Below, one piece after another: positions 1 through 64,000 of a stretch of DNA of 64,000 bases (within the stretch, counting starts at the first letter, position 1; each line of letters begins with the position of its first letter). The notes beneath the pieces were generated by a model that ran no database searches, had not been told where the DNA came from, and saw only the letters and a list, made by a program, of their open reading frames with translations. Location: contig CAMXCT020003669.1 of the NCBI GenBank assembly GCA_947184155.2, forward strand, positions 380,001-444,000. The letters are read 5' to 3'. Source of the stretch: Cladocopium goreaui (Eukaryota > Sar > Dinophyceae > Suessiales > Symbiodiniaceae). The position numbers and the translations under genes are program-made.

Positions 1-306
1 AGCTCCAGTGACAGTGGAAGTTCTTCCGGGGAGAAACCTCCTCCTAGTGGCACGGCGATTTCCAAAGAGGTGATTGAAACTGATGAAGCAGTTTATGCAA
101 AACATCGTCGCGTTACTCATGCCATGGTCATCTCAAATGATGGCAACCCCTCCAGACCTTTTCACTGTGACAACTACTGGAAGGCTGCATGTGGTGCTCA
201 CATGCTTCATACGGAGACGACCTTTTTAGATGATTGGCAGGACGGTATGGCATTTTGCCAACATGCGGGATGCAAGAAAATTTGGGCATCCATAAACTTG
301 ACCTGA
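1..306 (+). CDS. 3' end of an unidentified ORF with Cys/His-rich tail (cut by window edge)
   Basis: The frame is open from the first base to a TGA at 304-306, so the start lies outside the window. The visible part begins Ser/Gly-rich and then has a compact Cys/His region: a CGAHM segment followed by a CQHAGC segment near the C terminus, which could bind zinc. Comparable short Cys/His tails occur at the ends of dinoflagellate retroelement polyproteins, so this may be the tail of another element, but I cannot name it. The family assignment is inference; only the open frame and the Cys/His pattern are seen. Confidence 0.3.
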   Translation, partial: SSSDSGSSSGEKPPPSGTAISKEVIETDEAVYAKHRRVTHAMVISNDGNPSRPFHCDNYWKAACGAHMLHTETTFLDDWQDGMAFCQHAGCKKIWASINLT

Positions 307-721
307 ATTTGCGTGTCAAACGAGCGTGAAAACGGTGTGCCGCGTTGAGACAAATTTTCACCCTCATGACAGAGGGCATTCACCACTGCGTCATGGCACC
401 ATGTCCAAGCAATAAAGGGGTTTGTACTCAGTATGGTTTGCATTACACTGGCTCAAATTTGTTCATGACCGCAGCCATTTCAAAAAAAAAACAAGGTTTT
501 TTTTAAAAAAAAACACAAGCAAGGGGCCATCTCTGGAGAACTTCCATTGCCCTCTCGTGCAGTCCTCAGTGTCATATCACACTTCATTCAATAACAGCGT
601 ATGCACCTGATTGAACGGCACATTGGTATTCATAGGTCAAAATTTGGCTTTTCCCAACTGTCAGGTTTGATTCATGTTGAATTTCACACATTATCACCTC
701 ATTGCGTTGCAGCGTGGCGTC
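307..721. other. Non-coding leader of the first retroelement
   Basis: No convincing coding sequence. It holds an A9 run, a T-rich stretch and another A9 run at about 481-515. It lies between the preceding stop and the first plausible ATG of the gag-like region at 722. I see no LTR or terminal repeat that fixes the 5' end of the element. Confidence 0.35.
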
Positions 722-2611
722 ATGGCTTCTCAAAGTCTGGAAGACATCATGTCCACATGTGGCGTGGACCCAACAATAGCATCACAGCTGGTGCAAGATG
801 GATGGACAACTCAGTCCTTCGCGTGTGCAGCCTTAGACCTTGAGTCTTTTGACAGGCTTTGGCAGGACCTTTTTGCTGATACGGAACTCAGTTTGCTTCA
901 AAAGGCATCAGTGTGTGCAGCGTTCAAAATGTGTCAATCCGCTTTGCAGTCAGTGGCGGCTCCGTCAGCCCCATCATCGGCGTCCGCATCAGGTGACCCC
1001 ATGACTAGCCAAAATTCATGGGCCGAAAGTTTCCCTCCAAAGTTGGATTCCTCAGTGATTGACCAGTTGAAAGCCAAATTTCTGGCTAGTTACCCGTCAG
1101 AGTTGGTAAACCATGACACCATGCCAAGCACGAGACTCCTCAGCCTTGTTCACCACCAGCTTCTGAAGAAGCAATGGGCCTGGATTCCTTGGAAATACAG
1201 GCTAACGATGGCTAAAGCTGATGAGATTTCCTCCCAGCGGCAAACCAAGATGCCCAAATTGGAAGTGGCTTCATTGCATAACCTGTTGGTTGATGAACCT
1301 CCCTCAATAGATATTCACCCCGCTTCGCGTGGGGTGGCCGCCCACACCGCAGGTTTATTTCGGTCCGTGAGAGGGGCTAAGGGTGGTTTTCCCCCGTGGG
1401 AGCTCTTCAAGCTAAGAAGTTTCAATAAGAAATCCTTCCAAAACATTGTTTTTGACAGTGTTTTTCCAATGTTTCCAGTCAAACAGACGGTAATTTACAC
1501 GTTTTTTGCCATAAAGGCAGTAAATCCTTCCAAAACATTGCTTTTGACAGTGTTTTTGTAATGTTTCCAGTCAAGCATACGGTAATTTACACGTTTTTTG
1601 CTATAACGTCAGTCCAAAACACTTGTTTTTGCAGTGTTTTCAATGCTCTGGCATCCAAAAACCCTGCAAAATCTTGCTATGTACAATGTTTTTTTCATTT
1701 TTGGCCGTTTTTCCATTGCCGGAAAGCTACCAAAATGACCCAAAATTCCATTTCAATACCCTCTTGCGCTCAGACACCCAAAAATCCTCGAAAAATGTCG
1801 AAAACACCACCGTATTCTGGTCTCGGTGCGAAACCGTTTTTGGGGTCTGGTCTCGGTGCGAAACCGTTTTTGGGCCCCCCCCCCCCAGCTAAAGCTGATA
1901 TAGCGACTGCTATATTAACAAATGTCATTGAGCATTTAGTGTTGCTGTTGCCCCCCAATAAGCACGCCTTCACCGCCAAAGCGGTGTGGGCGGATTTCCA
2001 ATTCAGGTTTTGGGGTCAATGCGGTACGAAATTTGCTGGCAGTTCATGACATGGCAGTTGCAATGTGTGGAGGTGCACACCTGGCCAATTTAAAGGCTTA
2101 CTCGGCCAAATTTCTGGGCTTCTTGACGCAGAAGGTGGATCCGGAAACGATGTTGAGGTGTGCATCCATTACTGAAGCGCAGGCCGCAGACAGACAGATT
2201 TGGGCATCAATAGCAGATTTAATGGCTGAACGCAACTGGGACATGGACAATTGCCTGCATGAGTTCACTCATATTCGTCATGATTTGCCAGGTCTGTTGC
2301 AGCTCCGTCCACGTCCAGCCAAAGCCCAGTCCTCCTCTCAACCTTGGACTGCTCCTGCATCGAATAAGGGTAAAGGCAAAGGCAAACCATCGAAAGGCAA
2401 AGGCAAATCAAAGAGCAAAGGTAAAGTGCAATGGCTGACTGATGTCAAGACAAAGGACGGTCAGTGGAAGCAGTTGTGTATGAGATACCAAACAGGTAAT
2501 TGTTCCCTGGGTGACAACTGCCGTTTCCAACATGGATGTGCATATCCGGTCAACGGTCAAGCTTGCGGCCTGGATCATGGCGCCCTCCAGCATCAAAACA
2601 CATCACACTGA
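722..2611 (+). pseudogene. Gag-like region of retroelement 1 with CCCH zinc finger, interrupted
   Basis: The ATG at 722 opens a frame starting MASQSLEDIM. It runs as a helical, gag-like protein to about 1420, where it enters repetitive DNA (see next entry). Gag-like coding resumes near 1888 in frame 1 and shifts to frame 2 near 2030, continuing to a TGA at 2609-2611. The last part is a Lys/Gly/Ser-rich basic linker followed by a CCCH finger with CX7CX5CX3H spacing (about 2476-2533). This order suggests an RNA- or DNA-binding structural protein. The frame after the TGA is open in the same phase, so gag and the next domain may once have been one polyprotein. The insertion, the frameshift and the stop make it a probable pseudogene or a poorly assembled copy. 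Confidence 0.6.
1431..1887. repeat. Repeat-rich insert inside gag
   Basis: Two tandem units of 92 bp (1431-1522 and 1523-1614), each starting AATCCTTCCAAAACATTG, differ at only a few bases. A third, more diverged unit follows to about 1700. A separate 30-bp unit (TCTGGTCTCGGTGCGAAACC...) occurs twice at 1816-1845 and 1846-1874 and ends in a C run up to about 1886. Gag-like protein is readable on both sides, so this looks like an insertion or local repeat expansion within the gag frame. Confidence 0.6.
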
Positions 2612-3721
2612 CTTTCACAGCAGGAACCGGAAGTGCAGGAAGTGGCCATGGCGACAGGCTCCACTACTCCAGCACCAGCAGCGACAGCGTCCTCAGCAGT
2701 ATCTTTAAAAGATGTTTCGGAGGTTCAGGTTTCACCTCCCGGTTCCTCCGGGGAGGCAGCAGTATCACCAGTTTCACCAACAGTTCTTTCACCATCTCAT
2801 CCAGTGTTTCACACAGGTGACGGCAAAATATTTTTAGATATTTGCTCGGGAGCAACACGGCCATTGAGTAAAGCCATTTTGGCACAACATGGTGATGTCT
2901 TAGCCTTTGATATTCTTCTGGACTCAAGGATGGATTTGTTGAATGACCAGAGCTATGAGCAGCTCTTGAGGATCTGCTCATCGGGCCAGGTGGCATATGG
3001 CGCTGCTTCTCCTTCCTGCGCCCACTACTCTCGGCTGAAACTGCATCGACCTGGTCCTAAAGCCTTGAGGACACCGGAACCGGAAGCTATGCAAGGTGTC
3101 CCTGGATTGACAAGTGCGGAGCTTCTTCAGGTACAAGATTCATATATGATACTTTTTCGATGTGTGACTTGCTTAACATTGATTTATCAAGCAGGAGGTC
3201 ATGCTCACCTAGAGCAACCTCCATCAGCTATGAGTTGGTTGGAAGATTGTGTCAAAGCTTTTGTGACTCTGATTTTGGCCTGGTGCGTGGTTATTTCTGC
3301 TTGCGCATATGGTAAGAACTGGTACAAACAATGGATGTTTGCGAGCAGCTGGCAAAAAATTGCAGAACTGGGCCGTCTCTGTGATCACCCTAAAGGGAGC
3401 CATGTATCTTTGGTTGGAACCGTATCGGACACAGGTGAATATCTGAGTAGACAAACAGCTTGCTACCCGGAGGATCTGGCTACAGCCTTTGCAGAGCGCG
3501 TAGCACCTCTGGTGAGCCATTCATCGCACGACTGGAAATGGGATGATATTTCTCAGATTCCTCCCTTAAAAACCAACCCCCTTTTGGACAAGAAGATGGT
3601 GGTGGATTTACATCTAACCCTGACTGGAGTTTGGGTGAGCGAGTGGCCACGGACTTTTTCGGTCCTCTTCGACAGAAATGGGTTCAACGCATTTTGGATA
3701 ATCGGTTGGACAAGTTTTTAG
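2612..3721 (+). CDS. Methyltransferase-like domain of retroelement 1 polyprotein
   Basis: After a Thr/Ser/Pro-rich linker the frame shows a Rossmann-type motif I, FLDICSGATRPLSKAIL (about 2827-2880), with an acidic FDIL soon after. A PC-loop-like motif ASPSCAHYSRLK follows (about 3004-3040), then HLEQPPSAMSW (about 3207-3240), then an aromatic/basic segment ending in LCDHPKGSH. The order resembles class I SAM-dependent methyltransferases of the cytosine-C5 type (FxGxG, PC loop, ENV-like), but the canonical PCQ and ENV residues are replaced by PSC and EQP. I therefore call it MT-like without claiming activity. The domain merges into the RT frame after a shift near 3594. An ATG at 2648 is possible, but an in-frame readthrough from gag is equally plausible. 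Confidence 0.55.
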   Translation, partial: LSQQEPEVQEVAMATGSTTPAPAATASSAVSLKDVSEVQVSPPGSSGEAAVSPVSPTVLSPSHPVFHTGDGKIFLDICSGATRPLSKAILAQHGDVLAFDILLDSRMDLLNDQSYEQLLRICSSGQVAYGAASPSCAHYSRLKLHRPGPKALRTPEPEAMQGVPGLTSAELLQVQDSYMILFRCVTCLTLIYQAGGHAHLEQPPSAMSWLEDCVKAFVTLILAWCVVISACAYGKNWYKQWMFASSWQKIAELGRLCDHPKGSHVSLVGTVSDTGEYLSRQTACYPEDLATAFAERVAPLVSHSSHDWKWDDISQIPPLKTNPLLDKKMVVDLHLTLTGVWVSEWPRTFSVLFDRNGFNAFWIIGWTSF

Positions 3722-5796
3722 TCCAATTCTTTTCGCAAACTGATCATTCTTCTCCACCGTTTGCAGAGAATATCATCACTCCTTTTCGCAATGACCTGGA
3801 ACAATTTTTGCAGGATTCCGGCATCAACCCAGATTGGACTATCCGGGACCATCAACCTATGTGTTTGCACATTATGCATGGACTCTGCCAGATCATGCAA
3901 GACCCCGATCAGGCATTGTTTCCAGCGCTGATTGAGGGTGTGGGTACTGGTTTTCAACGGGATATTCCTTTGAGTAATTGCTTTCCTCTTAATGTTTCTG
4001 CGGAGGCTGATGAGCCACCACTGTCGGCCCATTTGACGAACTGGCAGAGCGCTGACGATGATATCATGTTGACCAGGCAGCTTGTACAACAGGAAATCGA
4101 CAAAGGATGGGTTTTCCCATTTGAGGGTACTTTGCAGGATGCACAACAGCGATATCCGTTGGGCGTTGCGCTGGGCAAACTTGGCATTGCCCATGCAGAT
4201 GGGCGACCTCCACGACTGGTCTTAGACCAAACAATCTGCGGCCTTAACGGGCGTTGTGTGATACCCGAGCGAAGTACGTTGCCATCCGCTAAGGATGTAC
4301 TTCGCACATTTCCGATCCGAAACTATTCTGGGGATCACATGGGATTTTCGCTCGACATTAAAGCAGCTCACAAAAGAGTATGCATTCGGGAAGAAGAACA
4401 TGGCCTTCTCGGATTTACGCTGCAAAATCAATTATATTTTTACAGAGTGGCCCCTTTCGGGGCCACTTTCTCGGCCTCATGGTGGTCTAGACTTGGCGGC
4501 TGGATGTTGAGGTTCTTCCACTTTTTGCTCTGGTGGGCACATGTGGCCCTACTGTACGTTGATGACTATTTGTTCCATCAATCCAGTTTTGGCATGCCAA
4601 TCTCAGCTACTATGATTTGTCTGTTTTGTCAAATTGTCAACATCCCCGTTTCTTGGCAGAAATGCGAACTTGCATTCAGCATACAATGGATTGGCTGGAA
4701 AATCCATTTTCGTTCCGGTTTTATTGAGATACCAATGCAAAAGATTGACAAGTTTCTGGGCTATCTCCATTCTATGGGACGCAGCTCCAGGACTTCCAAG
4801 CGGAACCTTGAGAAACTGATTGGACTGGCACTTTGGCTGACCCAACTTTGGCCATATATGCGAATATGGATTCGACATTGGTATCATGACCTCTATTCCA
4901 TTCCAGCAACACATTATAGCATTGACAATGGTGATTGGCGACAATTTTCAAGTCATTTGGATGAAAATCTACATATCATTTCTCGCCCTCAGGGGACAGC
5001 ACTGCCAATTGGAGGCCAGCTACTGGCGGTTCGCCATCATACAGTCAAGACGAAGTCGGATTTGACGACAGTTCCTCTCTCCAATAAAAGAATTTGGCTT
5101 CGGATTCGAGATCCCTCTTCCACCAAGAGACATTTGTCTTCCTCGAGTTTACGAATTATACAACATTTTATACAATGGGTCACAGGCCTGTCTCCTATGA
5201 AACCCTTAACCCCAAAAAAGTATTGGGATGGGGAAGCAGCAGCTGATGCATGTGCTTCTGGTAGCACATGCGAAATTGGAGGCTTTGTCAAATCAGCTAC
5301 AGGCCAAATTTACTGGTTTTCGGAGATTTATTCACATTCAGATTTTACTCAACTGGGCATTGAGCTGGATGCTGAAATGCAGCGATCTATTTCGGCTTTT
5401 GAGACCCTGGCTCAAATCGCTTTACTGTTTGTGACTTCCAAATTTTTTCCGGCGCATCGAATGCCCATTTGCTTGAAGAGCCTCAGTGACAACAGTGGGG
5501 CCGAATCCGGTAGCAATAAACTTTGGAGTATGACATATCCCCTATCAATTTTTCTTGAACGAATGTGTCTTTTGTCCGCGATGTTGGGGATGGAAATTGA
5601 TGTCAATCATATCCCGGGCTCTCAAAATATTTTGGCAGATGACTTGAGCCGTTGGGACCAAACAGGATCACCACCTCATTCATTTCACTTGAAAGATCGC
5701 ATCCGCATTCCTCTTGCAGAGCTGTGGCAGATTCGCACTTCTCCAACCTTGATTCCGAAAGAAGCTTCAATACCATGGACCTTACCTACTGTTTAA
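3594..5796 (+). CDS. Reverse transcriptase-RNase H of retroelement 1 (integrase-less)
   Basis: The coding phase changes from frame 2 to frame 1 near 3594, where a DGGG segment joins the MT-like part to the RT part. Fingers/palm motifs follow: PRLVLDQTICGLN, a MGFSLDIKAAHKRV segment with the first catalytic Asp, and the YVDDY box at about 4555-4569 (second and third Asp). An RNase H-like domain follows, with DACASG near 5247 and NILADDLSRW near 5629-5655. The frame ends at TAA 5794-5796 with no integrase, protease or tyrosine recombinase after it. The ADDLSRW ending is typical of DIRS/Ngaro-like RT-RH modules, so that class is my best guess. The recombinase expected of it is not seen, so the copy is either truncated or from another lineage. 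Confidence 0.75.
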
Positions 5797-5879
5797 TTCC
5801 TTTTTTCCTGATTGCTGGAATTCCCTCACTTTTCAATTGGGGTATATTTGGCGAGTTGAATTCCCAGATAGTTAATTTA
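5797..5879. other. Short spacer after RT ORF
   Basis: AT-rich, without coding signal. It leads directly into the first copy of the 272-bp direct repeat. Confidence 0.3.
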
Positions 5880-6151
5880 GGGGTTTAAGATCCATCTGTC
5901 AATTCAACCAAAGGTTCAACCAAATAAATTTGTTGGTTGGTGCCTCGAAGACAAATAATTCCAGCAAGCGAAAAAGGGAATATTAATTAAACCGAGCGTG
6001 ACCACGTTTCAGCAAACCAGATGTATGGTTTTGGAGAAGAAGTTTGGTTTTTGAATAATAGACAAGTTTAAGTTTGGTTTGTTCATATATATATATATAT
6101 TAAGATATATATATTAGAAATAACCCAGAAGATTGAAGTCCTTGTAGAACG
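5880..6151. repeat. 272-bp direct repeat, copy 1
   Basis: Starts GGGGTTTAAGATCCATCTGT and ends TCCTTGTAGAACG. It recurs almost identically at 6601-6874, with length differences only in the (AT)n tract near 6090-6112. The end contains CCAGAAGATTGAAGT (6125-6139), whose exact reverse complement occurs at 6231-6245, just outside the repeat. Confidence 0.85.
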
Positions 6152-6600
6152 TTTAACGTACTTGTTTCGTTTATGTTTTACGGGGAACTTTCAGATCTGT
6201 ATTTACCTTGAAACATTTTGGTTCAAGCTTACTTCAATCTTCTGGTGCGTTTATTATGCGTTTTGCTTGTTAAAAAACCCACCCATCCCACACCTGGTTA
6301 TTCTTGTTATTATTATATTCACTGTCATATTCGTTTGTTGCTTCTTTTGCTTTACCTAATGATCCGTCCAATGTTCTTGGAGTGGCTTCACCTGCTGTGC
6401 TCGTTTTGTACAGGGTAGTGAGTCCACTTCGACCTTGGCCTTACTCAAAGCATTCCAAGCATCCGACCTTATCCCTCCATCCAGGAGGTTTTGCATCCGC
6501 CGTAGTTCCTGCGTCGTCACCTTCACTAGGTTTTCTGTTAGTCACCACTTTGCATGCTGCTCGGCTTTTCTCACAATATGTGAGTCGTTTCTATTGACAG
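6152..6600. other. Unique segment between the two direct repeats
   Basis: 449 bp, T/C-rich, with short open frames but no recognisable protein. It could be the body of a small non-autonomous unit flanked by terminal direct repeats, or the spacer of a tandem duplication. Confidence 0.3.
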
Positions 6601-6874
6601 GGGGTTTAAGATCCATCTGTCAATTCAACCAAAGGTTCAACCAAATAAATTTGTTGGTTGGTGCCTCGAAGACAAATAATTCCAGCAAGCGAAAAAGGGA
6701 ATATTAATTAAACCGAGCGTGACCACGTTTCAGCAAACCAGATGTATGGTTTTGGAGAAGAAGTTTGGTTTTTGAATAATAGACAAGTTTAAGTTTGGTT
6801 TGTTCATATATATATATATTAAGATATATATATATATTAGAAATAACCCAGAAGATTGAAGTCCTTGTAGAACG
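6601..6874. repeat. 272-bp direct repeat, copy 2 (274 bp)
   Basis: Near-identical to 5880-6151, differing mainly in the (AT)n microsatellite. The minus-strand ORF to its right loses protein-like character on entering this repeat. Confidence 0.85.
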
Positions 6875-7402
6875 GCTCTGAAGTTCACTGATCGTCTGGT
6901 GTCGCTCAACAACAGTTCTGGGAAAAACATACTCCAGCGTTCTGCAGGGTCGAGACCAAGAAACATGGCAGTGTTCAGCATACGGTTCAACCTGGCATGC
7001 AATGAGGTATTTCTCTTGGTTATTTGCGGAGCAAAAGGTAACTCCAAGATTTTGCATAAAGCCGACATGCTGAACCTTATCATTTAGAAGGTTGTATAGC
7101 CATGCAGAAGCTTCAAATTCGCTGGTACTGCTTGAACAAGTGAAGACAAAATGAACAGAGATATCTTTGTTAAGGCATATGTCTATGAATTTCTGAAGGA
7201 CATAAGCTTTGGGGAGCAGTAGGCAGAGGCCTACTCCTGTATCACTGTGATCAAAGGCTTCTTCATAAGTGATCACAGTGCCTGAATATCTGTTCGAATC
7301 AATATCACTGGGGCAGTTCGCAACAAAAAGATGTTCTTTCCCAAGACTTGACACCAGTTCAATGGCATGTTGTTCAATAGTGTCATGAGGATTGCAGTTC
7401 AT
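6875..7402 (-). CDS. Unidentified ORF, about 176 residues, 3' end in repeat
   Basis: On the minus strand an ATG at 7402 opens a frame with ordinary composition through about 6875. It then runs into the direct repeat and becomes low-complexity (Ile/Tyr runs from AT repeats). The protein begins MNCNPHDTIEQHAIELV and contains several cysteines and hydrophobic stretches, but I recognise no family. It may be an exon whose 3' boundary lies near the repeat, or a chance open frame. Confidence 0.3.
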
Positions 7403-7859
7403 GTTGTCGACTATAACCCAGAGTACCCCTGGGTACAGTGACTACACAGGGGCAAACCAGAGGGGCAACCTGGGCGAAGCAAGACGATAACAAGAACAAT
7501 AAAGACTACACTGAGTACCCCAGTGAGCCTTATAAATCAATCAAACAAGGTCACAAGTAAAAGAACTACACTGGGTACCCCAGGAGTCCTTAAACAAGTG
7601 GGGTTCAAAACAGGTGTGTTCTATGGACACAATGCAGGTAAACCAAAAACGAGAAGGTAGATCTTAAACAGGCAAAACTAAGATAAACCCCCCCTCCCAA
7701 ATTATCTACAAAACAAACAGGTTAACGGGCACCTTTGTGCTCTTCCTACGGCAGTACTACCCTAGCCCCTTTATACTGGTGCCCCCAAAATTAACTCACG
7801 CAAATCACCCAAGATGGATGTTTGCCCCTTGAGTTAAAATTGGGTTACCCAGTCCCACG
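7403..7859. repeat. Non-coding region with GGTACCCC-type repeats
   Basis: Contains three loose copies of an ACTACAC(T)GGGTACCCCAG-like unit (about 7410-7435, 7506-7526 and 7561-7585), each around the palindrome GGTACC or a one-base variant of it. No coding sequence is evident. Confidence 0.35.
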
Positions 7860-7980
7860 GGGTGTGAGCCGATACGGCCTTGAGCCAAAGGCTACGGAAA
7901 TAATTAATCTCATTTGCAACATGCTTGGATAGCTGTTGAACGACCTGGCGGAAGCCACACGGCGTTGGACGGAAAAAATG
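7860..7980 (+). mobile_element. 3' part of a short retroposon (CGACCTGGCGGAAGCC family)
   Basis: The 3' signature GAACGACCTGGCGGAAGCC, then GGCGTTGGACGGAAAAAA, ends in a short A run at about 7973-7979. The same signature and upstream AATTAAT...CAACATG context occur at 41495-41560 (minus strand) and partly at 42325-42366 and 49560-49644. The shared 3' end plus A tail points to a non-autonomous retroposon. Its left boundary is not defined. Confidence 0.45.
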
Positions 7981-10264
7981 CTCAGACAGACATAAAGACT
8001 CAGCTCGGAGGTTAACCCTAGCAAGAGCCTAGCTGTACACGAAAGCAGACTACCACGAAAAACTCTGGTTGACCGGCCGAAGAGATGGGCACAGTGGGTG
8101 TTCTCGATGAATAGCCTGTGGCAAGAGGACTCTCCTTTGCCAGATCGACCTCTCACTGTACACTGCAGTGGACTGGGAGGCGGACTGCTAAGCCCTGACC
8201 ATGATTCTAGAACCATGCGCAAATGAAAGGTAGGCCCTTCGCTGGCAATGACGGATGATTGGGAGCAGCGCATCATCCAACTCGGGTTGACCAAACAACG
8301 CATGAGTATGCAATCTACCAGCTTTTCTCCACTGCCGTGGGATGGAGTGCATGGAAGGAATTTTTGCCGGATAGATTTGCCAACCTCAAGCTCTTGATCA
8401 CCCGTGCCATACGGCTACTGATGGCGGCTACCATCCGGCCAGCACATGCGAGACCTCCCCACCCACATGGGTCACGGCAGTTCGTCAAATCTTCAGATGC
8501 TACCATCCACAGGGCAAACTGCTGTTGGTGCGAGCCTGTTTTCCCCATCTTGTGACAGCTTCCATCCCAGACGGTATAAGAGACATTGATGTTCTCGGCT
8601 TTTCGGCTGGATCGTACACTGGATTGGCTATCCACAAAGTGCTCAATGAGTTCGATTGCTTCCCAGGACCACAAAGGTTGCTGCAATTGCCACTCCGCCA
8701 GAAATGCTGAGGCTGACAACTGGGGAACGAAGAGTGATACTTCTACACTGCCTTGAAGATCGACTCTGCGTATGGCACCCAGCCACCCTTACAGACCTTA
8801 GCTATAATGTCGTCCTCATCGATGGTCAGCCTTCCTGGAGTGGCCGAGCGCGACATGCTTATGGGCATCTACTGTTTACATCGATTGAGGAAGGCACCTG
8901 TCGTATTGACTATCGCTCTCATGGGTTAGCTTTGATCTCCCTGACCACTGCAAACGGACCCTCAGTTCCCTTCTTCAGGCTGCTGGCAAGGGATGTGCTG
9001 ATCTACATACGGTGCCATGGGATGACAGGGATGTCAGAGATGATCCCATTGCTACAGAGCAGGATCTGCGACAAGTCCTGATCGACATGATCCCAATTCC
9101 TGGGCAGGCGAATGCAGAAGGAGGAGAACTTATGAGAAACCTGCTCACTGAATTCCTCCGTGGTTTCCCGCTGCGCATATTGATCTTCCTGCTAGATATG
9201 GTGTTGCCTCAACTGGATGCTTACCATGCAGGTCGTCAGCTACAACACTTGTACCCTTGGACCAGTGTGGTGTTGGCGCAACGACAAGAGCGAGGTCAAC
9301 CGGGAATTGAGCTGGTGGTCCGATATGGCTATAAGGCCTTTGCGGGATTTCATGTCATGCAACTGATCACTGACTGCATTCCTCTCTTGCTCTTCAGCGA
9401 CCCAAAGGCGGTTCCTTCCGCGTCACCATGGAGTCTGTGTGAACATGGCAACTTAGGAAGCATGGAAGCCAATGTGATGGCAGGGAGAGCCCTGTTTGGG
9501 CGTTTCCAGCTCCCCGAGGGCCCGCGTCGCTGTGCCATCTTCCTGGTCCAAGAAAAAGTAATGCAAGGTACTAGTCGGTCCGCTGACTCCCGTGCATACC
9601 GTCGAATTGCCCCGAAATCCCTTGAGCTAGTCCTGGTCTCCAGGTCTGTTGCGTTTGCATTTTGTGGCCGCCTCCTAGTGCAACAGCCAGCGGAAGTGGA
9701 ATACTTTGACCCGGAATGAGACTGGCCGAAACCCATTGTCTTCCACGCAAGCTTTTCGGTGGTGATGGAAGAAATGGCTTTCCTTGGTGACATACGAAGC
9801 AGATGTGAATTGCTGGTTTTCGCACAGGCAAATCCGGCACGACTCCCACTGACGATGGGCATTCTTCAGCCCAACATCCCAGTGCGAAGAATGATGAGTG
9901 AACGCCGGACGAAGCTCACGGACGCTTTGGTCCGAGTGCTCTGTCGCTTACTGACACCTATTGGAGTTGCTCTCCCAGGCCCGCATGATGAATATATGCG
10001 CGACAGCCTATTCCCTTTGGCAGCGCATGGGGATGGGCACGTCCTTACTGTGGCAGTAGCATTGCTCCTGGCGATCCTCACTGGCCGTTCTGACCTGTGC
10101 ATCGCAGGCTTTTTTGGTGCCGGAAAGACGCGTTCCTTGGCGGTTTTGCTAATTGCCCTCAGCTGCGAGCTCAGTGATTTCTATGCAATCGTGTACACCA
10201 AAGAAAATGTTGCTGCAAAAGCCTTGGCGGATCAAATCGGTGACTTAGCTCCACCCACACGAAG
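7981..10264 (+). pseudogene. Alpha/beta-hydrolase-like + SF1 helicase gene, 5' segment (up to Walker A)
   Basis: Coding similarity is visible in successive frames. An upstream helical part lies at about 8280-8430. A hydrolase-like domain follows, with nucleophile-elbow motif GFSAGS at about 8597-8614 and later HCLEDRLCVW and HAYGHLLF segments that could hold the acid and histidine. A helicase part then has Walker A GFFGAGKTRS at about 10107-10136. Frame changes near 8440, 8660 and 9000 and an in-frame TGA at 9717-9719 break it. The frame is then open to 10264, where the copia element is inserted, and it continues at 20503 in the same phase. The gene would encode a fused hydrolase/nucleic-acid motor of unknown role. 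The 5' end is not recognised. Confidence 0.65.
10260..10264. repeat. Target-site duplication CGAAG, left copy of copia 1
   Basis: CGAAG directly precedes the TG of the 5' LTR and is repeated directly after the CA of the 3' LTR at 20498-20502. Five base pairs is the usual Ty1/copia integrase spacing. Confidence 0.9.
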
Positions 10265-11560
10265 TGTGGAAATATCCGGTATTTTTGGCTGGTGAGCGAG
10301 GAAAGCTTCTGGCTTTGTGCATATTTGGATGAACGAGCTGAAGTGGTACAGTGTGCGAGTTCTGCTTTGGTGGGGCGTGCATATTCTGCTTTGGAGAATT
10401 CAATGCTGGCATTCTTTGAGGAAGCAATTTGGAATTCGTGACTCCGGTCACCGGAAGAATGCTCGGGTGAGACTACATCAATTGGCCCGACCAATTGAGG
10501 TAGTGTCATCTTAGTGTTCAGAATTGTGTTTGGATATTGCATGCATATAACATTCGTGGATGCGGTGAGACTGGTATCTGTTGGGATCTGTTTTATGGTA
10601 ACCATGAATATTTGTAAATAGATGCGAAGCCTGGAGCACTTTTCGGACATGTCTTGATGACATTGAGGAGTTCAGGATTGAGCTGAGAACGTTTGCATGC
10701 ATTTGGAATCAATCTGAATTGAGGACGTTTGAATGCATGAGTGCATTTGAAGTAATTCAAGAATGTGAACATTTGAATGCAAGTGGAATCGTATGCATAG
10801 AAAGTGTTTATGAATTCAAAGAACCTGGAATGGAGTTTCCAGAAACCCACAGAATTTTTCAGCGAAAGTTGCGTTCTGTGAACTTTACTTTTATGGGAAA
10901 CTTTCATAGAAAGTTTCCGCACTGTGACGAACCGATTTGAACTTTGAACTTTGGACTAAACTGAGTTTAGAGTGGCTGCTTGTTAGTAGTTGTGTGTGTA
11001 ACTGTGAATAGTCGACACGTCGTTTTGAGTTTGTTGGTTGACAGGTTAACATCGAGACGGTGGTTGCCGATGTCCCTCAATGATGACAACAGACCGAGCA
11101 CCCGTCATCATAGTGAGATGACAAAAATGGGTTGCCGGTCGTCTGAGGGGGCATCAGCGACCGCAGTGTCGATGTTGACTATCTCTGGTTAGTTGAAGAG
11201 AGTTTTTTTGAGAAAGATCTTCGGATCTTGAACGTTTAAACAATTGTTGCAGTCAAGCTGTATGGTTGCTTTTGGCTCAAAGCCAAGGAAACTGCAAAGA
11301 AGTAGTCTGAGACAGTCACGTGGTTTAGTCCATCTTGCTTGTCTTGCTTGTTGCTTTGGTTCGTGTGTTTTTTTGTTGCTACAGCACCTCTGAGAGAGCG
11401 TCCAAAAGGGTTGAGCTGCTCCGAACCTGAGAGCTTGTGTGTGGGAACCGCGTTTGCGTAAACTTCGCTGTGCGTAGGTTGTAGGAACTGCATCTAGGTG
11501 TGGGTCCTGGGATTTGCGTAGAAAGGATTTTTGAACCAACTTGGGTTTGAATTTTCCGCA
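10265..11560 (+). repeat. 5' LTR of copia 1 (1296 bp)
   Basis: Starts TGTGGAAATATCCGG and ends TTTTCCGCA. It aligns end to end with 19206-20497. The differences I could see are a few substitutions (near 10542 and 11515) and one 4-bp indel in a CTTG repeat near 11335. It contains CTTTTGGCTCAAAG at about 11268-11281, sharing an 11-base core with the dinoflagellate spliced leader; this could be chance. Confidence 0.93.
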
Positions 11561-11576
11561 TGGTAGCGGAGCTGCC
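11561..11576 (+). promoter_or_regulatory. Putative primer-binding site of copia 1
   Basis: TGGTAGCGGAGCTGCC follows the LTR end without a gap. Starting with TGG (complement of a tRNA CCA end), it fits a minus-strand primer site. Resemblance to initiator-Met tRNA complements (TGGTA-type) is suggestive only. A shortened version occurs in copia 2 at 48223-48238. Confidence 0.6.
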
Positions 11577-11626
11577 AACGTGCAGCATCCGTTGTAGTCA
11601 AGTATCCTTGCAGTAGTGTAGTTGCA

Positions 11627-11850
11627 ATGTCTGGATCTGGTGGTTCTGGTAGACGCGGAGACGCTAGGAGGCGTAGGCGTAGTGTAGAACCTGAAACAGA
11701 AAGGTTTCGCGGAGATGATCCTTTGCAAAGAGATGATGCTTGGAGAGACTGGTTGAATAACCATGCAAGGCAACGCGATGAAAGACTTCCAGGTCCCTTT
11801 GTCACAAGCGTAAGCAGGGAGCCAATCCAAGTCAAGCAATGGAGTGAGGT
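11627..11850 (+). CDS. N-terminal part of copia 1 gag, in a different frame from the main ORF
   Basis: An ATG at 11627, 51 bases after the primer site, starts MSGSGGSGRRGDARRRRRSV. This basic N terminus runs in frame 2 to about 11850. The main polyprotein is in frame 1 and has no upstream ATG, because a stop lies just before 11851. The natural start is therefore probably 11627, joined to the main frame by a one-base shift at about 11840-11860, near a run of five Cs. Either this copy carries a frameshift, the element uses programmed -1 frameshifting, or there is a sequence error. Confidence 0.6.
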
Positions 11851-14800
11851 TTGCAGCCCCCAGGTTTGGGTAATTCTAATGGAGGTGCACGACAGCAGGC
11901 AGGTCCAGGTCTAGACGCGACGAGAGCGCATGAAGTACCGGTTGATGATAGTCTTCCGTCGCTTAGTACGCCGCCTGGACAGACTGGACAAACTGAAACA
12001 AACGGACAAACCAACGTTGAAACACAGTTGTTGCAGATTTCTCAAGCCTTGGTGTCTCTGCGGAGTGATTTGCAGGGGCAGATTGGTAGGAGTTTCGGTG
12101 CTCTTGAGAGAAGACTTGAACAGGTTGAGACTGGGAATGCTGCGGGTAATCCAGTTAGAAACCAGACTGCTCCAATGCAGGGTCCTAGTGATGTTTTTGG
12201 TCAGCAGTATTCTGGGGATGGTGACTGTTCTTTCAATCGAATCGGGAGCCCAATACGCAGACATGATCGTGGACATGGTTCATCTGGTGACACTGCACGT
12301 CGTAGGGATGTCAGTGGTGAAAGGGATGTACTAAGTCGATCAGAAAAGTGGTTGCCAGCTCCCCCAGTACCAGGTACTAATACTTGGCGTGACCGAGAAA
12401 CTGAAATCACAGGGTTTTTCAAATACGTTCAGTCTTTGAGAGCTTGGAGCCAGTTGGCATCGTCCAAGATGGCTACGGAGATTGAGCAAAGTATCAAGTG
12501 GCCTACTGAGATAGTGTATTCAACTTTGACTCCGGGTCAGCAAGCTAGGAGTAGTCGACTGTTTGCATTGTTGAAAGTGGCATTTGCTGACCATGATCGT
12601 AGTGATTCACTCATTCGTGCCTTCGAGGCGGGATGTGCAGTCCACAATTCTCCACAAAAGCCTTTTGGTTCATGTGGGTACGAGCTGATCAGGGTGTTAG
12701 CTTTAGAGTTTTCACTGAGAACTAGAACGGAGGCTATTTGCCTTCGAGCAGAATTGTTGCGTAGAGAGTTTAAGGTGGACTCAAAGAGCATTCACGTAGT
12801 ATCGGACTTGGTACGCATGATTCAAGTTGCAGTCAACAACTATGAAAGGCTAGCAGAGACATTGCCTGTGGGAATTTCTAGGGCTGATTTGAAAATTACG
12901 TCTTCAGATTTGGCACTTCTTTTTATTCGGAATTTGCCTCATGATGCGAAACAGTATTGTTTGTTGCACTCAGAAAGCGAAACTTGGGAGGCTTTGCAAG
13001 CAGCAGGTCTGAAGTATGAGAGACAACAAAGGTTATATGTTGAGCTAGGGGCATTTTCGAAGCGCATGGTGCATGGAGTTGCAGGCGAACAGGTTGTTTC
13101 AAGTGATGTTGATGCACAGGGTTCAGAGACAGTTGCAGCTGTTGGTACTGGTTGCGGTCGTTGTGGGAAGAGGACACACAAGACTGAGGAATGTTCCACA
13201 AACATGACTGGTGTGAAATGTTTCCAGTGTGGAAAGACAGGCCATATCGGTCGTAACTGTTTGAGCCAGGGTCAGAACAAGCCTGATGAGAAGAAACCTT
13301 CGAAGGGTAGTGGAAAACAAGGTCAGAAAGGAAAATCTGGTCCAAGTCCCAAGGCGAAGCCCAAGGCCAAATCCAAAGGCAAGGGGCAAGGCAAGGGGAA
13401 GATGTATGAACTTGGTGAGGGTGAGGAGGAGCAGGAAGAGGGTTATGAAGAGGCTGGTGAATGGGAGGCTCAAGAGGAAGCTTCTGGTTCAGGTCTTCAA
13501 ATGGCTCTTTTGGGTTCTTTCGGTACCTCTGGACAGTGTGTCTTTGACATTGTGTGTGCGACTGGAGATGAGATCTTGGCGGATGAAAGCACTGAGGTGC
13601 ATGATTTGGGACCAGATCTTAAGTCGGACTGTATGTCTGAAAAGACTCATGAAAGTTCATTGGATCAGGATGTTGGTTTTTCATGTCACGATGTGTCATC
13701 GGTGTGTCGTGGTAAGGCGACAAAGGGTGTCGGTGGGGCATCAGATGTTGTTTTCCAAAATGGTTCTTTTGGGCTGATTGGATCGAAATATGTTCCTAAA
13801 GGGGATGTGTCGTGGTTCGATGGGCTCATTTGTATGCCACTGCTGTCATCTTTGGAGACTAGAGGACAGGATAACTGGTGGTTGATTGACTCAGGTGCCA
13901 GCGTCACTGTTTTGTCGGAATCTGCATTGAAAAATGGTTCATTTCGGATTCTTTCAGAAGAAATTGTGAGAGATGGTCCACGGTTTTTTGCAGCGAATGG
14001 GACTGAAGTGTCCATGAAGAAGAAAGTCGTGGTTCAGACCTACCTTAGCATGATTAATCATGTTGGAGAAAAGGTTGAAAGAGAAATCAAGTTGTCTGCA
14101 CTGGTAGGAAACACTAGTAACAACATCTTGAGTACTACGCAGTTGGTTGAACGTGGATGGAATGTGAATCTTGGAAAGAGATCTCAATTGATTCATGAGG
14201 GCATGGGTCTTTCAGCCGATTTGATGTCGTGGGCAGGGTGTCCATGGTTGTACCTTGGATCCAGGAAAGGCTCCGGCCGTCCAGTTGCTGGGACAATTGA
14301 GGTGTCGTGCGAAAATCCGTCAGGAGCTGGGGAATCTTCGATTTCGGTACTTGAGTTGAATATTAACCCAGTCTATAAGAAAGCAGTCGTTCAGAGTGAC
14401 ATGGATGAAATGCATAGGGCTAGGGGGCATATTCCTTTTGACCCGAAATGTGCAATTTGTCAGAGAACGAAAGGGGTTTCTCAACACAGACGGAAACAAG
14501 ACGGCACAAACGTTGTCGAATTAGCAGCTGATTTTTTCCATTTAAAAACGTTCAAATTTTTGATCATTTGCGAACGATTTTCTGGCATGGTGGGTGTTGT
14601 TCACATGGGTCCTAACACTGATCATGTTCGAGCTTCTGTTCAGAGATGGTTAGGAGAGATGGGTTGCTTAGGAGACAGTCATGGTGTCCTTGTTGTCAGT
14701 ACTGACGATGAAGAAGCAGTGGGAAATGTGTTTTCTAGACTGCAAGTAGGTAAGGATGTCAGAGTTTCCAAAGCGCCACCACAGGGACAGGCGATGAACG

Positions 14801-17800
14801 GGTCAGCGGAGAGATCTGTTAGAGCAATCAAGGAGAATTTTGTTTGCGTGTCAGAGGAATTGCGAATGCAGGGGCTTGCGATCTGTGATAATGAGACAGC
14901 TGTAGGAGCAGTCTTGGAGTATGTTTGTTTCATGTTGAACAGTCATGCATCAATCCATGGGAGCTCAAAGACGCCACATGAATTCCTTTCGGGAAAGAAT
15001 CCAAGTATGTCCACGCGACCAATCACTTCCATGTTTGGGTCAGTTGTGCTTTGTGAGTTACCCCAATCGGCACAGGCCGACGACAGACCTAGGTTCTTGG
15101 AGGGGGCATACTTGCGTCCAGAATTCAACAGTAAGTCAGGACTCTGTCTTGTGATGCTTGATGGTGTTCTTCGAAAAATCCACCCAAAGAGTATTAAACT
15201 TGTTTTACCAATGAGGTGGGAAAAGTCACTGCTGAAAGGGTTTTGTGTTGAGGGTGAGTCCCAACATAGATCAGTAGGAGACTCTGCTCCAGCGGACGAT
15301 GTTGAATTTCAAAAGGTGAGACTGTCTGACAGTCCACCAACTGAAGAACCAGTGTGTCCAAAAGGCGGGCCACCTCAGGAGTGGTTTAAACAGTATGAAA
15401 TGTACACGAAGGAATGCGCAGCGTGCAGATGCTTGGAACTTGGTCAATCGAGAAAGGGAAAGGTACACAGTGCCAGCTGTTGTGCAAACTACGTTCGGTG
15501 GTTGCGAACTCAGAGACAAGAGGCGGCCGAAGCGGCTGAGAGAGAGAGAGCAGCGGTAGTTAAAGTGCCCCCCAATGAATGGTTTGATCAATCTGGGTAT
15601 ACACCTGGTTGTCCGGCATGCGGTGCATTGGAATTAGGTGTGAATCCTGATGGGTTAACTCATTCTAGTGAATGTATTGATCAGTTTGAAAAGCTGTTGA
15701 AAGGTAGCCCAGCTGATGTGGGTGATTCCATGAAGGTTGGTACCTCTGATCCCAGTGTGATGGTTGATACCTCAAAAGGGGGTGTTGGGAATGATGTCAA
15801 TGTTGATGTAGCCCAGGGCTCCTTTGGTGGGGGTGTTAAACGTCCGTTGGAACGATCGGGGGAAGCCAGTGATGATAGCTATGCTCCGAGCATTGCTCCT
15901 AGCATCCATGAGAAAGAAGAGGCTCGGTTCTCGAGTCCTCAGAATGTTGAAGATGCACAGATAGCTGATGGCTCCCACGTTTCAACTCGTGGAATGAAAC
16001 GTGTAGCTGATGAACAGCTTGAACCAGAACCTGAATCCTTGGATGTTGGGGAGTCTAGGAAACGACCTCTTGAAAACGATGGGGACATGTTGGACAGTGT
16101 TGGTGTCTGTGTTACCGATGATTGTAGCAGGGTTCATGGGATCATGCAACTTTCAGAGGGATTCACCGGGGCTGACATGTTCTTCGAAGACCAGTCGTTG
16201 CAGTCGGTTGTTTACCAAGGCGGTTCTAAGTCAGAGACAGTGTCGTTCTGTGGATCCTCAATAAAGGTTTGGAAACCAGACTATGCGGTTGATGATTCGA
16301 CGTCAAATACCCTAGATGGTAACCTTACTTTTTCAGGGATGTTGACTGAAGTCAAGAATCTGGACAGGGTTAGTGCAGGGAAACCACTTAGGCAGTCCGA
16401 AGCCACTGCAAAGGCGGATGAGTATGGTGTTCGCATCATACCATGCCGTTGGGTCACAACGGAGAAGGTGATTGATGGAGAAGATGGCGTACGAGCCCGT
16501 ATAGTGGTCAAAGACATCGCTTCTGGTGGGGGCAAGGCCAAGAGCCTTGGTATTTCGTCACCAACACCCAGTTCAGAGTCTATCAAAATGGCACTTGCCA
16601 TCGGTGGATATTCCAATGCGTATGGATGGACGCTGGATTGTTCGGCAGCCTTCATGCATACACCTTTGGGGAAGGAACGAAAGGTGATTGTGAGGTTTCC
16701 GGCGTCGATGAGTTGGCCAGATAACTCACCATTGTTCATGGATTTGAGTAAAAGTCTCAACGGAATCAGATCCGCTTCTCTTGACTGGTTGGAGTATGTG
16801 CAGGGAATTGTGAAACCACTTGGATTGACATGTGATGTTACTAGTCCATGTGTGTTTACCGCACCAGGTACGGTCATGATCATCTATGTGGATGACTTGT
16901 TAATCTTCTCAAACAAACCTGACATGGGGAAGAAAATTTGGGAGAAGTTGAATGTGGTAGTTCCCACGAAAGTCACGGGTCAGTTGTTTCCAAATCAAGA
17001 GGGGTCCATGAAATTTGTTGGAAGGGTGATTCGTCGGCAAGCTGGGGCCAAAGAACTGTTGGTTGGTGTTGCACCAGGGTATCTCGATTCCTGTTATCGT
17101 GATTATGGAATGGAGAAGATGAAGCTGGGGAAACCTGTTGTGCCTAACTTGAGAGAGACACTTGATGGTCCTCCGGGACCACCATTGAGTACTGAAGCAT
17201 ATCAAAGATATCGTAGGAGTTTGGGAAAGATGGCATGGCTATCACAGACTCGAGAGGATCTCCATATTTTCATAGCATACTTGGCTACGGGCCAACATGC
17301 TCCAGATGGTCGTCATGAAAAGGCCATGAGGCAGGTCCTGAGGTTTCTGTTGTTTGATGGTGACCAAGAATTATCTTTTCCATCTCCTGGGAATGTGAAA
17401 TCTTTGTTTCAGGATTCGGTTGAGTTGTCGGGAGAACCATTAATGGTGGTGTTCTGTGACGCGTCACATGCACCTATGAGGGCGACTCAGAGAAAGGGAA
17501 TTTCTGGAGCTTTCATTTTCGTGTTATCTTCACTGGTGAAAGGTTTCTCACGTCATCAGACGTGCACATCACTGTCAAGCTGCGAATCCGAGATGTTTGC
17601 AATCCAGGAAACGGCACAGGAAGCCATGGGTCTCTTACCGTTAGTGAGAAAGATGGTGAATGATTTTTTTGGGAACTTGGCTGGATTTGAAGGTAGGAAG
17701 TTTCCTATTTTGATGCTCACCGACTCCGAGTCGGCTAAGCAGTTGCTTTCAGCACTTGATGTTCCACGCAAGTCAAGGCATACGGAAGTGAGAATTTTTT

Positions 17801-18672
17801 GGTTGCGTGAACAATTAGAGAGGTATATTCAGCTTGGTTGGATTGAAGGGCCTATAAACCTGTCAGACATCCTAACTAAGTGTTCAAGTTACCACTTTGT
17901 TCATAGAGCGACTTGTGGATTTCAGCCGAGAAGCCCAGCAACAACCGAAGGGTCTCAAGGTTTGAAAGGGTCTGACAAACCTTTGCATACACTGAAACCT
18001 CGTGACAAAACGATTGCATTGATTTTTGTTGAGTTTTGCTGTGAGGAACAGAGTGCACTGTCACAACACAACACAGCGTTTGCGTACATTGGAGTAACCG
18101 CTGAGGGGGAAGAAGCATCGACTTTGCGAAGCGTGCTGGAACGAGTTGAACGCTTGTGTGCTAATGCGTCGGCTCTTGGAATGCGTCCGCACGTACATTT
18201 TCATGCGAGCTGTCCGTGTGCGTCTGGATCTCCAATACGGTACTTGCGCCAGGATGCAGGGTCTGAGGATATTCGGTTCGCTGAACTTGAACCCCTTCTT
18301 AAAAGGTTGCCGTCGTACCGCAAGAAAGCTGATACATTCAGCTTGGAATGGCCAGTGAACAATGTGTTATGGTCATATGCAGGTGTCAAGGACTTGTTGA
18401 ATGAACTAGGTCTCAAACAGGAAGCAGTTGTGAGGTTGTGCAAACTTGGGTACGTATCGCGCTCAGGTAAACCTGTAGGAAAGAGGCTGAGGTTTGTGTG
18501 CGACTCGGAGGAGTTTGTCAAACCGTTGAGGCGTTTCCAGGCATGCAGGTGCAAGGAACATGCGCAGCTGAATGACGTGAACTGGAACGAGACTGGTAAG
18601 TATAACAAGTCGCTGGCGCTAGCGTTGGGTAACGCGGCGTACGCGTGTGCGCGAGCGAGGGGCGTGCACTGA
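11851..18672 (+). CDS. Copia 1 Gag-Pol polyprotein with C-terminal MT-like extension
   Basis: About 2273 codons open without interruption, longer than a usual copia polyprotein (about 1300-1500). Order: gag with coiled-coil stretch; two CX2CX4HX4C zinc knuckles (13153-13194 and 13219-13260); Lys/Gly-rich then Glu-rich linker; aspartic protease DSGA (13888-13899); integrase HHCC zinc site (about 14410-14465) and catalytic Asp 14530, Asp 14704, Glu 14809; RT with YVDDLLIFS (YVDD at 16885-16896); RNase H with FCDASHAP (Asp at 17458) and SSCESEMFA. After the RNase H come about 230 further residues described separately. The intact frame and near-identical LTRs suggest recent, possibly current, activity apart from the N-terminal frame break. 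Confidence 0.93.
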   Translation: MQPPGLGNSNGGARQQAGPGLDATRAHEVPVDDSLPSLSTPPGQTGQTETNGQTNVETQLLQISQALVSLRSDLQGQIGRSFGALERRLEQVETGNAAGNPVRNQTAPMQGPSDVFGQQYSGDGDCSFNRIGSPIRRHDRGHGSSGDTARRRDVSGERDVLSRSEKWLPAPPVPGTNTWRDRETEITGFFKYVQSLRAWSQLASSKMATEIEQSIKWPTEIVYSTLTPGQQARSSRLFALLKVAFADHDRSDSLIRAFEAGCAVHNSPQKPFGSCGYELIRVLALEFSLRTRTEAICLRAELLRREFKVDSKSIHVVSDLVRMIQVAVNNYERLAETLPVGISRADLKITSSDLALLFIRNLPHDAKQYCLLHSESETWEALQAAGLKYERQQRLYVELGAFSKRMVHGVAGEQVVSSDVDAQGSETVAAVGTGCGRCGKRTHKTEECSTNMTGVKCFQCGKTGHIGRNCLSQGQNKPDEKKPSKGSGKQGQKGKSGPSPKAKPKAKSKGKGQGKGKMYELGEGEEEQEEGYEEAGEWEAQEEASGSGLQMALLGSFGTSGQCVFDIVCATGDEILADESTEVHDLGPDLKSDCMSEKTHESSLDQDVGFSCHDVSSVCRGKATKGVGGASDVVFQNGSFGLIGSKYVPKGDVSWFDGLICMPLLSSLETRGQDNWWLIDSGASVTVLSESALKNGSFRILSEEIVRDGPRFFAANGTEVSMKKKVVVQTYLSMINHVGEKVEREIKLSALVGNTSNNILSTTQLVERGWNVNLGKRSQLIHEGMGLSADLMSWAGCPWLYLGSRKGSGRPVAGTIEVSCENPSGAGESSISVLELNINPVYKKAVVQSDMDEMHRARGHIPFDPKCAICQRTKGVSQHRRKQDGTNVVELAADFFHLKTFKFLIICERFSGMVGVVHMGPNTDHVRASVQRWLGEMGCLGDSHGVLVVSTDDEEAVGNVFSRLQVGKDVRVSKAPPQGQAMNGSAERSVRAIKENFVCVSEELRMQGLAICDNETAVGAVLEYVCFMLNSHASIHGSSKTPHEFLSGKNPSMSTRPITSMFGSVVLCELPQSAQADDRPRFLEGAYLRPEFNSKSGLCLVMLDGVLRKIHPKSIKLVLPMRWEKSLLKGFCVEGESQHRSVGDSAPADDVEFQKVRLSDSPPTEEPVCPKGGPPQEWFKQYEMYTKECAACRCLELGQSRKGKVHSASCCANYVRWLRTQRQEAAEAAERERAAVVKVPPNEWFDQSGYTPGCPACGALELGVNPDGLTHSSECIDQFEKLLKGSPADVGDSMKVGTSDPSVMVDTSKGGVGNDVNVDVAQGSFGGGVKRPLERSGEASDDSYAPSIAPSIHEKEEARFSSPQNVEDAQIADGSHVSTRGMKRVADEQLEPEPESLDVGESRKRPLENDGDMLDSVGVCVTDDCSRVHGIMQLSEGFTGADMFFEDQSLQSVVYQGGSKSETVSFCGSSIKVWKPDYAVDDSTSNTLDGNLTFSGMLTEVKNLDRVSAGKPLRQSEATAKADEYGVRIIPCRWVTTEKVIDGEDGVRARIVVKDIASGGGKAKSLGISSPTPSSESIKMALAIGGYSNAYGWTLDCSAAFMHTPLGKERKVIVRFPASMSWPDNSPLFMDLSKSLNGIRSASLDWLEYVQGIVKPLGLTCDVTSPCVFTAPGTVMIIYVDDLLIFSNKPDMGKKIWEKLNVVVPTKVTGQLFPNQEGSMKFVGRVIRRQAGAKELLVGVAPGYLDSCYRDYGMEKMKLGKPVVPNLRETLDGPPGPPLSTEAYQRYRRSLGKMAWLSQTREDLHIFIAYLATGQHAPDGRHEKAMRQVLRFLLFDGDQELSFPSPGNVKSLFQDSVELSGEPLMVVFCDASHAPMRATQRKGISGAFIFVLSSLVKGFSRHQTCTSLSSCESEMFAIQETAQEAMGLLPLVRKMVNDFFGNLAGFEGRKFPILMLTDSESAKQLLSALDVPRKSRHTEVRIFWLREQLERYIQLGWIEGPINLSDILTKCSSYHFVHRATCGFQPRSPATTEGSQGLKGSDKPLHTLKPRDKTIALIFVEFCCEEQSALSQHNTAFAYIGVTAEGEEASTLRSVLERVERLCANASALGMRPHVHFHASCPCASGSPIRYLRQDAGSEDIRFAELEPLLKRLPSYRKKADTFSLEWPVNNVLWSYAGVKDLLNELGLKQEAVVRLCKLGYVSRSGKPVGKRLRFVCDSEEFVKPLRRFQACRCKEHAQLNDVNWNETGKYNKSLALALGNAAYACARARGVH
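17950..18672 (+). other. C-terminal MT-like domain of copia 1 polyprotein
   Basis: Past the normal RNase H end there is a separate domain. Motifs in order: LIFVEFCCEEQSALS (about 18019-18060, motif-I-like), HFHASCPCASGSPIRYL (about 18196-18246, PC-loop-like), FSLEWPVNNVLW (about 18337-18372, at the ENV/EQP position), GKPVGKRLRFVCDS (about 18466-18507), and a final Cys/His segment CRCKEH followed by a TGKYNKSLALALG segment. The order and spacing match the MT-like modules at 2820-3560 and 24977-27330. Fold assignment is inference from motif order; catalytic competence is doubtful because the motifs are degenerate. Confidence 0.5.
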
Positions 18673-19195
18673 AACACACACATAGGTGCGTGTACAGCAG
18701 TTGATGCTCTGTTGCAGTCATGTCACAGAGAGTCAGAGAGGATGAGACAGATCGTACAATTCAAACAAACGGATGTATGGACAGACAATGGACGCGTTGT
18801 TTGTTGCGAGTAATCTAAGAGGGTAGCAATGAAAACCTTTTAGGATCTAGCTAGATGAAGTGTTGCGTTTCCATTTTTTTTTGGAAGTCTTCCGAATGGA
18901 AGAGCTCCTGACCTTTTGCGTGTGACCTTGCTGTGTTTCACACGGGAGCTAAGTATCATCTCCCGGGATGTATACATGTACAGAGGAGGCCTAAGAATGC
19001 CACGCTTTTAGGACCTTGTTTGGACTGGTTTTGAATTTCAGCTGAAGTCACGCGACGCGTAACCATGCTAACTTGAGGGTAAGGAAGTGTTTGATCCTGG
19101 CGGATCTTCTTAGGGGTGCTGGTAGGGGGTTGAAACAGTTTTAGCTCTGTATGGGTATCCGTTCGAACGACGCCATGGATGGACGAAGCTTCCCT
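18673..19195 (+). other. Copia 1 3' internal untranslated region
   Basis: 523 bp between the TGA of the polyprotein and the purine tract. No ORF of note. Contains a T10 run near 18874-18883. Confidence 0.6.
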
Positions 19196-19205
19196 CGAAA
19201 GGGGG
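19196..19205 (+). promoter_or_regulatory. Polypurine tract of copia 1
   Basis: GAAAGGGGG lies immediately 5' of the 3' LTR TG at 19206, the expected place for the plus-strand priming site. Confidence 0.75.
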
Positions 19206-20497
19206 TGTGGAAATATCCGGTATTTTTGGCTGGTGAGCGAGGAAAGCTTCTGGCTTTGTGCATATTTGGATGAACGAGCTGAAGTGGTACAGTGTGCGAG
19301 TTCTGCTTTGGTGGGGCGTGCATATTCTGCTTTGGAGAATTCAATGCTGGCATTCTTTGAGGAAGCAATTTGGAATTCGTGACTCCGGTCACCGGAAGAA
19401 TGCTCGGGTGAGACTACATCAATTGGCCCGACCAATTGAGGTAGTGTCATCTTAGTGTTCAGAATTGTGTTTGGATATTGCATTGATATAACATTCGTGG
19501 ATGCGGTGAGACTGGTATCTGTTGGGATCTGTTTTATGGTAACCATGAATATTTGTAAATAGATGCGAAGCCTGGAGCACTTTTCGGACATGTCTTGATG
19601 ACATTGAGGAGTTCAGGATTGAGCTGAGAACGTTTGCATGCATTTGGAATCAATCTGAATTGAGGACGTTTGAATGCATGAGTGCATTTGAAGTAATTCA
19701 AGAATGTGAACATTTGAATGCAAGTGGAATCGTATGCATAGAAAGTGTTTATGAATTCAAAGAACCTGGAATGGAGTTTCCAGAAACCCACAGAATTTTT
19801 CAGCGAAAGTTGCGTTCTGTGAACTTTACTTTTATGGGAAACTTTCATAGAAAGTTTCCGCACTGTGACGAACCGATTTGAACTTTGAACTTTGGACTAA
19901 ACTGAGTTTAGAGTGGCTGCTTGTTAGTAGTTGTGTGTGTAACTGTGAATAGTCGACACGTCGTTTTGAGTTTGTTGGTTGACAGGTTAACATCGAGACG
20001 GTGGTTGCCGATGTCCCTCAATGATGACAACAGACCGAGCACCCGTCATCATAGTGAGATGACAAAAATGGGTTGCCGGTCGTCTGAGGGGGCATCAGCG
20101 ACCGCAGTGTCGATGTTGACTATCTCTGGTTAGTTGAAGAGAGTTTTTTTGAGAAAGATCTTCGGATCTTGAACGTTTAAACAATTGTTGCAGTCAAGCT
20201 GTATGGTTGCTTTTGGCTCAAAGCCAAGGAAACTGCAAAGAAGTAGTCTGAGACAGTCACGTGGTTTAGTCCAGCTTGTCTTGCTTGTTGCTTTGGTTCG
20301 TGTGTTTTTTTGTTGCTACAGCACCTCTGAGAGAGCGTCCAAAAGGGTTGAGCTGCTCCGAACCTGAGAGCTTGTGTGTGGGAACCGCGTTTGCGTAAAC
20401 TTCGCTGTGCGTAGGTTGTAGGAACTGCATCTAGGTGTGGGTCCTGGGATTTACGTAGAAAGGATTTTTGAACCAACTTGGGTTTGAATTTTCCGCA
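19206..20497 (+). repeat. 3' LTR of copia 1 (1292 bp)
   Basis: Same TGTGGAAATATCC start and TTTTCCGCA end as the 5' LTR. The 4-bp length difference comes from one fewer CTTG near 20273. Followed by the TSD copy CGAAG at 20498-20502. Confidence 0.93.
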
Positions 20498-20605
20498 CGA
20501 AGTGCCTTTGGACGGTTACTAGGTCGCATCGAGGAAGGCAAAGGCGAGGCGTATGCAACAAAAATTGATGTTCGGTGCAGTGATCGCAATAGGGTTATTG
20601 CTGAC
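20498..20605 (+). pseudogene. Hydrolase-helicase gene, middle segment (108 bp island)
   Basis: Begins with the right TSD copy and continues the helicase frame from 10264 in phase, reading AFGRLLGRIEEGKGEAYATK and onward to VIAD. It is a short island between copia 1 and the DNA-transposon-like unit. It lies between Walker A (10107) and Walker B (35582), as expected for an SF1 helicase. Confidence 0.75.
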
Positions 20606-20698
20606 CTGGGAAGCCCTTTGGCTCCTTAAAAGGGAGCCGGAGGCCGTTCAAGGCATTTGGCCGTGAAAAAACCATTTGGCCGTGAAAACTGGAATCCT

Positions 20699-21052
20699 TG
20701 TTTTCATGGCTGGACTAGCCATGTTTTCTTGCATGGGAGGGCTGAGTGAAAGGCAAACCTAGTTTTCATGGCTGGGCCAGCCATCTGTTCTTGCCTGGGA
20801 GGGCTGGGTGCAAAGCTAGTTTTCATGGCTGGGCCACCCATGCTTTCTTGCATGGGAGGGTTAAAGGCAAGCCTAGTTTTCATGGCTGGGCTAGCCATGG
20901 CTTCTTGGGTGGGAGGGCTGGGTCAAAGGCAAACCTAGTTTTCATGGCTGGGCCAGCCATGTTTTCTTGCATGGGACGGCTGGGTCAAAGGCAAACCTAG
21001 TTTTCATGGCTAGCCATGGCTTCTTGGGTGGGAGGGCTGGGTCAAAGGTATC
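20699..21052. repeat. Left subterminal minisatellite, six units of about 60 bp
   Basis: Six units begin at about 20699, 20759, 20816, 20874, 20936 and 20998. Each has TTTTCATGGCTGG, then AGCCATG...TTCTTG and GGGAGGGCTGGGT. The core TTTTCATGGC is the reverse complement of the GCCATGAAAA motif repeated at the right end of the unit. Confidence 0.8.
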
Positions 21053-21159
21053 GCCTAGGAACTCTACTTTGTTGTATTGCATACAACATACGCTTTAGCT
21101 GACCTGGTGTCAATGTGAGCTGTGTTGGCTTCACTGCTATGGATGTCTACAGGCTTCAG

Positions 21160-21390
21160 CGAGAAACATATCTATATGGGGAATATATATATATATAGAT
21201 ATCTAGATGGTGAATATATAAAAATATCTAGATGGGGAAATAAATAAATAAATAAATATATATATATATTTATTTATTTATTTAATATGTTAAAAAATAA
21301 ATGTGTTTATATTTATATAGTAATGATAATACTATATATAATATTCTATACGATATATATATATACACGATATAATATGTGAGCACGTGT
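21160..21390. repeat. AT-rich simple repeats
   Basis: (AT)n, (AAAT)n and (TATT)n tracts, including a near-perfect A/T palindrome at about 21237-21283. No coding content. Confidence 0.8.
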
Positions 21391-22747
21391 TCCTCCACTG
21401 AACAGACACCAAAGAAATCACAGCGCATGTGCAGGATTTGTTTTTTTGGTCATGCTTTTATTCAAGTGAATTGTCCCCGGCCAATACAGGCCAAACTGGA
21501 TGAATCTGTTTTGGATTTGTGTGCCACCTGGTTCTTTTAGTTTTTTTGGAAACACAGTTTTGCGAAACCAATCGCCCGGTGCAACTGCCACCTTTTTCAA
21601 CCCGGGGAGTGCACAGCGTGGGGTGTGCCGATTAGTGAGAAACGCTCTCATGAAAACAGTTTTCCTCAAGCCAATGGTTGCAAGGCACCATTATACATAC
21701 CATGTAGGTAGATATATCTATATGATACTACAGCACATCGCCTGATATGTTTCAGAGAATGACATGTTTATGATTTTCATGGTGGATCTCAATCGCCTTC
21801 CATCGGATTGTGCGCTGATGGCTGGTATCTGGATACTGCTGTGCCTGGTTGTTGCCAGTGGAATGGTGCCCTGGCTCAATGAAAACTGCCTAGCTGCCAA
21901 GCCGCCACGCATTGTGAAACATTTTTCCATCACATTCCAGGAAGTGTCAATTTTTGGAAAAACCTGGATCGAGAGCAGAAACTTTTTAGTTTGTGAATTC
22001 GTGGTGAAAATCATGAGGTTAAGTGCTGAGTTCAATCGGATCATCCTGCTCAGGTGCACTTCTTTCACTCGAAAGGTACGCATCCTCCGCCGCAGATCCG
22101 GGGATCCATGCACTGGGATTACATGTCGTGTGATTTTTTCAATTTGGGGGTCATGTTGGCATGTTGAAATTGTGGGAGGATCCATCCATATTGAAAGATT
22201 GCGGTGGATTGAAGCTCTCTGCCCCTCAGCTTTTAGGCTTACAGTCACTTGGGATATCAAGATGTCAAACCCCAAGGGAAAGGCTGATGGGGATGAGGTG
22301 CATTCGCAACTGGCCCACTTGCCTTTTGTCAAAGCCTACTCGAAACTCCCGAAGTTGAAAGAAGTTCCATGGAGGCATTGTTTTCTTATATTGCACTGAA
22401 AAATGCAAAAATGCATTCACATCAACCTGCCATCCCAAAAAAAAACACAAGTTTTTCACTGAGGTTGGCATGACACTCTTGGTCGACAAGTCGGGGAAGC
22501 TGTTTTCTATGCACGGGTGCTCGATCAAGGATATCCTTGTGAACCGTGAGGATGGGGATTCCCAGTTTCAAATATGTTTCCATTATTTTTGAATTGCTAT
22601 ATACAAGCTATATTTATATCTGCAATTATATTAGTATAATATTGTGTATTTGTAGGTTTATATCAATCACTGACCATCCATCTCTCTAAATTTCATGGAT
22701 AAAACAACAATGAACACTGAGACCAATGTGTTTCTGCCACTTTGCAG
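21391..22747. other. Mostly non-coding segment with one doubtful open frame
   Basis: An ATG frame at 21764-22399 is open for 211 codons but has unusual composition and no recognisable motif. A competing frame at 22161-22358 looks equally coding-like. I cannot decide between an exon and chance. Simple AT repeats follow at about 22595-22650. Confidence 0.25.
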
Positions 22748-22950
22748 GTGGTTCTAGCAACTATCAAGGGGATGAATGGCAATCCACGAGTTTCGGCATA
22801 CACTCTCCAGAAAGCAATTCTGACCGTGTTCCAAGACTTGAAACTCTATCCAGCTGGCATCTATTCCGACATACCGGCGGTCCAGTCCTGGGCATTGAAG
22901 TATGGTGTGGCCATCAAGAAATTGGTCCTTCGGCGTTCACCCATATATAG
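22748..22950 (+). CDS. Exon-like segment of an unidentified gene
   Basis: A TTTGCAG acceptor ending at 22747 leads into a clean frame beginning VVLATIKGMNGNPRVSAYTL and running about 65 codons to a CGGCGTTCACC near 22943, after which composition turns AT-rich. The helical, mildly basic peptide contains KAILTVFQDLKLYPAGIYSD. No family recognised. It is on the same strand as the downstream genes of the unit and may be an early exon of one of them. Confidence 0.35.
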
Positions 22951-23478
22951 GGTTAATCTTAATTAACTGGATACCTGTTTTAGCTGATCATCTATACCAA
23001 GGGCTGGTGGAAATTGGTTCCAAAGCAAAATGTAATGGGATCTCGATTTTCACTGCCATCGGAACTTAGGTTTCGAGGCTGCGCCGACTTATGCGACGAT
23101 CGGAAACTTCGAAGTATGACAAACTCACTGAGGTCAAGAGAACCGCCCGTTCTTATGGCTGGGGGGAGCTAGCTCCAAAGTCATCTTCGGGGAAGAAAGT
23201 GGACCCCTGTCAAAAAATATTTTTCTTTGTTCTAAAATCTGTGTTTTGTCAAAAAATCTGTGGGTTCAACATGAAATTCAGTTATAGTGGATCAGTAATA
23301 AATTTATGTGAATGCAGTGGGTTGGCCATGAAAATCTTGCATAGTTGGTGCAATGTGAAATTCATGCTTACTCAACCTGATGAAATGGAATTGTACCAAT
23401 TCAATCCGAGATAGAAAGTTTGTTATGAGTACATTTTCATGATGATTTGTAGAATATCGCATTGGATCATCCTACAAC

Positions 23479-24688
23479 ATGGATATCTTGGGATATCTGC
23501 CTAGATCTCTGGACTGTCATGCCCAGGATGTTGATGAGGATGATGATGAGTCGACCAGCGAGGCGCCCGATGCGGGCACTACTTCGGACCTTGAAGAGCT
23601 CGATTCATCACTCTCGTCAACGGCACCTGCCAGCAGCGTTTCCGGTGCAACTGGTTCCACAGAATCTAGTGCGTCAAGGGCCAAGATGGATAGGTTGATT
23701 CGCCAGCTCAAGAATCTCAAGATGGAAACCCCAATGAAGAGTGGTTGCAAAGGTGGTTGCAAAGGGAATACTTTGGAACATGAATCTCCAGATGTGTCAA
23801 ACAAAAAGGATGTGGGTCATACTCCATCTAGTTCGGATTCGTCGCTGTCCCCGAAACAACGCCTTGCACTTTACTTCCAAAGAAAGAGGGCTGAGAAAGC
23901 TGCTCAAGGTTTGGGGGTTACTGAGAATCCCAAAGTAGAGGTTGACAAGGATGCCACAAGTTCCCTGAATGATCCTGCAGCACCAGAGCCACATCAGAAT
24001 CGCTATGTACTTCCTGACCATGCTACTTGTTTTACTAAGCTTCACATTTTTATTTGTAGATATATATATATATGTGTGTACAGACATATATGTACATACA
24101 TACATACATATATATATTATATTATACACATATATATATATATATCTCTCTCTCTGTTCTCTGTCAGGGTTCAAGTGAACTTTGCGAATGGGAACACAAT
24201 ACACATGTTTCTAAGCCAGCCGACTTTCCTGGTTAGTAGAGGTTTTGAACACCATGAAGAAGATGTCGGCTGAAACGGCCAATGCTTTCCCGCTGAAGTC
24301 CCAGTATGTCAAGTCCATCACCCAAGCCCGCGAAGCCGAAGGTGATGACGAGCCTCATGAAATTGAGGACGATGACGATGAGGTTCCAGGACCTACCGTG
24401 AAAGCCAAGAAGGCGAAGGCGAAGGCCAAGGTTAAATCCACCAAGCCCAGTGCGAAACGTAAGGCAACTAATTTGGGTAAGGATGGAAAGAGGTGGAATT
24501 ACAACCAGGTTCGCATGAAGTTTATCAAGGAGGCCAGAAATGAACATGATCTTAGCTTTGAGGCTGCTCAGCACTTGTGGGACGAAAGTTCTGCAAAGAA
24601 AGATTTCCTCAAGGATGTTTCGGTCCAGGAGTTGAAACGTCGTAAGTTCATCCCAAAGGGAAGCACTGAAAACCCATGGGCCAACTAG
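23479..24688 (+). CDS. Charged basic protein gene, probably two exons
   Basis: The first part starts at ATG 23479 (MDILGYLPRSLDCH). It is Asp/Glu/Ser-rich, then basic, with an SPKQRLALYFQRKRAEKAAQ helix, ending near 24010. A simple-repeat intron-like stretch follows (24055-24165). The second part includes ATG 24254 and ends at TAG 24686-24688: an acidic run EDDDDEVPG, a Lys/Ala-rich run KAKKAKAKAKVK, and a folded-looking tail with KRWNYNQVRMKFIKEAR and VQELKRRKFIPKG. The tail resembles small DNA-binding-like domains that recur in dinoflagellate mobile-element genes (recollection, not verified). Whether the two parts are one gene or two is unsettled. Confidence 0.45.
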
Positions 24689-24976
24689 GATTTTGGGACT
24701 GCTCAGCACCATGCTGAAATTGAAATATTTCCATTTTGGATCATCACGGATGGCCTGGGGAGAGGCTGCTCTGCGGTGCGTGGAAAAACCTTTGCGGTGG
24801 CACTGAAATGTGTCAATGAAAGTCAACCCATTTGTTCACAACCATTGTGGTGAATGGATTTTGTGAAAAAGTTGAGATGTGAAACTTGTCCTGTCCAGAA
24901 TTCCATTTTGATCAAGAAAAGTAGGTTACTGCTAACCCAATTGAATCTTAGCTATGGTGGTTTTCGATGCTCTGAA

Positions 24977-27335
24977 ATGGCGAGCTCCTCCAGCGATGAT
25001 ACTTTTCATCCTACTGGTGCAATGGAACATGCAAATTCCTCACCGGCAAGAACCTAAACTTAAGTAGTAAATGTGTGCTTTTGTTGTAAGTCTCTGTTTT
25101 ACTTGTATGTTTTGAGCTTGGTTTTTCATTTTTCACACAGCTTCCCCCCGAGGACCGTCAGTTTGTTGAGATATTTAGTGGTCGTGGTGAAGTTTCGCGA
25201 GCCCTACGTGATGCTTCTTGGTACAACATGGGTGCCATGTGTGAAAACGAACAGATTGCAAGAAATAATCGAGTTGGGCCGATATCTGGCCAAATTTGCA
25301 TCCAGTGATTGGCTCATACATACAAATATCATATATATATATATCAAATCATATCCGTACAAAAAAGATCCATGCATAATCAATACAATGTATATATTCA
25401 CTTATTCAATGATCAATTGTGAATAGATGGGAGATATGTACACCAACTGTATACCCAACAGACTATATCTTTCTGGGGCCTTTGCCACACACTGCAGTGA
25501 TCGCTGTGCTCAGGCTGGTTTTCGAGGGACTTCGTTTGACTGGGAACTGGACAAGCGGGCATTCGATCTCACAGGGAATGCAGCTTTTGCGTCCTTTGTC
25601 TGAATTTTTTCATTGTAATTCATGTGAGTGGCCACTGAAATTCATGATTCGCTGATTCAACAAAGCAGTACATGTGGGATCCTTTATTGTATATCCCAAT
25701 TGAATTGTCCACTCTTACTCCATCGATCATGCGCAGCTGCTGGGAGGCTGGCCTGCAATGAAATCCTCCGATGTGAGCCCGGCTCCACTGTGGTGATAGC
25801 GCCTGACTGCAGCTCGATGAGTACAATGTGTCTTGGCAGTATGGGCATGTACAAGTGAAATAAGGAAATATTCGATTATATGGTATCTGACAAGAAAACA
25901 CGAGTCCATGTGGATTGGACTAGCCACATAATTAGTTTTCATATCCAAACATGTTGCTTTCGGCTGCATGAATTTCACACCCTGTGCAAATTTTGCCGGC
26001 CTCTCAGGTGCCGCTTCACATCGGGCAGAACATATTTGACGCCTTGGGGCAACACTGGATACACTTTTGTCCGTGTTGGCAAATGTTGTCCTCACGGTCA
26101 GTGCTCCTAATCCTATTGGCCTCCATATGCAATTTGAAATGGGTATTAGAGCAACCTCGAAACAGCTTTCTGGAAGATTTGCCGCGGTTTCAATGGCTAT
26201 GGGGTGTTGTGAAGGCCTGGGTTCCAACAAATCAAGACACCAATGATTGGGGTATATAGGGAATCAAAGGTTTTTCAATACCCCGAGAAAACAAGATCCA
26301 TTACAGCTGTTCTATTTTCATGGTAGCCATGTGGTATACTGTCAAGTTTCCATGGGAAGGCATCCATACTCTTTTCACGTATTATTTTTACTTAGGTGTA
26401 TACAAGGGACATATATCCTATATAGTATCCATTGTGTATATATATATGTACATATATATATAAATAGATAGGTAGATAGATCCATATTGTATATATACAA
26501 AAGTCTAATGCGAAATCCCTGCCAGGTGTTCAGCTGCACCATGTACATGGGTGTCTTTGGATCATCCAGTCCGAAACCCCACAAGCTGTATTCGAACCAT
26601 GAGGAAACCCTTCAAGCGATCTCTCAAAGAGCTGGCTTTATGTCCCGAACTGATCAAGAACAATGCACAACTGTGCCAACGACTCGTCGGTATGTTGATC
26701 GAAGTGGAAAACGTAGACGTGTGGGTGTGCCAAAGGCCCTTAAGGAGTCTGCGTATCTATGATGATTGTTTAGCATGAATGTTTCCTGTACCACATTTCC
26801 CAAACAAATATCCTGTTCAACTTTTTTGCGTTGTGAAACAAATCCAGTTGGTTTCAAATTTCCCGCACATCCATCCACTCGATCAGGCATTACCCTGCTG
26901 CTTTTGGTGACTTCATTGCGAGTTTGACTGCAGAACATCGACATGTGTTTCGGCTTTAATCCACGGTTTTGGACAAGAGAAAAACATGAGCTATCCTTGG
27001 ATAATTTGAACCAGTCCCCAAAATAGCCGTCTCACGATGTCAAGGTTTCACAATGAAAGAAGGTTGCATTCACGAACAAGCAATATATAATATATATATA
27101 TATAACCGCCATGAAAATAGATATGTGACTATATGTATTCACTCTCTTCATTGTGTGTCGGAACTATCAAACACAGTGCCGAACTTCCCGGAACTCTGAG
27201 GCACCCTTGCCGGGACCGGTGCAACATGTTGACATTCCCAAAGGGCTCACTGACCTGGAGCTCTTTGAGAAGTTCTGCCTCCCATCCATTTTTGATGATG
27301 CTTGGAATGATGTTTCTTGGCTTGGTCCTATAACT
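24977..27335 (+). CDS. Multi-exon MT-like gene inside the DNA-transposon-like unit
   Basis: ATG 24977 (MASSSSDDTF) begins exon 1, which ends at 25045. The intron 25046-25140 starts GCAAG and ends CACACAG. Exon 2 from 25141 reads FVEIFSGRGEVSRALRDA (motif I). Exon 3 from about 25514 reads GFRGTSFDWELDKRAFDL (motif-II-like acid). Exon 4 from about 25737 holds STVVIAPDCSSMSTM (PC-loop-like, about 25782-25826). Exon 5 from about 26008 holds KWVLEQPRNSFLEDLPRF (about 26134-26190). Exon 6 from about 26526 holds SSSPKPHKLYSN and RYVDRSGKRRRVGVPKAL and meets a TGA at 26760. An exon-like stretch at 27177-27330 (LFEKFCLPSIFDDAWNDV) may continue the gene. A one-base shift near 26083 breaks exon 5. Motif order is that of a class I methyltransferase with altered catalytic motifs. 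Confidence 0.55.
25046..25140 (+). other. Intron with GC-AG boundary
   Basis: The flanking codons (TCC TCA CCG | CTT CCC CCC GAG) join in phase 0. The donor is GCAAG and the acceptor TTTCACACAG. Non-GT donors are well known in dinoflagellates. Confidence 0.6.
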
Positions 27336-28251
27336 TTACCTGAGCCCCATAAATATGTGATATATATATATAAACCAATATTCCAACCCGTTTATTTTGT
27401 ACCCATTTGAATTTGTACATTTTTTGGGTGGTCCAAACGGTCAGTTGATTTTGAAGCCCTCATTCAAGCGAAATTTGCTTATATATATATATATATCTAT
27501 GATAGATAGATATAGATAGATATATATATATACATACACATAAAATCACCATGATGTTAATTTCACATCCGCCCTAGGCTGACCTTTGGAAAGCGATGAC
27601 GTACATGGGTCGTGCAAAACACATCTCCATTCCAGAATGCAGGGAACCTTTGGTAGTGCAAAAGCTCGTGTAGTTTTCCTTTTCATAACCTCTCCAACAA
27701 GCATCGTTCTTTGTTTTGGGGTATGCTATTTTGAACGGTTGAGAGTTGATTTCCCATCTAGGAGCCAATCCTGCATCGACTTGGCGTTCGACCATCGGCA
27801 TGATGCCAAATTTTACCATTGGTGAACTTTCTTTGCTTGGGGGTACATTTGAGGCGACCATATAGTCTCAAAACTGGGTTTCCACACAGCCTGGATGTAT
27901 GAAAGCACATCTATATGCCTGGCTGTTCGGCCATGAAAATCATGCGAATTTCATGGCAATTCGCATTCCTTATGATTTCAACAAAACCAACAAAAATCAA
28001 GAGCGTGAAAAAGCGTGCTATTGGACATGGAAAACGGCTGATTGGACATGAAAACGCCGTGAAAAACGTGAATTCACAAATCACGAAAACAACCACGAAA
28101 ATGGCACGAAAATCACGAAAATCACGAAAATCACGAAAAGCACGAAAATCACGAAAATTTGTAGGAACTTTGTGAAATCTGTATGCTGTAACATACTCCA
28201 TTTCAAGGATTTTGAGTTTCTTAGGTTGAAACTGTTTTTCCAAGTTGTCTC
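27336..28251. repeat. Non-coding spacer with simple repeats and CACGAAAAT tandem
   Basis: (TA)n tracts near 27358-27375 and 27478-27540. At about 28046-28160 there is a run of ATCACGAAA-type 9-bp units, with neighbouring ACATGAAAACG and GCCGTGAAAAACG. These resemble the GTGAAAA units at the right end of the unit, so this may be an internal relic of the same repeat family. Confidence 0.5.
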
Positions 28252-29160
28252 ATGGCGAAGACCAAGAAGCAGTGTCTTGCAATGCAGCGCACCGACCTCC
28301 ATGCTGAACCTCCCCAGCATCCACCTGCACCTCCACCTTCTGTGCGACACACGCGCAAAAGAGCTGAGGAGAAGGTGAACGCTACTGAGTCCAAGAAGGC
28401 CAAGAGTTCAGAGATGGAGGTGACTGAGGTGACTGATCCGCCCTTTGAGCTTTGCTGGGAAAACCTTGCCAAAGTCAAGAAGTTTTACCAGATCACATAC
28501 CAAGAGGCTTGTGAGCTTTTGAGTGAAGTGGTGGGTCCTGACCCCAAGGGTGCTGCTATGAGGGATGCTCTTGCGAAAGTCAAGAAGGAACGTCCCGAAA
28601 CCTCCGCTTCCACCAAGTCTGAGCCACCGCCCAAGAATGCCAATTCTATGCCTGGGCCCAAGAACGCCAAGTCTATGCCTGAGCTAGATCCCCAGAATGC
28701 CAAGTCCAAGTCTATGCGACCTACCATGGAAAATGAGAAACCTGATGGTGGTCCCTTGGTACCTGAGGAGGGAGAGGATTCTTGTGAGGGGGAAGAGGAG
28801 GAAGACTTTGAGGGTGATCCTATCGATGAAGCTGATGAGATTGCTGTGTCAGCTACAAGCAAGGGGAATGATGACGATCAGGACTCGCCAGCTGCGGGTG
28901 CAACCGTTGAGCATGAGGGTGAAGTGATGGGGAGGCCTGAGGCTGTTGCCGTTGATGAGGAGCCTACACGATCCCCTGTTGTTGTCAACCCGGAAGTGGA
29001 AGCTGCTAAAGGCGCGGTTCCCTCTAGCTGGAAGACAACTGTGCCGACCCCTGCCAGAAAGTCTAGCAGAAAGATTGTCCAGGCTACGCGTGTGGATTCA
29101 TCGGATACCGATGCATCGAACCCCAATCTGCGCTCGCTGTTGTGTCTTGTCTTCAAGTGA
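28252..29160 (+). CDS. Acidic, Pro/Lys-rich protein, 302 residues
   Basis: ATG 28252 (MAKTKKQCLAMQRTD) is in a plausible context, and the frame is open to TGA 29158-29160. The N third is basic with a short helical segment (ENLAKVKKFYQITYQEACEL). The middle repeats PKNA/NAKS motifs, then a long Glu/Asp stretch, then Ser/Thr/Arg-rich sequence. No catalytic domain. It could be a first exon of the gene ending in the transposase-like exon, or a separate accessory gene of the mobile unit. The real 3' end may be an intron donor before 29160. Confidence 0.45.
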   Translation: MAKTKKQCLAMQRTDLHAEPPQHPPAPPPSVRHTRKRAEEKVNATESKKAKSSEMEVTEVTDPPFELCWENLAKVKKFYQITYQEACELLSEVVGPDPKGAAMRDALAKVKKERPETSASTKSEPPPKNANSMPGPKNAKSMPELDPQNAKSKSMRPTMENEKPDGGPLVPEEGEDSCEGEEEEDFEGDPIDEADEIAVSATSKGNDDDQDSPAAGATVEHEGEVMGRPEAVAVDEEPTRSPVVVNPEVEAAKGAVPSSWKTTVPTPARKSSRKIVQATRVDSSDTDASNPNLRSLLCLVFK

Positions 29161-29289
29161 TGATTTGTTTTGAAGTTTGCTTTCTTTTTCATTGCAAACT
29201 GAAGAAAAAAATCAGTGAAATATTGTGTGATAGAATGGAACCCCCTCAAAATGTGACTCTCCACTAACTTCAACAACTTTGAGTTCATT

Positions 29290-32200
29290 CCAGTCCCAGG
29301 TCTTGCTCAACTTTGCAGCTTGGGCAACAGCATCTCAGCCGACAGGCCTCCTGTCTCGATCTGGGCCATGCTGCACGTGGATCGAAGGAGGCATCCGACC
29401 TTGCATCGGAGCTGCTCAGCTTGCCAGTGTTGTACGAAACATGTATATATCTTCTATATATTATATGTTATTATAGTATATATATTATATTAGATATATA
29501 TATATATCCTATATAGTGTTTACGTATTATATATATATATACACCATATTTATGTATTTTTTTGACTCGGTGTAATGGAGGCTTAACATACTTTAACAAC
29601 TAAAAGTGAACATCTGCCTTACATACATAAGGGATTAGGGATTTGTTCTCTTTATTTATCTTTACTTTACATAACAATGAGATCATTTCCTCAACGAATG
29701 TGTTTGTAATACCGGGGTTCACTGCACTTAGGTTGGGCCCATCTGCTTCGGAAGTAGCTGACCGATCCTTTGACAAGAAGATGGAAACTATGGTGTCATC
29801 CCTCAGGAATCTCAAGCAGTTGTGTGGTCAAGGTGGTGATGAAGAAATGTGCAACATGCTCAACATGATTGCACCAAACCTTCTTCGTGCGATTGCTGAT
29901 GATGATGAAGAACAAGGTCATGATGAGCAACAAGAAGTTGTTCGTGCAAAGCGGGGACTTCCTACGTCCTACAAGCCCAGAAAGTCTGCCCGAGTTGGAC
30001 CCCATGTCCCAGAAGACAAGCCTGTGCCATCCAACGAACCTTCCGAGACCACTGACAAGACTGACAAGACTCCTGAGACCAAGACTCCTGCGACCATCGA
30101 CAAGAGCCCAATGGACAAGAAACCTGAGTTGGACAAGACCTCTGATGCCATGATCAACAGTTCTTCGCATCGTGCTTCACATGCCCGGCTGACCCGAAAG
30201 ATGCAGGGGCTGGATCCGGCCAAGTTTCCCCATATGTGCAAGTTGTGGCAGGGTGGGCGCAAGGACCAGAGTCAGAGCACCAAATCAAAACACTTTTTAA
30301 ATATATCCCAAATGTATTCAAAACATTAATGTTCGAGCTGTGTGAATCCATATTTCTAGCAAACATAAATGTTCTAGCTGTGTGAATCTTATCTAGCCTT
30401 TTTCAATACTACCTTGCCCTGCCCAGGAAAAGCAAGATCTGCTACGTCAATGGGTGTCCTGCAAGGAGAACATTGAAAACGTGGAAACCACGCTTCGCAT
30501 CACCCGTTCGCAGACAGGTGAGCTTGAGCACAACCGTGAGTTGCTGACCATTGCAGAGATGCGCAGTCGTGGATTTAGCCAGTCGCTGAAAGCTACATCT
30601 ATCAATTTTTCAAAATTTCCCTAAGAAAGGCCATCAAATGAATAGTTTAATTCCAACTAGCTTTGAGTGAAAAACTATTTCAATCGTTAAAAGGAAGAAG
30701 ATTGAGACCATCATCACAAAGAGCACCCCCCATCCTGATCCTGATTGCCCTGATGACGAAGAATCAGTTCGCTTCTGGTGCTCATTGGGTGGGAAAATGT
30801 CTCAACGTGAAACCACGCAGGTCACAGCCACGGCTGAGAGCACCATAGAGACTACCCCCGATGCATTGGGCCACTTGCTTGGTGGATCAGCTGATCTAGG
30901 GCCAGGTTCTGCTTTCTCAGGTGGACCGGTTGGGAACCGCCCTGCTTTGAAGAGTTTGCTTGACCTTGCAAATGCTCCAGATGCTGAGACGGCCCCAGTT
31001 GCGAAAGCAAAAGCGAAAACCAAGGCGAAGGCCAAGGCGAGAGTTCAACAGCAAACCCCAAAGACGCCGGCAGAGCAGCGACAAGCTATTCGTTCTTTGG
31101 ATGAAAACTGAAAGAAATATAAATAAACATATATATATATACATACATATATTTATCTATATATATATATAGCCAAATTTTTGTGTTCCTCAAGTCATCC
31201 TCCAAAAAAGGACTTGCAGTACTTTTCTCTTCTCATTCAACAAACCACCTAGGCAACCAGCTCAAGGGTGAATTCACCAAGTGCTCTGTGGGCTTGGAAT
31301 TGCCATCGGGACATGCTCTTCGAAGTTCTTTGGATGAAGCCAAGGAGTTCGTTGAGGCTCTGATGGATGAGCTACTTGGCATTAATATATTTAAGCCTTT
31401 CCAGAACCGCCCCACAAAAAAAAACAAGTCATCCCGCCCAGGTTGAAAGACGTGAGCGATGATGATCTCTCGAGCTTTGAAGCGACATGCACCGAGGAGG
31501 TATCGTGGCCATATATTTATCCCCAGAACTTAAGTGATATGCATATGAATTACATACTTGAATTTCGCAATCAAACTTGTGAAATGATATGCAATCTGAA
31601 TCCATCGAAAAATCATTTGATCAGTCAAGCCGGCCTCAGGTACGCAAGATCCGAATGCTGAGGGCCCAAGCTCGTGCTGTGGCCACGGAGCTTCGCAAAG
31701 AGGCAGAGTCCTGAACGACACCTGGGCAGCAGCGCTGCATTTTCCAATTCTGACTGCCAGTCTGGATGGCTCTGGGGAGCCACGGTAGGGGTGCAGGGTT
31801 TGTGCATAGAGGGCTGCCACAAATTAGCCATACACTATAGTTTTTCAATCTCACAACTCACAACATCAATAATTTCATGAAAAAAATATCCAGTTGAGAG
31901 CTTCTTGGATGCCCAAGCACATGGCCTGTCAGATTTTGACGACCAGCTGGAAACCAGTACGTAGGATGCTAGCCTTAATTGGTGCCATACATGTTGGCTA
32001 GCGCTCGGCAGATTGCTCTGTGAAATGTGGTGGAAACAAAGATCTTATTTGGCCTGCTGCGTTTAGAATTTAAGTCATAGATTTCAAACTCTGTTGACTC
32101 CCTTCGCAGGTGACTTCAAACGAAAAGCCCATCATTTGCTGGAAGAACGACTTGATGAAACGTTCCTTGTCTATACACTTCTAAAGATTTCTGAAGATTC

Positions 32201-33344
32201 TGAAGGCTTGCCATATCAGTGAGACCGAAAATTGGATTTCCATTCTGTGAGGTTGGCCTACTCCATTGGCTGTGGCTACAACAGCGTGAAGCATTCTCGG
32301 CTGATTGCTGGAACATACGATTCAAACTTGGTTGCGAATCTAGTCTTGGTTAGCTGTTTCACCCTTGTGATCCAACAATATATCAACACATTGTTTGGAA
32401 GCTCGAAAACATTGCTTGAGGAATGATCGAGAACGAGGGTTGCACGAACGCGCAATACGGTCTGGTGTTGCATTTCCATGCCCTATCACTTGGATTTCGG
32501 TACCCATGAAAAAGGACCCTGATGATGATGAATATGAGATTGTGCAGTGGCCGGTATTCCTACCCTTTGATTTTGTATCTCATTTGATTTATTCATGTTT
32601 TTTTTAGTTGACCTCGAACTTGTATATAAGACAATGGGAAAATCCTCACATGTATGCCTGTCCTGTACTTGGGTCCCAGGCTGCCACACTGGTCTCTGAA
32701 GGTTTCCTGAGCAGCTTGGTCTCTGACTGGGGTGAACTGCCAAACTATTGGAGGTCCATGCTTCGTGACTTTCCGGGCCACCCGGTGATCGAATCAGACC
32801 CTACACTATCTTCATCTGCTGGAGTCACACTGTATGGATTCCTGGATCAATATATTGAATGATTTCCATTCACAATTTTTTTCATTCACTATTTTATTCC
32901 TGGTGTCAATTCAAAAATGCGATGATTCCTTCAACAAATTGTTGAGCCAAGGTGATGAAATTGATGGTTTAGGTGGTGACAGCTGGATGTTTCTACTGTG
33001 GGCCCCCGACAATTCGAAGCATCGGACGCGCAGCACATCATCTAGGTTTCCAATGTGTGTTCTTCCTGCTAGCCTTTATGCCTTTGATGGTAGCACGAAT
33101 CTTACGTTGCAGTCTGTGACAGCCCAGCTATGTGCATCGTTCAACAAACTTTGTGATGAAGGACTGCCTATCCGTGACCTTCCTTCGCTTGGAAGTAGAA
33201 CTGTAGCTTGAAGTATATAAACGATAACTTGTTTCAAATTTTGAAGTTCAGAAACTTTTTCAAAAGCAACAAGTGTTTACTTTATATTTATATGACGACA
33301 GCATGTTAAACTCCTGGGTTTCTGAGCCAGATCTTTCACAACAG
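29290..33344 (+). CDS. Upstream exon series of the transposase-like gene
   Basis: Short coding-like blocks alternate with AT-rich introns. Blocks: about 29313-29440; 29732-30290 (charged, Thr/Lys-Pro repeats); 30427-30590 (DLLRQWVSCKENIENVETTL); about 30695-31111 (SVRFWCSLGGKMSQ, then Ala/Lys repeats); about 31250-31390 (LPSGHALRSSLDEAKEFVEA); 31442-31500 (DVSDDDLSSFEATC); about 31640-31712 (VRKIRMLRAQARAVATELRK); about 31893-31960 (FLDAQAHGLSDFDDQLE); about 32110-32220 (AHHLLEERLDETFLVYTLL); about 32495-32570 (KKDPDDDEYEIVQWPVF); 32608-32850 (NPHMYACPVLGSQAATLV); about 32935-33211 (GDEIDGLGGDSWMFLLWAPD). Several blocks follow an AG acceptor. The last contains a GDE that could supply the first catalytic acid of a DDE domain. 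Exon ends are approximate and in-frame stops at some block ends are assumed to be intronic. Confidence 0.4.
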
Positions 33345-34360
33345 CCCAGGTGAGGCATCTTCGTGTATACTGCATGGGATTCCGTGGAGACTGGAAAGCG
33401 ACGGGTCAGATTTTCAACCTCAAACGGCATTATAATACTGACAAGGCTAGGTATTTTGACAAAACTGTTTCAAACAATTCATGGTTCACGTTCAAAACCC
33501 TGAAGGTTTGCTGGCTCTGTGATGCGTCGAAGGGTGATAACATGCGTATGTGTTTGACCCATGTGGAACCAAGTGCAGCATGGTGGGAGACTATGTATAG
33601 AACACCTCCGTGGGAAATTACACCTTCGTATGCACAGCTACGTGGTTTTCACCAGGGCATGATGATGCCTGACATGCTTCACGTATGGAGTTTAGGAGTG
33701 GCCAGGGATCTTATAGGTTCATCACTGAAAGTGATACTGCAAGTTCAGGACGTTTTTGATGGGGGAACCATCAAAGCCAGGCTCAAACAAGCTTCAGAGT
33801 CTTTGAGATCCTTTGCTCGGCGGCGCAAATACCACTTAAGAATCCGAAAGCTGACAAAATCAAAACTTACTTGGAAAACCCGTAAGTATCCAGAACTGTG
33901 TTGTAGTGGTTACGATTCTTTTGTGGTGGGATCATGGCTGGAGGAAATTTTGCAGCCACACTCTGAAAAATTCCCGGAAATCACTTCTATGTTGTGGGCC
34001 AGCAACAAGGCCGTCAGTTTGATGTATGCAGGAATTTTTTTTCTCACTCCAGGTGAGAAATCATCCCTGGAAATGCTTGGGTTTTTTTTCCTGAAGCTAT
34101 ACATCAGGATGGCCAACAAGGCTATCTCAGAACACAAGCTACTTTTTCGGGTGCGCCCGAAGTTGCACATGTTGAACCATTGTTTTTTTTCCCCACGCCG
34201 TGCGAACCCGGCTGCCTACAGCACATGGATGGATGAAGACTATCTTAAAAAAATGGGGAAGGTTCTGAATGTTGTGAACTACAAAACGGCACCTAAGCGG
34301 GTTTTACAAAGGTGGGCACTTTCATTGCCAGAGCATTTGAAAGTGACTTTGGGGGACTGA
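33345..34360 (+). CDS. DDE-transposase-like terminal exon (CMC/Plavaka-like)
   Basis: A CAACAGCCCAG acceptor ends near 33349 and the frame is open to TGA 34358-34360. Key features: VCWLCDASKG with paired cysteines, a PPW segment, MMMPDMLHVWSLGVARDL (about 33660-33715), a long helical middle, LFRVRPKLHMLNH (about 34143-34182) and TWMDEDYLKKMGKV (about 34224-34266). A D..H..LGV motif followed by PK.H...H and an acidic E resembles the second and third parts of DDE/D transposases of the CACTA/Plavaka group. The match is by pattern only. If right, this is the autonomous transposase of the 14.8-kb unit and acts on DNA ends in the nucleus. Confidence 0.45.
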
Positions 34361-34640
34361 GCGCAACTTGTGCTTGAAACGTTGGGAAAAATGAATTGCA
34401 TCCTTCGATCTCTCAGCTGTGAAACCCAATGTTTTCATGCTGTGTTTTCACACGTATACCGTACAAATAACAAATAATATGTGTGTTTTTTGTTTTTCAT
34501 GGCTAGATCCTCACCTGCCTGTTTTTGTCCCTATGTATATAGATATATACATATCGCACCAGCTACACTTCAGGGTTTTGAGTTTTTTTGACCTGCGTAG
34601 GCTGTGAAATAAACAAACCACATGCCATTAAACGTTGTAA
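34361..34640. other. 3' flank of transposase-like gene
   Basis: AT-rich, no coding signal. Contains a short TATATAGATATATACATAT tract near 34535-34553. Confidence 0.35.
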
Positions 34641-34654
34641 TTGCTTTGGTTAAG

Positions 34655-34825
34655 CCAAACAGGAAGTTTTGACTTCTAAGCTTTTGTTTTGCTCAAGACA
34701 AACAGTCCCAGGAAGTTTTGACTTCAATGGCTGCAAAAGGTTAAGACATCCCAGGAAGTTTTGACTATGTCTGCATAATTTGGTTAAGACAAACGGTCCC
34801 AGGAAGTTTTGACTTCAATGTCTGG
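34655..34825. repeat. Four copies of CCAGGAAGTTTTGACT
   Basis: Units (first copy one base shorter at its 5' end) at about 34661, 34711, 34752 and 34800 are spaced 40-50 bp, each followed by a T/A-rich spacer with GGTTAAGAC or similar. They lie just inside the right-end array and could be a second class of protein-binding repeats of the mobile unit. Confidence 0.65.
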
Positions 34826-34984
34826 TGACAGGTTTCTCTACCAGATCTTTCACTCTCACTGCACAGAGGAACTGGCCACATCATTGGTAGCGGAGCTGTA
34901 CAACATATTTACAAACAAAGACCATGCGAAACAAAATGCACCAACACTTAAACCTAAAGTTTTTGAACCCCAGAAAATTAAAAA

Positions 34985-35436
34985 AAAACGTGAAAACCCT
35001 AAAGCCCGTGAATTTCACACAATTTGATGTGAAAATTCGACCGTGATAACCTGACAAGTAAAACCTGTGAATTTCACACATTTTGGCTGTGAAAACTTTG
35101 GCTGTGGCAGCCCGACCCATGAAAACGAAGATTTTCACACATTTTGGTTGTGAAAACTTTGGCCGTGGCAAACCCGGCGTGTGAAAACCATGAATTTCAC
35201 ACATTTTAATCGTGAAACCTCTGACTGTGGCAACCCGGCACATGAAAACCGTGAAATTCACACATTTGGCCGTGAAAACCGTGAAAACCGTGAATTTCAC
35301 ACATTTGGCCGTGAAAACCCTGGACGTGTCAACCCGACCCGTGAAAAGCATGAAATTCACACCATTTGGCCGTGAAAATCACCAATGGACGTGAAAACAC
35401 CCAATGGCCATGAAAATCCGTTTTCGTGGCCGTTCA
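34985..35436. repeat. Right subterminal array, (GGC)CGTGAAAAC units
   Basis: About ten irregular units of 35-55 bp built from CGTGAAAAC, GTGAATTTCACACA and TTTGGC. GTGAATTTCAC is itself palindromic. The last units are CAATGGCCATGAAAATCC and GTTTTCGTGGCCGTTCAGGG, next to the helicase junction. Orientation is opposite to the left array. Confidence 0.75.
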
Positions 35437-35443
35437 GGGTATG

Positions 35444-38400
35444 GACCCGGTTTAAGAGTACGAATGGCTTCCCAGGGAGAAACGCATATTGATTGCGACC
35501 GGAGGCTCTGCTACGGCGGAAATGGCCATGAAGTACTCGTCTTTTAGTCTCTGGCTCTCTAAAGTCTGGCTTGCATTTATGGATGAAAGTCAACAGTACG
35601 GCAACTACCATGAAATTGCCGCTCTTGCTGCAATCCAGCAACCAGCACTGCTAGTATTTGTCAGTGACCATAGGCAAACACTTGGAGGTCTATCCAAGGG
35701 AAGGGCTGCAGCAGCGAATAGACAGAAGCTTCTTCATCGTCCCTTGGGGCTACGAGCCTTGAATCGCCCTGGCGACTATCTGCCTCCTGCCCGGCTCACC
35801 AAGTTAATTGCCCTTCTGTGGCCGGATGCGAGCCAGGACAACGACTCTGAAGTGGCGCGACTACTACTCAACCTTGGCCAAGCACCACACACAGGGACGT
35901 GGGTCACGGCAACAACTGCCCAGCATCTACCAATCTCCTTGGCGCGCCTTTTCAGTGAGGAAACGCTTAGCCACCTGAATGTTCAGAGTTGCCTGATTTC
36001 TGCAATACTCGCCGTCTTGCTTATTGCAACTGCGCCAGAAGAATTCGGCATCCCTGAGTGTACAACCACGATTGAAGCAGCCGGCCTGGATGGTCCGCAT
36101 AGATGGGGCATCATACTGCCCAACAGCTCCAGAGTGTCCCTGTTGACGTATAAAGCCATCGTCGCAGTCCGGTACCCGGAATTGGTGCTACATGATCAGG
36201 ATCCCATACAAATAGGCCATTTTGTCCCCCATGATTACACGGTTGGGCAGGGAGGATTCCGTACTGTGTTATGGGAAGTACCCAGATACTCCAGAGACCT
36301 CCTGGCGGCCATTGAGGATATCGTGGTATTTCTCAACTATCTTCAAAAGTGTTATCGAGACCTCAACCAAGGAGCGACGGCGCAGCTCCTCGTAATGTGT
36401 AATCGCACGGCAGTACACACGCAACTTCTGCAGCATGGCTTCCAGGCTGCTTGGTTTGGTGGTCTGCGGATTGCCACCACCTCGTCAGCAGCAGGAGCCA
36501 CTGCACGAATAGCTGTAGTGGTCCAGACAGGATGTGGTTTCCTCAGTGGGGGCCGGCGAGGGGCAACGGTAGAAGACAAAGAGGATTGCTTTGGACGAGC
36601 CACTGTCGCGCTCACCAGAGCCATCCAGCATACGTACATTGTCTCCCCCATTGATATGGCTGGGCTGATTGGGATGGCGCAGACGCTTGCGGTATATCAT
36701 TACGGATATTATACCCTTAAAGATCGCACTGTCCAGTTCCATGAGCCCAAGCACGTGCCATCTGATGCAGAAGCGGTCCTTGAGTGGGGCCTAGATACAC
36801 CGTTTAGTTCCCAAGACAAACCGCCTCTTGCCATAGCTATGGTTGTGACCGTGAATGGCGCGCGATCCCTTAAAAGGTTTCGATTGGTCATTGCACAGAA
36901 GTCAAAGCTGCGGCTCACACAGGAAGTCACTGCAGCGCTAGCCTCGCACAGTCGTGACCACCGCCTCACGGCGAGCAGCTTCTTTCCGTGCTCCATAGAT
37001 AGGGAATACCTCTACGGCTATGCCGGCGATGGATATCGTTCTCCGCTTTGGTTGTGTGCTTCCCACAATGGCTCCCCCGTTTTGGTACACAGGCTCAGAG
37101 GAAGCAAGATGTATTTTCATCAAGCCACCAAAGATCGGCGAATATTGCTCATCCCAGGTATCCACTATTTTGACGCACACCGACTGCAACCACTCCTATT
37201 ACAAGCTCCTGCACTGCAAATACATATGAGAGAGAGCCCTCTGGTAGGCCCGGAAGGGGCTGGCGAGCAAGTGGACGATCCCTCGTCGGACGAAGAACAA
37301 GACACCACTGCAAGTGGAACTGAGGCAGAGAGCGAAGATGATGACGAGGCTACACCTCCAGAGGAACCATGGTGCCCGCCAATCCCACCGGCCATGGATG
37401 ATCCTACGGAACAGGAAATCAAAGGTGCTGCGGACAAGTTGGCCACTATGATCAGCATTTCACAGCCTAGCGCGAGTGTTTTCTATCATCCTGACAACCT
37501 TGGAGCTCTTCCACACCTGTGGCTGCAAGCTAAGCTTACTATCTCCTTGACTTCAATGCAGGAAAAGTTTGCTCGCCTCTTCATGTCAATTGCGTCAGAA
37601 CTGTGGCTGCGGGGCGTTATTGAGACGGTTGAGGAGGTCTTCGCACACGCTGCCCGGAGTTTTACCCTCCGGCTGGCCGAAACGCTCTCGCAGTACATCT
37701 GCTCTCTTACTCGAAGAGCAGAGTCCCTGGCTACCCCAGAGACGGAGTGCCTGCTATATGCCACTTTCTGGTTTCGTCCAATCCTCTCCGAGCTCATTGT
37801 GGCAGCAAGAGAGAGTGCAGAGGTGAACCGAAAACGTGCCCCCAGCGGCCCTGTCAAAGTTGTCGTCACGAACCAGCCCCACTCGCGGCGTCACACTGGG
37901 GTCGACCTGGTTAGTGGTACTACGGCCTTATTGGCATGGTTTCCGGCGAGCTGGGCCAGCAAGATCGCGCCATGTTTCTTAGGGGAAGCTGGCGGTAACA
38001 CCCAAGCCCCACAGGAGGTCTCCTTCTCTTGTCCCCATCGAGTATTTGAAGGGCTGCAGAGAGATGCTGCTGATCAAGTCTTGCAGGCGGTTAAATTTAC
38101 TGACAAGAACGCTCCAGGACTGAGCTTGGCCTTGGATGAGGAATTTCAAGCAGCTGACTGCTTTTCAGAACTCGCCCGAGGATACACACAAGGGGTAGTT
38201 GACCCCTATATAATGATGGGCCTGCAACCCACTGGACCCACCCGAGTCAACCTGGAAATAATTGTACCATCCGCTAAAGGACTTACGCCTGAGATGTGGA
38301 AGCAGACAGCCACTTTGTGCCCGCTTGATTGGCCGTCCAATTATAGCCTTCTGAGATTGTGGCACACGCCCAAAAGTTTCCATCAATATGCTGCACAACT

Positions 38401-38740
38401 CAAGCAACAAGTACAACATCAACATATGTTCACTCACTGGGAAGTCAATCGCGCTAAGTTAGCCAGCAGAGTGTTGTTCCAACGACCAGCTTATTATCTA
38501 CCGGAACAGGTTCTGCAACAGCACGTGCGAGAGCGTGCCTTCCCTGATCGGAAACTACGCAAAAGAGCACCGGATATTGATGTAGCTGCTTTCGACGCCA
38601 AATGCAACGAAGTACGTCGCTTGGCTGCAATGAACGAAGCAGAGAATCCTGTCTCCTTTGCCATTGGGAATAGCTGGAATGATACTCTCCGAGCAGACAA
38701 ACGTCACCATCTTGAATACACTACACGGAGTCAGACATAG
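35444..38740 (+). pseudogene. Hydrolase-helicase gene, 3' segment (Walker B to end)
   Basis: In phase with 20605, the frame has a TAA at 35453-35455 and is then open for about 1095 codons to TAG 38738-38740. Walker B FMDESQQYG is at about 35576-35602, a motif-III-like SDHRQT at about 35663-35680, and a C-terminal RecA-like part contains ATVALTRAIQHTYIVSP (about 36598-36648), typical of UvrD/Upf1-like SF1 helicases. A hydrophilic acidic linker (about 37258-37360) and a roughly 450-residue C-terminal region without recognised domain follow. The long open frame suggests the disruption is recent, or that this piece is under some constraint. No ATG is evident at the start. The whole gene is non-functional as assembled. 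Confidence 0.75.
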
Positions 38741-40904
38741 CCTTCTTTCTTCCTCCTCCTCCACTTGTTCCTGGGTCGCACGCCTCGTATCACCTCATCG
38801 CTTTTCGGCCTTATCTTTGCTTCTTTTTCAGTCTGATTTTGGCCCTCCTTGTCCGCTGAGTTGGGCCCTTTTTGCTCCGGTCGAGACCTAATATTGGCTC
38901 CTCCTGTCCGGTTAGTCCCTCTCTTGTTTTGTTCACTTGGGTCTTCAGGTCCACTAGTGCATCGGTCCATAGACGCGGCAGGTGCATTGGGGTCCTCTTC
39001 TCCCTGGTGTATGTTTTGAGCTTAGTGGTATCTGTACGTGTGTGTCTGTCCGTAGACGTGACAGGTGCACTTGTACTGCCCTAATTCGTTTTGCGTTTCT
39101 TGTCTTGTTCTGCTGCACCCTCCTTCTCTCTGTCCTCATTTCACTTCGTGCCTTACTCGGGTCCTGCGCACTTTGCTCTTCAAGTGCTTTGTCTGTGCTG
39201 CCCTCTTTCGCTTTGCCTGTGTTGTCTGCCCTCCTTTGTTGTTGTTCCTGTCTCTGTCCTCCCTGCCTTCCCTGCCCCGCGAGTGGTCTTATTTGTGCTC
39301 TGGTCCAGCTTGCACCTTGGTGTGCTGGTGCCTCCCTCTGGGTATCTGGTTGCAGCTGTGACGGCTCTGTTGCCCTGCTTTCATGCTGGGAGTGTGGTTA
39401 AGCTTTGCTACCCTTCCGTCATTCGGCTCATGGCAACAAAGGCTGCTAGCCCTGTGTGGGGTTTCCACCCTCTACACCATGTCACTGGTGACGTCGGGGA
39501 GCTTAGTTCGGCCATACTGAGGTATTCATTGTGATGATGATCCAGGTCCATTTTAGACTCCGCTAAGCTGCACTATTGCTACTCTAATGTGATTGGTGCA
39601 GCCTTCTCCGCCCTGTCCTCCTCTGCCTTCCCGGCGCCCCCTTCCTGTTTGGTTGCCGCTTGGTCCTGTTGTCTCTTTGTGCTTTGTGCTGGGTTTTCCC
39701 TTCGTCTGTCTGTGTCTCTGTTGGACCTTGCGTGCTTCCTCTGCTTCCTCTGCTTGTTTGCTCTCCCCTGCTCTCACTCAGGCACAAATGAATGGAGAAT
39801 TGTTTGACTGTACGAACTTTTGTTTTCTGGATGACTTTTTGTTTGGTCGGTTTCTACACTGAATGGAGAGACACTGACACAGCACTCTTGTGACCCACTA
39901 AGGTGACTCAGGACAGCCGTATAGCCTGTGCCCGTAAAGGCTGTCCCCCCTTTGTTATTTTGCCTTTCGTGCTGGCTAATTTCTTCTTTCTGAGGGGCTG
40001 CTTTGCTCTTTTGCCTTAATTCGTTTGTTCTCTTTGGGTTCCCCTGGTGTGTCCTCTGTCTGGGTACTCTATATCGGTAGCTGAATCCAACTGAGGGGGG
40101 CGATAGTTAGCCGGCCGATGCCATGGACCAGCCTGTGCTGCAGCGAGCTTCACCGGTGCATTCCGGTGTTCCTCCCTGTAGGACAGCCTGGGGCGCCCGC
40201 GAGCAGCACAAGACTGCCAACATGGTTCGACATTGGACAGAAAGATGTGGTAACTCTGCAGCATGTCTACTCTCTGGGTGAGTGGCAATACAGCCGTAGT
40301 TTTGCTACAATGCTTGCTGGTACGTACTGCAACGCACTGCGGGTCCTTCAGGAACGATGACATCCTGCAAAGTCCTGAACAGTTCTGTAGTTTGTATCCC
40401 TTGCGAACCTGCTTTTCGAATGCTACACTGCCTACGACAGCACTGGTATCGTGGCAATTGCAAAGACATTTTTATAGATACAAGCGATTTCTGCATGTTG
40501 CTCAGCTTTGCGAATACTACCAAGTAAGTCGCTGACTGAGACCATACAATGGATGGCTGCATTTCCCCTATGAAACTAGGGGCGTGCCCCCCCTTTATTT
40601 GATTTGTTGTCGGCGATGGCATGTTTGGAAGCCGCTCCCTGGCCTTCATTGCTTCCTCTTTGTCATCACTGGCCCCCCCTTTGAAGGGGGGTTCTGACTT
40701 CATTTGACCTTGGATTTGTGATCGCAGCTGACAGTCAAGAGGATGACGTTTATGTCCATGAAGGCCCATGACGAGTTGACCTGAGAGGACTCTGAGAGAG
40801 ATTTCATCGTAGCTCTGCTTTCGTGTACAGCTTGGCCCATGCTAGGGTTAACTTCCGAGCTAGGGTCTTCATGTTTGCCTGGGTAGCTGCGATACATAAT
40901 TCAT
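38741..40904. other. Pyrimidine-rich intergenic DNA
   Basis: Long C/T-rich plus-strand runs (for example 38741-38770, 39110-39290 and 39600-39780) give open frames on both strands by composition alone. A segment at about 40200-40360 has slightly protein-like codons, but no family is recognisable. No RNA gene or defined repeat seen. Confidence 0.4.
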
Positions 40905-41238
40905 TTTTTGCATGCTTTTGCTTGTGATGCAGTGGATTTGCCACTGCGTCCATTTGCAAATCGATTCGGTGGGTGTTTTTGTTTGGGCTCTGGCCCCGTT
41001 TTTTGGGTTTTGTTGTTTTTTTTGCTGTTTGCTTCGCTTTTTCCGCTGGCGAAACGCAAGTCTGGCTGGGGGATTTGCGGGTCGTCGCTGTTTGTGTGGT
41101 TGTGGCTTTCGTTTTGTTGCTTCAATCGATTTGCTGATTCCAGGGACTTTTTGTCCTTGTACAGAGTTTTATCTGCTTACTCTCATGTAAGGACCGAGCC
41201 ATTAGCGCGACATCGGCCACACTCGAGGAAAAAAAAAA
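40905..41238 (+). mobile_element. Short retroposon (GGACCGAGCC/CGACATCGGCC family), copy 1
   Basis: The 3' end reads TAAGGACCGAGCC...GCGACATCGGCC...CGAGG followed by ten A's (41229-41238). The same 3' end closes the TSD-bounded insert at 48657-48810. A T/G-rich body lies upstream. No target duplication was found here, so the left end is a guess. Confidence 0.45.
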
Positions 41239-41249
41239 CAAGGAGGGGC

Positions 41250-41494
41250 TCTCCCAGTTATATCCCCAGAACTAACTTCAGAGTTGCTGCATTGCTTGTC
41301 CACGCTACCCGACCCATGGCCCCTGGCTAAGATCACGATCGATATGGAGAAACCTAGCCAGTGGGTTTCCAAATTGTGCCGACTCTACTTTGCTGACGAA
41401 TATGCCAGGCGAACAGTCGGACTGCCCTCGGCTACACATGTCCCAGACATTGAAACAGCGCTCCAGGCGGTCCAGAAAATCCTCCCAATTTTTT
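41250..41494 (+). pseudogene. Protein-coding fragment of unknown family
   Basis: The plus-strand frame through 41284 reads naturally (LAKITIDMEKPSQWVSKLCR...ETALQAVQKILP) until it runs into a minus-strand retroposon at 41495. A helicase-like fragment occurs beyond the retroposons at 42370, so both may belong to one decayed gene, but I could not match this part to the helicase at 35444-38740. Confidence 0.3.
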
Positions 41495-41815
41495 CCGTCC
41501 AACGCCTTCCATGGCTTCCGCCAGGTCGTTCAACATGTTTAAGAGCATGTTGCAATTGGGATTAATTGATTAATTAAGTCACGCAAAGGCCGTTCCTGTA
41601 GAGTGGCCGCAAAAGTAAACTGGTGGAGGACCGATACATAGTCCTGTGCACTGTCACGATCATCAAGAAAACCAAACAAAACACAGAGAACAAAAAACAC
41701 CAAAAACAGCCCCAAACACACACAGAACACAAACACCAAAAACAAAAAGCAAACAAACCAAAAGACAACGCAAACACAGAGCAGTGACGTGACAGGTTCC
41801 AGTTTATGGGTGAAA
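41495..41815 (-). mobile_element. Short retroposon, minus strand (CGACCTGGCGGAAGCC family)
   Basis: TTTTTTCCGTCCAACGCC, then GGCTTCCGCCAGGTCGTT at about 41495-41533, is the reverse complement of the 3' signature seen at 7937-7979 and 42324-42366. Further in, an A/C-rich tract (41675-41770) mirrors the T/G-rich body of the plus-strand copies. The 5' limit is approximate. Confidence 0.5.
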
Positions 41816-41859
41816 AGGATAGATTAATGCAAGAGGTGATAGCTTAGTATCATCTCGGT

Positions 41860-42366
41860 GCATGCATGATGACATCTTGTGTGCCATGATGACGCTGGCC
41901 CCTTACAATGGAGATCCTGGCTGGGGGGATCCCTGGTTTCCGCATGGGGCTTTGTTGCTTCTATCACCCACCTTCGTGGCCCTTTGGTGAGTTTTTGGTT
42001 TGTTCTGTTTTGTGTTTTGTTTTGGGCCATTCTCAGAATGACACATAAGATGTCATCATGCATGCAATTCCCATTGCTGGTTGCGATCACATGTCGTTTT
42101 TGTTTGGTTTTTGTTTTGGTGGTGTGTTTCGTGTTTGTTTGCTGTTTTTGCTTGGTTGTTTTTTTGTTTTGTTGTTTTTGGTTTGTTTTCTTGTTTGTTC
42201 TCTTGCTGGGACAGTTTCTGGACTGCGTACTGGTCCACAACCGGCACTTTTGTGGCGTTCTACAAATGGACAGCCCTGCATGTAAAATACAATTCAACTG
42301 TTTGCCGCGATTGAATGTGTGTAACGACCTGGCGGAAGCCATGAAGGCGTTGGACGGAAAAAAAAG
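41860..42366 (+). mobile_element. Short retroposon, plus strand (CGACCTGGCGGAAGCC family)
   Basis: Shares a 5' part with 49158-49230 (CTGGCTGGG..., CCCTGGTTTCCGCA, TGTTGCTTCTA-like), a T/G-rich middle (42090-42210), a GACTGCGTACTGGTCC segment, and the 3' signature AACGACCTGGCGGAAGCC with an A8 tail at 42359-42366. Together with the preceding copy it forms a roughly 0.85-kb inverted pair. Confidence 0.55.
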
Positions 42367-42369
42367 TTT

Positions 42370-42453
42370 CGATCCGCTTAGCGGAGAGACTTGCAAGTAT
42401 ATTTGTTCACTGGCCGCAACCTTGGCCACATCCGAAACTGAGTGTTTACTGTA
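42370..42453 (+). pseudogene. Second helicase-family fragment
   Basis: The frame reads ETCKYICSLAATLATSETEC, closely matching ETLSQYICSLTRRAESLATPETECLL in the helicase at 37680-37760. It starts at the A tail of the upstream retroposon and ends at the foldback element, which begins within the codon after LL. It is a remnant of a paralogue of the 8-38.7-kb gene. Confidence 0.55.
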
Positions 42454-43830
42454 GTGCAGTTGCCGTACGCTGGTGCTGTGCACCACAATGCTAAAAAGCT
42501 TTCCCAGACCTAGTTTTTTAGATTGCACCAGGGCAACGTAAAGCCGTTTAAATCGTAAAGTTCAATTTTCTTCAAAAAAGCTCTTTGATGTTTTAAAAAA
42601 ATCCCAGCTTTACCACTTTATGATTTTATGATTTAATGATGCGATTTTCAATCTAAAATGTAAAACCAAAGGTAATTGAGAGAGGGCGGAATTTAAAAAT
42701 AGCCACGAACTTTTTCGCAAGACTAGGAAGGGTGTTTTGGGCTTGTTCCCATTTCATCCTTTTCCAATGGATGAAATTTTATCTAAGTATTTCGCTGGTT
42801 TTGATCTTGGGGTCTTGAGGAACGCCGATTTGAACTGGTTCATCAGTGCTGAAGAACAAAAGTGACGGCGCCCACCATCAAAAAGAACATTTATTGAAGT
42901 GTGCTTTCAAGGTTTTTCCTGGTTACGGTCAAAGTATTTCAGGGAAGCTGCTTTATCTGAAGGCACGATTGCCTGCCAGCAGTGACGACGACAACGTTTT
43001 CTTAAACTCCGCGCGTATGCGACTGCAGCGTAGCAATGAGAAAACAAAGGCTATTGAGTAGACTTTGCGCTGCTTGCCGGTGAATGCCTGATGCCATTTT
43101 CTGCTTCCATTTTTGGTTGCGCTTCTGTCGAATTTTCAATAGATGAAGCCACATTTTGCTTCATTTTCAACACCACCGCTTGGCTTCAAACATGTCATTG
43201 ACTATGAACAAAATTCCGCAGTTTGGGAGCATGTCTGTCCTGAAGGTTTCCAGCGCAAGAAGCAACCAGTGGTGGTTCTTGACATGTCCCAAGGTGATAG
43301 CACATGCAATCGATTGATGGATGCTGCCTGTCGTCCATCTTGTCCTGTTTATCAACATCCATGTTTCCATACGTGCCTGCTTTCCAAGCATTGCCGCGAG
43401 CCAAGGTGAAAATGACTTTAAAGAGGGGGCTTGATTTCATGCTTTTTAGACCTATCACGGATATAGACAGTCTTGACATTCTTCTTGTCATGTTGCTGAT
43501 TGAAATATGCACCCATTGGAAAAGGATGAAATGGGAACAAGCCCAAAACACCCTTCCTAGTCTTGCGAAAAAGTTCGTGGCTATTTTTAAATTCAGACCT
43601 CTCTCAATTACCTTTGGTTTTACATTTTAGATTGAAAATCGCATCATTAAATCATAAAATCATAAAGTGGTAAAGTTGGGATTTTTTTAAAACATCAAAG
43701 AGCTTTTTTGAAGAAAATTGAACTTTACGATTTAACGGCTTTACGCTGCCCTGGTGCAATCTAAAAAACTAGGTCTGGGAAAGCTTTTCAGCATTGTGGT
43801 GCACAGCACCAGCGTACGGCAACTGCAACT
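42454..43830. mobile_element. Foldback element with about 315-bp inverted arms
   Basis: The left arm 42456-42770 and right arm 43513-43826 are reverse complements over almost their whole length; a few mismatches and small indels are visible. The tips are GTGCAGTTGCCGTACGC on the left and, reading inward on the opposite strand, GTTGCAGTTGCCGTACGC on the right. TA dinucleotides flank both tips, compatible with a TA target duplication. The 740-bp centre has one modest open frame (43143-43409) with no recognisable transposase. It is best described as a long-arm, non-autonomous DNA element. Confidence 0.75.
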
Positions 43831-44808
43831 ACTATCGGGTGACACGTTTTCATTGGTAAGAATCCGGGTGAAATTTGAAGCTATTTTCATCGCTTTGTTA
43901 TTTCCCTGAATCTCTTTTTGTTTCCCAGAGTTCTTGACCCTGAACGTCTTTTTGTTTCCGGGGTTTCTGATTTATGTCCCTCAATCGCGTATTTATGTCC
44001 CCAGGTGCCTTGTTTATTTCCTTGAGTCCCATATTCATTTCCCAGAGCTCCTTATTGAGCTGCTGGAGCGCTTCGAGTTCCTTGCTCGCTGCCCTGAATT
44101 CATGATGTATTTCCATGCATGCTCTATTTGGACTATTGCGCTCACTTCGCTGTTTATTTCCTTGCGTTCTTGTTGTTTCCTGTGCTCCTTATTTGTTTCT
44201 TGCATTGTTCATTTATATCCGGAAATTCATGATTTATTTCCCCGAACCGCTACTTTATTGTCAGTGTTTTCCATATTGATTTTCCCGAATTCTTTTCTTT
44301 CCCATATCCCCGGGCTTCTTTCAAGGTTCTGAATTTCTCTGCATATTTCCCTGAATTTCGTCGGCTCCTTTATTTCCTTGTTTATTTCGATAGGTTCGTT
44401 TTTATTTGTTTGTTTCTGTGAATTTTGATTTGTTTCTCTGAGTCTGAGCCCCTTGTATTTTCTTCCCTAGCAAAGACACATCAAGTAGTTAAGTTGAAGC
44501 GCCGCCCTCAATGATGACAAAATGCGTTTGTTGGATATGTAAATTGGAGAGAAGCTTTGAAACATATACATTACTTACTTGCCATCATTGAGAGCAGCAT
44601 TTTCGTTCGTTCACTTGTTGCTTCTTTGGTTGTTAGCCATCATTGAAGGCGGCGGTGTCACTTAATTACTTACTGTTCGTCTGCTTCGTGTTGCAAAGAA
44701 GTCCGTAGCCCATGTTTTTTATTTACATTGCATGGACATATCGTGAAGCTGGTAACGGCTTCAAATTTCACCCGGATTCTTACCAATGAAAACGTGTCAC
44801 CCGATAGT
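43831..44808. mobile_element. TIR element with ACT target duplication
   Basis: The left end ACTATCGGGTGACACG (43831-43846) and right end CGTGTCACCCGATAGT (44793-44808) are exact inverted repeats. Similarity extends about 52 bp, through a GGTAAGAATCCGGGTGAAATTTGAAG segment. ACT flanks both ends (43828-43830 and 44809-44811), a 3-bp duplication. The inside is a minisatellite (next entry) and a GCCGCC...CAATGATG inverted motif near 44502 and 44633. No transposase gene, so it is non-autonomous. It sits against the right tip of the foldback element. Confidence 0.75.
43905..44470. repeat. Degenerate minisatellite, TTTATTTCC/TTCTTGA units
   Basis: Many irregular units of about 20-26 bp of the type TTTATTTCC(C/T)TGAGTTC run through the TIR element. 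On the minus strand they read as a Glu/Lys/Leu-rich peptide with a rough heptad pattern, which I take as a by-product of the repeat. Confidence 0.6.
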
Positions 44809-44811
44809 ACT

Positions 44812-45370
44812 ATCAAGGGAGGCCCCAACTCCGTCTCCAAAAATCAAATCAGTTTCAGGTGCCAAAAACGAACCCAAAAACTGTTCTTGTACTGCTTGTC
44901 TGGGAGAGGACTCCTCCACGATACTGTATGGACACACTGCATCTGCTGCATCCGCGTTGCGGAGGGGGTTGGCATGGCCGCATCAAGCTGCGGCACACCA
45001 CAAGTCAGGGGTCAATCATGCTCCAAGACAAACATGTCCGGAGTTCAGATTTTCCGGTTAGCAAATTTTGAAACCGGATGAATCCTTTGTTTATGTGGGA
45101 CCCCGAGGTGTTTTGTTCCATTTCCATAGCTCACGACACTGGAGTTTTGAGGCTTGCATTGAGGCCTACCTCCAACATTATTGTTTAATCCTATTAACTT
45201 TTTGTTTTGCTGCAATCTCCAACAACCTTGAGACTTCGAGGCTTGCCTTGAAGCCGTCTCTTTGCGCCCGCTGCGCCTAAAATTCTAGCGAGTCGCTTTG
45301 TCCTGTGCCAATAATTCCCGCTTGGCTTGTTGTTGGAAGCGGCAGGATGCGAGCAGAGTGAGTTGTCGCC
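44812..45370. other. Unassigned DNA
   Basis: Short open frames overlap on the plus strand (44728-45081) without agreement of frame or a recognisable domain. GAGACTTCGAGGCTTGCCTTGA and GAGTTTTGAGGCTTGCATTGA form a loose direct repeat (about 45229 and 45143). Confidence 0.3.
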
Positions 45371-45784
45371 AGGCAAGTCGGTGAGAGGCCCTTCAGGACC
45401 TTAAGGGGGGGAGCTTGAGAAATTGAATTTGAAGGTCCGTTGAGGAAGGCTTCGAAGCCCCCTTAAGGTACCTAAGCCTTAAGGGAGCTTCAAAGGCTTC
45501 AGCCAAGGCTTCAACGCTCGAAGCCACCTTAAGGTACCTTAAGGAGGCTTGGAGACTTTGAAGGTCCCTTAAGGGGGCTTCGAAGAATTCGTCCAAGCCC
45601 GCTTAAGATACCTTCGAAGTCTTCGGCGAAGACCCCTTAAGGTAGCTTCGTCGAAGCCCCCTGAAGGTACCTTAAGGCCCCCGTTCAGCCCCCCTCCCCC
45701 TCCGTCCCCCGTTCGGCAAAGGCTTGAGGTACCTTCGAAGTCTTTGGCGAAGACCCCTTAAGGTGGTACGTTCGTCGAAGGCAT
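45371..45784. repeat. CCTTAAGG/GGTACC/CTTCGAAG repeat block, left flank
   Basis: Built of overlapping palindromic words CCTTAAGG, AAGGTACCTT and CTTCGAAG. The first 100 bp (GTCGGTGAGAGGCCCTTCAGG...GAGCTTGAGAAATTGAATTT...) recur at 47080-47180, so matching blocks bracket the tandem array. Confidence 0.8.
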
Positions 45785-47065
45785 GATCTAAAATCTATTT
45801 CGCTTGCCTTCCACAATGCCATGATCTAAAATCGAACTTTTTATTTAAACTTCCCCCCTTGCCTTCCACAATGCCATGATCTAAATTCCAACTCTTTATT
45901 TACACTTCCTCCCTTGCCTTCCACAATGCCATGATCCAAAGTCAAACACTTTATTTAAACTTCCCTCCGCTTGCCTTCCACAATGCCATGGTCTAAAACC
46001 CAACTCTTGTTTTTAAAACTTGAGTCTAAAATTTTAATTTTTTATGAACTTCCCCCTCCCTTGCCTTCCACAATGCCATGATCCAAAATCTACTGTTTAT
46101 TTATAGTTCCACTCTTGCCTTCCACAATGGCATGATCTAAAATCGAACTCTTCAAAATTTCCCCCCTGCCTTCCACCATGCCATGGTCTAAAATCTAACT
46201 TAAACTTCCCCCCGCTTGCCTTCCACAATGCCATGATCTAAATTCCAACTCTTTGTTTAAATTTCATCCCCCTGCCTTCCACAATGCCATGATCTAAAAT
46301 CTAACTCTTTATTTAAACTTCCCTCCTTGCCTTCCACAATGCCATGATCTAAATTCTAACTCTTTATTTCAACTTCCCCCCCTTGCCTTCCACAATGCCA
46401 TGATCTAAATTCCAACTCTTTATTTGAACTTCCCCCCTGCCTTCCACAATGCCATGATGCAAAATCTAACTCTTTATTTAAACTTCCTCCCGCTTGCCTT
46501 CCACAATGCCATGATCTAAATTCCAACTCTTTATTTACACTTCCCCCCCTTGCCTTCCACAATGCCATGGTCCAAAATCCAACTCTTTATTTTAAAACTT
46601 TGATCTAAAATCTGACTTTTTATGAACTTTCTCCTCCCTTGCCTTCCACAATGCCATGATCTAAAATCTAACTCTTTATTTATAGTTCCACTCTTGCCTT
46701 CCACAATGGCATGATCTAAAATCGAACTCTTCAGTTCCCCCCTTGCCTTCCACAATGCCTGATCTAAATTCCAACTCTTTATTTAAATTTCCCCCTTGCC
46801 TTCCACCATGCCATGGTCTAAAATCTAACTTAAAACTTCCCCCCGCTTGCCTTCCACAATGCCATGATCTAAATTCCAACTCTTTGTTTCAATTTCATCC
46901 CCCTGCCTTCCACAATGCCATGATCTAAAATCTAACTCTTTATTTAAACTTCCCCCTCCTTGCCTTCCACAATGCCATGATCTAAATTCTAACTTTTATT
47001 TCAACTTCCCCCCTTGCCTTCCACAATACCATGATCTGAAATCTAATTCTCTTGCCTTCCACACG
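45785..47065. repeat. Tandem array of CTTGCCTTCCACAATGCCATGATCTAAA units
   Basis: About 23 units, mostly 45-60 bp, each with GCCTTCCACAATGCCATGATC, TAAAAT(C/T)(T/C)AACTCTTTATTTAAACTT-type sequence and a CCCCC tail. Constant parts are well conserved while the T/A part varies in length. A longer-period repeat is also visible: the order of unit variants at about 46050-46400 resembles that at 46620-46990. The minus-strand reading, a repeated SWHCGRQ-like peptide, is probably accidental. Confidence 0.85.
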
Positions 47066-47077
47066 ACTGCCCCCAGG

Positions 47078-47495
47078 CAGTCGGTGAGAGGCCCTTCAGG
47101 AAGGTACCTTAAGGGGGGAGCTTGAGAAATTGAATTTGAAGGTCCGTTGAGGAAGGCTTCGAAGCTCCCTTAAGGTGCCTTCGAAGCCTTCGAAGCTCCC
47201 TTAAGGTACCTTCAAAGGCTTCAGCCAAGGCTTCAACGCTCGAAGCCACCTTAAGGTACCTTGAGGAGGCTTGGAGGCTTTGACGGTCCCTTAAGGGGGC
47301 TTCGAAGAATTCGTCCAAGCCCGCTTAAGATACCTTCGAATTCTTCGGCGAAGACCCCTTAAGGTACCTTCGTCGAAGCCCCCTTAAGGTACCTTCGAAG
47401 GCTTCGAAGCCCCCTTAAGATACCTTCGAAGCCTTCGAAGCCCCCTTAAGGTACCTTAAGGGGGCTTCGGTTCCTCGTTCACCCCCCTCTCCGTG
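47078..47495. repeat. CCTTAAGG/GGTACC/CTTCGAAG repeat block, right flank
   Basis: Direct copy of the left flank over its first roughly 250 bp (CAGTCGGTGAGAGGCCCTTC...), followed by further palindromic units to about 47490. The pair of blocks suggests a segmental duplication or a unit with terminal direct repeats around the array. Confidence 0.8.
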
Positions 47496-48170
47496 GCTTG
47501 GACTGTTCCGTTCTATGTGACGGCTGCGCTTGTGAAGAAATAGAGCAGTCTATTAATGAAACATGCATGCATAAGTCTAAGTATTATATTTATAAACTTA
47601 TCATACATGGATTAAAATACATGTGTATGTATAGACATACATACATAAGATTACATTACCTTACTTTTCGTCACGTTAGATTACATAACAAAACAAAACA
47701 TAACATACACAACCATACATAATTACATACTAACTAAATGCATACATTCATAGATACAGACATAGAAAAACCCATACAGGCATGCATTCATACGTGCTCC
47801 ACGACTGCCCCGTTGTCGCTGCTATGCTGTGGTTCTACAAGCATGAATCCGGCAGCTAAGCTCTGAAACAAATCCCTTGCCACAGGCTGCTCCATAACGG
47901 TGTGTCCATGAGTTGACACATGCTGCCTTCCACACTTCAAGGCGATGCAACGGAACTGTACCTCTTCGACTGTGCTGGCCGGGTCACATATCACCATGCC
48001 GCTGGTGTCTTTTTGTATGGTTGTTTTGTTTGGTTTTTGTTTGCTTTTGTTGTAAGACATGGTTTGTTTGTTCAAATAAGTTTGTGGGTATTGGTGAAAA
48101 CCAAATACACTCCTCTCAATGCAGAAAAGATCAAATGGATCATCTCACTCCAAGCGGGACATTTTCACAA
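47496..48170. repeat. ACATACAT microsatellite and unassigned DNA
   Basis: A (CATA)n/(ACAT)n-rich tract runs from about 47560 to 47790. The rest has a T/G-rich stretch at 48005-48060 like the retroposon bodies, but without a 3' signature I can see. Confidence 0.5.
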
Positions 48171-48223
48171 CCGGTTTTTTGTTTTCAAAGAACGACGTCC
48201 TGGACACTGACCCAATTCCGCAC

Positions 48224-48236
48224 AGTGGCGGAGCTG
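48224..48236 (+). promoter_or_regulatory. Possible primer-binding site of copia 2
   Basis: TGGCGGAGCTGCC matches the copia 1 site TGGTAGCGGAGCTGCC apart from three missing bases, and also follows a TTCCGCA. Weak alone, but the shared flanks support it. Confidence 0.35.
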
Positions 48237-48656
48237 CCTGCTTGCAGCTCGTAGAGGCGTAGTAGGATGGATCCAGAGTATGAAAGTGCACCGGTTTGTG
48301 GCAAGCCATCGCACTGGATGCGTCGAGATGAAGGTGAATTCATCCATGAATTCACGTGGAAATGGACGGTCTATGTTGAATAGATTTGTTTTGGACAAGT
48401 GTGATCTACAAATGAACTATAATATTTGGTCCCCATTGTTAGATGGAAAGACAGCGAAGGACGAGATGCAAGGACGTGCAATCATCCTGAAGGAAACCGT
48501 TGCGCTGAGTGATCAAATTTCTCAACATTCTTTGCTTTAAAATAAGTGATGGAATTTCCATACTTGTAGAGATGCAAAACAAATCTATGTCAGTACGTGG
48601 ATGGGTGCGCATGATGAAAGATGAACCTGAAGTGTTGGAACCTTTCAGCATTAGAG

Positions 48657-48810
48657 GTTGTTTTGTTGTTGTCGTGTTTGTTTGTGATGATGCCCTTTTT
48701 CTGATGAGACCACTGTGTTTCACGCTGAGTTTTTTAATTCGTTTACCTGCTGATCCCAATGTTAGGACCGAGCCTCAGAGCGACATCGGCCGCAACAGAG
48801 GAAAAAAAAA
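48657..48810 (+). mobile_element. Nested short retroposon with 20-bp target duplication
   Basis: A 154-bp insert ending in A9, flanked by the perfect repeat GGAACCTTTCAGCATTAGAG (48637-48656 and 48811-48830). Its 3' part (TTAGGACCGAGCC...GCGACATCGGCC...GAGG) equals the 3' end at 41188-41238. Insert plus duplication total 174 bp, a multiple of 3, so the host frame stays open through it. Confidence 0.85.
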
Positions 48811-48896
48811 GGAACCTTTCAGCATTAGAGCAGTGCGCGCAGAAGTTTTCAATGAGCTTCAAGAGATGTTGGCTGGCGCCTTGGCCCGAAGGGGTT

Positions 48897-49644
48897 CACC
48901 TCTTCAGAGGAACACTATGCACAGCTGCCGGATCCAACTCACTTTGATGAGCTCCAAGAACACTTGAGAATGTCCCGCAGATGCTGATGCTTGGAAAAGA
49001 ACTACTGAGTGGAATCTGAGCAAAATCTGAGAGGTAGAGGCGTGTCCATTTTTCACACCATAGCCCTGTTTCACACTTCGTTTGACATCCCTTTGGCTGC
49101 GTGACGGTGTCATTGCAGTCTCGATTTATAGATTTGTGAGATGTTATCCCTACGGGGCTTGCTCTGTGTGATCTCGGGGCTCCTGGCTGGGAGGAGCCCT
49201 GGTTTCCGCACAGTGCTGTGTTGCTTTTATTTTTTCTCACAAATCTTGTATGGCGAGTCTGTTTTGTGGTGGTTCGCTTTTCCCTTGTTGCTTGGTTGCT
49301 CTCGCCAAACCAATCTTAGTTAATGCAAAGCCATTTTCTTTTGCAGTGTGCTATATATGGCCCCCTGTCGCATGCAATGTTTCCCTTGTTTCGGTTTTTG
49401 TTTGCTGTTCCTTGCTTGTTTTGTTTCTTGTTTGTTCTGTTGTGTTTCTTGTTTGGTCCCCTTTTTTGTTTCATTGCATGACGACGGCCTATAGGACTGT
49501 GTACTGGTCCTTCATCAGCACTACTTTTGCGGCCCATCAACAAATGGGCAATTAAATGCCTGAATTAATGGAACATGTTGCATGCCGATAGAGCGTGTGG
49601 ATCGACCTGGCGAAAGCCAAGAGGCGACTGGCATGAAAAAAAAA
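48897..49644 (+). mobile_element. Nested retroposon with 19-bp target duplication
   Basis: A 748-bp insert flanked by GCCTTGGCCCGAAGGGGTT (48878-48896 and 49645-49663), ending in an A run (49636-49644). Inside: a CTGGCTGGG...GGTTTCCGCA segment and a T/G-rich body shared with 41860-42366, GACTGTGTACTGGTCC, and the CGACCTGGCGAAAGCC 3' signature. Long duplication plus A tail indicate LINE-type target-primed reverse transcription. No coding capacity, so it depends on another element. Confidence 0.85.
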
Positions 49645-49913
49645 GCCTTGGCCCGAAGGGGTTGGTTCAGGAAAGCATTTTGGAAGTTGCTACCAAGATC
49701 CAACACTTGCTTGCCCAACAATGTCTGGAAGGAAATTCAGAACTACGTTGATCAAGGATGGAGAGCAACGGTTTGTCATGGAGCTGTGCGAGCCCTTAGA
49801 AAGTTTGACTGACCTTGCATCAGAGTTTCATGGGTATGATGGTGACCGTTGCATCATCACTGTGATTACAACGCATGAGAGACCTCCACATGTCATGGGT
49901 TTCAGATTGATGG

Positions 49914-51895
49914 ATGATGGATGAGATTCCACAACCTGCAATGGAGCTTGAGCACGAACAACATGCTGCAGGTGACATTGCGCCCTTAGCCACAGAAGAT
50001 GAAGTTGCAGGCGTTGACATTGGAGGTGAAGTTCAACATGATGCAGGTCAGGCCATTGAAGGCCAACTTGTCTATTCCCCAGATCGAGGCGATCACTTGA
50101 ATTTCAATGGTACAGAACTGTTTCCACATACAGCTCTGGTGACTTTGCGTGAAGCTTGTGCATTTTTCAACCTTTCACAGTCTGGAGGGAAGGACGACAG
50201 ATGCTTCAAACGTTTGTGGGAACACCAGAAAAAGCTGGAACTCCAAACTGCTTTGGCCGCAGCGCGTGAGACAGAAGCTGAACAAAGGAGACAGCCCAAT
50301 CCTCAGAAGTTGGCTGAAGCGCCTGATGAGAGGACTCAGCAGTTGCACATGCTGACCCACTTACCTTTTCAAGATTGGTGCCCTTACTGCGTTGCTCACC
50401 GTTCACGGCCAGACAGGCATTTGAGAGATGGTTCAGTTAAGGATTCTGGTGTGCCAACAGTTTCTTTTGACTTTGCACATACAAAAGCAGTTGCTCCAGG
50501 TGGAAACGTGCAAGAAACTGAACAGGTGATTGCGTTGGTACTTGTGGATTCAATGACAAACTTCACAGGATGTGTGCCAGTTTCAAAGAAAAATGACTTT
50601 GACTTGATGGTGCGTGAGATTTTGCAATTTACTCAGATCCTTGGCCACAGTGAATGTACGTTTTTGTGTGACAATGAACCAGCAATTATACAAGTTCAGA
50701 AACGTGCAGTCAATGCCAGACAGATGATGGGTTTGGTCACGCATAGCAAAACTCCAGCTGCCTATGATCATGCCAACAGCCTTTGTGAAAACATTGTCAA
50801 CCGTGTGCGTGGTTTGGAAGGGACGTTGATGCATTCAGTTCAGGATAAGCTTTCACTGCAGTTGAATACCAACCATGGGCTTTGGAGCTGGGCTTTGAGG
50901 CATTCCAGCTGGCTTCTCAACTGTTTTGCAGTTGTCCACGGTGCCACTCCATATGAACTGGTGTATTATAAAGCCTACAAGGGAAAGATGACAGAGTTTG
51001 CAGAGCCTGCGTTTGCTTACACTCATACAGCTTTGAAGGGCAACCCACGCTGGCAGAGGGTCATTGTGTTGGGGAAAACGGAGGCCCAGGACACTTATGT
51101 GGTTTTCACTGGACAGTCTGTGATGTTGACAAGGTCGATACGACGCATATCAACTGATTGGAAGTGTCATTTGGGTTTCTTTTTGCACTTCAATGCCCCT
51201 ACATGGAGGTTCAAAGCAGGTTTTGGTGGACGTGTTTTGCCTACAAAGCGGCATGTGGCAGGTCAACCAGCAAGCTTCAATGCCCCAGTTGGAGCTGTGT
51301 TGCCATCTGCATTTCATGACAAAGATGCAGAAGATGTGAAACAGAAGCAGTTGGAAGAGAAAGCTGAAGAGCGTGAGACGTTTTCCATGGGCCAAGAGGA
51401 TCCATCTCAGAATGAACCCGAGAAGTTTGAGTTGGAAACAATGGAGGGAATGAAAGATGCTTCAATTCCCAAAGAGCATGCAACTGGAATGGAGATTTCA
51501 GGATCTGCCCCAAGCAGACCCAAGCGCCCGGGTGAAGTTGAAGTTACAAGTGTTTTCTATGATGAGGTTGACTCTTCTTTTCTGCCTTCAATGGAAACGC
51601 AAGTTGATGCTACGCAGGATGCTGGTTTGTCTGCACCAGTGACACCCCCAGTGATTTCTGGTCAGCTGCCTCCAACTCCAAGGCAGCAATGTTCCACAAG
51701 AACCCATGAGACTGAAGTGGTTGATGATCATGAGTCCAAGCGTGCAAAGATCGAGAGTCAGAAAAAGCAGAAAATCAATCAACTGAGAGAGTACAATGAA
51801 TCCATGATCAGAACAGTCAAAGTGGGCACAGATGAGTTTGCAACAATGGACGATTACGAGCATGAGCTGGATATCAATGACAGCACAGCACTCCT
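49914..51895 (+). CDS. Integrase region of copia 2
   Basis: An open frame of about 660 codons. The HHCC zinc site spans MLTHLPFQDWCPYCVAHRSR (about 50349-50408). The core catalytic residues are Asp in SFDFAHT (50469), Asp in FLCDNEPAI (50669) and Glu in NSLCENIV (50787). A C-terminal region with KRHVAGQ follows, then a Glu/Lys/Pro-rich linker up to the RT part. It inserts the cDNA into the genome. The frame changes near 51895 before the RT. Confidence 0.8.
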
Positions 51896-53050
51896 GACGT
51901 TGAGTTTTGGGACGATGAGGACCAGCTTGAGTTCAAAGATGTTCCAGATGCTCTGTGGTCATCAGCTTCTTTGGAAAAGCAGCCACCACCTCCAGAACAA
52001 TGGGTGGACCAACTGGCTGATGAGATCGAGATTCAACGATTGCTTTCAATGGGTGTTCTCCAGAGAAAGGAGGAGTGTTTGGATGAGATTTCAAGTGCTT
52101 TGACAACAAGCTTTGTCTATGACTGGAGAATCAAGGATCATCCCAGTGGAAGCAAAATGTGGATGAGAAGGAGCAGGTTTGTTGCGCGTGAGTTTGCAAC
52201 TGACCGCAGAAGCAATACATACAGCCCTGCAAGTGGATGCCATTCAACAAATCTTATCCCCATTCTGTATCTCAAGATGCTGGCAGATAGTCTGGATAGC
52301 GTTGACAGTTTTGGGAGTGATGGCAATAGCCCATATCAGGTTGTCTTGGCGGCTTTGGACATCAAAGATGCCTTCTTGCAGGTGCCTCAGGAAAAGCTGG
52401 TGATGGTTTCCCTTTAAAATCAGCAATATGTGATCAGACGCAACCTCCCTGGACAGCGTCTTGGAGCAAAAGCTTGGTACTGGCACTTCAGGAAATACAG
52501 CAGTGAAACTTTGGATTGTTCATGGTGCGTTGAACAACCTTGCCTTGCAAAGTGCGTTGCTGGAGGAATTTCAAACTGCTTTTTGATTCACGTGGATGAT
52601 TTACTTTTTGCTGGCAGTCGTGATTTCTGGGAAGGAAAGTTTTTGCTTGCAGTTACAAGCAAATTCAACGTGAATTTCAGTGAGGGCAAAGGTGATGGCA
52701 GTTCAATTCATTTCCTCAAGCGACAGCTAGTGAAAGTGAAAGATGGTTTGCTGACCGTACCAGGCACTACGGCTGGCAAGATCATTGCGTACTTGAGAAG
52801 TTCTTTGGTTTTGCCCGCAGCCAAAAGATTCCATGCGACAGTTCGATTCAGAATGATGACAAATCTCAGTTGCTGAATGAAAATGACAGCAAAGCATTTC
52901 GCAGTGTCATTGGCCTACTCCTTTATGCAGCCAGAGATCGTGTTGATGTGATGTACTGTGTGAAAGAACTTTCATCATTCATGTCATGCCTAACAGTTTG
53001 TGCGTTGCAGAAGATGAGAAAACTGGTAGGCTACTTGGAAACCCACAGGT
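51896..53050 (+). pseudogene. Reverse transcriptase of copia 2, broken
   Basis: Frame 2 carries the fingers (SRFVAREFA, AALDIKDAFLQVP with the first Asp) to a TAA at 52415-52417. It continues in the same frame to the HVDDLLFAGS palm box (HVDD at 52589-52600) and thumb, then shifts near 52860 to frame 1 (KAFRSVIGLLLYAARDRVDV), ending at TGA 53050-53052. Confidence 0.75.
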
Positions 53051-53053
53051 GAC

Positions 53054-53764
53054 ATGGCCATGAAGCTTTCATTGCCAGAGTTTGGAGCTGGGAAATGGAA
53101 AAAGAATGGTGAAAAGTTTTGGAATGTTGAAGCGTACACAGATGCTGGTTGGTCGGCCCACAAGACCCACCGTCGTAGCACAAGTTGCGCTGTTCATTTC
53201 ATCAATGGAAACTTTGCATATGCCTCCAGCAGAACGCAACGTGTTGTTTCTTTGAGTTCAGCAGAATCAGAGTTGCACAGCAGGGTGTCAGGTTGCTCTG
53301 ACGCTATCTTCTTGAGGCGTTGCATGCAGTTCTTGACAGGTGACGAGATTGAGCAGTGGCAATGGGTCGACAACTCAGCAGCACGTCAACTGATTGAGCG
53401 TCAAGGTGTTGGAAAAGTGAGACATTTGTCAGGGAAAATCCTTTGGATGCAAAGCTTGGTCCTTGAAAAGGAAGTCAATGTTGGACAGATTGGAACTCAG
53501 AGGAACCTGAGTGACATAGGAACAAAACCCCTGGCAAAGCAAAGACTCTTGGTGCTCTTGAACCAGATTGGCGCGTGTGACCCAGAAACTTTGGAAATGA
53601 TTGGAGAGGAGGAGTTCAAAGCCTTCGAAGAGAGAGTTTTTGGACAGAAAACAGTCAAACGTGTTGCAAAAGCAATCATGCGAATGGCGTTGATGTGGGG
53701 CCTTGAGCCCAGTCTTCATGTTGGAGCAGAAGGAAGCAGCAGGTACCAACGAGGTTTGCCTTGA
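53054..53764 (+). CDS. RNase H region of copia 2
   Basis: Frame 2. AYTDAGWSAHKTHRRSTS (about 53133-53186) supplies the first Asp, RVVSLSSAESELHS (about 53241-53282) the Glu, and QWVDNSAARQ (about 53360-53390) the third acid. NLSDIGTKPLAKQRL marks the usual copia RNase H end. About 70 further residues reach the TGA at 53762. Confidence 0.8.
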   Translation: MAMKLSLPEFGAGKWKKNGEKFWNVEAYTDAGWSAHKTHRRSTSCAVHFINGNFAYASSRTQRVVSLSSAESELHSRVSGCSDAIFLRRCMQFLTGDEIEQWQWVDNSAARQLIERQGVGKVRHLSGKILWMQSLVLEKEVNVGQIGTQRNLSDIGTKPLAKQRLLVLLNQIGACDPETLEMIGEEEFKAFEERVFGQKTVKRVAKAIMRMALMWGLEPSLHVGAEGSSRYQRGLP

Positions 53765-54427
53765 GGTTCAGGCTTCTGGAAAAAGCAATGGAGATTGGTG
53801 GCTATGGCTTGCAATGGGTGTGATGCTCATTCTTTGGTTTGGTTTGGTTTGGCAATGGTCGGATATCTTGCATGGCGCAAGGTTTCGACCGACTTGCAAC
53901 ATTGCTGGAACCAGGTTGGTGACGAAGATGGGTACATCTCCACACAGGAGAAACGCATTGATGATTTGACTTCAAAGGTGGAAGGTATGCAGACCCAAAT
54001 CGAGCAGGACTATGCCATGCTTTCAGATCGAGTTGAATCAACAAGCAACGAGGTTTCCATGACGCATGATTATGCATCAGGCATCCATTACAGCTTGGTG
54101 GAGCATGGAGGTTTCTTGAGAAATGGATGTGGTTTAAGCCAAGCTCAATGGGTGCATCTTACAACATTGGAAAGAGCGAACTTGATCAGTGCAAGAGCCC
54201 TTGGATCGGTGGAATACATGCGTTTGGTGAGGCAGAAATTTTCACCACAAGGACTTGCAGATGAGACTGACGATGTTGCGCTTGAAAACAATGAGAGTGA
54301 GGACATGCAGGTGAATGCACAGATTAACACTTCAACTGGAATGGATTCAGGTACAGAGATTGTGGAGTTTCTGAAAACTGAGCATTTGAGAGGCCTAGAC
54401 AATGGAGAAATTTGGGACGCAAACTAG
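53765..54427 (+). CDS. Copia 2 C-terminal extension: membrane segment plus coiled coil
   Basis: In frame 0 a strongly hydrophobic segment WWLWLAMGVMLILWFGLVW (about 53795-53851) follows the RNase H part. After another shift, frame 2 has a heptad-like stretch (QEKRIDDLTSKVEGMQTQIE, about 53948-54007), then a folded region with VEHGGFLRNG and LTTLERANLISARALGS, to TAG 54425-54427. A membrane segment followed by a coiled coil after RNase H is reminiscent of env-like third domains in some LTR elements, but it could be a capsid-like or unrelated extension. Confidence 0.45.
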   Translation, partial: GSGFWKKQWRLVAMACNGCDAHSLVWFGLAMVGYLAWRKVSTDLQHCWNQVGDEDGYISTQEKRIDDLTSKVEGMQTQIEQDYAMLSDRVESTSNEVSMTHDYASGIHYSLVEHGGFLRNGCGLSQAQWVHLTTLERANLISARALGSVEYMRLVRQKFSPQGLADETDDVALENNESEDMQVNAQINTSTGMDSGTEIVEFLKTEHLRGLDNGEIWDAN

Positions 54428-54790
54428 ATTCAGCATACAATCCTTGGTTTTCTGGAAGAAGTGAGAACAGAAAATGCAGCCACGATGCTGGTGCGTGGCC
54501 GAGATAAAGTTGCAGAAGTCTTTGGTGAAATGCATCAGAGAGCAGTGCAGTAGATCAGAACAGATGGGAAGCTGCCGATCACTACCAGGCAGTTGCAGAC
54601 ACCTATCAAAACGGATGAGACAGTTTTTTTCTCTGGAAAGGATTTCTTTGCAGATACAAAGTCTGGAGAGGAGTACAAATCAGAGCCAAAGTGCATTGCA
54701 GAGTTTAAAACTGCAGCAATGCAAGGAGGAGTGAGAAACATTTTTACTCTTGCATTCACATTCAGTGATGTCGTTAAGCATTCAGATGGA
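54428..54790 (+). pseudogene. Further coding-like tail of copia 2
   Basis: A frame starting near 54487 reads VRGRDKVAEVFGEMHQRAVQ, has a TAG at 54551-54553, then reads KLPITTRQLQTPIKTDETVF and onward to about 54730. The codons look protein-like, so the copia 2 polyprotein probably reached here. No purine tract or LTR was found beyond it. Confidence 0.3.
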
Positions 54791-54799
54791 CTTCAGTGA

Positions 54800-55620
54800 C
54801 AGACTTCAGTGGATGACACGCACAAATCGAAACGAGAAGTGTACAAAGATTCATTCACTGCACATGAATATCATGATGCATACTTCAGGCCCTGTGGTCC
54901 AAAATAGTGTCGCTGCCCGCTTCGCAGTTTCGTTTCCGTAAATAGGTTTTAGAGAGACAAGTGAATTGATTCTCGAGCGCGCATAATGATCTTATTCCAT
55001 GTATTTTTGGTTCGGTTTTAGTTTCCTTTTTTGAAATTCGTCTCTTTCTTTGTTTTCTGCTTTCGACATGCAAGCATTAGGCGCGAAATAAAATTTGATG
55101 TTGGTTCGCAGCAGCAAAAATTGCAGATTCCAAACGCAACCCATTCACTCAGATCCACAAACTGTGTGAATGACATCTATCCAACAAAAACAGCCACGTG
55201 TATTCCACCAAACGCAAACAAACGAAACATTCGACCCACCCAGAATAAAGTAAAACAAACATGACCAATCCCAAACAGACGCCAACAAGACATTGTGTAG
55301 CCAAAAACCTTATTTTGGTAATGGTTCTGTCTCTTCAGATTCTTGCGGTTGCATTCGGCCGGATTCCCGCTGTAGACGTTGTAACTGTTTTGTTGTGCGG
55401 CGATTGTTGCCTTTTTAAACTGTCAGATGGTCGAGTTTCGTCGCACAGACGCTTTGGACGCCGGGGCTCTTTTGCGTAGCACACGTGACACTTCTTGTTT
55501 TTCTAGATTAGTTAGCACCTGCCTCTCGGATTGACACTTTCAACGCTGCAAATTTAGCGTTGCAGGCAAAGCACTTTCTGCGACTCTTCGAACTGTCTGG
55601 CGGTTGCATTCGATCGAATT
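54800..55620. other. Intergenic DNA, nothing recognisable
   Basis: Only short open frames and AT-rich stretches. No repeat or RNA gene seen. Confidence 0.4.
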
Positions 55621-55880
55621 GACCGCTATTCTCCACTCTCTACTCTCTACTCTCCACTCTCCACTTATACTATCCTGTATCCTATATCCTGTCGTCCTCT
55701 CTACTCTTTAGTTTTTCTTTTCTGTTTTCTTCTTGGTACACTTCAATCTGTACTCGCTACTACTCTACTCTTCTCAAACTTCTGAACCACCTCTCTACTT
55801 CAGGAACATGCCAACTGTGCTTCACGACTTGTGAACTATATACTTCTCTACTTAAGAAAAACTTCTGACCTACTCTCTAC
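55621..55880. repeat. CTCTACT microsatellite-like region
   Basis: Repeated CTCTACTCTC / CTCCACTCTC words at 55629-55665, then looser copies. A duplicated AGGAACATGCCA/GGGAACATGCCA segment (55801 and 55883) with following ACTT-rich DNA suggests an imperfect roughly 80-bp duplication. Confidence 0.55.
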
Positions 55881-58090
55881 TTCGGGAACATGCCAGCTGG
55901 ACTTCAAGACTTCTTGGCAAGTGCTGATGTGCACTGTCCGTACCACAGAGTTTCTTTACGATTTTCCTTTGATTGAAACAATTTGTTATGATAATCAATT
56001 GTTAAATTCCCGCCGCAGCCATCTCTCACGCGAACTGTACAAACAAGGCGTATCAAGACGCATCAAAGCCTTCCGTTCTTTGCGGGAGGATGAAACTTGT
56101 GCTTCGATGGCAATGATACAATGATGAGAGTCATTGGCAAAATTGGTCGGAAAACAGGGCAATGTAAATATGATGGTTTACCATGTTCGTATTCCCCCTC
56201 CACATGGACCACTTGAATTCGTTTGAGGCATACATGCCCCAATTTCAAACAAACCGAATTGTCAGGATTTTTATGCGTTCGTGGTTCAGGAGCGTGCTCA
56301 AACTAGGATACAATATAAAGTAGAGACACGGATTGGGCACATTTTCCACTGACAATTTGCAACACCAAGTGTTTTTTTTTTTGTAAATTTATGTTCAATC
56401 GCATCCCTGGAAAAATCAACCTGTAGGGGTCCCAAAATGAGCAGATCCATTATCATTAGATAATTGTAGGGAAGGGCAATGAAGGGCATCATTTTTGCCG
56501 AATGTAGTGGATTTTTTTGTTCAATGTTTCGGGGCCCGCTACAGATGTCGTTCATTTTTGAATGAGATGAACACCACTCTCCATCACAGTCCTCACAACA
56601 GCCACCCCCATCCCAACTCTTGCGTATCTTAAGTATACGGATTTCTTTCCAAGAGTTGAGTCTACGGATGATTTTCAGTCGGATTTAGCGTGTCATTTTT
56701 CCGTACTCCCTATGAAAATTGCCCAGGCGTCTTTAGGAAGCGCATTCAGCGCTCTACTCTCAATTCAACTTCTGCGCCTTGCAGCAGGACCGGACCAAAG
56801 ATGTCTCTAGGGCCCGGTCAACCCAGGGAGTTGCGACGTCCAGTTGTGTCTCGAAATGGGGTATAATATGGTATAATACCGAATCATACCCCCAATGTTT
56901 CGAAAAATTGGATTTTTCCATTGTGTACCATTCAGCTATTGGGGTACCCGGTAGCGCGAAGGTAGCCAGCCGTTAATCTTTGTTGCAGCGCGAAACTGGT
57001 GAAAATTGAGCCTGTGGAGGAGATCATGCTGTGTGCTGGAAGACGACTGGCAATGTCTTCATACAGTGCCCTGGCCATGAAAAGGGGCAACTTCAATACA
57101 GAAACTTCATGAAACTTCACTGTTCTCACTGTTGTTCTCCCCGAAAGATGGAGTTTCTCATAGTTAAGTCCTTTGAAGTGTGAGATATTGCAGTCTGCAA
57201 ATGAAACCAGACAGTTTCCCCTGTCTATGTGTAGCTGCTTCTTTCTTTCAGGTATTCCATCCTCCTCTTTCTGGAGATCCATCGCGCAAACTTGTCTCAA
57301 CCAAATTGTTTGTATCAACTTATCCGTTTGTTATCTATATACATCTTACTAAAACTTGTTCCTACCCATGAAACTGATTGCCTCTACCCATCTTGTCTCT
57401 ACTGGCTGATCTCTTAATCAAGTCCCTATCTTACTTGTCCCTGTTTGGTGCTCGTCTGTGTGGGCAGGTGCGGCAACTGTCTTTTGGGTCTGACACTTGG
57501 AGCTCTGTGCCAGGTAGCCTTTGCGTTTCGCGCAGAAGATGCTGCACTTGGTGCACAACTTATCTCCATCTGAATCTCTCCAATCCCTGGTCCACACTGG
57601 TGTGGGAATCTCTTCGATTATCTTCGTCTCACTAGCTGATCTCATTGATTTTCTTTCTCTTTTTCCTCCTTGTTCGCTGTCTTTTTGCCCGTTTGCTTTG
57701 CATGTTTCTCTTGCCGACTCTTACCATGCCTCTTTGGTCTGGTCCTGTTTGTCGGCCAGGGCCATACACTCGGGCTTTGCACATCACATAACACAGGCAT
57801 CGTTCGAAGTCCATGCTGAGCAATGACTTTGAAACTTGGATCCGCATGAAGTCACTTGAGCCTCAACAATGTGTCTAATTCTACAATTTAGATCAATTAA
57901 ATACAGTTGTACATTTAATTTCATGAATTTTTGCGTTGCGGGTCAGAGATCGCTCAACAGAACGATCCAAGGAAGCGCTTGTCTCCTGGGTCGCTGGACC
58001 CTTCGGTTCATGCATCAAAGTGTGTCCTGGTGCCAGGCACAGCCGCGGTCCCTTTTAGGTGAGCCGTACAGGATGGTGCCGCCCTAGATA
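55881..58090. other. Intergenic DNA without supported genes
   Basis: The longest minus-strand frame (56932-57318, 128 codons) has ordinary composition but no recognisable motif. Pyrimidine-rich stretches at 57380-57750 resemble the spacer after the helicase. I would not call a gene here. Confidence 0.3.
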
Positions 58091-58195
58091 TGGGGTTTCC
58101 ATAAATGGAGGTAGCACCAAACGGATGGTTTACAATGGAAAATCCTATTAAACTGGATGATTTAGGGGTACCCCCATTTATGGACACCTCCATAT
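58091..58195. repeat. Small inverted-repeat element
   Basis: TCCATAAATGG near 58098 and CCATTTATGGA near 58174, each within GGGGT.../...ACCCCC-type context, form an imperfect stem about 20 bp long around a 60-bp loop. It looks like a miniature inverted-repeat element or a structured RNA relic. No target duplication is clear. Confidence 0.4.
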
Positions 58196-58639
58196 AAGTT
58201 AATTTATAAACCCCATTAACTATAGATATATCTACCATAAACCATAGTTAAACCACTTATAAGGCAACTTAGCTATCTTGGGACCTATCCTGCAAGTAGC
58301 TGCTAACATATGAAGCCTCTGCATCAGCCTCTTTATGTGGCATTTGTGGCACCATTGTTCTGAAGTGGCTGTATGTTAATTATACTATTTTAAATCACAG
58401 AAACTATACTCTAAATGTTCGGGAACTATATTCCAAATCTGCACATATGATATGAAGATTCGGGTACTGAGCAGTTTGCAATAACTTTGTTTAGGACTGG
58501 GCTTCCAATGAATCCAGGGAATGGGCATTGCCATATCCAGAAGAATCAATCCGCTCAAGTCCTGGTGCTGGATGCCAGTCCCTTCGTTCTTTGCCAAGTG
58601 CGAAATACATGGGTTTCGTATGGTTTCATAATGTTTCAT

Positions 58640-58995
58640 GCGTATAGGTTATACACATCATATAACTATACTATACATGTGTATTCTTGCGTATCATATA
58701 CTTTGCTTTATATTATAACTTGTGAATGCATATAGACAATCATCATGAACAAATATGTACACAATATATATACATATACAATTTATATACATACATATAC
58801 ATGTATACATGCACAGGTGTATATATATAAATATACATATATACACACGTGGTACACACAGACATGCTTACATATACGCACATATTATATAGATACACTT
58901 GCATAGGACATATGTATTCACATGTGTGTGTGTATATATACTATAAATAAATGAATAAATAAATAAATAATTAAATATATATATATTATACCCAT
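58640..58995. repeat. AT/ATAC/AAAT simple repeats
   Basis: Dense TATACATA, ACATATAT and AATAAATA tracts without coding content. Confidence 0.75.
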
Positions 58996-59224
58996 ACATA
59001 CATACAGGCAGGCAGACAGACGTGACATATCCTAGGTTCTTTTTACGCCTGACCTGTGATTGGCGATCAAGTGGTTCACAGTTTGGATGGGAAGCCGTGT
59101 AGAAACCACACCAGCATTTGGAAGAGTTCATGAAGGCATAAACTGCAGTTGATCATCGCAGTTAAGTATCCTAGGCACTGCATTGTTCTCCTTGGGCAAT
59201 GTCCTTCCCATGTCTTTGTTTCGG

Positions 59225-59423
59225 CGCTGCAGGCGTGCCTTCGGTACGAATCCTGCTGTTCAGAAGCGCGAGGTCGTTCGATCCGTCTTGGCACTGTGTC
59301 CAGAAAGGGATTGCCCACAGCAATGTAGCGACAAAGGGACACATGGCGGTCAAAGCCCTTAAATTCACGGAACATTTTGGGACAAACTGTGCAACCACTT
59401 TCGCTAGGTGAAGTGCTTTGCAC
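59225..59423 (-). CDS. Possible exon with C2HC-type zinc finger
   Basis: The minus strand reads GCTVCPKMFREFKGFDRHVS LC (59325-59390 region), with CX2CX12HX4C spacing and the F and H positions expected of a zinc finger. A basic stretch and a further Cys pair follow. The frame continues to lower positions without recognisable sequence. A single match of this kind could be chance. Confidence 0.3.
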
Positions 59424-61250
59424 TAGGCGGAGAAGAGCTTGAAGATTTCAGATGCGAACACTTGATGAAGCCACGAAAGTACAGGCGATTCTCTTTGACT
59501 TGCCATCACTAGCCAGTACAAGGGATCTCAGGAACCACAGGCATCCATATTCCCGATTGACTGGAGAGCCTATAGGGTACCATGAGTTGTCCAATCACAT
59601 CATCAACTGAAACAATCCCATTGAAACAAGGAAGCCTCGCAACCGGTTCACTTCAACGATATGTGCTTGAGAGTCCGGCAATTGTCTAACTCACAGATTG
59701 GATGGCACCGTCCAGGCGTTGCCACTGTGGAGTCCTTTCCTGCCCCGCAAACTGCAGCAACTGTGATGAAGATGACGAAGATGATGAATCCAGTGCCTCA
59801 ACAGAAAGCCATCAAAAATGGTGGATTTGAAGTGTGGCATGATGGGGCTTGAAACAAACTGACTAGTTGTCGGTGATGGTCGTGGTTCTCAGTTTTCCCT
59901 TTCGTACATTTTTCCCTGGTTGGTGGTTTCAAACATTGTTATGTTCTTCCATCCCACAAATGCGTTCAAACCACCAAACAGTGTTTCTGGCGCAGGTGCA
60001 GCGCCGTAGAAGCCCTGCAACCAATAAGTAGAGATGGATCTAAATCCATCAGAGATGGACCCCTGTTATCCCTTGTTGGAACTGTTGGTTCACAGGATTT
60101 CTGCATGGGATGCACGATGTGTCCATGTTTTTGAGTCCCCGTCAAGGTCTCCCCAGCCTCATTCGGAAGCCCCAAAATGCGTGTAATGCGTGTTGATTGG
60201 GCCTTGTACAGAGACTTAGTATGCAGAGCCTTTGTTGAGCCATGAATCATTTTTTTCCCAATAGGTTAGAAGTGTTTCTTGTGACCGCCGATTCTTTCAA
60301 GACATGCAATGGAAAGAAGGCTCCTGCACATTCCAAAACGTCATTCTCTGACTGCGTGCATGCTTCTGCATGATGGTGTTTGAGCTTGCCAACGAATTAT
60401 ATAAACTGTTTGGATTCACGGCACTTCACGCTCGGTGCAGAAGAACAGAGGACGCTTTGGCCGGTCATCAATCTATAGGGCTTTACAACTGCCAACATCA
60501 ATCCGGATTACAAGTGGTATGTATGATCCCCATCCATCGGTTTTTTTCATCACACTCAGTACCTCCTTGGTCAAGTGTGGTAGATCCCGCAGGTGATTCT
60601 CCTGGGTTGCAAGACAATATTGCTGTTTACTAGCTGAGATCAGGATAAACGGACGAACATGCCACGAAAATTTAGGCGTCCGCCCAGGCGAATTTGGAGA
60701 AAGCCGTGACAGCGAATTCGAATTGGTGGGCTGCTTTCCACTAGGCCGAAACCGTGCTGGATGCCGGTTGCGTTTGTTCAGCCTTGCAGCAACCTTGGAT
60801 GGATTGTTTCGTTTCAATTACAACAATTTCAGGACAAATGAGTAGTAATTACGTAGTAATGACAGAATTTCCATGAAATTCCCAGTTTTTTATAGTTTTT
60901 TTTGGGATGAAGCACTATAGCGCTTCGGTTTTGATCGCGCGCGCGCGCACCTCAAAGGGTCCATCTTCACGACCTGCCAGGAGATGGTGACGTCACCGGT
61001 GAAGTCGAAGATGCAGCGGATTTCGCATGCCGAGACTGGACGCAAGATGACGTTGCATGCCGAAGTGGCCTGCCGAAGCTTGACCAAATTTGAAACGTAA
61101 ATGGTTGAATATGGTTGAATCTGGGTACAAGTTGGTACCTGCGTGCCAGTTTAAGAGGTTTGGACGCGCCGTGAAGCAAAGGCTACAAAGACCTCGGTTT
61201 TCGGTAAGGCATGGTTTTCTGTTTGTTTTATTGCCGATGTTTTCCGATGT
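59424..61250. other. Intergenic DNA, nothing supported
   Basis: Short conflicting open frames only. Contains a (GC)7-like tract at about 60937-60949. Confidence 0.35.
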
Positions 61251-61254
61251 CGAG

Positions 61255-61563
61255 GTTCTATCGTTTGCAAGCGAATCACGACATGACGCCAGAACTTTGC
61301 TTCGAGTTTTGCATCGGTGCTGGATTGGACCTCTTTGGCTTGGTGGGCGAAGAATGTCGCTGTGGCGCCTCCCTCCTCAATAAAGATGTGTGGGGGGCGG
61401 CCGTGGGAGGGGCTCCACGGGGAGGTCTGCTGCTGCCGCTGTCGAAGCAACTCCCGACTCAAGAGGAATGCCCCGTTCGCGTCTACAGATGGATTGGTCC
61501 TTTCGTTTCGGGGGGTTCTGTCCCCGAACACTTGCAGATGTTGCAACCTGTTCAAATTCAGTG
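61255..61563 (+). CDS. WSC-like domain exon
   Basis: The frame reads MTPELCFEFCIGAG, then LFGLVGEECRCGAS (about 61283-61375): the C...C...G.EC.CG pattern of WSC carbohydrate-binding domains, which stack cysteines in extracellular or wall proteins. A Gly/Leu-rich stretch and QEECPVRVYRWIGPF follow. The coding ends at CAAATTCA followed by GTGAGTG, a good splice donor at about 61562, so this is probably one internal exon of a larger secreted or membrane protein. The start of the exon is not fixed. Confidence 0.45.
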
Positions 61564-61624
61564 AGTGAAAGTCATGTGAAAGTGAACAAAAATCCTTGTG
61601 GTGCGTTGATAGCATCTTCAACCT

Positions 61625-61830
61625 GACAGTGCTTGCCACTGCTGCCAGACCTTTGCCATTCTTGAGGCATGTTGGCAACACCATCTATGTGGATTCCATC
61701 GTGAGTGGAACTGACATCTCTGAAGAGCAGGAGAGAGGCCTGCTGCCTGCTGTTGTGTCCTGGCCCCAACTTACCGAGGTCTCCAAAACGATCGACAAAT
61801 TCTTCCATGTTAGCTCGATCCAGATTTTCC
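61625..61830 (+). CDS. Possible following exon
   Basis: A frame through 61640-61830 reads LRHVGNTIYVDSIVSGTDIS and LPAVVSWPQLTEVSKTIDKF. It lies just after the donor of the WSC-like exon and after a CCTGACAG acceptor near 61628. Composition is protein-like; no family is recognised. Confidence 0.3.
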
Positions 61831-63305
61831 CACAATATGACAATTGGTTTCAATACTTTCTTTTTGGTTTCAGATTTTGTCCACTTTCCACTTTTTTCAA
61901 TCGTTTCACGGGGGTTGCTTAGCTTCAGGCAGTGCTGAGTTTTTGAAGTTGGCTCATTTGGCTCGGCAAAACATGGGGGGTGTTTCATGCTTTTGGGCGC
62001 GTCTGCACCTGAAGAATCGGAAAAACATGCTGTTTTTGACAACTTTGGTGAAAGCCGGTGGCCTTCTGCTTCCGCGCGTTGACCCTTCTTGCTTACATTC
62101 AGAATGCGATAAGTGCTTGTTTTTGATCATTTTGAAGCTGGGCGCGCAAGCGTTGTCCCGGGCAGCTTTCAAGAATACAACTTGCGACAGGGCGAATGCA
62201 TATGGATGCACTTGCCGCCACTTGCCCATTTGGCTTAAAATGTCCGGTGCAGGTCTTTGCGGCTCCCTTTGATCCCTGAACTGGCTGTTCTTTTTGGGCC
62301 TTCCACTGAGTGCCTACACGAACAACGAAATTCAGCTTATTCTGAGATTACTCTGAGCCGTTTTGGATTCCTAAACTGAGATCCAGAAACTTGCACAAAG
62401 CCTCGAACGACTCGAACGACTCAACTATACTTGGTTGTTCTTTTGGGCCCGGCCCTCCATGAAGAAAAGATGGAAACCTTGCACTTAGCAGAACGGAGAG
62501 CGCTTAAAATGCTGTCAATCATCGCAGTAGTTCTCACTGGTTGGGGCAGAAACACTCTTTGCAATGCTGTCCTGTGCAAAGCAACGTGTTCCACAAGGCT
62601 GCTATTGGCGGCATGTCTTGATTTGACTAACTTTTTTTGGGCTATGTTACTCTTGCTCCGGTTTGGTTCTCCCACTTGCCTCCACACAAGCTTTATGTGA
62701 CGACCTTCGCAACTGCAAACTTCCACAAGCCACCCTGAATCCAGATCTTTTTTTTCTTGGGGGAGAAGGGGGTGTCGTTCATTGGCGAGCAGGGCGGCGG
62801 CAGCATTGCTGTTTGTCACTTGGAAGGGTACAGGTCTGCGCTCTTCTATGCTTTCTGAGGGGTGTTCCTGTTCTTTCTTTTCATTTTCGTTTTTGCTTTC
62901 CTCCCTTTCTTTAGTATTCTTTAGTTATATGCTCCTGCGAGCGGTGCCCCGCTGTAGAAACACTTGCAGCTGCCAACTGACCGAAGAGAAGCATCAAGCG
63001 GGAGTGGGGGGGTTGGCAGAGGGCGCAGCGATTCCACACGTAGCAGAGCATGACCCTCGACTAACAACATCGCCCCACCACCGTTCTTAGATTTCCCGCC
63101 AGGGTGGGTGTTCCCTGCATCAAGCTTTCGGGAAAACCAATTTGATTTGAACGAATGTTATTTTATGACTGTTTGAGGCAACGGTTGTTTAACCCTACAT
63201 CACATCCATCTTGACTGCAGCTGCAGTGTGGACGTATTTTGGTCCGGGCAGCCTAGGAATCAGCCTGCGGGCTTCCAGGAAATTGGATGATGCTGTCATC
63301 AAATC
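61831..63305. other. Unassigned DNA
   Basis: Several frames of 80-140 codons overlap without a consistent coding strand. A Cys-containing stretch at 62050-62270 (LLPRVDPSCLHSECDKCLF) could be a further exon of the WSC-like gene, but I cannot support it. Confidence 0.25.
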
Positions 63306-63614
63306 TTGGCTTCCTCAATCCCCGATTCAAAAAAAATGCGGCAGTCTTTCAGGGTTTGCTTCCAGTCCTGGGATTTGTGCAAGACACCCCACTGTCCACC
63401 GACGGTTCATAGCTCCAACTTCCAGGAGGAAGATGGGAAAATCCCGCCAGAGCTTCTGCAGAAGTTTGAAGCCGAAGATATCGCACTGCGCGAACTCCAA
63501 AAGGAGCGCGCTGCATCTGGAATCGAAGATCCTCGCTGGGACAGGCGCCTGCCACAGAAGTTTCATGGTTTCGTCTTCTCCTTGCATCGATTCTGGTTGA
63601 ATGATTCCAGTTGA
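63306..63614 (+). CDS. Terminal exon-like ORF, unidentified
   Basis: The frame ends at TGA 63612-63614, with protein-like sequence from about 63410 (FQEEDGKIPPELLQKFEAED, LQKERAASGIEDPRWDRRL). Acidic helix followed by basic/aromatic residues; no family recognised. The upstream part (63306-63400) is less convincing and may precede an intron acceptor such as the CAG at 63366 or 63422. Confidence 0.35.
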   Translation: MASSIPDSKKMRQSFRVCFQSWDLCKTPHCPPTVHSSNFQEEDGKIPPELLQKFEAEDIALRELQKERAASGIEDPRWDRRLPQKFHGFVFSLHRFWLNDSS

Positions 63615-64000
63615 ATTGAAATGTACCAGTGACTTTTCCTCCAAGACAACCAAGGCATCATGTCTCATCACCCTGATGAGATCTAATAAACACGTAACAG
63701 TTACAGTTTGAACATTGGCAAAGGAAGTTTATATAGAAGAAATACTTCCGTGTTACAGAGATTTAAACAGCTCAGGAAATAGCCAGCTCAACAAATAGCT
63801 AGCACAAGAAAGAAGATCAAGTGCAAAGAGGGATCGTCAGCAGGCTATTCCCTATTAAGATCGCTGTTTTGAAGCAAACAAACACTGTGGTTCCACTGTG
63901 GGTATGGGCAAAAATTGGATAGCTGCAGTACCCCAACAATGGATGGTCAATACAGTAATTACTAATACAGCAATAATTTTTAATACAGCAATACATGTTA
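63615..64000. other. 3' flank to window end
   Basis: AT-rich, with a loose TAATACAGCAATA repeat at 63968-63995. Nothing else seen. Confidence 0.35.

Follow-up and report, generated by a model that had tools for sequence, protein, structure and literature searches.

According to de Mendoza et al. (2018; PMC5890265), DIRS and LINE elements of Symbiodinium carry PF00145-type DNMTs (SymbioDIRS-Dnmt3 and SymbioLINE-Dnmt), and the Copia superfamily in Symbiodinium is without any DNMT domain. The same paper reports that whether a transposon encodes a DNMT makes no difference to its non-CG methylation, which counts against a simple self-marking role. Cytosine methyltransferase capture by dinoflagellate retrotransposons has thus been reported, as a sequence-only reading of the 64,000-nucleotide stretch of DNA analysed here (the window) had stated.

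Three methyltransferase-like modules, (a), (b) and (c), occur in the window, each in a mobile element of a different class. They resemble SymbioDIRS-Dnmt3 and SymbioLINE-Dnmt in that a cytosine-methyltransferase domain is carried by dinoflagellate retroelements, and the (a) element is like SymbioDIRS-Dnmt3 in its A-coding-B-A-B repeats, in an ORF that is a candidate recombinase and, in copies with an unbroken frame, in having methyltransferase and RT encoded together. The published domains were found with PF00145 and their hosts are retroelements (PMC5890265), whereas our modules do not match PF00145, and (b) lies in a copia element and (c) in a DNA transposon. That transposons capture cytosine methyltransferases is known; what looks new is a divergent clade that copia and a DNA transposon have in common, and titles and abstract openings of open-licence papers yielded no description of this clade.

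DIRS1-like retrotransposons, as portrayed in PMC3266345, encode a recombinase and likewise carry a methyltransferase domain in pol. Their classical order is RT-RH-MT and their repeats are inverted, whereas in the (a) element the methyltransferase precedes the RT and the repeats are direct (split). The DIRS1-like methyltransferase is Dam-like according to PMC5890265, in contrast to the C5 fold of the module (a) model. The DIRS methyltransferase that the sequence-only reading cited is no precedent, because our models match the cytosine-5 type.

Host elements of the three modules

The host of module (a) is a DIRS-type element whose 5' end and recombinase-like ORF fall outside the window, on its upstream side.

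1..6874, + strand: DIRS-type element with module (a), window part, delimited by alignment to other copies; 5' end upstream of the window
1316..1993, no strand: insertion in the gag region, missing from the other copies compared
1940..2611, + strand: Gag-like ORF with a CCCH zinc finger (zf-CCCH_4, E 1.1e-5)
2816..3574, + strand: module (a), C5-methyltransferase-like domain (hmmsearch E 5e-124; AF2 model and fold searches)
3547..5796, + strand: RT ORF (RVT_1, E 1.4e-5, below the Pfam cut-off)
5880..6151, + strand: repeat B1 of the A-coding-B-A-B arrangement (97.8% to 6601-6874)
6143..6277, + strand: repeat A2 (97.8% to L110:157-291, upstream of the window)
6601..6874, + strand: repeat B2, pairing with B1

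The stretch 1994-6873 is matched by six other copies at 91-99%, and in five of these the match includes 1-1315; the six alignments reach 6873 or 6876. In seven other copies position 1314/1315 joins 1994 with a 2-3 bp overlap (C264 from 1040 only). The window copy is damaged by this insertion and by a frame break between methyltransferase and RT; other copies, including the relative P0002, hold both domains in a single frame. The RT motif lies in the methyltransferase frame at 9 of 15 (a) loci, the window copy being among the 15, and was not found in that frame at the other six, two of which have long frames in which the motif may differ. Frames of 1,011-1,153 aa occur in 58 of the 111 (a) matches listed from the same genome.

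The element had been described as integrase-less, a label that the analysis does not support. Just upstream of the window start (L110/L108) lies a 704-residue tyrosine-recombinase-like ORF with R, H-x-x-K and Y motifs, which we take to be the tyrosine recombinase (YR) signature, and the direct, split repeats follow the A-coding-B-A-B order. This ORF gave no Pfam, PHROG or NCBIfam match; it is 24% identical to a second such ORF (E 3e-8).

Module (b) forms the C terminus of a copia polyprotein.

10265..11560, + strand: copia 5' LTR (LTR-LTR comparison)
11848..18672, + strand: copia Gag-Pol ORF, 2,274 aa (RVT_2, E 6.6e-13)
18007..18654, + strand: module (b), C5-methyltransferase-like, polyprotein C terminus (hmmsearch E 2e-93; AF2 model and fold searches)
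19206..20497, + strand: copia 3' LTR (LTR-LTR comparison)

The LTRs, a 5-bp target-site duplication (CGAAG at 10260-10264 and 20498-20502) and the RVT_2 match place this host in Ty1/copia; no rve match at E<=1 was obtained for an integrase before the RT. The copy is young, as its LTRs differ by only 3 mismatches and 4 gap columns and the duplication is preserved.

Module (c) belongs to a 14.9-kb DNA transposon.

20605..35476, no strand: DNA transposon with ends CCTGGGAAGCC / GGCTTCCCAGG (2-bp GA duplication; sites without the element)
25153-25218, 25496-25594, 25739-25834, 26083-26220 and 26520-26753, + strand: module (c), five exon pieces (c-family profile without window members)
33326..34360, + strand: putative transposase-like ORF of the (c) unit (by resemblance)

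The transposon is missing at three paralogous sites (C871, C2730 and C1034). CACTA/EnSpm-like elements are characterized by short terminal inverted repeats, 2-3 bp target-site duplications and subterminal repeats; the (c) unit has 11-bp terminal inverted repeats, a 2-bp duplication and repeats near both ends, and its ends start CCTGGG. The ORF at 33326-34360, without a Pfam match, is presumably transposase-like, judging by resemblance. A second unit, at C913, carries both the module and this ORF, the latter 97% identical. The proposal of a multi-exon gene in a DNA-transposon-like unit stands in so far as the profile finds five exon pieces, and the gene probably extends to 27174-27356; the window copy, however, is frame-broken inside an exon near 26.07-26.12 kb, where the database relatives P0132 and P0133 are intact.

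Homology, fold and conserved residues

The three modules are homologous. The short motifs that the sequence-only reading had picked out in each are present where it placed them, and the resemblance extends over the whole domain. Profiles from which the copies in the window had been left out were searched against 1,955 window ORFs and recovered (a) at residues 69-321 of ORF 2612-3718 (E 5e-124) and (b) at residues 2054-2269 of ORF 11848-18669 (E 2e-93); the c-family profile recovered the five (c) pieces (E 2e-10 to 9e-4) and matches (a) directly (E 1.9e-9). Profile-profile alignment with hhalign joins a and c at E 2.7e-14 over 217 columns (global 4.5e-18), and b to merged a+c at E 9.8e-6 locally and 1.5e-7 globally, with blocks I, IV, VI, VIII and an X-like block in register. 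Taken alone, neither (a) nor (c) gives a significant local match to b (E 0.015 and 0.025, respectively; global 0.0032 and 0.0005; probabilities <=13.4%).

The match of b to a+c was controlled in several ways. Its score of 43.5 compares with 14.0 +/- 2.7 (maximum 25.5) for 300 column shuffles and 16.8 for the reversed profile. Nineteen control windows along the copia polyprotein (starts 0-1800) scored no higher than 19.1, while the three with starts at 1900, 2000 and 2045, covering part or all of the domain, scored 23.8, 36.8 and 35.9. The b set is redundant, 8 of 28 sequences being retained by the hhalign filter; the a-family file kept 52 of 53 rows (trimmed length >=180). P0126 and L045 were excluded from alignment B2 and L107 was unused; L105, which lacks motif I, is in alignment A3 and absent from B2. 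These full-domain matches bear out the earlier claim of related methyltransferase-like modules in three element classes. That the module is common to them or exchanged among them holds as to homology, and an exchange from class to class is the more likely reading.

Structure prediction supports a C5-methyltransferase fold for (a) and (b), where unrelated folds would have spoken against the earlier claim. The AF2 models (pLDDT 79.1 and 80.9, pTM 0.72 and 0.82, respectively) have a nearly identical order of strands and helices, and every one of the 50 VIA-align rows listed per model belongs to the C5-methyltransferase family, although other families may occur outside those rows. The matches that Foldseek gave at E<=0.001 have low TM-scores (0.29-0.37 by query length), and in the (b) model confidence falls below pLDDT 50 at 79-95, a stretch that begins at the motif IV Cys. 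Through its homology to (a), module (c) is expected to adopt the same fold.

The modules share with M.HhaI, DNMT3, DNMT1 and DNMT2 the fold, the register of motifs I to IV, and the Cys and Glu. The motif IV catalytic Cys is conserved in 51/52 a-, 28/28 b- and 22/22 c-family sequences, as is the putative motif VI Glu (51/52, 28/28 and 22/22). Unlike canonical C5 enzymes, the three families lack the ENV of motif VI, in whose place stands E-x-P (Pro in 52/52, 25/28 and 21/22), and the RxR of motif VIII, where a Lys is conserved (49/52, 28/28 and 22/22) and the next residues vary. The motif I glycine is present in 46 of 48 ungapped a-family and 21 of 22 c-family sequences, and is replaced by Cys in all 28 of b. 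The domain is compact (about 215-250 residues), and the usual target-recognition domain between VIII and X is missing, with about 30-45 residues there in the (a) and (b) models. Similar size and fold are seen in the viral protein A0A0A0RJX0 (210 aa) and in A0A2P0VN45 of Tetraselmis virus 1 (218 aa), a likeness of structure (TM-scores, by target length, of 0.73 and 0.65).

Sequence libraries do not recognise these modules. PF00145 was not matched at E<=1 by 53 a-family members, 20 c-family members or the b polyprotein, and searches of Pfam, NCBIfam and PDB sequences with a, b and c gave no significant methyltransferase match; the weak library matches were 3sm3 (E 1.9) and phrog_363 (E 0.26; one of nine proteins searched against Pfam/PHROG/NCBIfam). 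A canonical C5 profile from 8 sequences gave no match to the modules. A larger set of 83 comprises 75 viral-contig and 8 own-genome sequences; the viral members were gathered mostly by PCQ/ENV patterns and are canonical by choice, being retained only if PCQ and EN[VI] were present (75/83 loci). Over 75 columns spanning motifs I to IV, the merged a+b+c profile aligns with this set at E 6e-6, its Cys falling on the PCQ Cys (score 45.7; maximum of 120 shuffles 25.0). Merged a+c reaches 7.5e-6 over 75 columns, and the single families 0.021 (a), 0.21 (b) and 2e-4 (c). In a tree of 185 sequences the three modules group apart from canonical C5 (the 75 viral-contig and 8 own-genome sequences) with support 0.999; the order inside a/b/c is poorly supported (b+c 0.259), and the tree is weak evidence because divergence is this deep and the C5 members were chosen by motif.

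Modules (a) and (b) are under purifying selection. For (a), dN/dS is 0.06-0.29 in 7 of 11 comparisons, one of them at dS 2.3, near saturation, and the other four are saturated. For (b) it is 0.11-0.60 in 6 of 9, the value of 0.60 reflecting three changes; two are saturated and one locus (L009) is the window copy. The eight comparisons with at least 19 changes and estimable dS give 0.06-0.12.

Candidate activity, rival readings and abundance

On balance we favour the view that the modules form one divergent, compact C5-methyltransferase-like clade that DIRS-type, Ty1/copia and TIR DNA elements have exchanged with one another, and that the enzyme is active on the element's own nucleic acid. The module would have spread between these classes, also as a large gene family, and would transfer methyl groups to pyrimidine carbon 5 in the nucleic acid of its host element. 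In (a) and (b) the likeliest substrate would be newly made cDNA, because the module shares one polyprotein with reverse transcriptase; element RNA or an RNA-DNA hybrid may serve instead. New copies could then be marked before or at integration. In CpG depletion these elements do not stand out from the rest of the window, and the measure is uninformative on such marking.

A dead methyltransferase fold retained for binding nucleic acid or protein, for example in integration or particle assembly, is a doubtful but serious alternative. The losses of RxR, ENV and, in (b), the motif I glycine would fit it, and a C/H-rich stretch in (a) (C257, H259, H264) and (b) (C188, C190, H193) could bind zinc. 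Two of the 50 VIA-align rows for (b), 6u91_C and 6w8d_C, are by residue number what we take to be DNMT3L, an inactive partner. Binding alone, however, needs neither the Cys nor the Glu, each of which is retained in 101 of 102 sequences. The analysis names residues that a simple assay could probe: the Cys, Glu and Lys codons are at 3017-3019, 3212-3214 and 3326-3328 in (a), and at 18217-18219, 18346-18348 and 18481-18483 in (b).

An active pyrimidine-C5 methyltransferase that modifies RNA as DNMT2 does, with element RNA or primer tRNA rather than DNA as its substrate, seems unlikely. Human DNMT2, a tRNA enzyme, is the best Foldseek match for (b), the first product of an element is RNA, and with the target-recognition domain the usual DNA reader is gone. 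In VIA-align, nevertheless, DNA methyltransferases come top for the (a) and the (b) model alike, and the host of (c) is a DNA transposon without an RNA stage.

That different C5 methyltransferases were captured three times independently, and are similar by convergence only, is improbable. Independent DNMT captures by retrotransposons are on record (PMC5890265), and the host elements and domain positions here differ. Yet the families match each other over the whole domain (a-c at 2.7e-14, b to a+c at about 1e-5) better than they singly match canonical C5, even if merged a+c approaches it more closely; E-x-P, the conserved Lys and the missing target-recognition domain are common to all, and the tree separates them from canonical C5. 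Motif resemblance without homology, for which the low percent identity between element classes and the motif-only basis of the first reading might speak, is already contradicted by the controlled full-domain matches and the agreeing (a) and (b) folds, and is very improbable.

It is somewhat probable that an unrecognised, Pfam-invisible group of compact C5-methyltransferase-like enzymes can pass among three dinoflagellate mobile-element classes, including Copia, for which an absence of DNMTs was reported, several lineages thus bringing their own modifying enzyme. The survey of PMC5890265 sought retrotransposon DNMTs by PF00145. If this clade escapes that model and is present both in copia and in a DNA transposon, dinoflagellate mobile DNA equipped with its own modification enzyme makes up a larger share than has been estimated. 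The clade would supply further candidates for the unusual DNA marks of dinoflagellates, despite the DNMT-independent non-CG methylation reported there.

Relatives number 143 proteins for (a), 6 for (b) and 13 for (c), and those of the window proteins include Cladocopium goreaui and Symbiodinium pilosum entries, so that a dinoflagellate source is very probable. The same genome (1.17 Gb) has at least 111 matches to (a), at least 148 to (b), at least 150 for either of two additional copia queries and, for a c-family protein, at least 131 that are exons or ORFs; all counts include fragments, and the three copia lists overlap in part. The copia element and the (c) unit both lie inside one helicase-like gene. 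Copy numbers appear high enough to account for their presence at a single locus without any special cause.

The interrupted helicase-like gene

The copia element and the 14.9-kb DNA transposon, which carry the methyltransferase-like modules (b) and (c), respectively, interrupt a gene spanning window 8650-38740.

8650-10264, 20498-20604 and 35477-38740: helicase-like gene in three pieces, with GAGKT and DESQQ motifs

We take these two motifs to be helicase-like. Paralogous sites on three other contigs (C871, C2730 and C1034) are without the 14.9-kb unit.

Relatives of modules (c) and (a)

Twenty relatives of module (c), at loci L079-L098, each consist of one open frame of 272-393 residues, and several of them are near-identical in sequence. 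Downstream of the (c) exons in the window lies a short repeat.

28003-28157: degenerate CACGAAAAT-type repeat

Each of the seven top-scoring matches to this repeat is on a contig that also has exons of the (c) family. On contigs C699 and C2112 it is situated ~0.65 kb past the last matched exon, the same as in the window. A database protein of the (a) family (P0002) is given as originating from a Cohaesibacter MAG, in which it is probably a eukaryotic contaminant.

Other retroelement and repeat sequences

49911-54427: further retroelement, in which integrase is matched weakly (rve E 0.023) and one ORF is, by resemblance, presumed to be RNase-H-like
L109:964-2499 (contig C2800): second recombinase-like ORF, which follows at a short distance one of the copies of the DIRS-type element that carries (a)

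Profiles built from relatives of the three modules, excluding the window's own copies, gave no match to the 49911-54427 retroelement. A ~1-kb repeat (window 6866-7898) adjoins the end of the window's DIRS-type element and occurs, among the matches listed, in at least 31 other places at 95-99%.
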